Assembly: GCA_001768615.1 (NCBI GenBank)
Contig: MELE01000118.1
Location: 3,394-39,595, forward strand
Reading direction: 5' to 3'
Source: Acidobacteria bacterium RIFCSPLOWO2_12_FULL_67_14b
GTDB lineage: Bacteria > Acidobacteriota > Vicinamibacteria > Vicinamibacterales > UBA2999
DNA length: 36,202 bases
The notes under the pieces were generated by a model. The model was not told where the DNA came from and did not search any database. It saw only the letters and a program-made list of their open reading frames with translations. Within the stretch, counting starts at the first letter, position 1, and the number at the start of each line of letters is the position of its first letter. A program made the position numbers and the translations under genes. Shown in pieces: positions 1-36,202 of the stretch.

Positions 1-2260
1 GCTGGACGTCGGTTAGCATCGTGTCGTCGAGAACACGCGACACGCGATCGACGGCTTCGTCCACGGTGCAGCCAATCACGTTCAGCTCGCTCAGCAGGCC
101 TTCGCGCGGCTTGAGGTCGACGCTGACGCGGACCCTCCCAGGTGGGGACAAACCTTTCTTGTCCGCCGAAGCGCCGGGCGCGAAGGCGGAAGGTTTGTCG
201 ATGACCCGCAGGTCCTTCACCTTCGCCCGCATGCGCTTGCCGCGCACGTCGATCTCCGCCTGGTTGCCGTCGATGGCGATGACCGTGCCTTCGAGTCCCA
301 TGCCGGCAGCGACTCGCGAACCGACCTCAGGCGGGCCTGATTCAGGCGGGTCTAAAGACCCGCCTGTGCCGGGGTGCCGCAGATCCTCGACGATGCGATC
401 GATCTGCGCCCGCGCCTCCGTTCTCGCCGCGCCGGATTCGCCCGTGTTGATCGCCGCCCGCAGCGACGCCTTTTCCGCGAGCGCCTCAGACTTCTCCTTC
501 AGCTGATCGATCACCGCGTCGACGTCGCGCCGGGCCTGCCGCAGACGCTCGTCGAGCCGTTCGTTCAGGCGCTTCTTGAACACCTCTTCACGCTCGGCCA
601 GGCTGCGCTCGCGCCTGGTCAGCTCGGCGTTGGTCTCGTTGAACGCGCGCTGGTCGCGTTCGAGCTTCGTGCGCTCGGCCTCGAGCGCCCGCGCCTGCGC
701 GTCCAGGCGCGACAGGTGGGCCTGCAGTCGCTTCTGATCGTCGCTCAGGTACCCGCGCGCGGCGGCGATCACCGCCTGCGGCATGCCCAGCCGCTGCGCC
801 ATCTCGATCGCGAGGCTGCGCCCGGGCGCGCCGTAGACGAGCCGGTAGGTGGGCGCGAAGTTCAGCGGATCGAACGCGAACGCCGCCACCGTCACGCCCG
901 CCGTGCCGATGCCCCACGTCTTCACCGAATCAAAGTGCGTCGTCGCGATCACCAGCGCGCCGCGCTGGCGGAAGTGCTGAACGATCGCGGTGGCGAGCGC
1001 GCCGCCTTCGTTCGGATCGGTGCCCGTGCCGACTTCGTCGAGCAGCACGAGCGCCGGCAGCGCGAGCTCGCGGTCCATCGCCACCAGGTTCGTGATGTGC
1101 GACGAAAACGTGCTCAGGCTCGCCTCGATCGACTGTTCGTCGCCGATGTCGGCGAAGACCGCGCGGAACACGGGCAACCGGGCGGCGGCCGCCGGCACGT
1201 GGAGGCCGGCCTGGGCCATCAACGCGAACAGGCCGGCCGTCTTCAGCGCCACGGTCTTGCCGCCGGTGTTGGGGCCGGTGATCAACAACACGCGGTTGGG
1301 CGGATCGAGCAGCACGTCCACCGGCACCGGCCGCTCGAGCATGGGGTGGCGCGCGCCTTTCAGCTCCAGGCTGGTGTCGGCCGTGAACACCGGTTCGATG
1401 CCGTTCACCCTGGAGCTGTAGCGGGCGCGGGCCTGCAGCACGTCGATGTCGCGGGCCACCTGCTCGATCACCGCCAGGTCCGCGGGCCGGTGCCGGAAGC
1501 GATCGGTCAGCTCCAGCAGGATGCGGAGGACCTCCTCGCGCTCGCGGTCTTCGAGCTCGACGATGTCGTTGTTGATTTCGACGGTGGCGGCGGGCTCGAG
1601 AAACAGCGTCGCGCCGCTGGCGGAGCTGCCGTGCACGATGCCGGGCACGTTGCCGCGATGCTCGGCACGCACCATCAGCACGAAGCGGCCGTTGCGCTCG
1701 GTGACCACCTCGTCTTGCAGGTACTTCGCCGAGTCCTTGCCGCGCGTGAACTGCTCCAGCGTGCCGCGGAGCTTCTGCCGCTTCTGGCGCAGCTCGCCGC
1801 GGAGGCGTTTGAGCTCCGGACTGGCCTGGTCGAGCACCTCGCCGCCCGGATCGATTGCCTGCCGCACGGCGCCCACTTCGCCCTTGAACGAGGCGACCGC
1901 GGTGACCAGCCCGCTGAGAATGGGGAAGTCCGCGCCCGCGCGCATCACGCTCGCGCGCGTCTGATCGACCGAGTCGATGAAGTCCGCGAGCAGGCGCAGC
2001 TGCAGCGGCTCGAGCGGCCGGCCGGGGATCGCGAGCCCCTCGAGGGCGTCCGGCAGGTGCTCGCCCGCGCGCAGCGGAAAGAGCGGGTGGCGCTCGAGGA
2101 AGGAAACGGTCTCGCTGGTGCCGGCCTGGGAGGCGACGACGATCTTCGGATCCGTCGACGGCTCGAGCTCCGATAGCGCAGCCGTACCGAGCGGCGTCAA
2201 CGCCAGCGCGGTGACGGCCTCGACGATGCGATCGAATTCCAGGGTTCGTGTTGCCAGCAT
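1..2260 (-). CDS. mutS2: Endonuclease MutS2 (3' end outside window)
   Basis: MutS-family ATPase without the mismatch-recognition domain. MutS2 proteins suppress recombination in some bacteria and rescue collided ribosomes in Bacillus. The start ATG at 2258-2260 begins MLATRTLEFDRI. Seen on the minus strand: Walker A GPNTGGKT near residues 328-335, Walker B LVLLDEVGTGTD near residue 407, a long charged coiled coil after residue 500, a small beta domain, and the beginning of a C-terminal Smr domain (EAVDRVSRVLDD). The frame stays open to base 1, about 753 residues; the rest of Smr lies outside the window. Oddity: two repeat-derived, in-frame insertions, at about residues 630-648 (GTGGSLDPPESGPPEVGS) and 687-707 (starting DKPSAF and ending KKGLSPPG), flank the beta domain before Smr. 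They look like palindromic DNA elements tolerated in linkers. Family assignment is secure. Confidence 0.95.
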   Translation of the reverse strand, partial: MLATRTLEFDRIVEAVTALALTPLGTAALSELEPSTDPKIVVASQAGTSETVSFLERHPLFPLRAGEHLPDALEGLAIPGRPLEPLQLRLLADFIDSVDQTRASVMRAGADFPILSGLVTAVASFKGEVGAVRQAIDPGGEVLDQASPELKRLRGELRQKRQKLRGTLEQFTRGKDSAKYLQDEVVTERNGRFVLMVRAEHRGNVPGIVHGSSASGATLFLEPAATVEINNDIVELEDREREEVLRILLELTDRFRHRPADLAVIEQVARDIDVLQARARYSSRVNGIEPVFTADTSLELKGARHPMLERPVPVDVLLDPPNRVLLITGPNTGGKTVALKTAGLFALMAQAGLHVPAAAARLPVFRAVFADIGDEQSIEASLSTFSSHITNLVAMDRELALPALVLLDEVGTGTDPNEGGALATAIVQHFRQRGALVIATTHFDSVKTWGIGTAGVTVAAFAFDPLNFAPTYRLVYGAPGRSLAIEMAQRLGMPQAVIAAARGYLSDDQKRLQAHLSRLDAQARALEAERTKLERDQRAFNETNAELTRRERSLAEREEVFKKRLNERLDERLRQARRDVDAVIDQLKEKSEALAEKASLRAAINTGESGAARTEARAQIDRIVEDLRHPGTGGSLDPPESGPPEVGSRVAAGMGLEGTVIAIDGNQAEIDVRGKRMRAKVKDLRVIDKPSAFAPGASADKKGLSPPGRVRVSVDLKPREGLLSELNVIGCTVDEAVDRVSRVLDDTMLTDVQ
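142..200. repeat. Palindromic repeat family A, interrupted copy inside mutS2
   Basis: Perfect 10-bp arms GACAAACCTT (147-156) and AAGGTTTGTC (190-199) enclose a second inverted motif, TCCGCC...GGCGGA, related to the intergenic copy at 34148-34176. On the minus strand it is read in the mutS2 frame and starts with DKP and ends with GLSP. Other copies are at 11590-11609, 18039-18058 and 29945-29964. Confidence 0.85.
343..366. repeat. Palindromic repeat family B inside mutS2
   Basis: Perfect 11-bp arms CAGGCGGGTCT and AGACCCGCCTG around a 2-nt centre (AA). It is read in frame within mutS2 as GGSLDPPES. The near-identical intergenic palindrome at 20166-20189 shows that this is a dispersed element and not an ancestral mutS2 sequence. 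Confidence 0.9.
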
Positions 2261-2264
2261 GGAT

Positions 2265-2376
2265 CAGCCTTCAGCCTTCGGCCTTCGGCCTTCAGCTTTC
2301 GGCCTTCAGCCTTCAGCCTTCGGCATTGGGGATGCGCTGATGGCTGACGGCTGAAGGCTGACGGCTGAAGGCTGCA
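2265..2376. repeat. Inverted pair of 7-bp tandem arrays
   Basis: Nine heptads of the CAGCCTT/CGGCCTT type occupy 2265-2327. Five heptads in the opposite orientation (GGCTGAC/GGCTGAA) occupy 2342-2376, leaving a 14-nt loop. Transcribed, this would fold as a long hairpin. It separates larB from mutS2 and also encodes the last residues and stop codon of LarB. Single-orientation arrays of the same unit are at 18194-18228 and 28578-28626. Confidence 0.9.
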
Positions 2377-3127
2377 AGTGGTTGATCATGCTCGCAATAC
2401 AGCCGGCGCCGTAGCCGTTGTCGATGTTCACCACCGACACGCCGTTGGCGCACGAGTTCAGCATGCCGAGCAGCGCGGTGATGCCGCCGAAGCTGGCGCC
2501 GTAGCCGACGCTGGTCGGCACGGCGATCACCGGCACGCCGACCATGCCCGCGATCACGCTCGGCAGGGCGCCTTCCATGCCCGCCACGGCGACGATCACG
2601 CGCGCCGATTCGAGGCGCGACCGGTGCGTCAACAGCCGGTGGATGCCGGCCACGCCGATGTCGTACATCCGATCGACGGTGTTGCCCATCAGCTCGGCGG
2701 TGACGGCTGCTTCCTCCGCCACCGGCAGATCTGAGGTCCCCGCCGACGCGAGCGCGATCGTGCCGATGCCGGGCGGCACCTCACGCTTCACCGTGATGGC
2801 GCGCGCGAGCTCGTGATACTCGGCCTCCGGCACCACGGCCTTCACGGCCGACCATGCCGCCTCATCCGCACGAGTGACCAGCAGCGGATGCCCCCGGCTG
2901 ATAATCTGCGCCGCAATCGCCGCGATCTGAGCCGATGTCTTCCCGATCCCAAGAACGACCTCGGGAAAGCCCTGTCGGATGCTGCGATGGTGATCGAGCT
3001 TCGCAAACCCCAGATCCTCAAAGGGTTGGTCGCGAAGCGCGGCCAGCAGCCGCTCCACGGCGGTTGCCGTGTCGGTGCGGCCGTCGCGGACCTGCTCGAG
3101 AATGCTGCGAAGTTCTGCCGGTGTCAT
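2306..3127 (-). CDS. larB: LarB, nickel-pincer cofactor biosynthesis protein
   Basis: LarB carboxylates and hydrolyses nicotinic acid adenine dinucleotide to pyridinium-3,5-biscarboxylic acid mononucleotide, the first step in making the nickel-pincer nucleotide cofactor of lactate racemase and related LarA enzymes. The 273-residue protein has the family core: an N-terminal helical region (LGFAKLDHHR), LPVAEEA, the DIGVAGIHRL signature and a PurE-like C-terminal domain (AVAGMEGALPSVIAGMV, TSVGYG). The normal C-terminus ends near SMINHL; residues about 250-273 (LQPSAVSLQPSAIS and onward) are translated from the heptad array and are probably a neutral tail. larC, larE and larA are not in the window, so the partner genes lie elsewhere. 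Start ATG at 3125-3127. Confidence 0.9.
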   Translation of the reverse strand: MTPAELRSILEQVRDGRTDTATAVERLLAALRDQPFEDLGFAKLDHHRSIRQGFPEVVLGIGKTSAQIAAIAAQIISRGHPLLVTRADEAAWSAVKAVVPEAEYHELARAITVKREVPPGIGTIALASAGTSDLPVAEEAAVTAELMGNTVDRMYDIGVAGIHRLLTHRSRLESARVIVAVAGMEGALPSVIAGMVGVPVIAVPTSVGYGASFGGITALLGMLNSCANGVSVVNIDNGYGAGCIASMINHLQPSAVSLQPSAISASPMPKAEG

Positions 3128-3150
3128 GTGCCGCTATCGTCCGTGTTTCG

Positions 3151-3177
3151 TTGACTTTACCTACAATGGACTATAAT
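3151..3177 (+). promoter_or_regulatory. Candidate promoter for the glycosyltransferase
   Basis: TTGACT (3151-3156) and a perfect TATAAT (3172-3177) with a 15-bp spacer, shorter than the usual 17. It would give a leader of about 140 nt containing the hairpin at 3270-3292. The region lies between divergent larB and the glycosyltransferase. Confidence 0.45.
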
Positions 3178-3269
3178 GATGGACTGGACTACGGGGCCGA
3201 AACCCCCATTTCAGTGGAGCGTGTCAACGAGTCCGAAGGAACGAGCAGCGTCGCTCGGCCAACGGCTTC

Positions 3270-3292
3270 GGGCCGTTCCAACGGAACGGCCC
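3270..3292 (+). promoter_or_regulatory. Perfect hairpin in the glycosyltransferase leader
   Basis: GGGCCGTTCC (3270-3279), loop AAC, then GGAACGGCCC (3283-3292): a perfect 10-bp stem 29 nt before the start codon. No T-run follows, so it is not an obvious intrinsic terminator. It could control translation or mRNA stability, or be another dispersed palindrome. Confidence 0.6.
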
Positions 3293-3321
3293 CTGTACTT
3301 ATCGAGCATACATACCACTAG

Positions 3322-4818
3322 ATGAGCGCCGTCGAAACCCTCATACTCGCCTCGTATTTTTTTGTCCTCCTGATCCTGGCGGTCTATGGATGGCACCGGT
3401 ACTACCTGGTGTACGTCTACATGAAGCACAAGCACGAGCAGCCGGTGCCCAAGAGCACGTTCGACGAGCTGCCGGCAGTCACCATCCAGCTCCCGCTCTA
3501 CAACGAAATGTACGTCGTCGATCGGCTGCTCGATGCGGTCTGCCAGATCGACTACCCGCGCGAGAAGCTCGAGATCCAGGTGCTCGATGACTCGACCGAC
3601 GAGACCCAGCAGATCGCCGTGCTCGCCGTCCGCCGTCATGCGTTGCAGGGCATCGACATCAAGTACATCCATCGCGACGACCGCATCGGCTACAAGGCCG
3701 GCGCGCTCGACGAGGGCCTGAGGGTGGCCAGCGGCGAGTTCGTGGCGATCTTCGACGCCGATTTCATTCCCAAATCCGACTTCCTGATGCGGTCGGTGCA
3801 CTACTTCACCGATCCCAAGGTGGCGCTGGTGCAGGCGCGCTGGGGCCACGTCAACGAGGACTACTCACTGTTGACGAAGATCCAGGCCGTGCTGCTCGAC
3901 GCGCATTTCGTGCTCGAGCACGGCAGCCGCAACCGCGGCGGGTGCTTCTTCAACTTCAACGGCACCGCCGGCGTCTGGCGCCGGGACGCGATCGACGACG
4001 GCGGCGGCTGGCAGCACGACACGCTGACCGAAGACCTCGACCTCAGCTACCGCACGCAACTGCGGGGCTGGCAGTTCGTCTTCGTGCAGGATCACGTGGC
4101 GCCGGCGGAGCTCCCCGTGGAGATGAACGCGTTCAAGTCGCAGCAGCACCGCTGGGCGAAGGGATCGATCCAGACCTTCCTCAAGCTGATGCCGCGGATC
4201 CTGCGATCGGATCAGCCGTTCAAGGTGAAGGCCGAAGCGTTCTTCCACCTGTCCGCGAACTTCAACTATCCGCTGATGTGCGTCTTGTCGCTGTTGATGG
4301 CCCCGTCGATGGTCATCCGCTACAACATGGGCTGGTACGAGATGCTGCTGATCGACATCCCGCTGTTCTTCGCGGCGACGGCGTCGGTGGCGAACTTCTA
4401 CATGGTGTGCCAGCGCGAGCTCTATCCGCAGACGTGGACCGAGCGGCTGAAGTACCTGCCGCTCCTGATGTCGATCGGTATCGGCCTCGCCGTCAACAAC
4501 ACGCGGGCGGTCTTCGAGGCGCTGTTCCACAAGCCGAGCGAGTTCGTCCGCACGCCGAAGTACTGCGTCGAAGGGCAGTCAGACGAGTGGAGCGGCAAGA
4601 AGTATCGACAGTCGGTGGCCGTGCAGCCGATGATCGAGCTGGCGCTCGGCCTCTATTTCACCGCCACGCTGTTCTACGCCCTGGCCAACGGCATCTACGG
4701 CACGGTACCCTTCCTGATGCTCTTCCAGGTCGGCTTCCTCTACACCGGCATGCTCTCGCTCTTCCAGCAGTACGGCGGCGACGCCGTCGTCGAAGTCGCC
4801 CAGGGCAAGGAAGCCTAG
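3322..4818 (+). CDS. Processive family-2 glycosyltransferase (CslA / cellulose synthase-like)
   Basis: A 498-residue membrane GT2 enzyme predicted to polymerise a beta-linked hexose polysaccharide from nucleotide sugars on the cytoplasmic face and extrude it. Seen: an N-terminal hydrophobic segment (about 5-22), substrate-binding DD (89-90), DAD (145-147), TED (236-238) and QxxRW (274-278), then four or five hydrophobic segments from about 305 to the C-terminus. The order D, DxD, ED, QxxRW is the processive GT2 signature. QQHRW and the overall length fit the glucomannan synthase-like (CslA/CslC) branch better than BcsA, and there is no PilZ domain. Polymer identity cannot be read from sequence. 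The start ATG follows a TAG directly (TAGATG) and has no clear ribosome-binding site. It stands alone; the next genes face it. Confidence 0.88.
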   Translation: MSAVETLILASYFFVLLILAVYGWHRYYLVYVYMKHKHEQPVPKSTFDELPAVTIQLPLYNEMYVVDRLLDAVCQIDYPREKLEIQVLDDSTDETQQIAVLAVRRHALQGIDIKYIHRDDRIGYKAGALDEGLRVASGEFVAIFDADFIPKSDFLMRSVHYFTDPKVALVQARWGHVNEDYSLLTKIQAVLLDAHFVLEHGSRNRGGCFFNFNGTAGVWRRDAIDDGGGWQHDTLTEDLDLSYRTQLRGWQFVFVQDHVAPAELPVEMNAFKSQQHRWAKGSIQTFLKLMPRILRSDQPFKVKAEAFFHLSANFNYPLMCVLSLLMAPSMVIRYNMGWYEMLLIDIPLFFAATASVANFYMVCQRELYPQTWTERLKYLPLLMSIGIGLAVNNTRAVFEALFHKPSEFVRTPKYCVEGQSDEWSGKKYRQSVAVQPMIELALGLYFTATLFYALANGIYGTVPFLMLFQVGFLYTGMLSLFQQYGGDAVVEVAQGKEA

Positions 4819-4820
4819 CC

Positions 4821-4848
4821 AGAGTGCAGAGTTAAGAGTGCAGAGTTA
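4821..4848. repeat. 14-bp tandem duplication
   Basis: AGAGTGCAGAGTTA occurs twice back to back (4821-4834 and 4835-4848) between the convergent glycosyltransferase and vapC. The second copy supplies the vapC stop codon. Confidence 0.85.
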
Positions 4849-5235
4849 AGATCGAACGAAGCGCTCAATCAGCTTCAGCTTTTCCATCCGCTGGAAGTCG
4901 CCATCGAGCGACCACACCAGCCCGCCGATGTCCGCGGCGAGCACCCCGATCAGCAGATCGCCAATCGAAAACGTCGTGCCGGCGCGCGCGGCGCGCTCGG
5001 TCCATCTGTCGATGGTCCGCCACGATTCGTCGGTGGGATAGAGCAGCGGCAGGCCTTTCAGCTCTCTTGCCAGCTTCGCCCGATCGCTGGCGCGGGCGCC
5101 CATCAGCAACTCGGTGCGAACGGGAACTGCCAGCGCGACTTCGTCGGCGTCGAGGAGGGACCGCAGCGTGATGGCCTCGGGCCCCGACGCCGATCGAAGC
5201 GCGAGGATCCAGACCGACGTGTCGACGATGATCAC
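4846..5235 (-). CDS. vapC: VapC-type PIN-domain ribonuclease toxin (module 1)
   Basis: A 129-residue PIN-domain protein, the toxin of a type II toxin-antitoxin pair; VapC enzymes are Mg-dependent ribonucleases that usually cut tRNA or rRNA. The four acidic residues of the PIN active site are visible: D5 (IIVDTSVW), E42 (RTELLMG), D93 (SIGDLLIG) and D111 or D113. Length is normal. The start overlaps the stop of the upstream antitoxin gene by 4 bp (ATGA), as expected for translational coupling. The stop codon lies in the 14-bp tandem repeat. No sign of decay. Confidence 0.93.
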   Translation of the reverse strand: MIIVDTSVWILALRSASGPEAITLRSLLDADEVALAVPVRTELLMGARASDRAKLARELKGLPLLYPTDESWRTIDRWTERAARAGTTFSIGDLLIGVLAADIGGLVWSLDGDFQRMEKLKLIERFVRS

Positions 5236-5438
5236 GGGCGGGCTTTTGTCCGGCCTCGGGTCTTGTCCAGATCGAGATCGATGTGGACCTTGCCGAAGAG
5301 CGCTTTCAGGCCCTCGACGCGGCCGCGCCGCACCACTTCCCTGAGAGCGTAGACCACCGTGTCGGTCTTGGACTTGAAGCCCAGCACGTCGCGGGCGTCT
5401 TCTACCAGGGTGTCCGGCAAATCCAATGTCGTGCGCAT
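5232..5438 (-). CDS. vapB: VapB-type antitoxin (module 1)
   Basis: A 68-residue antitoxin for the adjacent VapC. The N-terminus MRTTLDLPDTLVEDA is the ribbon-helix-helix-like start typical of VapB; the basic C-terminus should wrap the toxin. An upstream in-frame ATG at 5561 would add 41 residues with no family similarity. I reject it because a good promoter (5445-5474) lies inside that extension and ends six bases before the ATG at 5438. Antitoxins of this kind usually repress their own operon. Confidence 0.88.
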   Translation of the reverse strand: MRTTLDLPDTLVEDARDVLGFKSKTDTVVYALREVVRRGRVEGLKALFGKVHIDLDLDKTRGRTKARP

Positions 5439-5444
5439 ATGAAT

Positions 5445-5474
5445 ACAGTAATTTGTATGCTTGTCAGATGTCAA
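5445..5474 (-). promoter_or_regulatory. vapBC-1 promoter, probably leaderless
   Basis: On the minus strand TTGACA (5474-5469), an 18-bp spacer, then TACTGT (5450-5445) six bases before the vapB ATG. The inverted pair GTCAG (5463-5467) and CTGAC (5481-5485), and two copies of TTGTATG about 30-35 bp apart, are candidate operator sequences for the antitoxin. Confidence 0.55.
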
Positions 5475-5605
5475 ACAGGCCTGACTTGTATGTAACCGAT
5501 TCGGCCCAATCACCGCCGAAATGTCGAACGCGCCTGGAGCTTCAACACGCCTGTATATCAAGCGCGCTGGCGCGGAGGTAGAATCTGTCGCATCGGAGGG
5601 GGCCT

Positions 5606-7354
5606 ATGAAGTTCCGACCTGTCGTCGTCGTTCTCCTCGGGCTGGCGTTTGCGGGCGACCTGGGCGGTGTCACCGCGCAGGAATCACAAGACACGTCGCG
5701 CCCGCGGGTGCCGGTCGTCGGCCGATCGGTGGTCGCGACCACCTTCGGCATCGTCGCGGCCAGCCAGCCGCTGGCGGCACGCGCGGGCGTGCAGATTCTC
5801 GAGCGCGGCGGTAACGCCATCGACGCGGCGATTGCCGCCAACGCCACCATCGGCCTGATGGAGCCGACCGGCAATGGGCTCGGCGGCGATCTCTTCATCA
5901 TCTATTACGAGGCCAAGTCGGGCACGGTCTACGGCCTCAACTCGAGCGGATGGGCGCCGACCGGCCTGACCACCGACTTCCTTGCGGCGAAAGGCCACAA
6001 GACGATGCCGCAGCGCGGCATCTACTCGGTCACCGTGCCGGGGGTGGCGGCGGGCTGGGACGCGATGCGCACACGGTTCGGCACCAAGCCGTTCTCGGAG
6101 CTCCTGGCGCCCGCCATCTACTACGCGGAGAACGGATTCCCGCTCTCGGAGACCATTGCCGCGGGATGGGGACGGTCGGAGAAGATGCTCAGCGCGCACC
6201 CGAACTCGGCGCACACGTATCTGATCGACGGGAAGCGCGCCCCCAAGGCGGGCGAGGTGTTCCGCAATCCCGATCTGGCCGGATCGCTTCGTCTCATCGC
6301 GGAGAAAGGCCGCGATGGCTACTACAAGGGGAAGACGGCTGAAGCGATTCTGGCGATCTCGCGTGAGCAGGGCGGCACCTTCACCGCCGCCGACCTCGGC
6401 GAGTTCCAGCCCGAATGGGTCACGCCGATCAAGACCAGCTATCGCGGATGGAACGTCTACGAGATCGGCCCGCAGACGCAGGGGATCTCCGCGCTCATGA
6501 TGCTGAACCTGATGGAGCCGTATCCGATGGCGGACTACGGCTTTCACAGCACCGACGCCCTGCACGTGATGATCGAGGCCAAGAAGCTCGCCTATGCCGA
6601 CATGCTCCGCTACATCGGCGACCCGCGCTTCTCGCGCAACCCGGTGGACGCGCTCCTGAGCAAGCCGCGCGCATTGGACCGCGCCAAGCTGATCGACAAG
6701 GCCAAGGCGGCCTGCCAGGTCGAGCCGGCCAAGTTGCCAGGCATCACCGACGCGCAGGGCAACGACACCATCTACATGTCCGCGATCGACAAGGACGGCA
6801 ACATCGTGTCGCTGATTCAGAGCAACTACAGCGGATTCGGCTCGGGCCTGGTCCCGCCGGGCGCGGGTTTCATGCTGCAGAATCGCGGCGGCCTCTTCTC
6901 GCTCGAGAAGAGCCAGCCGAACACCCTCGCGCCGCACAAGCGTCCGCTGCACACCATCATTCCCGCGTTCATGGAGAAAGGCGAGCAGCGGATCGGCTTC
7001 GGCATCATGGGCGGATGGAACCAGGGCCAGGCGCACGCGCAGTTCGTGGCCAACATCGCCGACTACGGGATGACGATCCAGCAGGCGCTCGAGGCCGGCC
7101 GGTTCACCAAGGGCAGCTTCGAGGGCTGCGACGTGCAGATCGAGTCGCTGGTGCCCGAGACGACGCGCGCTGAACTGAAGGCGCGCGGGCACGATCTCCG
7201 TGTCGTCCAGCCGCGGAGCGGCAGCTTCGGCTACGGCCAGGCGGTGATGAGCGGGCCCGGCGGCGTGCACTTCGGCGCCTCGGAGCCGCGCCACGACGGC
7301 GCCGCCATGCCGCAGGCGCCGCCGGTGTTCGAGGCGGTCGCGCGCAGGCCATGA
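5606..7354 (+). CDS. ggt: Secreted gamma-glutamyltransferase
   Basis: An N-terminal nucleophile hydrolase that moves or hydrolyses the gamma-glutamyl group of glutathione and related amides. The 582-residue precursor has a signal peptide (cleavage likely after GVTAQ, near residue 25), so it acts in the periplasm or outside. Seen: AASQPLAARAGVQILERGGNA and GNGLGGDLF in the large subunit, then GNDTIYMSAIDKDGN, where T388 is the expected autocleavage site and catalytic nucleophile, followed by a small-subunit glycine loop. A strong ribosome-binding site (GGAGGGGG) precedes the ATG, and TAGAAT at 5579-5584 is a plausible -10 box. The stop overlaps the next gene's start (ATGA at 7351-7354), so the two are co-translated. 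Confidence 0.92.
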   Translation: MKFRPVVVVLLGLAFAGDLGGVTAQESQDTSRPRVPVVGRSVVATTFGIVAASQPLAARAGVQILERGGNAIDAAIAANATIGLMEPTGNGLGGDLFIIYYEAKSGTVYGLNSSGWAPTGLTTDFLAAKGHKTMPQRGIYSVTVPGVAAGWDAMRTRFGTKPFSELLAPAIYYAENGFPLSETIAAGWGRSEKMLSAHPNSAHTYLIDGKRAPKAGEVFRNPDLAGSLRLIAEKGRDGYYKGKTAEAILAISREQGGTFTAADLGEFQPEWVTPIKTSYRGWNVYEIGPQTQGISALMMLNLMEPYPMADYGFHSTDALHVMIEAKKLAYADMLRYIGDPRFSRNPVDALLSKPRALDRAKLIDKAKAACQVEPAKLPGITDAQGNDTIYMSAIDKDGNIVSLIQSNYSGFGSGLVPPGAGFMLQNRGGLFSLEKSQPNTLAPHKRPLHTIIPAFMEKGEQRIGFGIMGGWNQGQAHAQFVANIADYGMTIQQALEAGRFTKGSFEGCDVQIESLVPETTRAELKARGHDLRVVQPRSGSFGYGQAVMSGPGGVHFGASEPRHDGAAMPQAPPVFEAVARRP

Positions 7355-10300
7355 GGCGAACCCGCCTTGCGTCGCTGCTGCTCGTGCTTCTGGCCCTGGC
7401 GGTCCCGTCCGCGCAGCGGCTGAATGAGGCGGCGCTCGGCCAGCTCGAATGGCGCGCCATCGGCCCCGCCGTCATGGGGGGCCGCATCGACGACCTGGCG
7501 GTCGACGAGCGGAACCCGTCGACGATCTACGTCGGCGCGGCCTCCGGCGGCGTGTGGAAGACGATCAATGCCGGGACGACGTGGACGCCGATGTTCGATC
7601 GCGAGGGCGTCGCCTCCATCGGCGACATCGCGTTGAGCGCGTCGAATCCCGACCTGGTCTGGGTCGGCACGGGCGAGCCGAACAACCGCCAGAGCTCCTC
7701 GTTCGGCGACGGCGTCTACAAGTCGCTCGACGGCGGCCGCACGTGGAGCCACATGGGGCTTCGCGACACGCAGCACATCGGCCGCGTGATCGTCGATCCG
7801 GTGGATTCGGAAACGGTCTACGTGGCGGCGCTCGGGAAGCTGTGGGGTCCGAGCGCGGAGCGCGGCGTCTACAAGACCACCGACGGCGGGCGGACCTGGA
7901 CCAACGTCAAGTTCATCGACCAGGACACTGGCTTCGTCGACATGGTGATGGACCCGAACAACCGCAACGTCATCTATGCCGCCGCCTATCAGCGGCGGCG
8001 AACGCCGTGGGGCTTCAGCGGCGGTGGCGCCGGCGGCGGCATCTACAAGACGGGCGACGGCGGGCGCACCTGGGTGAAGCTCACACGCGGGCTGCCGGAA
8101 GGCATCATCGGCCGCATCGGCCTTGCTCTGTGGCGTAAGGATCCGCGCGTTCTCTATGCGACGGTCGAGCACCGTGAGGGCGGCGGCACCTTCCGCTCCG
8201 ACGACGGCGGCGATACCTGGCGGAAGATGAGCGCCGTGAACCCGCGACCGATGTACTACAGCAAGATCCACATCGACCCCACCAACGACCGGCGCATCTT
8301 CATCCTCGGCGCGTCGCTGTTCGTCTCGGACGACGGCGGCCGCACCTTCGCCGACCCAGCGACGGGCCGCCCCGGCGCCAACGAGGTGATGACCCCGACC
8401 TACGACGTCGGGGTGCACGGCGATCACCACGCGCTCTGGATCGATCCCGCCAACCCGAAGCACTTGATCCTCGGCAACGACGGCGGGTTGTACGTCTCGT
8501 TCGACGCGAGCCTCACGTGGGACAAGGTCAACAACATCCCGATCGGCCAGTTCTACGGCATCAGCGTCGACATGGCGACGCCGTACAACATCTACGGCGG
8601 CCTGCAGGACACGCACTCGTTCGGCGGCCCGAGCGCGACGCGGCACTACCTTGGCATCCTCAACGCCGACTGGGTGCAGATCAATACCGGCGACGGCATG
8701 TACGCCCAGGCGGATCCCAACGACCCCGACACGATCTACACCGAGTCGCAGGACGGCAACCTCTCGCGCTTTCATCGCCCGACCGGCGACCGCAAGCCGA
8801 TTCGCCCGACGCCGCCGCCCGGTGAATCGCCGTACCGCTTCAACTGGACGTCACCGCTCGTGATCTCGCCGCACGACTCGAAGACGCTGTACTTCGGCGG
8901 CAACCGCGTGTTCCGCTCGACCGATCGCGGCGACACGTGGACGGCGGGCCCCGACATCACGCGCGGCGAGGATCGCAACACGTTGGCGATCATGGGGATG
9001 AAGCCCGGCCCCGAGATGCTGTCGCGAAACGACGGCGTGAGCGCCTGGGGCACCATCACGTCGCTGGCCGAATCGCCCGTGCAGGCGGCGCTGCTGTGGG
9101 CCGGCACCGACGATGGCCTCGTGCAGGTGTCGCGGGACGGCGGCCAGACGTGGAGGAACGTCACCGATCGCCTGCCCGGCCCGGCGCAGAAGGGCCGCAT
9201 CAGCCGCGTCGAGCCGTCCCATCGCGATGCGCGCACGGTCTACGTGTCCCTGGATCGTCACCAGGACGACGACTTTGCGCCGTATGCGTTCATGTCGCGC
9301 GACTTCGGCGAAACCTGGACGTCGATTGGCGGCGGGTTGCCGGCGGTCGGTTGGATCAACGTGCTGAAAGAACATCCGAAGAACCCCGCCGTGCTGTTTG
9401 CCGGCACCGAAACCGGGCTCTTCGTTTCGTTCACTACCGGGACCGACTGGACGCGCTTCACACACGGGTTCCCGACCGTGCCCGTGGACGACCTCGTGAT
9501 TCATCCGCGCGACAACGACCTGGTGGTGGCGACCCACGGCCGCGCCATCTACGTGCTCGACGACATCTCGCCGCTCGGCGGCATGACCGGTGAGATTGCG
9601 GCGGCGGAGCTGCACCTGTTCCCTCCGCGTCCGGCGACGATTCTGCAGCGCTGGAAACACGAGAGCTACAGCGCGCAGCGCGTGTTTGCCGGACCCAATG
9701 CTCCGGCCGGCGCCATCCTCACGTATCACATGAAGACGGCCGACAAGGCCCGTGCGTCGATCGCCATCCGCGACGCCGCGAGCCGCGTCGTGCGCGAGCT
9801 CGAGGGCCCGGCCGACGCCGGCCTCAATCGCGTCGTCTGGGACCTGCGCAGCGCCGCGCCGGCGGTCCTGGCGGGACAACGCGGGCCGTTCGTCGTCCCC
9901 GGCGTCTATTCGGTGACGGTGCGCGCGGGCGGACGCGAGTCCACGGCCACCGTGAAGGTTGACCCCGACCCGCTGTTTCCAATGACCGATGCCGAGCGCG
10001 CGTCGCGCTTCACGCACCTCACCGACGTGCTCAAGCTTCAGGCCGATCTTGCGCGGGCCGGAAGCGACCTGCGCGCGGTGCGCGACCAGCTGGCACCGCT
10101 GCAGGATCAGTTGAAGCGCCAGCCGTCATCGCCACCCTCGGTCGTCGATGCGGCCGCGCGCCTCGCCAAGGGGCTCGCCGATCTGCAGTCGCGCGTGGGC
10201 GGCGGCGGTGGCGGGGGCGGCGAGGAAGGCGGCGGCGGGGGCGGGGGTGGCCTGCGGGGCCGGGTCGGCGGCCTGTTCTCGGAGCTCGACGGCTCTGGCA

Positions 10301-10476
10301 TCCATCAGGGCACGCTCTCGGGCCCGACGGCCGGCCAGCGGCAACGGCTCGAGGCCGCGCGCAAGGATCACCTCGCGCTCGCGGCCGACCTCGATCGGGT
10401 GCTCGGGCCGGAGTTGACCGCGCTCAACGACGAGATCGCCAGGCTCAAGGTCCCGCGCATCGTCCGGCCCCGCTGA
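7351..10476 (+). CDS. Secreted BNR / sortilin-like beta-propeller protein
   Basis: A 1041-residue exported protein with a signal peptide (1-21). It carries at least eight Asp-box (BNR) turns of the form Ser-x-Asp-Gly-Gly-x-Thr-Trp: for example GVYKSLDGGRTW, GVYKTTDGGRTW, GIYKTGDGGRTW and VFRSTDRGDTW. These build one or two large beta-propellers as in sialidases and Vps10/sortilin. An immunoglobulin-like region follows the propellers (about 760-870), then a helical coiled-coil tail broken by a poly-Gly stretch near residues 950-970. Databases often call such proteins glycosyl hydrolases, but I see no sialidase Arg triad, so a binding or scaffold role is equally likely. It is coupled to the gamma-glutamyltransferase by a 4-bp overlap. 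Confidence 0.85.
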   Translation: MRRTRLASLLLVLLALAVPSAQRLNEAALGQLEWRAIGPAVMGGRIDDLAVDERNPSTIYVGAASGGVWKTINAGTTWTPMFDREGVASIGDIALSASNPDLVWVGTGEPNNRQSSSFGDGVYKSLDGGRTWSHMGLRDTQHIGRVIVDPVDSETVYVAALGKLWGPSAERGVYKTTDGGRTWTNVKFIDQDTGFVDMVMDPNNRNVIYAAAYQRRRTPWGFSGGGAGGGIYKTGDGGRTWVKLTRGLPEGIIGRIGLALWRKDPRVLYATVEHREGGGTFRSDDGGDTWRKMSAVNPRPMYYSKIHIDPTNDRRIFILGASLFVSDDGGRTFADPATGRPGANEVMTPTYDVGVHGDHHALWIDPANPKHLILGNDGGLYVSFDASLTWDKVNNIPIGQFYGISVDMATPYNIYGGLQDTHSFGGPSATRHYLGILNADWVQINTGDGMYAQADPNDPDTIYTESQDGNLSRFHRPTGDRKPIRPTPPPGESPYRFNWTSPLVISPHDSKTLYFGGNRVFRSTDRGDTWTAGPDITRGEDRNTLAIMGMKPGPEMLSRNDGVSAWGTITSLAESPVQAALLWAGTDDGLVQVSRDGGQTWRNVTDRLPGPAQKGRISRVEPSHRDARTVYVSLDRHQDDDFAPYAFMSRDFGETWTSIGGGLPAVGWINVLKEHPKNPAVLFAGTETGLFVSFTTGTDWTRFTHGFPTVPVDDLVIHPRDNDLVVATHGRAIYVLDDISPLGGMTGEIAAAELHLFPPRPATILQRWKHESYSAQRVFAGPNAPAGAILTYHMKTADKARASIAIRDAASRVVRELEGPADAGLNRVVWDLRSAAPAVLAGQRGPFVVPGVYSVTVRAGGRESTATVKVDPDPLFPMTDAERASRFTHLTDVLKLQADLARAGSDLRAVRDQLAPLQDQLKRQPSSPPSVVDAAARLAKGLADLQSRVGGGGGGGGEEGGGGGGGGLRGRVGGLFSELDGSGIHQGTLSGPTAGQRQRLEAARKDHLALAADLDRVLGPELTALNDEIARLKVPRIVRPR

Positions 10477-10509
10477 TACAATGACATTCCTCCCTCCCAG
10501 GAGCCCGTC

Positions 10510-12027
10510 ATGCGCGCAGTGTTGACGCTCGTGCTGGTTGCCGCGTTGCCGGTCGTCGCCGTGGCCCAATTGCCGCGGGACCTGGGTGCGATCGCGCGCA
10601 AGGTGCCGTCGCTCGGCGGGCTGCTCAAGGGCACGCCGCCGCTGTCGACCGACTTCGACGACACCATCGGTCAGCAGCCCATCCTCGATCGGAAGGAAAC
10701 CACGCGCCAGCCGCGTTCGATGCGCAGCCTCGCGCGCACGGGCAACGGCGCGTTCATCCTCCAGCCGGGCCTCTGGGAACAGACGTTGCAAAGTTACTGC
10801 CTGCGCGCGGGCACTTACGCGCCCGGTCAAGGCGACGGCTACCTCTACGCGCCCGCGAAGGGATCGCGGGCGGCCGCCATCCGCGCCATCCTGGCCGCGT
10901 CGGTCAATCACCCCGAGATCGTGCAGAGCGACATCCAGATGCTGCTCTGGGCGGTGCTGTCGCGCGTCAACGTGTCGAAGATGCCGCCGAAAATGCAGGC
11001 GGTGGCGCGCGTGTTGTTGCCCGCGAGCGAGATTCGCGCCATCGACGCCGACGCGCTCGAAGTGATCGGCGCCGCCGAACGCACGCGGTTGTTCCGCGGG
11101 CTGCCGGCGCCCATCAGGAAGGTGCTCGAGGTCGAATCCGATCTCCGGTACCGGTTCTACCGTGCCAACGTCAATTACGCGGAGATCGAGCGCATCGCCG
11201 TGCTGAGCGGCGTCGCTCCCGAAGACAACGCCAACAAGATTCGCCGCGGGCAGTGGTCGCGGCATCCGGGCGGGTACTACATCCGCTATTTCCCGGATTC
11301 GTTTATGAAGACCCGCGTCCAGATCCTCGTGCCCGGCCGCGTGGTTGTCACCCGGGATCGGCTGAACCGCATCATTTCGATCGAAGACAGCCGCGGTGGC
11401 AGGACCGAGACCGTGTACAACGACGCCCTCGCGCCGCGCCCGCATCCGCAGGATTCGCGGTTGAAGGCGTACCCGTTCAAGACCGTCCGCTTCACCAAGC
11501 GCGGCGCCAACGGGAAGCCGGAGGTGTTGGAGATCCACGATAAGGGCTGGACGTTCCAGCGGTCGCAGCCGCGGAACCGCCGGGCGATGGACCAACCTCG
11601 AGGTTTGTCGCCACAGCACACGCCGGTGATGCGCGTGGTGCGCGCCTCGTACACGCTCGTGCAGGACTGGTGGGATCGCTGGTTCGAGCGCGGTGAGCAG
11701 GCGCAGGAGATTCACGAGCGCTACGAGTTCTACCGCGATCGCGGCGATGCCGCGACCACCACCGGCGACGCCGATTCAGTGGACGAGCTCGAAGACCGCG
11801 ACCACTATCGCGACGGCATCGACGCGGCGACCGGTGTCGACCTCGGCGATCGGCTCGAGTGGCTCTCCGACCACCAGGAGCGCGAGAACGAAGCGCTCGA
11901 GTACGCGACCTCCGTGCTCGACGGTTTGCCGACCACGTCGACGACCGACGGCCCGGCGTGGGAGCCGGGCGACGGCCTGGGCGTGCCGTCCGGCGGCGGC
12001 CAGCGCCTGGGGATATCGGGACGGTAA
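10510..12027 (+). CDS. Secreted protein of unknown function, 505 residues
   Basis: I do not recognise the family. It has a signal peptide (1-19, ending AVAQ), a central region with a striking block LQSYCLRAGTYAP..GDGYLYAP (near 95-117), a helical region ending near residue 215, then a beta-rich part with YYIRYFPDSFMKTRVQILVPG. The acidic C-terminal part (400-460) is hydrophilic, followed by a low-complexity tail. Only one Cys (C97) is obvious in the central block. Residues 361-369 (DQPRGLSPQ) come from palindromic repeat family A and are probably a recent insertion. CAGGAG 7 nt before the ATG is a good ribosome-binding site. TACAAT at 10477-10482 may be its own -10 box, but read-through from the upstream genes is also possible. 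Confidence 0.75.
   Translation: MRAVLTLVLVAALPVVAVAQLPRDLGAIARKVPSLGGLLKGTPPLSTDFDDTIGQQPILDRKETTRQPRSMRSLARTGNGAFILQPGLWEQTLQSYCLRAGTYAPGQGDGYLYAPAKGSRAAAIRAILAASVNHPEIVQSDIQMLLWAVLSRVNVSKMPPKMQAVARVLLPASEIRAIDADALEVIGAAERTRLFRGLPAPIRKVLEVESDLRYRFYRANVNYAEIERIAVLSGVAPEDNANKIRRGQWSRHPGGYYIRYFPDSFMKTRVQILVPGRVVVTRDRLNRIISIEDSRGGRTETVYNDALAPRPHPQDSRLKAYPFKTVRFTKRGANGKPEVLEIHDKGWTFQRSQPRNRRAMDQPRGLSPQHTPVMRVVRASYTLVQDWWDRWFERGEQAQEIHERYEFYRDRGDAATTTGDADSVDELEDRDHYRDGIDAATGVDLGDRLEWLSDHQERENEALEYATSVLDGLPTTSTTDGPAWEPGDGLGVPSGGGQRLGISGR
11590..11609. repeat. Palindromic repeat family A inside the 505-residue secreted protein gene
   Basis: GACCAACCTC and GAGGTTTGTC pair at 9 of 10 positions, followed by GCCAC as in the copy near 18033. 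It is read in frame as DQPRGLSPQ. An otherwise unrelated gene carries the same peptide theme as mutS2 and the FAD/Fe-S dehydrogenase. Confidence 0.85.
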
Positions 12028-12105
12028 GTCCGAGATGCGTGGCGACAGACCTTTAACCCCTGAAGGCGCTTGAGTTGACGAGCTTGCCGAGCGATCCAAT
12101 CCAAG

Positions 12106-12177
12106 GCCGCAGATGACGCAGATGACGCCGATCAAATGCAGCCGCAGATTTGACGCAGATTAACGCCAATTGAATCT
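12106..12177. repeat. CGCAGAT-type short repeats
   Basis: The motif CGCAGAT recurs at short intervals (CGCAGATGA, CGCAGATGA, CGCCGATCA, then CGCAGATTTGA, CGCAGATTAA) and closes with an inverted copy ATCTGCG. The pattern can fold back on itself. No spacers of constant length are present, so it is not CRISPR. Confidence 0.7.
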
Positions 12178-12275
12178 GCGACCGCCGAACCGTTCAAGAC
12201 ACGGCGTCGCCCCGCCCCGCCATCTGCGTGTGGCACGTCGGACGTCGAGGGGTGGCACATTGCCGATTGGCGATC

Positions 12276-12437
12276 GACCGATTCTGCGATTGTTGGGTGG
12301 TCGGGTGATTTCGCGACTTGGGGATTCGGATTGGCGATCGGCGGATTGATGGCCGACCAATCACTCCCTCTGCCATCCCACAAATCGAATCACCCAATCG
12401 CCACATTTTCGATCACCCAACAATCGCGCAATCGGTC
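12276..12437. repeat. MITE-like imperfect inverted repeat
   Basis: Left arm 12276-12303 (GACCGATTCTGCGATTGT and onward) and right arm 12410-12437, read on the opposite strand as GACCGATTGCGCGATTGT and onward, are both 28 bp with four mismatches or fewer. They flank a 106-bp centre containing further GATTGG/CCAATC motifs. No transposase gene lies inside. Target-site duplications could not be fixed by eye. Confidence 0.7.
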
Positions 12438-12528
12438 AATTGGCCATCGTCAATGCCCACGGCCACACCTGCTGACCGCCATGCTCGGCCGTCAGAGGTC
12501 TCGCCTCGCTGGGTTTGTCGTAACAGCG

Positions 12529-12534
12529 TAGAAT
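12529..12534 (+). promoter_or_regulatory. -10 box placed for a leaderless PQQ dehydrogenase mRNA
   Basis: TAGAAT ends six bases before the GTG start at 12541, so the transcript would begin at or next to the start codon. No Shine-Dalgarno sequence is present and no clear -35 is visible. An ATG at 12539 is followed at once by TGA, which supports GTG as the start. Confidence 0.5.
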
Positions 12535-12540
12535 CCGCAT

Positions 12541-14610
<2,070 letters not shown>

Positions 14611-14640
14611 CGATAGGATTCACCGACCTGAGGTGCAGCC

Positions 14641-17600
14641 ATGGTTCGACGCGTGTCTTTTGCAGCGGCTCTCGCAATCGTCCTGGTGACGTCCGGCGTG
14701 GCCGCCGCGTCGCCCATTCGCCTGGCGCGGCATCCCGACTACCACGGGGGCCGGATCACCTTCAGCTATCTCGGTGACATCTGGATCGCCGGCGAGGACG
14801 GCACGGGCGTCCGGCGACTCACCGACCACGTGGCGCGGGAAACCTACCCGCGGTTCTCGCCCGACGGCCGCTGGATCGCGTTCTCGTCGAATCGCTACGG
14901 CAACAACGACATCTTCATCGTGCCGGTCGACGGCGGCGCGCCGAAGCGGCTGACGTTCCATTCCGGCAACGACGAGGTCGTCGGCTGGGCGCGCGACTCG
15001 AAGTCGGTGATCTTCCGCGCCTCGCGCGGCGTCGGCGCGTTCCCCAACGTCGCCACCCTGCACCAGATCGCCGTGGCCGGCGGCCAGGAGCAGCCGCTCC
15101 CCGTCGACTGGGGCTACTCGGGCAGCCTGTCGCCCGACGGCAAGTCGCTGGTCTTCAATCGGCATCCGTCGACGTGGTCGCGGCGCCACTATCGCGGGAG
15201 CTTTGCCGCGGACCTGTGGGTGACCAACCTCGCCGAGAAGTCGTATACGAAGTTGCTGGCCGACGAGAAATACAACCGCTATTGGCCGATGTGGGGCGCG
15301 GACGAAGCGATCTACTACGTCGCCGATCCGCTGCCGAACGAGAAGAACGTCAGGCCGGGCAGTCCCGAGGTGCGGGCGAGCGTCAACAACATCTACCGGA
15401 TTCCGGTCAGGGGCGGGTCGCCGGTGCAGGTCACCAGGCACACCGACGGCAGCCTGTTCTGGCCCTCGATGTCGAGCGACGGCAAGGTGATCGTCTACGA
15501 AGACAACTTCGGCATCTGGAAGCTGGACGTGGCGAGCGGCCGGACCAGCGAAATCAAGATCGACATCAGCTCCGATGAAAAAGAGAACGAGGTCGAGGTC
15601 AGGACCGTGACCGACGAAGTCGACGCCTACGACATCTCGCCGTCGGGCCGCCGCGCCGTCATCTCCGTGCGCGGGCAGATCCTCACCATCGCCACCGAGC
15701 GCGGCGACATCACCAGGGTCAGCCCCGACAAGATGGCGTCGCGCAACCAGCTGCCGAAGTGGTCGTTCGACGGCAAGCACATCGCGTTCGTGTCGGATCG
15801 GTCGGGCCGTGACGAGATCTGGATCGCCGATCCCGAGGGCCGCAGCCCGAAGAAGATCACCGACCTCGACAACGAGAAGGCCGCGCCCGTCTGGACGCCG
15901 GATTCGAAGTCGCTGCTCTACGTGGCCGCGGGCAAGCGGCTGTACAACTACACCGTCGCCGACGGCAAGACGACCGTGGTGACCGCGAACGACCTCGGCC
16001 GCATCGGGTCGGTCAGCGTGTCGCCCGACAGCCAGTGGGTTGCGTTCTCGAAGCAGGATCGCACCCTGCGCTATCACGTCTACATTGCGCCGGTCGGCGG
16101 CGGGGAAGAACGCCACGTCTCGGACGACAGCCTGCTTTATGCGGAGAACGACGCCGTGTGGACGGCGGACGGGCAGTATCTCGTCTTCACCTCCACCGAA
16201 GGCACCAACAACGGCATCGCGTCGCAGGGCGGGCTCAACGCGACGATGGAGCTGTGGGTGCTGTCGCTGCGCGATCGCGATCGGGATCCGATGAATCGCG
16301 ACATCGACAACGAAGCGCAGGGCCTGGCCGCGCAGGCCGAAGCCCGGCCGAACGGCGGTCGCGCCGGCGCAGCCGCGGCGCCGGACGTCCGCATCGACTG
16401 GAGCGGGCTGGCCCGCCGGGCGAAGCAGCTGACCGTGCCCGGCAACGCCATTGGCGGCCTCACGCCCGCGCCCGAAGGTCCCTCGGTGGCGCTGACCGCG
16501 TCGACGCGCGTGGCCGGCGGCGGCCCCGGCGGCGGCGGCGCCGATCCCGGGATGTTCATCATCAACGTCGAGAGCGGACAGCTCACCCGCGTGCCTCGAG
16601 CCGCGGCGAGTACCGACGACAACCGGGGGAATGCCGGGGGCGGCGGCGGCTTCGGGGGCGGCCCCGGGTTCGTCTTTGCGCGCGACGGCCGCACGCTCTA
16701 CTTCCGATCGGGCCGCGGCCTGTTTGCCGCCACGGTGAATCTCAACGCCGGCGCCACTGCTGGCGGCGCCGGGCGCGGCGCCGCTCGTGGCGGCAACGCG
16801 CCCACGGAAACCGCCGAGCCGGCGGCCGGCAACGCGACGGCTCGCCGCGTCACCTATACCGCCAACATCGAGGTCGACCGCAAGGCGCTGCGCGCGCAGG
16901 TCTTCAACGAAGGCTGGCGCATCATGAAGCACCGCTTCTACGACGCGAAGATGCACGGCGCCAACTGGGACGCGGCCAAGGCCGCCTACGAGCCGCTGCT
17001 GGACTACCTCGTTGATGACGACGAGCTGCACAGCGTGATGATGATGATGATCGGCCAGCTCAACGCCTCGCACACGGGCGTGAACGCGGGCCAGGGCGGC
17101 GGCGCGCGCCCAGGGCAGACGCGCTACCCCGGCTTCGACGTGGTCGCCGATGCGTCCGGTTTCTACAAGGTCGGGCGCCTCTACAAGGACGGCCCCGCCG
17201 ATCGCGACTACCTGAAGATCAAGGAAGGCCACTTCATCATTGCCGTCGACGATCGGGAGCTGAAGACGAGCGAGAACTACTGGGAGCGCTTCACGCTCGC
17301 GGCCGGGCAGAAGTTCCACTTCCTGCTCAACGACAAGCCCACCAGGGACGGCGCCTGGGACGTGACCATCACGCCGGCGGCGGGCAACGCGTTTGCCGAC
17401 CTGCAGTACGCGCGGTGGGTGAGCGATCGCCGGGACATGGTGACGAAGGCCAGCAACGGCGACATCGGGTACCTGCACATCCGCGCCATGGACGCGCCGT
17501 CGCTCCGGCAGTTCCAGCTGGACCTGGCCGCGAACCGCACGAAGAAGGCGCTCGTGATCGACCAGCGCTTCAACGGCGGCGGCGGCATCGATCAGGAGCT

Positions 17601-18030
17601 GCTCGGCATTCTCGCCGGCCGGCAGTATCAATACACGATGGGGCGCGACGCCGGTTTTCAGCAGCCGCGGCCGTCGAACTTCTACGGGCCGATGGTGGTG
17701 ATGCAGAACGAGCGATCGGCATCGGACGCCGAGATGTTCCCTGCCGGCTTCAAGGCCCTCGGCCTGGGCAAGGTCGTCGGCGTGCCGACGATGGGGGCGG
17801 TGATCGGCACCGGGTCGTACACGCTGCTCAACGGCGCCACCATCCGCACGCCCGGCAGCGGCGTCTGGACCGTGACCGGCGAGAACATGGAGAACTACGG
17901 CGTGCCGCCGGACGTGTACATCGACAACGCGCCAGGCGATTTCCTGAAGGGCCGCGACGCGCAGATCGAGAAGGCCGTCGAGGTGCTCAAGGAGCAGCTC
18001 GCGGGCCGCAAGACGACGACGCAGCAGTAA
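14641..18030 (+). CDS. Secreted tricorn-type protease (peptidase S41)
   Basis: A 1129-residue exported tricorn homologue. Domains in order: signal peptide (about 1-23), TolB/WD40-like propeller repeats (FSPDGRWIAFSSNRYGNNDIF and similar) to about residue 540, tricorn C1 region, PDZ domain near 830-920, and the S41 catalytic domain. Catalytic residues placed by comparison with Thermoplasma tricorn: H811 (LNASHTGV), S1028 and D1029 (NERSASDAE), E1084 (ENMENYGVPPD). It should degrade oligopeptides; here in the periplasm, since it is exported. Glycine-rich inserts near 625-640, 660-675 and 705-720 lengthen the linker after the propellers. GAGGTG precedes the ATG, and TAGGAT at 14614-14619 is a plausible -10 box. 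Confidence 0.92.
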   Translation: MVRRVSFAAALAIVLVTSGVAAASPIRLARHPDYHGGRITFSYLGDIWIAGEDGTGVRRLTDHVARETYPRFSPDGRWIAFSSNRYGNNDIFIVPVDGGAPKRLTFHSGNDEVVGWARDSKSVIFRASRGVGAFPNVATLHQIAVAGGQEQPLPVDWGYSGSLSPDGKSLVFNRHPSTWSRRHYRGSFAADLWVTNLAEKSYTKLLADEKYNRYWPMWGADEAIYYVADPLPNEKNVRPGSPEVRASVNNIYRIPVRGGSPVQVTRHTDGSLFWPSMSSDGKVIVYEDNFGIWKLDVASGRTSEIKIDISSDEKENEVEVRTVTDEVDAYDISPSGRRAVISVRGQILTIATERGDITRVSPDKMASRNQLPKWSFDGKHIAFVSDRSGRDEIWIADPEGRSPKKITDLDNEKAAPVWTPDSKSLLYVAAGKRLYNYTVADGKTTVVTANDLGRIGSVSVSPDSQWVAFSKQDRTLRYHVYIAPVGGGEERHVSDDSLLYAENDAVWTADGQYLVFTSTEGTNNGIASQGGLNATMELWVLSLRDRDRDPMNRDIDNEAQGLAAQAEARPNGGRAGAAAAPDVRIDWSGLARRAKQLTVPGNAIGGLTPAPEGPSVALTASTRVAGGGPGGGGADPGMFIINVESGQLTRVPRAAASTDDNRGNAGGGGGFGGGPGFVFARDGRTLYFRSGRGLFAATVNLNAGATAGGAGRGAARGGNAPTETAEPAAGNATARRVTYTANIEVDRKALRAQVFNEGWRIMKHRFYDAKMHGANWDAAKAAYEPLLDYLVDDDELHSVMMMMIGQLNASHTGVNAGQGGGARPGQTRYPGFDVVADASGFYKVGRLYKDGPADRDYLKIKEGHFIIAVDDRELKTSENYWERFTLAAGQKFHFLLNDKPTRDGAWDVTITPAAGNAFADLQYARWVSDRRDMVTKASNGDIGYLHIRAMDAPSLRQFQLDLAANRTKKALVIDQRFNGGGGIDQELLGILAGRQYQYTMGRDAGFQQPRPSNFYGPMVVMQNERSASDAEMFPAGFKALGLGKVVGVPTMGAVIGTGSYTLLNGATIRTPGSGVWTVTGENMENYGVPPDVYIDNAPGDFLKGRDAQIEKAVEVLKEQLAGRKTTTQQ

Positions 18031-18032
18031 AG

Positions 18033-18064
18033 GGTGGCGACAAACCTTCAGGTTTGTCGTTACC
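18033..18064. repeat. Intergenic palindromic repeat family A
   Basis: GGTGGCGACAAACCT and AGGTTTGTCGTTACC around a 2-nt centre; the core arms at 18039-18058 pair perfectly. It starts three bases after the tricorn stop codon. It could act as a stem-loop for the 3' end of the mRNA, but no T-run follows. Confidence 0.85.
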
Positions 18065-18193
18065 GTCCGACGCTGTACAACCGCGTCTGCGTCCGCATAG
18101 GCGTCGCCCGCCTGGTAGATCTCCTTGCAGGGCGCCAGGGTGGTTCGAGCTTCGTGACGGGCCGCAGAATCGGACCCGCTCGGTCCTCGGATC

Positions 18194-18228
18194 GGCCGAA
18201 GGCTGAAGGCTGAAGGCCGAAGGCTGTA
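18194..18228. repeat. 7-bp tandem array upstream of citrate synthase
   Basis: Five heptads (GGCCGAA, GGCTGAA, GGCTGAA, GGCCGAA, GGCTGTA), the same unit as at 2265-2376. The last unit merges into the -10 box TAAGAT, so the array takes the place of a normal -35 region. Confidence 0.85.
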
Positions 18229-18232
18229 AGAT
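18227..18232 (+). promoter_or_regulatory. -10 box placed for a leaderless citrate synthase mRNA
   Basis: TAAGAT ends seven bases before the ATG at 18240. The first two bases come from the last heptad repeat. No Shine-Dalgarno sequence is visible. Confidence 0.45.
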
Positions 18233-18239
18233 CACTTCC

Positions 18240-19379
18240 ATGGCGGTTGAGGCAAAACCCAAGGGTGGACTGGAAGACGTCGTCGCGACCTCGTCCCGGA
18301 TCTGTTTTCTCGACGGCGATCGCGGCGTGCTGGCGTATTGCGGGCACGACATTCACGACCTGGCGCGCAATGCGACGTTCGAGGAGACGTGCTACCTGCT
18401 CTGGCACGGACGCCTGCCCAATCGCGCGGAACTAGGCGATCTGCAATCCCAGCTCGCCGCCGCCCGGCCGCTGCCCGAATCGATCATCCGGCTGATGAAG
18501 ATGCTCCCTCCTTCGGACGGCATGGACGCGCTGCGGACCCTCACCTCTGCCCTCGGCCACTACGATCCGGATGCGCACGACAACTCGCCGGCGGCCTCGT
18601 ATCGCAAGGCGGTGCGGCTCACGGCGCAGATCGCGAGCCTCGTGGCCACCTGGGGCCGCATGCAGGCCGGCGGCGGGCCGATCGCGCCGGATCCGGCGAT
18701 GGGGCACGCCGCGAACTTCCTGTACATGCTCTTCGGCGACCGGCCCAACGCCACCTCCATCCGGGCGATGGACATTGCGCTGACGCTGCATGCCGACCAC
18801 GAGCTCAACGCCTCGACGTTCGCCGCCCGCGTCGCCGCCGCCACCCTCACCGACATCCACTCCGCCATTGTCGCCGGCATCGGCACGCTGAAGGGGCCGC
18901 TCCACGGCGGCGCCAACGCCGAGGTGATGAGGATGCTGATCGAGATCGGGCAGGACGCGCCGCCCGATCGCATCGACGCCTACGTCAAGGGCAAGTTCGC
19001 GCGGAAGGAAAAGATCGCCGGCTTCGGTCACCGCGTCTACCACACCGAAGACCCGCGGGCGACGCACCTGCGGAAGATGTCGAAGGAGCTGGGGCAGAAG
19101 GCCGGGAACACGAAGTGGTTCGAGATGAGCGAGCGCATCGAGGCGCTCGTCATGGCTGAGAAGAAGCTCTATCCCAACGTCGACTTCTACTCCGCGTCGA
19201 CGTATTACACGATGGGAATCGCCATCGATCTCTACACGCCGATCTTCGCCGTGAGCCGCATCAGCGGCTGGACGGCGCACGTGCTGGAGCAGCTGGCGAA
19301 CAACCGGCTGATCCGGCCCCGCGCGGATTACACGGGTCCTACCTATCCGCAGACCTGGATTCCGCTGGCACAGCGCTAA
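18240..19379 (+). CDS. gltA: Citrate synthase (or 2-methylcitrate synthase)
   Basis: Condenses acetyl-CoA (or propionyl-CoA) with oxaloacetate at the entry of the citric acid (or methylcitrate) cycle. The 379-residue length fits the short, dimeric form used by Gram-positives and archaea rather than the long NADH-regulated type. Catalytic residues are all visible: H222 (GPLHGGAN), H264 (GFGHRVY) and D315 (VDFYSAS); H187 (LHADHELNAST) is also conserved. Citrate and 2-methylcitrate synthases of this size cannot be told apart by motif; no prpB or prpD is nearby, so citrate synthase is the better guess and the symbol is tentative. The 3' end overlaps the convergent vapC by 41 bp. Confidence 0.9.
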   Translation: MAVEAKPKGGLEDVVATSSRICFLDGDRGVLAYCGHDIHDLARNATFEETCYLLWHGRLPNRAELGDLQSQLAAARPLPESIIRLMKMLPPSDGMDALRTLTSALGHYDPDAHDNSPAASYRKAVRLTAQIASLVATWGRMQAGGGPIAPDPAMGHAANFLYMLFGDRPNATSIRAMDIALTLHADHELNASTFAARVAAATLTDIHSAIVAGIGTLKGPLHGGANAEVMRMLIEIGQDAPPDRIDAYVKGKFARKEKIAGFGHRVYHTEDPRATHLRKMSKELGQKAGNTKWFEMSERIEALVMAEKKLYPNVDFYSASTYYTMGIAIDLYTPIFAVSRISGWTAHVLEQLANNRLIRPRADYTGPTYPQTWIPLAQR

Positions 19380-19812
19380 TCACCTGAAGGTTGGCCTTGG
19401 TCGCGCCCTTGACGGCGCCGATTGAAATGCCGCGGTCAAAGGTCGCGAGTGCGCCCCCTGCGGCCGTGGCGACCCCGAGCAGGTAGATGTCTGTCACCTG
19501 CCTGTGGCCGCCGATCAGGGACGTATTGAAGACACGCTCGTCTGTCAGCGTCACCGACTCGGCCCAGAAGTGGTGTTGACCGCTTCGCCGAAACGCACGC
19601 AGTTTTTCGACGACCTCGGCTGGTCGCCATGCGTCAAGGATGTAGGTGCGGTTCGACAGGATGCGAACGACACCGTTCTCCGTTGTGGGGCTGGTCGCCC
19701 AACCATGCGCCCGTTGCTCGTCGAACCAGTCGTGAGCCACCTCGTGGTGGCTGTGGCCGGTAAAGAAAAGCGCCACCAACACGTTCACATCCAGCAGCGC
19801 GATGCCGTTCAT
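19339..19812 (-). CDS. vapC: VapC-type PIN-domain toxin (module 2)
   Basis: A 157-residue PIN-domain ribonuclease of the subgroup starting IALLDVNVLVALF. Acidic active-site residues: D8, E45 (TTENGVVR), D108 (VTDIYLLG) and D126 (ATFDRG). It is about 25 residues longer than module 1, mostly at the C-terminus. The last 13 codons lie antisense to the end of citrate synthase. The start overlaps the antitoxin stop by 4 bp. Confidence 0.92.
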   Translation of the reverse strand: MNGIALLDVNVLVALFFTGHSHHEVAHDWFDEQRAHGWATSPTTENGVVRILSNRTYILDAWRPAEVVEKLRAFRRSGQHHFWAESVTLTDERVFNTSLIGGHRQVTDIYLLGVATAAGGALATFDRGISIGAVKGATKANLQVISAVPAESRSADR

Positions 19813-20036
19813 TCGTCGTCGCGGAGCCGGTTGACAAGTTCCATGGTGATCAGCCGCTGACCAGGCCGGGCTTGAAGCAGCGGCACGCCGTTTCGGACCT
19901 TCGCCGCCCGCTTGGGCGGTTCCAGCCCTTTTCGGACCAGGTCAGACGCCACTTTTCCAGCGGTTTGGCCTCGCACTGATGCGATTTCCTTGATGGCTTG
20001 CAGCACGTCATCGTCCAGGTCCAAGGTCGTTCTCAT
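19809..20036 (-). CDS. vapB: Ribbon-helix-helix VapB-type antitoxin (module 2)
   Basis: A 75-residue antitoxin starting MRTTLDLDDDVLQAIKEIA, the same ribbon-helix-helix opening as module 1 but otherwise different. Residues 1-45 should form the DNA-binding domain; the C-terminal part binds the toxin. An ATG five codons upstream (20051) is possible, but the chosen ATG lies seven bases after a good -10 box and matches relatives. It overlaps vapC by 4 bp. Confidence 0.87.
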   Translation of the reverse strand: MRTTLDLDDDVLQAIKEIASVRGQTAGKVASDLVRKGLEPPKRAAKVRNGVPLLQARPGQRLITMELVNRLRDDE

Positions 20037-20043
20037 GGCTCGG

Positions 20044-20072
20044 ATCATCACGCATCACGCATCAGATGTCAA
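20044..20072 (-). promoter_or_regulatory. vapBC-2 promoter with tandem operator-like repeats
   Basis: On the minus strand TTGACA (20072-20067), a 17-bp spacer, then GATGAT (20049-20044), which ends seven bases before the ATG. The spacer holds repeated TGATGCG units that continue into the -10 box, a plausible binding site for the ribbon-helix-helix antitoxin. Confidence 0.5.
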
Positions 20073-20116
20073 TGGCTGTCGCTGCCGCGCACGCCCAATC
20101 GCACGCCGTCGGTGAA

Positions 20117-20138
20117 GGCCCTCGCCCGCGCGAGGGCC
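20117..20138. repeat. Short perfect hairpin
   Basis: GGCCCTCG (20117-20124) and CGAGGGCC (20131-20138) with a 6-nt loop, in the 232-bp interval between the antitoxin and the tannase gene. I see no gene in that interval; it contains this hairpin, repeat B and two promoters. Confidence 0.6.
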
Positions 20139-20165
20139 GCCGGCACGACCATGCCCGTAATGCCG

Positions 20166-20189
20166 GAGGCGGGTCTGAAGACCCGCCTC
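20166..20189. repeat. Intergenic palindromic repeat family B
   Basis: GAGGCGGGTCT and AGACCCGCCTC around GA: a perfect 11-bp stem. It is the intergenic counterpart of the copy inside mutS2 (343-366). Confidence 0.9.
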
Positions 20190-20254
20190 TACGCGATCAC
20201 CCCTGCCGCTGGCGCAAGCTTTCGAAGTACGCAAACATCGCGGCCGGCTTGCCC

Positions 20255-20260
20255 TATCAT
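20255..20260 (+). promoter_or_regulatory. -10 box placed for a leaderless tannase-family mRNA
   Basis: TATCAT ends eight bases before the ATG at 20269; no Shine-Dalgarno sequence and no strong -35 are visible. Confidence 0.4.
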
Positions 20261-20268
20261 GGCGCCTC

Positions 20269-21816
20269 ATGAGCACCCGATCCCTCGTCGCCGGCGGCGT
20301 CTTCTTTGTCCTCACGGTCGTGCCCGGGGGGCAGGCGATCGGCACGCGCGCGGTTACGGCGTCCGAACAGAGCGCCTGCGCGCAGTTGATGGCGCTGCAG
20401 CTTCCCGACGTGAAGATCGCCGAGGCGGTCGCCGTTCCGGCGGCCACCGCGGGCGCGATCAGGGCGGCGCACTGCCGCGTCAACGGCGTGGTCGGGCGCG
20501 AGATTCGCTTCTCGCTGCTGCTCCCTGAAACCTGGAACCGCAAGTTCATGATGGGCGGCGGCGGCGGGTTCGTTGGCGGCATCGACAACCAGGCGCGTGG
20601 ATCGGTCAACGCCGGCTACGCAACGGTCGGCACCGACACCGGTCACCAGGGTACCGTCACCACCGCCGGCTGGGCGCTGAACGATCTCGAGCGCCAGCTG
20701 AACTTCGGCCACCTGGCCGTGCACCGCGTGGCGGAAGTGTCGAAGGCGATCCTGCGGGCCCACTACGGATCCACTGAAACGCGCTCCTACTTCAACGGCT
20801 GCTCGAACGGCGGCCGCCAGGCGCTCATGGAAGCTCAGCGCTACCCGGACGACTTCGACGGCCTTGTCGCCGGCGCGCCCGCGAACGACTTCGTCGGCAT
20901 CGGCGCGCAGTTCATCAAGGACATGCAGGCGGCGTTCCCGGATCCGCGCAACGTGTCGACACCGCTCTTCGCCAACGAGACCCTCAAGAGCGTCGAGGCC
21001 CAGATCGTCGACCGGTGCGACGCAATCGACGGCGCCAGGGACGGATTGATGGAGGATCCGCGGCAGTGTCGCGTCGACGTCTCGGCGCTGGCTGGACTGA
21101 CCGACGTGCAGAAGGCGGCGCTGAAGGCGATCTACGGCGAGACCCGGAACCGCGACGGCGTCATCTACCCGGCGCAGCCTTTCGGCGGCGAAGGCGAGAC
21201 TGCGGGCTGGCCGGCATGGATCGTCGGTGTCAACCCGATGATGATCACGGCGCAGCGCGCGCCCAGCGCCCGCTTCGCGTTCGGCACGGAGATGTTCAAG
21301 TACTTCATCTTCGCCAATCCCGAGTGGGATTACAGCCGCTACGACTTCACGACGTTCCGCAAGGACTCGGCGCAGGCGGCCTCGATGCTCAACGCCACCG
21401 ACCCGAATCTGGACGCCTTCAAGGCGAAGGGACGCAAGCTCGTGATCTGGCACGGCTGGTCCGACCCCGCCCTGACCGCGTTCGGCAGTATCAAGTACCA
21501 CGACCAGGTGACGGCGCGCGATCCGATGGCCCGCGACTATCTCCGCATGTTCATGATGCCGGGCGTGCTGCACTGCGCGGGCGGGCCCGGGCCCGACACC
21601 GTCGACTGGGCGTCGGTGATCGACGAGTGGGTGGAGAAGGGCCAGGCGCCGGCGCGTATCGTCGCGCGCAAGCTCGCGGCGGGCGGCGCCGTGACGCGGA
21701 CGCGCCCGCTGTGCGCCTATCCGCAGCGCGCCGTCTACAACGGCACCGGCAGCATCGACGACGAGAAGAGCTTCTCGTGCGCTACTGCGGCCAGCCGCCC
21801 TGCGGCAGCCCCTTGA
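20269..21816 (+). CDS. Secreted tannase / feruloyl esterase family protein
   Basis: A 515-residue alpha/beta hydrolase exported by a signal peptide (about 1-24). It carries the family's CS-D-HC motif: catalytic S179 next to C178 (FNGCSNGGR), D399 (WHGWSDPAL) and H435 next to C436 (PGVLHCAGG); the two cysteines should form the disulfide joining Ser and His. Enzymes of this family cleave galloyl or feruloyl esters in plant polyphenols and hemicellulose. Substrate choice cannot be read from sequence. The region around GGGGGFVGGID forms the usual oxyanion loop. The last 11 codons are antisense to the end of the amidohydrolase gene, giving an atypical Ala/Pro-rich tail. A role in using plant material would suit the aromatic-acid genes downstream. 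Confidence 0.9.
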   Translation: MSTRSLVAGGVFFVLTVVPGGQAIGTRAVTASEQSACAQLMALQLPDVKIAEAVAVPAATAGAIRAAHCRVNGVVGREIRFSLLLPETWNRKFMMGGGGGFVGGIDNQARGSVNAGYATVGTDTGHQGTVTTAGWALNDLERQLNFGHLAVHRVAEVSKAILRAHYGSTETRSYFNGCSNGGRQALMEAQRYPDDFDGLVAGAPANDFVGIGAQFIKDMQAAFPDPRNVSTPLFANETLKSVEAQIVDRCDAIDGARDGLMEDPRQCRVDVSALAGLTDVQKAALKAIYGETRNRDGVIYPAQPFGGEGETAGWPAWIVGVNPMMITAQRAPSARFAFGTEMFKYFIFANPEWDYSRYDFTTFRKDSAQAASMLNATDPNLDAFKAKGRKLVIWHGWSDPALTAFGSIKYHDQVTARDPMARDYLRMFMMPGVLHCAGGPGPDTVDWASVIDEWVEKGQAPARIVARKLAAGGAVTRTRPLCAYPQRAVYNGTGSIDDEKSFSCATAASRPAAAP

Positions 21817-22981
21817 AGACGCGCAGCGCGTTCCGGTAATACACCTTCTTCAGCACATCGTCCGGCAACGCGATGCCGTAGAGCTTCCAGTAGGCGTGGT
21901 AGTCGCGGTAGTAATCGAAATACTCGTCCGCGGTCTCGAAGACGCGCCAGTAGTACGGGTACTCCTCGGGCTGGAACGAATCCTTGCCGAACATGATCCG
22001 ATCCTGGTACTTGATGAAGAACTCGCGCGCGGCGCGCGGCTGCCGTCCCAGGTCGTAGAGGATCGCGCCGGCTTCAATCGTCACGTTCGGAAAATCGTCC
22101 AGCATCTTCGCGGCGCGGGCCAGGTCGTTGGCGTGCCACCCGAAGTGCGCGGCGACGAAGCGGGTCTTCGGATGCTTCCGGAACACATTGTTGCGTTCCG
22201 TCATCAACTGTTCGAACGTCACGTGCCCGGGCTGGTTGTTGCGGCGATCCGCGAACAACGACAGCTCGAGCCAGCGCTCGTTCTTGAGGTCCTGCGGCTG
22301 AAAGAACTCCTGCGGCTCGGCGGTGTGGATGAACGCCGGGACGTCGAGCCGGGCGAACGCCGCCCAGAGCGGATCCAGCTCGGGCTCGTCGACCTTGAGG
22401 CGCGAGCCGTCCGGCTTGGCGATCCGGAGGCCGAACTGCTTGCCGACTTCGCCGACGCCGATCGCGCCGGCCTTGAGATCCGCTTCGAGCTGCTGCGCCG
22501 CGCGCTCGCCCCATCCCGGTCCGACGTTGCGGAAATCGATGCCGGCGAGCACGCGGAAGCGATCCCTGTGCGGCGAGGCGTTCAAGGCGGCCTGCGTGCT
22601 CGTGAGCCGCTGTCCCGACACGTTCTCGGCGACCAGCATCACGCGGATGTTCAGCGAGTCCATGATCCCGACCACGCGGTTGATCGCGTCGGCGGAGGCG
22701 ACGTTGCCGGGATGTCCGTGCACGTCGATCGCCGGGAACTTCGCCTTCGGCACCAGGTGCTCCGCGGTCACCAGCGTCGAACGCGGACGGTAGTCCAGGA
22801 TGCTCGGGGGCGGGTCGCTCGGCGCCTGGCAGCTGCCCGGCCTGACTTCCGTCGTCCCGGGAGGGCACTCCTGCCCGGGCGTGATGCGGGAGCCGCCGCG
22901 TATGCCTTGCGCCGCGAGTCCCGCCGCCAGCGCGGCAGACGACACCAGCACGAGTACGACCGTCGCTTTCGTCATGCCCAA
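21782..22981 (-). CDS. Secreted amidohydrolase (ACMSD-like, amidohydrolase-2 family)
   Basis: A 399-residue TIM-barrel metal-dependent hydrolase or decarboxylase with a signal peptide (about 1-25, ending AAQ). Metal-binding and active-site residues visible: H88 and H90 (DVHGHPG), H219 (FIHTAEP), H279 (AAHFGW) and D334 (GKDSF); E178 (GVGEVGK) is conserved nearby. The family includes 2-amino-3-carboxymuconate semialdehyde decarboxylase and several aromatic decarboxylases. Export is unusual for a decarboxylase of central metabolism and suggests an extracellular hydrolase. A short cysteine pair (CPPG..GSC) near 39-51 may form a disulfide. It faces the tannase gene and overlaps it by 35 bp, so the pair could be functionally linked but is not an operon. 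Confidence 0.85.
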   Translation of the reverse strand: MGMTKATVVLVLVSSAALAAGLAAQGIRGGSRITPGQECPPGTTEVRPGSCQAPSDPPPSILDYRPRSTLVTAEHLVPKAKFPAIDVHGHPGNVASADAINRVVGIMDSLNIRVMLVAENVSGQRLTSTQAALNASPHRDRFRVLAGIDFRNVGPGWGERAAQQLEADLKAGAIGVGEVGKQFGLRIAKPDGSRLKVDEPELDPLWAAFARLDVPAFIHTAEPQEFFQPQDLKNERWLELSLFADRRNNQPGHVTFEQLMTERNNVFRKHPKTRFVAAHFGWHANDLARAAKMLDDFPNVTIEAGAILYDLGRQPRAAREFFIKYQDRIMFGKDSFQPEEYPYYWRVFETADEYFDYYRDYHAYWKLYGIALPDDVLKKVYYRNALRVFKGLPQGGWPQ

Positions 22982-23014
22982 CAGTATTGCCGAAAAGGGC
23001 CCGGGGCATGGGTG

Positions 23015-23053
23015 TTGACCAACTTGACCAACTGCCAGGGACGACGGTATCGT
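23015..23053 (+). promoter_or_regulatory. Promoter of toxin-antitoxin module 3 with tandem TTGACCAAC
   Basis: TTGACCAAC occurs twice in direct repeat (23015-23032). The second TTGACC (23024-23029) is 18 bp from TATCGT (23048-23053), which ends six bases before the ATG at 23060. The direct repeat doubles the -35 box and may also be the operator. Confidence 0.55.
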
Positions 23054-23059
23054 CGTCGT

Positions 23060-23302
23060 ATGTCGAAGCTCCTGAACCTCTACGCGGCCAAGACCGGACT
23101 GTCGGCGCTGGTGGACGAGGCGGCAGCGGGCGCCGAGATCATCATCGCCAAGAACGGGCGGCCGCTGGCGAAGCTCGTCGCCTTCCGGGACGCCGTGCGG
23201 CGCAAGCCCGGCCGGGCGAAAGGGCAGGTCTGGATCAGCGACGATTTCGACGCGCCGCTGCCGGCGGATCTGCAGGCGGCGTTCGACGGGGACTTCGATT
23301 GA
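23060..23302 (+). CDS. Phd/YefM-family antitoxin (module 3)
   Basis: An 80-residue antitoxin: N-terminal Phd fold (NLYAAKTGLSALVDEAAAGAEIIIAKNGRPLAKLV) that binds DNA as a dimer, and a C-terminal toxin-binding tail (ISDDFDAPLPADLQAAFDGD). It is unlike the ribbon-helix-helix antitoxins of modules 1 and 2. The start is fixed by homology and by the promoter six bases upstream. The stop overlaps the toxin start. Confidence 0.9.
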   Translation: MSKLLNLYAAKTGLSALVDEAAAGAEIIIAKNGRPLAKLVAFRDAVRRKPGRAKGQVWISDDFDAPLPADLQAAFDGDFD

Positions 23303-23673
23303 GGCTGCTCCTCGACACGCACGTGCTGCTGTGGTGGCAAACCGACGATCGGCGGCTGGGCCGCGAGGCCCGGCGCGCGATCGCCACCGCGGATCTCGTG
23401 TGGGTCAGCGCCGTGTCGGGGTGGGAGGCGGCCATCAAGGTCTCCCGCGGCCGGCTGCGGCTGGACGAGAAGTTCCGGATCCTCGTGGCGGTCGACGAGT
23501 TCACCGAGCTGCCCGTGTCGCTGGCGCACACCGAGTTGGTGCGGCAGTTGCCGCCGCATCATGCCGACCCGTTCGATCGGCTGCTCGTGGCGCAGGCGAT
23601 CGTCGAGAACGCCACGCTGGTCACGCACGACCGCGCCATCGAGCCGTACGGCACGCCCGTCATCTGGACCTGA
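23299..23673 (+). CDS. vapC: VapC-type PIN-domain toxin (module 3)
   Basis: A 124-residue PIN-domain ribonuclease of the subgroup partnered by Phd antitoxins (RLLLDTHVLLWW). Active-site residues: D6, E43 (SGWEAAIK), D93 (PFDRLLVAQA) and D111 (THDRAI). The start is TTG at 23299, overlapping the antitoxin stop as TTGA; no ATG gives the full conserved N-terminus. The rare start codon would keep toxin translation low and coupled to the antitoxin. Confidence 0.9.
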   Translation: MRLLLDTHVLLWWQTDDRRLGREARRAIATADLVWVSAVSGWEAAIKVSRGRLRLDEKFRILVAVDEFTELPVSLAHTELVRQLPPHHADPFDRLLVAQAIVENATLVTHDRAIEPYGTPVIWT

Positions 23674-23730
23674 GCCGCCGATGCCCACAGTTTCTCGCGC
23701 TGTCGAATCGCGATCACATCGCGTGGGTCG

Positions 23731-25011
23731 CTAATCTGCGGCGGCATTTTGAGGCCACTGATAACCGGCCTCCAATCTGCGGCTGGGAATATGCCGGCTC
23801 ACCAGCACCAGACCGCCATACACGGCTGCCATCGACGCGGCGATCAGCCCGAAGAACGCCGCACTGCCGCCGGCGGCGAGCGCCCACTCTCCCGCGTACG
23901 TGCTGAGCACCCCTCCAGCGCGGCCGGCACCGAGCGCCCAGCCCAGCCCGGTCGCGCGCATGGTGATCGGATACACGTGAACGGCCACCGAGTACATCAT
24001 GATCTGCAGCGTGTTCAGCAGGCAGCCGAGCACGGCGAGCATGCCGATCGCGGCCACGGGAGCGGACGACACGATCGGCATCGCGGCCATCACGAGCGCG
24101 GTCACGACGGCGGCGGCCGCCATGCTCAGCAGCGACAGCCGTGACCCGAACCGCGTCACTACGCCGGCGCCGGCGAATGCGCCGGCGACGCCGCCAAGGT
24201 TGAACGCCAGCAGGCCTCGGCTGGACGAAGCGCCGAAGCCGGCGCCCGCGAGCATGGCCGGCACCCAGTTGAAGCAGCAGTAGACCGCGAGCAGGTTCGC
24301 GAAGAACGCGATCCACAATCCGGCGGTGTCGCGGCGAAGCTCGGGCGCAAACAACCCGCGGATCGAGGCGCGTTCAACGCGGCGCTCCTGCGCATCGACG
24401 AAGACCGGCGATTCCGGCAGCCCGACGATCAAAACGGCCGCCAGGATCAGGGGCACGACGCCCCCGATCGCGAACAGCGCCCGCCATCCGAGGACCGGCA
24501 GCACCGGCTCCGCCACGGCCGCGGCCAGCATGCCGCCCACCGGCACGCACACGATCGTGAGCGTCACGGCAAACGCGCGCCGATTCGCGGGCACGAACTC
24601 CGCCGCGAGCGCCGCCGCGTTGGGCATGGCGCCGCCAAGCCCGAGGCCCGCGAGGAACCGCAACACGGCGAGGGTGAACGGACCGTCGGCCGCCGCGGCC
24701 GCGAGCGTGAGCACGCCGAACACGGTGACGCTGCCGAGCAGGGCGCGCTTGCGCCCGAGGCGGTCGCCGATCAGCCCGGCCACCGCGCCGCCGACCATCA
24801 TGCCGATCATCCCGCTCGCCAGCACCGGCGCGAACGCCGCGCGCGAGACCGGCCAGTCGCGCATCAGCGCCGGGATCGCGATCCCGAGCAGCTGGTTGTC
24901 GGCGCCGTCGAGCACGACGGCGGACGCGACCAGGCCGACGAGCAGTTTCTGGTAACCGGTCCAGGATTGCGAGCCGGGCAGCGTGCCGGCGTCGATCGGT
25001 TCGCTAGCCAC
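23731..25011 (-). CDS. MFS permease, aromatic acid:H+ symporter type
   Basis: A 426-residue major facilitator with 12 predicted helices. Family marks: LDGADNQLLG in the first helix (the charged Asp motif of the aromatic acid/H+ symporter group, as in PcaK and BenK), GDRLGRKRAL in loop 2-3 and RFLAGLGLGGAMPNAAAL in helix 4-5. It probably imports a benzoate- or hydroxybenzoate-like acid, or another organic acid. It is the last gene of a three-gene minus-strand operon: its start overlaps the end of the CoA ligase gene by 8 bp. That context (ligase, CoA-transferase) supports uptake of the acid that the ligase activates. Confidence 0.85.
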   Translation of the reverse strand: MASEPIDAGTLPGSQSWTGYQKLLVGLVASAVVLDGADNQLLGIAIPALMRDWPVSRAAFAPVLASGMIGMMVGGAVAGLIGDRLGRKRALLGSVTVFGVLTLAAAAADGPFTLAVLRFLAGLGLGGAMPNAAALAAEFVPANRRAFAVTLTIVCVPVGGMLAAAVAEPVLPVLGWRALFAIGGVVPLILAAVLIVGLPESPVFVDAQERRVERASIRGLFAPELRRDTAGLWIAFFANLLAVYCCFNWVPAMLAGAGFGASSSRGLLAFNLGGVAGAFAGAGVVTRFGSRLSLLSMAAAAVVTALVMAAMPIVSSAPVAAIGMLAVLGCLLNTLQIMMYSVAVHVYPITMRATGLGWALGAGRAGGVLSTYAGEWALAAGGSAAFFGLIAASMAAVYGGLVLVSRHIPSRRLEAGYQWPQNAAAD

Positions 25012-26632
25012 GCGCCGACAGCCGATCGCGCAGTTGATACCGCTGGATCTTGCCCGTGGCCGTTTTCGGCAGCTCGCTCACGAACTCGACCCAGCGCGGC
25101 CGCTTGTATTCGGCGAGCCGCTCGCGGACGAACGCCTGCAGTTCAGCGCCGAGGGCTTCGGTCGCCGCGACGCCCGCGCGCACGACAACGCAGGCGTGAG
25201 GTTTGACGAGACCGTCCTTGTCTTCGCAGGCCACGACCGCGCATTCCTGCACGGCGGCGTGTTGCACCAGCACGTGCTCGACTTCCGTCGGGCTGACCCA
25301 GAGCCCGCCGACCTTCAGCATGTCGTCGGAGCGCCCGGCGTGCCAGAAGCAGCCGTCTTCGTCCTGGAAGTAGGTGTCGCCGGTGCGAATCCAGTGGCCG
25401 CTGATGGTCTCCTTCGTCTTCTCGTGCTGGTTCCAGTAGCCGGCGCAAATCGAGTCGCCCTTGATGTAGAGGTGGCCGACCTCACCGCGCTTCACCGGCT
25501 GTCCGCCATCGTCCAGGATGCGGGCCTCGTAGCCGGGCACCTCGACGCCGCTCGATCCCGGCTTGATCGCTCCGGGCCGGTTCGAGATGAACATGTGCAG
25601 GGTCTCGGTGGATCCAATCCCGTCGATGATCTCGATGCCGAATCGTTCCCTGAAGCGCGTGAACAGCGCCGAGGGGAGCGCTTCGCCGGCCGAGACGGCC
25701 AGGCGGACGGTCGACAAGTCGAAGTCCGGGCCGGCCTCACGGCGGTGCGACAGGAGCATCGCGTAGCTGGTCGGCACCGAGAAGAGCAGCGTCGGCCGGT
25801 GCGCCTCGATCACCGCGTAGGCGTTGCCCGGCGTGGGCGCGCCGGGGAACAGGATCGACGTCGCGCCCACGGCCAGCGGCATGTACATGGCGTTACCGAG
25901 CCCGTAGGCGAAGAACAGCTTGGGCACGCTGTAGCAGCGATCGTGTTCGGTGAGGCCGAGCACGCCCTTGGCGAACGACTCGGCGCAGACCACCATGTCG
26001 TGGTGCAGGTGGACGCAACCTTTGGGCGCGCCCGTGCTGCCCGATGAGTAGAGCCAGAACGCGGGCTCATCCTTGTTCGTGGGTGCGGCCTCGAGCTCGG
26101 GCGATCCCGCCGCGATCAAATCAGACAGGTAGAGCGGATCTTCAGATCCGCTATGGACCCCAGATCCACTATGGACACGCGATCCGCCATGGACGCCTGC
26201 ACGTCCGGAAATGATCACGTGTTCGAGGTACGGCAGCTCCGCGCGCGGGATCTTCTCGAATTCCGGCAGCAGGGCTTTGCTGATGATCAACACGCGCGAG
26301 CGCGAGTCGTTGAACACGTACTGGTAGTCGGCGGCTTTCCAGAGGGTGTTGACCGGGACGGGCACTGCGCCGATCTTGATGGCGCCGAAGAAACTCGTCG
26401 TGAAGTCCGGCGTGTCCAGCAGCAACAGCGTGACCCGTTCTTCGCGCCGCACGCCGTGGCGGTCGCGAAGCGCGCTGCCGGCGCGGTTCACGCGCTCGTA
26501 GAGATCCTGGAACGTGACACGCTCGTCGCCGCACTCGATGGCGACGCTGGCGCCGCGTCCTTCCGCGAGGTGGCGGTCGATGAAGTGCGTGGCCGCGTTG
26601 AACGTGTGCGGCAGCGACAGGTGGGCGCTCAC
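25004..26632 (-). CDS. Benzoate-CoA ligase family protein
   Basis: An acyl/aryl-CoA synthetase of 542 residues (ANL superfamily) that joins an acid to CoA with ATP through an acyl-adenylate. N-terminal FNAATHFIDRHLAEGRG and overall layout match benzoate and hydroxybenzoate-CoA ligases. Seen: P-loop YSSGSTGAPKG (195-205), GSTETLHMF, the hinge with YIKGDSICAGY and the C-terminal catalytic K528 (ATGKIQR). Residues about 147-166 are a repeat-derived insert: three 6-residue units VHGGSR, VHSGSG, VHSGSE, then DPLY, in the loop before the P-loop. The gene starts within the stop of the CoA-transferase gene (4-bp overlap) and runs into the permease gene. The substrate is inferred, not proven. Confidence 0.87.
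   Translation of the reverse strand: MSAHLSLPHTFNAATHFIDRHLAEGRGASVAIECGDERVTFQDLYERVNRAGSALRDRHGVRREERVTLLLLDTPDFTTSFFGAIKIGAVPVPVNTLWKAADYQYVFNDSRSRVLIISKALLPEFEKIPRAELPYLEHVIISGRAGVHGGSRVHSGSGVHSGSEDPLYLSDLIAAGSPELEAAPTNKDEPAFWLYSSGSTGAPKGCVHLHHDMVVCAESFAKGVLGLTEHDRCYSVPKLFFAYGLGNAMYMPLAVGATSILFPGAPTPGNAYAVIEAHRPTLLFSVPTSYAMLLSHRREAGPDFDLSTVRLAVSAGEALPSALFTRFRERFGIEIIDGIGSTETLHMFISNRPGAIKPGSSGVEVPGYEARILDDGGQPVKRGEVGHLYIKGDSICAGYWNQHEKTKETISGHWIRTGDTYFQDEDGCFWHAGRSDDMLKVGGLWVSPTEVEHVLVQHAAVQECAVVACEDKDGLVKPHACVVVRAGVAATEALGAELQAFVRERLAEYKRPRWVEFVSELPKTATGKIQRYQLRDRLSARG
26133..26197. repeat. Palindrome plus three 18-bp tandem units inside the CoA ligase gene
   Basis: A perfect palindrome AGCGGATCT-TC-AGATCCGCT (26133-26152) overlaps the first of three 18-bp units (26144-26161, 26162-26179, 26180-26197) of the pattern GATCCnCnATGGAC. 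Unit length is a multiple of three, so the ligase frame is kept and reads as VHxGSx repeats. The palindrome core resembles family B (GGGTCT/AGACCC becomes GGATCT/AGATCC). Confidence 0.9.
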
Positions 26633-27819
26633 CGAACCGCACCGGCCGATCGCAACTGGTCGATCTCGTTATCGCTGAATCCGGCCGAGCTGAGCACTTC
26701 GTCGGTGTGCTCGCCGAGCATCGGACCGCGCCGCCTGGGATTGAGCGGCGTGCCCGACATCTTGATCGGCGTGCCGAGCGTGCGCAGCGGCCCGAGCGTT
26801 GGATGGTCCACGTCCACGGTCATCTCGCGCGCAATCGCCTGCGGCGTGGTCAGCGCATCCTGGTAATCGAGGATCGGCCCGCACGGGATGCCGGCCGCGT
26901 CCAGGCGCTCGAGCCACGTCGCGCGCGTCTCCGTGAACATCACCGCCTCGATCGCCGCCGCCAGCTCGGCGCGGTGCTGCACGCGCGCGTGATCGGCCAC
27001 GAACCTGGCGTCGCTCGTCCACTCGCGATGGCCGAGCAGGTCTGCCAGCCGGGCAAAGTTGCGATCGTTGGCGGCGCCGATCGTGATGTAACCGTCGGCG
27101 CAGCGAAACGCCTGGTACGGCGCGGTCATGCGGTGCGCCGACCCCAGCGGTCCCGGCACCTCGCCGCTCGTGAAGTAATCGGTCGCCTCCCAGACCGACA
27201 GGGCGAGGCCGGCGTCGGCGAGTGACGTGTCGACGTGCTGCCCTCGCCCCGACACCGACCGATGGTGCAGCGCGGCGAGAATGCCGATCGCGGCGAAGAG
27301 GCCGGCGCCCAGGTCCGTGAGCGGCACGCCGGCTTTCACCGGCGGCCCGCCGGGGGCGCCGGTCACCGACATGATGCCCGACACGCCCTGCGCGATCAGG
27401 TCGAAGCCGCCCTTCGACGCCCACGGGCCGGTCTGGCCGTATCCCGAGATCGACGCGTAGATCAGCCGCGGGTTCTCGGACGAGAGCGCCGCATAATCGA
27501 GCCCGAGGCGCGCCATCACACCGGGCCGGTAGTTTTCGACCAGGATGTCGGCAGTGCGGGCGAGGCGCGTGAACGTCTCGATCGCCTGCGGCTTGGTGAG
27601 ATCGAGGACAATGCCGAGCTTGCCGCGGTTGACGGCGTTGAACGCGGGGCTGTCGCCGCCGCGGGCGCCGGCCATCGACCGCGTCGAATCACCGGCCGGG
27701 GGCTCGACTTTGATCACGCGGGCGCCCATGTCCGCCAGTAACATCGCGCAATACGGCCCGGCCATGACCTGGGTCGCATCGAGAACCACTATGCCATCGA
27801 GCAATCTCGCCTGGGACAT
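26629..27819 (-). CDS. CaiB/BaiF-family (class III) CoA-transferase
   Basis: A 396-residue enzyme that moves CoA between carboxylic acids. The start at 27819 (MSQARLLDGIVVLDATQVMAG) gives the classic family N-terminus; an ATG further up at 28011 adds 64 residues of low-complexity sequence that lies antisense to the crotonase gene and is rejected. Seen: GPYCAMLLADMGARVIKVE, RGKLGIVLDL, ENYRPGVMARLGLDY and AGVPLTDLGAGLFAAIG, where D169 is at the position of the catalytic Asp169 of formyl-CoA transferase. First gene of a three-gene operon. Its 5' end overlaps the divergent crotonase gene by 29 bp. It may let the substrate acid take CoA from a recycled thioester, in parallel with the ATP-dependent ligase. 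Confidence 0.9.
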   Translation of the reverse strand: MSQARLLDGIVVLDATQVMAGPYCAMLLADMGARVIKVEPPAGDSTRSMAGARGGDSPAFNAVNRGKLGIVLDLTKPQAIETFTRLARTADILVENYRPGVMARLGLDYAALSSENPRLIYASISGYGQTGPWASKGGFDLIAQGVSGIMSVTGAPGGPPVKAGVPLTDLGAGLFAAIGILAALHHRSVSGRGQHVDTSLADAGLALSVWEATDYFTSGEVPGPLGSAHRMTAPYQAFRCADGYITIGAANDRNFARLADLLGHREWTSDARFVADHARVQHRAELAAAIEAVMFTETRATWLERLDAAGIPCGPILDYQDALTTPQAIAREMTVDVDHPTLGPLRTLGTPIKMSGTPLNPRRRGPMLGEHTDEVLSSAGFSDNEIDQLRSAGAVR

Positions 27820-28567
27820 CAACGGATCCGTCGGAGTGGTGACGTTCAATCGTCCCGAGGCCCGCAACGCGCTGACCTGGGACATGTATGACGCGCTGGT
27901 TGACGCCTGCAATTCGGCCGAGGCAGCCTCGGCCGTGCGCGTGCTCATCATACGCGGAGAGGGCGGCGCCTTTGCCGCCGGAACCGACATTTCGCAATTT
28001 CGCGGCTTCACGACGAGCGAGGCGGGTGTCGCTTACGAGCGGCGCCTCGACGCGGTGATCGACCGCATCGAGCGCCTGCCGATCCCGACCATCGCTGAGG
28101 TCGATGGGCCGGCGGTCGGCGGCGGCTGCGCCATCGCGATGGCGTGCGACTTCCGTATCTGCTCCGAGCGCGCGCGGTTCGGCGTGCCGGTGTCGCGGAC
28201 GCTGGGCAACTGCCTGTCGATGGCCAACCTGGCCCGGATGGTGGACCTCATCGGACCCGCGCTCACGCGGGACTTGATGCTGACGGGCCGCCTGGTCGAT
28301 GCCGATGAAGCGAGAACAGCGGGCCTCGCCACGCTCGTGTTCCCCGCGGCCGAGCTGCGGGCGGAAACGGACAAGCTCGCCGCCGAGCTCGCCACGCGCG
28401 CGCCGAGCACGATCAGGGCGACGAAGGCGATGATGCTGCGGCTGCGCGATCACCGCCGCCCGCCCGCAGGCGCCGCGGACGACCTCCTGCGCGAGTGCTA
28501 CGGCAGCGCGGAATTCCGGGAGGGCGTGGCAGCGTTCCTGGCGGGCAGAAAGCCCCGCTGGTCGTAA
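27791..28567 (+). CDS. Crotonase-fold (enoyl-CoA hydratase/isomerase family) protein lacking both hydratase glutamates
   Basis: A 258-residue crotonase-superfamily protein starting MPSSNLAWDINGSVGVVTFNRPEARNAL. CoA-binding and oxyanion-hole motifs are intact: FAAGTDIS (61-68) and GPAVGGGCAIAM (107-118). The two catalytic glutamates of true enoyl-CoA hydratases are missing: the position of rat Glu144 is A114 and that of Glu164 is V134 (FGVPVS). So it is probably not a simple hydratase; isomerase, hydrolase, decarboxylase or C-C lyase activity on a CoA thioester is more likely. It is divergent from the CoA-transferase operon, with overlapping 5' ends, which suggests shared control and a common pathway. 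Confidence 0.85.
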   Translation: MPSSNLAWDINGSVGVVTFNRPEARNALTWDMYDALVDACNSAEAASAVRVLIIRGEGGAFAAGTDISQFRGFTTSEAGVAYERRLDAVIDRIERLPIPTIAEVDGPAVGGGCAIAMACDFRICSERARFGVPVSRTLGNCLSMANLARMVDLIGPALTRDLMLTGRLVDADEARTAGLATLVFPAAELRAETDKLAAELATRAPSTIRATKAMMLRLRDHRRPPAGAADDLLRECYGSAEFREGVAAFLAGRKPRWS

Positions 28568-28577
28568 CGGTCCTCAC

Positions 28578-28626
28578 GGCCGAAGGCTGAAGGCTGAAGG
28601 CTGAAGGCCGAAGGCCGAAGGCTGCT
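28578..28626. repeat. 7-bp tandem array between convergent genes
   Basis: Seven heptads (GGCCGAA/GGCTGAA, last GGCTGCT), the same unit as at 2265-2376 and 18194-18228. It fills nearly the whole gap between the crotonase stop and the transporter stop; the last bases are part of the transporter's stop codon. Confidence 0.88.
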
Positions 28627-29899
28627 AGAACAAGATCCAGCAGATCACCGCGCCCACGATCATCATCGACAAGCCCCACGCCAGCAGCTGGTTGAACAGC
28701 TTCTTGGCGTCCGCCTCCAGCGGCAGGGCGGCGATGCACAGCGCGCCGATTGTCGACAGCGGCGACAGATCGACGAGGTGGCCGCCGACGTTCATGGACG
28801 AGGCAATCGCCATCGGGTCGGCGCCGATCGCCTTCGCGAGTCCGGGCACGGTCGGCAGAAACGCCGGCAGCACCACACCCGACGTGCTGCTGTAGACCGA
28901 CACCGCGCCGGTGACCAGCGCCATCATGAACGTCACCGTTCCCGGCGACGAGATCGTCGCCAGCATGTCGGTGAACAGATCGATGCCGCGCTGCGCCGCG
29001 AGCACGCCGATCAGCACGGTCACGCCGCACACCATCAGGATCACGCCCCACGGCATCCTCCTGATCGCCTCCTTCTCGTTGGCGGCCCCGACGAGCGACA
29101 GCAACGCGGCCCCGGTGATCGCCGCCATTCCCACGTGGGCCTTGAACTGGATCACCACCACCACCAGGGTCACCAGCACCGCCATCGTCACCCAATGCGC
29201 GGTCTGGAAGGGCTCGCACTCCACGTCGTCCATCTCGGCGCGGGCCCCGGCCTGATCCGATTGCGCCATCTCCGGGCGCACCGGCGGCTTTCGCCTGAAC
29301 AGCCGCCAGCCGCCGAACAGGAAGTACGCGGTAAAGGTGACCACGACGTGGGCGAGCAGGTTGTTCAGGTAGGTCTGCGTTTCGTGGCCGCCCAACCCGA
29401 TCTTCATCATGTTTTCGTTGACGATGATGCCGGTGGGGGCGAAGCGGGAGAGCGCGCCGGCCTGGGCGCCGTTGCCGACCATCAGTGCCATCAGGAACGG
29501 CGGCACCGCCGCCCGCCCGCCGACGGCCATCGCCATCGGCGCCATGATCGCGGTGGTGGCGATGTTGCCCGGGCCGATGCTCGACAGCCCGAGCGCGATG
29601 AAGAAGAACATGATCGGGATCACGCCGGCGCTGCCCTTGCACGCGCGGACGGCGCGGGCGGCGACGCGTCCGAGCGTGCCGTTGATGTTCGCCATCCCGA
29701 AGAGGAGTGTGACGCCGACCAGGTTGAGCAGCAGGTCGATGGGGAACGCCCCGATGACCTTGCCGAGCGGCATGCCGCCCAGGTAGACGCCGACGATCCA
29801 CGCGAACGCGAGCGACACCACGCCCACGTTGACGCTGGACACCATGCTGAGCGTAATGGCGACGATCAGGGCGGCCAGCGAAATCCACGCAAGGTTCAT
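28625..29899 (-). CDS. MatC-like dicarboxylate carrier (ArsB/NhaD-type ion transporter superfamily)
   Basis: A 424-residue integral membrane protein with about 10-12 hydrophobic segments. The N-terminus (MNLAWISLAALIVAITLS, then NVGVVSLAFAWIVGVYLGG) resembles the MatC N-terminal domain of malonate/dicarboxylate carriers. Motifs SSIGPGNIATTAIMAPMAMA and, near the C-terminus, YSSTSGVVLPAFLPTVPGL are the paired re-entrant loops typical of the superfamily. A hydrophilic loop (about 205-225) lies in the middle. It is the last gene of a three-gene operon; its ATG overlaps the stop of the FAD/Fe-S dehydrogenase (ATGA). It probably imports the 2-hydroxy acid or dicarboxylate used by that enzyme. Confidence 0.78.
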   Translation of the reverse strand: MNLAWISLAALIVAITLSMVSSVNVGVVSLAFAWIVGVYLGGMPLGKVIGAFPIDLLLNLVGVTLLFGMANINGTLGRVAARAVRACKGSAGVIPIMFFFIALGLSSIGPGNIATTAIMAPMAMAVGGRAAVPPFLMALMVGNGAQAGALSRFAPTGIIVNENMMKIGLGGHETQTYLNNLLAHVVVTFTAYFLFGGWRLFRRKPPVRPEMAQSDQAGARAEMDDVECEPFQTAHWVTMAVLVTLVVVVIQFKAHVGMAAITGAALLSLVGAANEKEAIRRMPWGVILMVCGVTVLIGVLAAQRGIDLFTDMLATISSPGTVTFMMALVTGAVSVYSSTSGVVLPAFLPTVPGLAKAIGADPMAIASSMNVGGHLVDLSPLSTIGALCIAALPLEADAKKLFNQLLAWGLSMMIVGAVICWILF

Positions 29900-32862
29900 C
29901 GGGTTTCCTCTAATTGCCGTGGGGACAAACCTGACTGCCGTGGGGACAAACCTTCAGGTTTGTCCAACAGCGACTGCAGCAGCACCGCCGGATGGACGGC
30001 GGTGACGCCGGCCAGGTCGGCCACCTGGTGGCGGCACGACGTGCCGGCCGCCACCAGCGCCTCGCCGGCCCGCAGTGCGCGCGCGGCGGGCAGCAGTGTA
30101 CGCTCGCCGATCGCCTTCGACACGTCGTAATGATCGCGGGTGTAACCGAACGACCCCGCCATGCCGCAGCAGCCGGCTTCGAGATCGATGACGGTCGCCG
30201 ACGGAATCCGCGACAGCAGCGCCCGCGCCGGCGCCGCCAGCCCCATCGATCGCTGGTGGCAGTGCGGATGCAGCAGCACCTTCGACGGACCCGGCCGCAG
30301 GGGCAGCGCCGCGCGGCCCCCGGCGCACTCGCGCTCGAGGAAGTCCTCGAACAGGACGCACGCTCCGGCCACGACCTGCGCCCGTTCCCGCGCCGGCCCT
30401 CGCAGCAGTGCGGGCGCGTCTTCCGTCATCGCCGACAAGCAGCTGGGCTCGACAAAGACGATGGCCTCGCCGCGGTTCGCGGCGTCGAAGAGGGCGTTCA
30501 CGGTGTCGAAGGCCAGCCGCCGCGCATCGGCGAGAAAGCCCTGCGAGATGAGCGGTCTTCCGCAGCAGCCGTGCGGCACCAGCCGCGTGCCGATGCCGGC
30601 CGCCTCGAGCACGTCCATAGCCGCCACCCCGATTTCCGGATCGGAGTAATTCGTGAAGGTGTCAGTGAAGAGCACGACGTTGGTTGCAGGGCTCGCTGTA
30701 GGGCGCCCCTTTATGGGGCGCCGGCCTGCCCGCCGTGATAGGCGCCGCCGCAAGGTGTTCGACGTCCACGCCGGCAACGTCCGCCGCCGATCGATCCCGA
30801 GCAGCTGCTCGTTGATCCACCGGCCCGGCCCGCTCCTCATCACCGCGTTCGCTACCGGCGCCAGCCGGCTGCCCCATTCCGCCGCCGACCGCGCGTTGCC
30901 AAACGCGCGCGCCTGCGCCGTCGTGCGATGGCGCTCCCAGTATCCGGAGAGGAATTCGCTCTTGTAGCGCGCCACGTCCACGCCGACCGGGCACTCGGAC
31001 TTGCAGGCCCGGCACTCCAGGCAGAGATCGAGGACGCCGAGCACGCCGTCGTCGCTGAGGCCCGCCTCGCCGAGCCGCCCGGTCATCGCCAGGCGCAGCA
31101 CGTTGGCGCGGCCGCGCGTGGAATGCGCTTCATCCCGCGTGACCATGAACGACGGGCACATCGTGCCTTCGCGCGTCTTGCGGCACAGGCCCACGCCGCT
31201 GCACATCTCGACGGCGCGCCCGAAGCCGCCGTGCTCGGAGAAATCGAAGACGGTGGCGGGCGACGGCGTTTCGTATGACGGGCCGTAGCGGAGGTGCGAC
31301 GTGATGGGCGGCGTGTCGACGATGCGGCCGGGGTTGAAGAGGCCCTGGGGATCGAAGGCCGCCTTGACCTGCCGGAACGCCTGGTACAACTCGGAGCCGA
31401 ACATCTTCTCGTTGAAGGCCCCGCGCACGAGCCCGTCGCCGTGCTCGCCCGACAGCGCGCCGCCGAACTCGAGCACCAGGTCGGCGACCTCGTTGGCGAT
31501 GGCCTCGAACTTCGCCACGCCATCGGCGGTCTTGAGATCGATCACGGGACGCACGTGCAGGCAGCCGACCGACGCGTGCGCGTAGACGCCCGCGATGGTG
31601 TGATGGCGCCGGACAATTCCGGTGAAGCGCTCGATGTAGTCGCGCAGCTTCTCCGGCGCGACCGCGGTGTCTTCGACGAACGAGATGGCCTTGCCGTCGC
31701 CCTTCATCGCCGTCGACAGTCCGAGGGCGGCCTCGCGGAAGCTCCACACCCGCTGCTGCGCGACCGCATCGAGGATGCGGCGGCAGCGGCACGGCACCCC
31801 CGCGCCACGCAGGTCGCGCTCGAGCGCGTCGAGCTTACCGGCCAGCTCGTCCTGGCGATCGCCGTAGAACTCCACGCACAGCAGCGCCGAGCCGTCGCGT
31901 TCGACCATCGATCGCCGTTGCGCCTCGAGCGCCGGGTGCGCCTTGGCGTGCCGGAGGATGAAGTCGTCCATCACCTCCACCGCCGACGGGCCGTGCGTCA
32001 ACACGAGCGGCGTGGCGCCCAGCGCGTCGAGCAGCTCGTCGAACTCGATCGTCAGCACCGCCTTGGCCGCCGGCAGGGGCACGAGGCCGATCGTGGCGTC
32101 GACAATGAAGCCGAGCGTGCCTTCCGAGCCGACGAGGATCCTGGTCAAGTCGACGGGCCTGGCCGAATCCACGAACGCATCGAGGTTGTAGCCGCCGACG
32201 CGGCGGAGCACCTTGGGGAACCGGCGCTCGATCTCGGGCGCGTGACGCGCCGCCAGATCCGTGACCGCACGATAGGCCCGCGCCTCGAGCCCGTCGCCCG
32301 CCCGCGCGCGTTGCAGCTCGCCTGCGGCCAGCGGCCGGAAGTGGGCGAGGCTGCCGTCGGACAACACCACGCGCTGTTCGCGGACGTGGTCGATGGTCTT
32401 GCCGTAGAGCACCGATCGCGCGCCGCTCGAGTTGTTCGCCATCATGCCGCCCACCGTGGCCCGGCTCGCCGACGACACGTCGGGAGCGAAGCGGAGGTGG
32501 TGCGGCCGCAGCACGGCGTTGAGGTCGTCGAGCACGACCCCCGGCTCGACGCGGGCCCAGCGCTCGTCGGGGTTGATCGCGATGATGCGGTTCAGATGCT
32601 TGGAGGTGTCGAGCACGAGGCCGGCGCCAATCGACTGGCCGGCCTGCGAGGTGCCGCCGCCCCTTGGCGTGATCGGCACGCCGTAATGCGCGGCGATGTG
32701 CACGGCGCGCGCCACGGCTTCGGCCGACCGCGGAATCACGACGCCGAGCGGCTCGATCTGGTAGACGCTGGCGTCGGTCGAATAGAGCGCGCGCGACACC
32801 TTGTCGAAGCGCACCTCGCCGTCGATTGCGCCTTCGAGCTCGCGCCGCAGGGACTCGCTCAT
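29896..32862 (-). CDS. FAD/Fe-S 2-hydroxyacid dehydrogenase (YdiJ / GlcD-GlcF fusion type)
   Basis: A 988-residue fusion of a GlcD-like flavoprotein with a GlcF-like iron-sulfur protein, as in D-lactate, glycolate and D-2-hydroxyglutarate dehydrogenases. Seen: FAD-binding PRGGGTSQAGQSIGAGLVLD (about 66-85), VGSEGTLGFI, and SGEHGDGLVRG; two ferredoxin-type clusters (CSGVGLCRKTREGTMCPS and CLECRACKSECP); and two cysteine-rich CCG motifs (HGCCGRPL, GCCGMAG). It should oxidise a D-2-hydroxy acid and feed electrons to the quinone pool. Start at ATG 32860-32862 (MSESLRRELEG), two bases after the upstream gene. Oddities: a repeat-derived linker near residues 713-726 (GRRPIKGRPTASPA) between the two halves, and a repeat-derived C-terminus (967-988, DKPEGLSPRQSGLSPRQ and onward). 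Confidence 0.88.
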   Translation of the reverse strand: MSESLRRELEGAIDGEVRFDKVSRALYSTDASVYQIEPLGVVIPRSAEAVARAVHIAAHYGVPITPRGGGTSQAGQSIGAGLVLDTSKHLNRIIAINPDERWARVEPGVVLDDLNAVLRPHHLRFAPDVSSASRATVGGMMANNSSGARSVLYGKTIDHVREQRVVLSDGSLAHFRPLAAGELQRARAGDGLEARAYRAVTDLAARHAPEIERRFPKVLRRVGGYNLDAFVDSARPVDLTRILVGSEGTLGFIVDATIGLVPLPAAKAVLTIEFDELLDALGATPLVLTHGPSAVEVMDDFILRHAKAHPALEAQRRSMVERDGSALLCVEFYGDRQDELAGKLDALERDLRGAGVPCRCRRILDAVAQQRVWSFREAALGLSTAMKGDGKAISFVEDTAVAPEKLRDYIERFTGIVRRHHTIAGVYAHASVGCLHVRPVIDLKTADGVAKFEAIANEVADLVLEFGGALSGEHGDGLVRGAFNEKMFGSELYQAFRQVKAAFDPQGLFNPGRIVDTPPITSHLRYGPSYETPSPATVFDFSEHGGFGRAVEMCSGVGLCRKTREGTMCPSFMVTRDEAHSTRGRANVLRLAMTGRLGEAGLSDDGVLGVLDLCLECRACKSECPVGVDVARYKSEFLSGYWERHRTTAQARAFGNARSAAEWGSRLAPVANAVMRSGPGRWINEQLLGIDRRRTLPAWTSNTLRRRLSRRAGRRPIKGRPTASPATNVVLFTDTFTNYSDPEIGVAAMDVLEAAGIGTRLVPHGCCGRPLISQGFLADARRLAFDTVNALFDAANRGEAIVFVEPSCLSAMTEDAPALLRGPARERAQVVAGACVLFEDFLERECAGGRAALPLRPGPSKVLLHPHCHQRSMGLAAPARALLSRIPSATVIDLEAGCCGMAGSFGYTRDHYDVSKAIGERTLLPAARALRAGEALVAAGTSCRHQVADLAGVTAVHPAVLLQSLLDKPEGLSPRQSGLSPRQLEETR
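29921..29964. repeat. Palindromic repeat family A, one and a half copies, at the end of the dehydrogenase gene
   Basis: A perfect palindrome GACAAACCT-TC-AGGTTTGTC (29945-29964) with a preceding half copy GGGGACAAACCT (29921-29932). Together they encode the last residues of the dehydrogenase: DKPEGLSP followed by a second GLSP. Confidence 0.9.
30702..30722. repeat. Palindrome family C inside the dehydrogenase gene
   Basis: GGCGCCCC (30702-30709), loop TTTAT, GGGGCGCC (30715-30722). It is read in frame as GRRPIKGRP and lies exactly in the linker between the ferredoxin domain and the CCG half. Confidence 0.75.
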
Positions 32863-32864
32863 GT

Positions 32865-33965
32865 CTACTGGCTCTTTCCCCGCGCGGCGATCGGCCACAC
32901 GGCCTCGACCCGGTCGCCGCGAAGCGCGTGGATGGCGTCGTACAGGTTCACCGTCGGATCGCAATGCGGGGGGATGAACTCGATGCGGTCGCCGACCTTG
33001 AGGTCCCGCGACGCGTGCTCCATGCCGAGCCGTCCGTGCTCATCGCCCGCCCACCCGTAGGTGACGCCTTCAAGTCCCACAGGCCGCGGCGTGAAGGGAC
33101 GATCGGTGGAGAAGGCCTTGTAGCCGCCGTCGACAATCGCGAACCCCGGGGGCCGCGACACCACCGTGGTCACGACCGTCAACGCGTTCTTGAAGTCGTG
33201 ATACTGCGGACCATCCGGCCCGCCGATGCGCTCGTAGTCGAGATCCATGAACACGAAGCTGCCGGGCTGGAGCTCGGTGATGCCGTCGATCTCGGCGTCG
33301 AACCGATACGTTCCGGTCGATCCGCCGGTGACCATCGGGCAGGCGATGCCGTCCTGTTCGATCAGCCGCCGCGTCTCGATCGCGCGGGCGAGGCTGGTGC
33401 GCGTGCGTGTGCCGCGCGCATCGAACGGCGTCGTGTGCGCGGCCTCACCGTCGTAGGCCTGCAGGCCCGCGAAGGCCACGTGCGGCAGCGACTCGATTAC
33501 CCGCACGAGCTCGAGCGCCGGTTGCCCGGGAACCACGCCGGTGCGGCCGAAATACAGGTCGACCGCCAGGCGGATCGGCTCGCCGGCGGCACGCGCAGCG
33601 GCCGCGGCGTCGATCTCGCGGACGTTCTTCTCCTCGTCCACGCAGAACATCGTGTCGGGGGCGCGCGCGGCCAGTGCCACCGCGCGCTCGATCTTGCCGC
33701 GGCCCACCACCGCCGTCGTCACCAGCAGGCCGCGGATGCCGTGGTCGGCAAACACCTCCGCCTCGCTCAGGCGGGCGGCGCAGATGCCGATCGCGCCGGC
33801 GCGGACGAGCGCGCGCGCCACCTCGGGGCACTTGTGCGTCTTGCCGTGCGGGCGGAAGCCCTTGTTCCGCGCCCGCAGGTGCGCCGCCATGGCCGTGATG
33901 TTGGATTCAAACGCGTCGAGGTCGAGCAGCAGCGCAGGGGTGGGGATCTCGTCGCGAAATTGCAT
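32865..33965 (-). CDS. D-threonine aldolase-like PLP enzyme (DSD1 / alanine racemase-fold)
   Basis: A 366-residue fold-type III PLP enzyme. PTPALLLDLDAFESNI starts the alanine-racemase-like barrel; RPHGKTHK (38-45) holds the PLP lysine, K42. The C-terminal domain has the divalent-metal pair H334 and D336 (PPHCDPTVNLYD) typical of D-threonine aldolase, D-3-hydroxyaspartate aldolase and D-serine dehydratase. It should cleave (or form) a D-beta-hydroxy amino acid, or dehydrate it. The start is set at 33965 by homology (MQFRDEIPTPALLLD); 54 extra upstream residues possible from 34127 have no family match. First gene of a three-gene operon, two bases before the FAD/Fe-S dehydrogenase. Exact substrate unknown. 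Confidence 0.85.
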   Translation of the reverse strand: MQFRDEIPTPALLLDLDAFESNITAMAAHLRARNKGFRPHGKTHKCPEVARALVRAGAIGICAARLSEAEVFADHGIRGLLVTTAVVGRGKIERAVALAARAPDTMFCVDEEKNVREIDAAAAARAAGEPIRLAVDLYFGRTGVVPGQPALELVRVIESLPHVAFAGLQAYDGEAAHTTPFDARGTRTRTSLARAIETRRLIEQDGIACPMVTGGSTGTYRFDAEIDGITELQPGSFVFMDLDYERIGGPDGPQYHDFKNALTVVTTVVSRPPGFAIVDGGYKAFSTDRPFTPRPVGLEGVTYGWAGDEHGRLGMEHASRDLKVGDRIEFIPPHCDPTVNLYDAIHALRGDRVEAVWPIAARGKSQ

Positions 33966-34147
33966 CGAGCCGCATGCTAACAGATGTGACGCGCGCCGTT
34001 GATGAAACTGCCATGCGTTTCGGTGACTGGCGTTGGAAATACTGCGATCGCCGGAATCCGCTTTTCGCGTTTCTCGTGAAAAACCGAACGGCATGGGGTT
34101 CGCACCGATCGACGCGCCGCCGCCCATCGATCGGGGAGGGGACCTGT

Positions 34148-34176
34148 TCCGCCGGAGCGCGAAGCGCGTAGGCGGA
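34148..34176. repeat. Palindromic repeat family D
   Basis: TCCGCC...GGCGGA as outer arms with inner arms GCGC-GAA-GCGC. It resembles the filler inside the family A copy in mutS2 (163-190). It lies just upstream of the Uma2 gene and covers its -35 region. The rest of the 33966-34195 interval shows no gene. Confidence 0.7.
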
Positions 34177-34182
34177 CGATGG

Positions 34183-34188
34183 TAGGAT
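34183..34188 (+). promoter_or_regulatory. -10 box placed for a leaderless Uma2 mRNA
   Basis: TAGGAT ends seven bases before the ATG at 34196. No Shine-Dalgarno sequence; no good -35. Confidence 0.4.
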
Positions 34189-34195
34189 CAGCCGC

Positions 34196-34777
34196 ATGGC
34201 TGGGCATCAGCACACGGACGACGCCCGCGCGTCCATGCACAAGCTGACCTACGAAGACTTCCTCCGGTTCCCCGACGATGGGCAGCGGCACGAGCTCATC
34301 GATGGGGAGCACTACGTGACGCCGTCTCCGAACTTGTGGCATCAGGAACTGGTCAAGCGACTGACCTTCGAGCTGGAGTCGCACCTGCGCCAACGGGGTG
34401 GAGGCCGCATGTTCTTCGCGCCGCTTGACTGCGTACTCACCGAGGTTGACATCGTCGAACCCGACGTGCTGGTCGTGGCGACCGATCAGTTCGACATCCT
34501 CACCGAGAAACACGTCAAGGGCGCACCCGCATTGGTTGTTGAGGTTCTTTCGACCGGCACACAGAACGTGGACCAGACGATCAAGCGGGACCTGTACGAC
34601 CGTGCCGGCGTCCGTGAGTACTGGATCGTGGATCCCAGGATGAAACGCGTCGTCGTTTACGCGCGCGGTGACCGCCATCTGGAGCCCTGGCGCGAACTGT
34701 CGGCAGAGGTTCACGATACGCTGACGACACCGCTGCTGCCGGGCTTCTCGCTCGCCCTCGCCGACTACTTCCGATAA
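34196..34777 (+). CDS. Uma2-family protein (DUF820, restriction-endonuclease-like fold)
   Basis: A 193-residue protein of the Uma2/DUF820 family, which has a PD-(D/E)xK nuclease fold and unknown biological role; many genomes carry dozens of copies. Seen: TYEDFLRFPDDGQRHELIDGE with conserved E33, VEPDVLVV with D90, and ALVVEVLS with E116, together the expected metal-binding set. The YWIVDPRMKRVVVY strand and the DxLTTPLLPGFSL C-terminus are typical. A second ATG 13 codons on (MHKLTYEDF) would also fit family length. The last 13 bp overlap the convergent cyclophilin gene. Confidence 0.9.
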   Translation: MAGHQHTDDARASMHKLTYEDFLRFPDDGQRHELIDGEHYVTPSPNLWHQELVKRLTFELESHLRQRGGGRMFFAPLDCVLTEVDIVEPDVLVVATDQFDILTEKHVKGAPALVVEVLSTGTQNVDQTIKRDLYDRAGVREYWIVDPRMKRVVVYARGDRHLEPWRELSAEVHDTLTTPLLPGFSLALADYFR

Positions 34778-35373
34778 ATCCGCACGATCGTAACCGGAGC
34801 GAGCAGTTGCTCGCGATCGTTGGTCTTGCCGGCCTGGATCGTGCGGACGATGTCCATGCCCTTCACGACCCGGCCGAACGCGGCGAAGCCCTGGCCGTCG
34901 GCGGCGCGGGCGCCGCCGAAGTCGAGCGCGGGTTGCGGACCCAGGCACAGGAAGAAATCGGACGAGGCGCTGTCGGCCGTGTTGCCGCGCGCCATCGAAA
35001 TGGCGCCGTCCCCGTGCGTGAGTGTTGTCACCGACGTGCGCTCGAGCGGGATCGGGCCGAAGGCCTTCTCCGTCTTCGCCCGCTCGGGGCTCCGTCCACC
35101 TTGAATCACCTCGATCAGCACGTCCTTCCGCGCCTGGTTGTCGCGGCGGACGGCCCGGTGGAACCGCCCGCCGTCGTACATCTTCGCGTCCACGTACTTG
35201 AGAAAGTTGGCCGTCGTCACCGGCGCGCGCAGCGGATCGACCTCGACCTCGATCGCGCCAACCGACGTCTCGATCACCACCGTGACCGCCGGCGCCGCGG
35301 GCTGGGCCGGGGGGGCGACAAGGGAGAGCAGCAAGGGCAGCAGGATCATGTTCAGGCCTTTCAGCGGGGCCAA
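34765..35373 (-). CDS. Secreted cyclophilin-type peptidyl-prolyl isomerase
   Basis: Accelerates cis-trans isomerisation of Xaa-Pro bonds, here in the periplasm or cell surface. A 202-residue precursor; the signal peptide is best formed from the internal start MILLPLLLSLVAPPAQ (residue 9, base 35349). Cyclophilin core: ETSVGAIEVEVDPLRAPVTTANFLKYVD, GGRFHRAV, IQGG, SMARGNTADSASSDFFLCLG and GFAAFGRVVKGMDIV. An insert of about 10 residues lies between FHR and IQGG compared with small bacterial cyclophilins. Some active-site residues (the Trp of classical cyclophilin A) are absent, as usual in this bacterial branch. Convergent with Uma2. Confidence 0.88.
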   Translation of the reverse strand: MAPLKGLNMILLPLLLSLVAPPAQPAAPAVTVVIETSVGAIEVEVDPLRAPVTTANFLKYVDAKMYDGGRFHRAVRRDNQARKDVLIEVIQGGRSPERAKTEKAFGPIPLERTSVTTLTHGDGAISMARGNTADSASSDFFLCLGPQPALDFGGARAADGQGFAAFGRVVKGMDIVRTIQAGKTNDREQLLAPVTIVRIYRK

Positions 35374-35471
35374 AGCGGCCTCACGATCTCACAGACTGCC
35401 ACGCCGACACACCCTTTTCTCCGCGGTCCCTCTGTCACCCGTGTGGCACGGCGTTAGCAGCAGAGACCTGC

Positions 35472-35594
35472 ATGCCATCACGGGACACGCCACCTGTCGC
35501 CGCAACTCCGCCTGCCAAACTGCTCGAGCGATTGCGCTCGGCGATTCGGCTGCGGCATTACAGTCGCAGAACTGAAGAGACGTACGCGGGCTGG
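35472..35594 (+). pseudogene. N-terminal fragment of an integron-type tyrosine recombinase
   Basis: 41 codons (MPSRDTPPVAATPPAKLLER and onward to RLRHYSRRTEETYAGW) match the start of integron-integrase-like tyrosine recombinases, whose N-terminal SAM-like domain begins exactly so. Similarity stops at W41; the catalytic domain is missing. The next bases belong to an IS110-type fragment on the other strand. Confidence 0.75.
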
Positions 35595-35618
35595 GGCGGA
35601 GCATGTGCCGGTCGTCCT

Positions 35619-35684
35619 GACCATGGTCTTCACGTGCAGATCGATCCCGCAGTAATACGTGTGCTGTCGGTTGTAGAATCGCAT
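35619..35684 (-). pseudogene. N-terminal fragment of an IS110-family transposase
   Basis: MRFYNRQHTYYCGIDLHVKT is the typical start of IS110-family DEDD transposases; the Asp in GIDLH is the first catalytic residue. A strong ribosome-binding site AGGAGGAGGA precedes the ATG. Similarity ends after about 20 residues, where the sequence meets the recombinase fragment head to head with 24 bp between. The sequence 35685-35765 is probably the remaining outer end of the element. Confidence 0.75.
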
Positions 35685-35772
35685 CGGTCCTCCTCCTGCG
35701 CGACATGCGCATTCACCCTGCGACAGGCTACTCACAATGAGCAGGTGCAGGGGGAGGGCTGAATAAGAATCA

Positions 35773-35787
35773 CCGGCTTGCAGCCGG
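35773..35787. repeat. Short palindrome beside the IS110 fragment
   Basis: CCGGCT-TGC-AGCCGG, a perfect 6-bp stem, followed by GGCGGCGGCT and AGCCGCCGC. It may be part of the IS end or a separate repeat. Nothing else is recognisable between 35685 and 35861. Confidence 0.4.
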
Positions 35788-35861
35788 CGGCGGCTGGTGC
35801 GATCCTGAGCCGCCGCGGCCGAAGCGGAAGCGTTATGCCGGCAAGATGCGCGAACTGAGTT

Positions 35862-36200
35862 ATGAAGATTCCCGGAGCCGAACGTGCAGTCCTGGACGAC
35901 GCTAAGATCAGTGACTACCTGCTGTCGCGTGACCATCGCGTTGGGAGCGCCAAGGCCCGGTTCTTTGAACAACTTGGGTTTAATCAGCAAGGTTAGGCGG
36001 CGTTGCAGGGCGAACTTCGACGGTTCGCCGAGGAGGAGGCCCAACTTGGTGCGGCAAGTCGATTTGGACAGAAGTATGTAGTGTTGGGTACGATAACGGG
36101 GCCTTCAGGGCGCGTGTCGTCGATCGCAGTCGTCTGGATTGTTCTCAATGGCGAAGACTTTCCACGATTCGTGACAGCCAATCCCGGAGCGAAGCCATGA
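35862..36200 (+). pseudogene. DUF6883-family gene interrupted by one in-frame TAG
   Basis: The frame opens with MKIPGAERAVLDDAKISDYLL, continues RDHRVGSAKARFFEQLGFNQQG, meets TAG at 35994-35996, and goes on in the same frame with AALQGELRRFAEEEAQLG, FGQKYVVLGTITGPSGR, VWIVLNGEDFPRFVTANPG to TGA at 36198-36200. Both halves together give a complete small DUF6883 protein of about 112 residues. The family usually has Trp at this place (GF...W..L...L), so one G-to-A change of TGG to TAG explains the break. The stop overlaps an ATG (ATGA), suggesting a coupled downstream partner. Codon use is less GC-rich than the main genes, in line with transfer. Confidence 0.75.
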
Positions 36201-36202
36201 CC
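36197..36202 (+). CDS. Start of a downstream gene (outside the window)
   Basis: ATGACC overlaps the stop of the DUF6883 gene as ATGA. Only two codons are visible. Small proteins of the DUF4926 type often follow DUF6883; this is a guess from context only. Confidence 0.3.

What the first reader, a model, noticed from the sequence alone, without database searches (positions are those of the whole stretch)
142..29964. A dispersed palindrome encodes a DKPxGLSP-like peptide in three unrelated proteins
The palindrome GACAAACCT/AGGTTTGTC (family A) occurs between genes at 18039-18058 and inside three CDSs: mutS2 (142-200), the 505-residue secreted protein (11590-11609) and the FAD/Fe-S dehydrogenase (29945-29964). 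In all three it is read in the same orientation and phase, giving DKP...GLSP, DQPRGLSP and DKPEGLSP. Two copies sit in linkers and one forms a C-terminus. This parallels the Rickettsia palindromic elements that enter genes in frame. The shared phase suggests selection for a harmless, soluble peptide, since other phases or the other strand would bring different residues or stops.
Basis: partly seen in the sequence, partly recalled or inferred. Interest (0 to 1): 0.85.

Follow-up and report, generated by a model that had tools for sequence, protein, structure and literature searches.

The report
Mobile hairpin read in one frame
A short, probably mobile DNA hairpin has spread into many genes of a bacterium and its relatives, and almost every copy found inside a gene is read so that it adds the same kind of soft, water-loving peptide whichever way round it sits, which suggests that proteins tolerate it in only one reading phase.

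Summary
The palindrome is a REP element: a GT(G/A)G head plus a hairpin. The unnamed host genome has 91 perfect copies; I read 90. A 59-nt sister form sits in mutS2.

Pooling short, imperfect and long copies from three species, 84 of 85 intragenic copies are read in one codon phase. It gives GGDKPxGLS or DKPxGLSP, in either orientation. All six frames of the long form are stop-free, yet 23 of 23 use this phase. GTRG heads native to genes would place it there only 4-6% of the time. At several sites relatives lack the insert. In GcvP and IleRS, different species carry different REP families in the same loop.

Best explanation: a REP inserts widely and selection keeps in-gene copies in the one phase that yields a hydrophilic, disorder-prone linker. 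The short form's depletion from genes fits; the long form (14 of 15 copies in genes) does not fit simple uniform insertion. The mobilising enzyme is not identified. Intragenic REPs and Rickettsia palindromic elements are known, so this is a new variant of a known kind.

The parts
142..200 (+). Long REP element (head GTGGG 142-146, 53-nt hairpin 147-199), antisense inside mutS2, read DKPSAFAPGASADKKGLSP
2..2260 (-). mutS2 host gene (runs off the window)
343..366 (-). Second REP-like palindrome (family B core AGGCGGGTCTTTAGACCCGCCT) in mutS2, read TGGSLDPPES
11589..11614 (-). Short REP, one arm mismatch (palindrome 11590-11609, head 11610-11614), antisense in the secreted protein, read DQPRGLSP
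   Evidence: 9-residue insert absent in the two relatives compared
10510..12027 (+). 505-residue host protein gene (no Pfam match at E<=0.001)
18034..18059 (+). Short REP between genes (head GTGGC 18034-18038, palindrome 18039-18058)
29919..29932 (+). Partial repeat (head plus first arm) 21 nt before the full copy
29940..29965 (+). Short REP (head GTGGG, palindrome 29945-29964), antisense near the end of the dehydrogenase gene, read DKPEGLSP
29896..32862 (-).
26133..26152 (.). Another CTTYAG-centred palindrome in a gene in the same centre phase (SGSEDPLY)

Best explanation
It is a REP (repetitive extragenic palindrome) family: GT(G/A)G(C/G) head, then GACAAACCT-TY-AGGTTTGTC, with a 59-nt long form. 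It is probably moved as single-stranded hairpin DNA by a RAYT (Y1/HUH) transposase (inferred from its kind only). It lands in both orientations, in and between genes. Inside genes, copies persist when the insert keeps the frame and is read in one phase. Because the palindrome's length is 2 modulo 3, that one phase gives the same kind of hydrophilic, disorder-prone peptide from either strand. Other phases give stop codons or peptides with Arg, Cys and aromatic residues and are removed by selection. Shown: family, head, one phase, absence from relatives at several sites, frame-keeping repeats. Inferred: mobility, the enzyme, selection as the cause, tolerance of the proteins.
For: 91 perfect copies in the own genome, reversed-pattern control 0; 90 read; head on exactly one side in 87 of 90; the bases flanking the palindrome pair as C..G in 45 and G..C in 40 of 90. 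Phase: 39 of 40 perfect intragenic copies; 7 of 7 distinct places with 1-3 mismatches, five of them beside a counted perfect copy; 15 of 15 in two congeneric species; 23 of 23 long copies, although the long consensus is stop-free in all six frames. Chance of 39 or more of 40: 1.2e-13 among stop-free phases, 1.7e-42 if insertion followed native GT[AG]G[CG]. Partial repeats beside copies have periods divisible by 3 in 24 of 24 cases inside genes and 13 of 22 outside, P=0.00045. Relatives lack the insert in the secreted protein (2 of 2 compared), dehydrogenase (G005, G008) and IleRS (8 of 8 lack the family-A insert). Short-copy density is 5.9-9.2 times lower in genes; 40 of 90 in genes fits 1/9 survival (0.449). 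Hosts include IleRS, PriA, GcvP and PurH.
Against: In the own genome 14 of 15 long copies are in genes, more than uniform insertion with 1/3 (P=0.04) or 1/9 (P=0.0001) survival predicts. No Y1 transposase gene is flanked by family-A copies; for the syntenic RAYTs of G000 and G001 the nearest are about 0.7 kb away. The RAYT clade of those two genes is found in 5 of 6 genomes with family A but also in G008, which has none, and not in G002, which has 18 copies: no significant link. One perfect copy is in another phase, in an interdomain linker. One G001 copy has an in-frame TGA. At L034 three relatives carry a similar G(S/A/G)(D/N)QPSxL peptide, so that site may not be a recent insertion; in BCAT the loop of three relatives is only 1-3 residues shorter. 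Other REP families show 3 exceptions of 25, and GTCCGGCTTTAGCCGGAC in GcvP of G004 has another centre phase. Three rows with 4 mismatches lie in genes, two in another phase, but such hits are near chance number (5 against 2 in a shuffle).
Confidence: 0.7

Rival explanations
1. The phase is set at insertion: the enzyme chooses targets that have a fixed relation to the reading frame, so little selection is needed.
For: The bias is almost total (84 of 85), and long copies are not depleted from genes in the own genome (14 of 15), which selection alone does not predict.
Against: Native GT[AG]G[CG] in genes would give this phase only 6.3% (sense) or 3.8% (antisense) of the time. The empty IleRS sites of four relatives read at DNA level have no GTGG at the place. 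Both orientations obey the rule although their frames differ on the DNA.
Confidence: 0.13
2. The long form is a gene-adapted lineage: it is copied or kept mainly in genes because in-frame copies are hard to delete, while intergenic copies are lost.
For: In the own genome 14 of 15 long against 40 of 90 short copies lie in genes, P=0.0004; all 29 long copies read are exactly 53 nt between their ends.
Against: Small numbers; in G001 5 of the 14 long copies read were outside called genes, one of these inside a helicase by alignment.
Confidence: 0.1
3. It is a DNA-level recognition motif, such as an uptake sequence, that codon choice accommodates.
For: Uptake sequences occur in genes with frame preferences (recalled); isolated 9-nt halves more than 250 bp from a perfect palindrome number 16 against 1.2 expected.
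Against: 203 of 219 halves lie within 250 bp of a perfect palindrome in stretches chosen around palindromes; GTRG head; insertions absent in relatives; perfect palindrome in 6 of 9 genus genomes and 0 of 51 others.
Confidence: 0.03
4. The hairpin is skipped by the ribosome (translational bypass), so its sequence is never translated.
For: Bypassed palindromes exist in a yeast mitochondrion (passage seen in PMC6649704). One G001 copy carries an in-frame TGA.
Against: Bypass would not need one codon phase, open frames or partial repeats in multiples of three.
Confidence: 0.02

Closest known systems
REP elements with GT(A/G)G head and RAYTs (Nunvar 2010, PMC2817692, passages seen)
   Same: Head, short hairpin, about 100 copies, compensating stem variants, Y1 transposase genes in the genome
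   Different: No RAYT flanked by two inverted copies was found for this family; a large share of copies is inside genes
Intragenic GTAG/CGTC REPs (PMC3733652; passages and part 1 of 2 of the Discussion seen; supplement not read)
   Same: REPs wholly within genes, many in replication and repair genes; REP ends supply stop codons; different REPs at about the same place in recB of two Xanthomonas species; GTGG heads in O. terrae
   Different: In the text seen there is no account of a single reading phase, the same peptide from both strands, or several REP families sharing one loop in several genes; its list of REP-encoded residues is in a supplement that I could not read
Rickettsia palindromic elements (reviews PMC2229807 and PMC10969869, passages; primary papers not held)
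   Same: Palindromes inserted in frame in many unrelated genes, each family encoding a conserved peptide
   Different: 105-150 nt in those reviews against 26 or 59 nt here; no GTRG head mentioned in the passages seen. PMC3733652 counts the shorter RPE-4 and RPE-6 as CGTC REPs
Coding palindromes of nematomorph mitochondria (PMC6649704, passages)
   Same: Inverted repeats translated inside genes
   Different: Arms encode conserved residues of the host protein; not a dispersed element family

Membership tests
REP | Short hairpin with GT(A/G)G at one end only | tested here: met
   87 of 90 copies; hairpin with a 9-bp stem and free four-base head in the fold
REP | High copy number in one genome | tested here: met
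   91 perfect copies; 114 in G001
REP | Mainly extragenic | tested here: inconclusive
   Density 5.9-9.2 times higher outside genes, yet 40 of 90 copies are inside; long form 14 of 15 inside
RAYT-REP pair (REPtron) | Y1/HUH transposase gene in genomes with the REP | tested here: met
   5 PF01797 matches in the own genome and matches in 9 of 9 genus genomes, also in the 3 without family A, so presence alone is not diagnostic
RAYT-REP pair (REPtron) | A particular RAYT lineage tracks the REP | tested here: inconclusive
   First tree of 30 proteins suggested 5 of 6 against 0 of 3 genomes, P=0.048. With 13 more, the clade is in 5 of 6 with and 1 of 3 without family A, P about 0.23 by hand
RAYT-REP pair (REPtron) | RAYT gene flanked by two inverted cognate REPs | tested here: not met
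   13 RAYT loci scanned; no flanking pair of family-A copies. Met instead by family C around the RAYTs of L186 and L071
Rickettsia palindromic element | 105-150 nt element family of Rickettsia | tested here: not met
   26 or 59 nt; perfect palindrome in 0 of 51 genomes searched outside this genus; Rickettsia itself was not searched
Rickettsia palindromic element | In-frame insertion encoding a conserved peptide in unrelated genes | tested here: met
   84 of 85 copies in one phase
REP mobility | Excision and insertion by the transposase | not testable with these tools
   Only filled and empty sites were compared

The most novel reading that the evidence does not exclude
Several unrelated REP families in this genus have converged on one coding design: a CTTYAG-centred hairpin whose one tolerated phase yields the same soft linker peptide from both strands. 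Flexible protein loops (GcvP, IleRS, the MutS2 linker) act as shared, repeatedly recolonised landing sites for rival REP families in different species. The long form is in effect a mobile in-frame linker module that lives mainly inside genes.
Probability: 0.35. Interest if true: 0.85.

Novelty: new variant of a known kind. Interest (0 to 1): 0.72.

Why it matters
It turns an anecdote (REPs or RPEs found inside genes) into a quantitative rule that can be tested: one reading phase, both strands, more than one REP family. It offers a natural experiment on which short peptides proteins accept in their loops. It also suggests a route by which mobile DNA lengthens loops of housekeeping proteins such as IleRS, GcvP and PurH.

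Tried and rejected
Stop codons alone as the cause: rejected, because the long consensus is open in all six frames and its 23 intragenic copies still use one phase. Target choice at native GTRG: rejected, since it predicts the opposite bias. A conserved protein motif: rejected by empty sites. A clean REPtron for family A: not found.

A claim that I withdrew: a first tree of 30 RAYT proteins put one clade only in genomes with family A. Thirteen of the 44 matches had not entered that tree (12 without a locus, one not recovered). I fetched the 12, added all 13 and rebuilt the tree: a G008 protein falls in the clade although G008 has no family A, and G003 has a sister-group member.

Led little or nowhere: the related-loci scan with a 5-RAYT alignment returned 80 distant RAYTs from many phyla but none that names the host; I used them no further. 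PDB alignments show a clean gap at the insert for IleRS, BCAT and the acyl-CoA synthetase and a small one for GcvP. They are uninformative for PriA and MutS2 (site not aligned), ragged for GGT, and show no gap for the pseudouridine synthase. My first RAYT gene calls failed, as the codon model calls few of these genes; I then used open frames and a profile.

Limits: gene calls are from my own codon model, trained on the own genome and also used on the relatives. Of 40 submitted hosts (39 of the 40 perfect-copy hosts plus the secreted protein), 37 have a Pfam match. Copies in one gene, and orthologues, are not independent.

Full report
What is there. The palindrome is GACAAACCT-NN-AGGTTTGTC. One search found 13 arm matches (up to one mismatch) in the window against 3.28 in shuffles. 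In the whole genome (5.31 Mb, 258 contigs, unnamed) there are 91 perfect copies with a spacer of 0-8 and none for the reversed control. I fetched 74 stretches, 72 around copies and 2 around transposase genes, and read 90 of the 91, two of them in the window. Each copy has a direction: GT(G/A)G plus one base stands before the palindrome on exactly one side in 87 of 90. The bases just outside the palindrome pair as C..G in 45 copies and G..C in 40, with 5 exceptions. So there are 10 complementary positions in two subfamilies. As single-stranded DNA it folds as a hairpin of 9 pairs with the four-base head free. This is the anatomy of a REP element as described in PMC2817692 (passages seen).

The mutS2 copy. 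Window 142-200 is a longer sister: the same head and the same ends, with 53 nt from GAC to GTC. Within three mismatches the own genome has 15 copies, G001 24, G002 2, G005 1 and the other five genomes of the genus none. I read all 15 of the own genome and 14 in G001 (one of these 14 lies beyond the limit).

Reading phase. I called genes with a codon model trained on the fetched sequence; coding fraction 0.88. Of the 90 perfect copies, 40 lie wholly in a gene, 18 overlap a gene edge and 32 lie between genes. Of the 40, 25 sense and 14 antisense copies are read GAC AAA CCT nnn GGT TTG TCn (DKPxGLS), and one is in another phase. In 8 of the 18 edge copies the REP itself supplies the stop codon of the gene, in another phase. 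Copies with 1-3 mismatches: 7 of 7 distinct places in genes (8 rows, one place seen twice) are in the same phase; five of the seven lie beside a perfect copy that is already counted. Five hits with 4 mismatches (shuffle: 2) are near chance; of the three rows in genes, two are in another phase, and I did not count them. In congeners: G002 7 of 7 (18 copies read of 18) and G001 8 of 8 (20 read of 114); of 3 read in G005 (of 4) none is wholly inside a gene. Long copies: 23 of 23 in genes, 10 sense (GDKPFLSAEAPGAKAEGLS) and 13 antisense (DKPSAFAPGASADKKGLSP). Sum: 84 of 85, or 79 of 80 without the five neighbours.

Controls. Given the stop-free phases of each copy, 39 or more of 40 has P=1.2e-13. 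If insertion followed native GT[AG]G[CG] in genes, this phase would be the rarest (6.3% sense, 3.8% antisense) and P=1.7e-42. The long consensus has no stop in any of six frames, so stop codons do not explain its bias ((1/3)^23 = 1e-11). Partial repeats of the element beside a copy have periods divisible by three in 24 of 24 cases inside genes and 13 of 22 outside; two outside pairs of full copies are counted from both ends (P=0.00045).

Insertion or descent. The secreted protein of the two relatives compared lacks 9 residues; the dehydrogenase of G005 and G008 runs SLL-EETR where the own copy has 18 more residues. The family-A insert of IleRS is missing in 8 of 8 relatives, five of them with a plain short loop. 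In a helicase (L065) five of seven relatives compared have a short loop, G001 the long form and G002 a related GDTPLGLS peptide. Not all sites are so clean: at L034 three relatives have a similar peptide, and the BCAT loop of three relatives is only 1-3 residues shorter, with other residues. PDB relatives of IleRS, BCAT and an acyl-CoA synthetase have a gap there. Hosts include IleRS, PriA, CinA, GcvP, a GCV_T-domain protein, a pseudouridine synthase, PurH and a phosphoglucomutase/phosphomannomutase.

Other REP families in the same loops. The GcvP loop could be compared in seven of nine genomes. It holds family A in G000 and G001, GTCCGGCTTTAGCCGGAC in G004 (another centre phase), and family-C-like palindromes in G006, G007 and G008; in G003 it is short. 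In IleRS the same loop holds A in G000 and C-type copies in G004, G006 and G008. The MutS2 linker holds A-long plus B in G000, A-long in G001, AGGCAACCCTTCAGGGTTGCCT in G004 and two B-like copies in G007, among others. Among palindromes of other families with a CTTYAG centre, 22 of 25 in genes have the same centre phase as family A; two of the 22 are A-like variants, one of these also counted above, and some are orthologues of one another. Palindromes with another centre show 12 of 25. Within three mismatches family B has 9 of 12 in that phase; family C has clear exceptions such as L078.

Mechanism. The own genome has five Y1_Tnp matches and all nine genus genomes have some. The RAYTs of G000 C48 and G001 C1 are syntenic with each other, but family-A copies lie about 0.7 kb away, not at their ends. 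Their clade occurs in G000, G001, G004, G005 and G006, all with family A, but also in G008 without it, and not in G002 with 18 copies. So RAYT mobilisation is likely by kind and not shown. Family C does flank a different RAYT in the classic way: in L186 13 copies in one direction on one side and 6 inverted on the other; in L071 three on one side and one inverted on the other.

Why one phase. In that phase the peptide is rich in D, K, P, S and G, without Cys or Arg. The other phases give WRQTFRFV, VATNLQVC, TNLKVC or Arg-rich peptides. Family B has a second phase that is also fairly hydrophilic (EAGLQTR), seen twice. This fits selection on the peptide better than a rule of insertion. Short copies are 5.9-fold (intergenic only) to 9.2-fold (with edge copies) less dense in genes. 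With edge copies counted as outside, 40 of 90 is what survival of 1/9 predicts (0.449). Long copies do not fit: 14 of 15 in genes in the own genome (P=0.04 under 1/3 survival, 0.0001 under 1/9). Longer retention in genes, or biased insertion, must be added; this remains unexplained.

What is known. Intragenic REPs and RPEs are in print (PMC3733652, PMC2229807, PMC10969869; parts seen). The searches brought no paper, as far as I read the listings and passages, that reports a single reading phase for REPs or this family. The supplement of PMC3733652, which lists REP-encoded residues, and the primary Rickettsia papers could not be read.

Noticed in passing
window 2264-2378, 18188-18230, 28572-28628: Tandem heptamer-like repeats (GGCTGAAGGCCGAAGGC) in three places; similar stretches match elsewhere in the own genome and in a few others of the genus.
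   Followed up: no
window 12258-12303 and 12410-12455: Inverted repeat of 46 nt, 83% complementary, 106 nt apart, between two called genes.
   Followed up: no
L186 (G008) and L071 (G000): RAYT genes flanked by inverted copies of another REP family (GGAG-AGCGACGGCTTYAGCCGTCGCT): 13 and 6 in L186, 3 and 1 in L071, a classic RAYT-REP arrangement.
   Followed up: partly
L131:8477-8586 (G000 C47): A roughly 110-nt repeat with many matches in the own genome, on both strands at the same places.
   Followed up: no
L118 (G001), end of the dehydrogenase gene: In G001 the same place carries a larger insert with the same ends, DKP-DRLRQGYGESAEALRAKA-EGLSP, apparently another composite element.
   Followed up: no
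L164 (G001): A copy with a TG spacer puts an in-frame TGA in an acyl-CoA synthetase gene: a broken gene or a sequence error.
   Followed up: no
window 20166-20189: A family-B palindrome (GAGGCGGGTCTGAAGACCCGCCTC) outside called genes.
   Followed up: no
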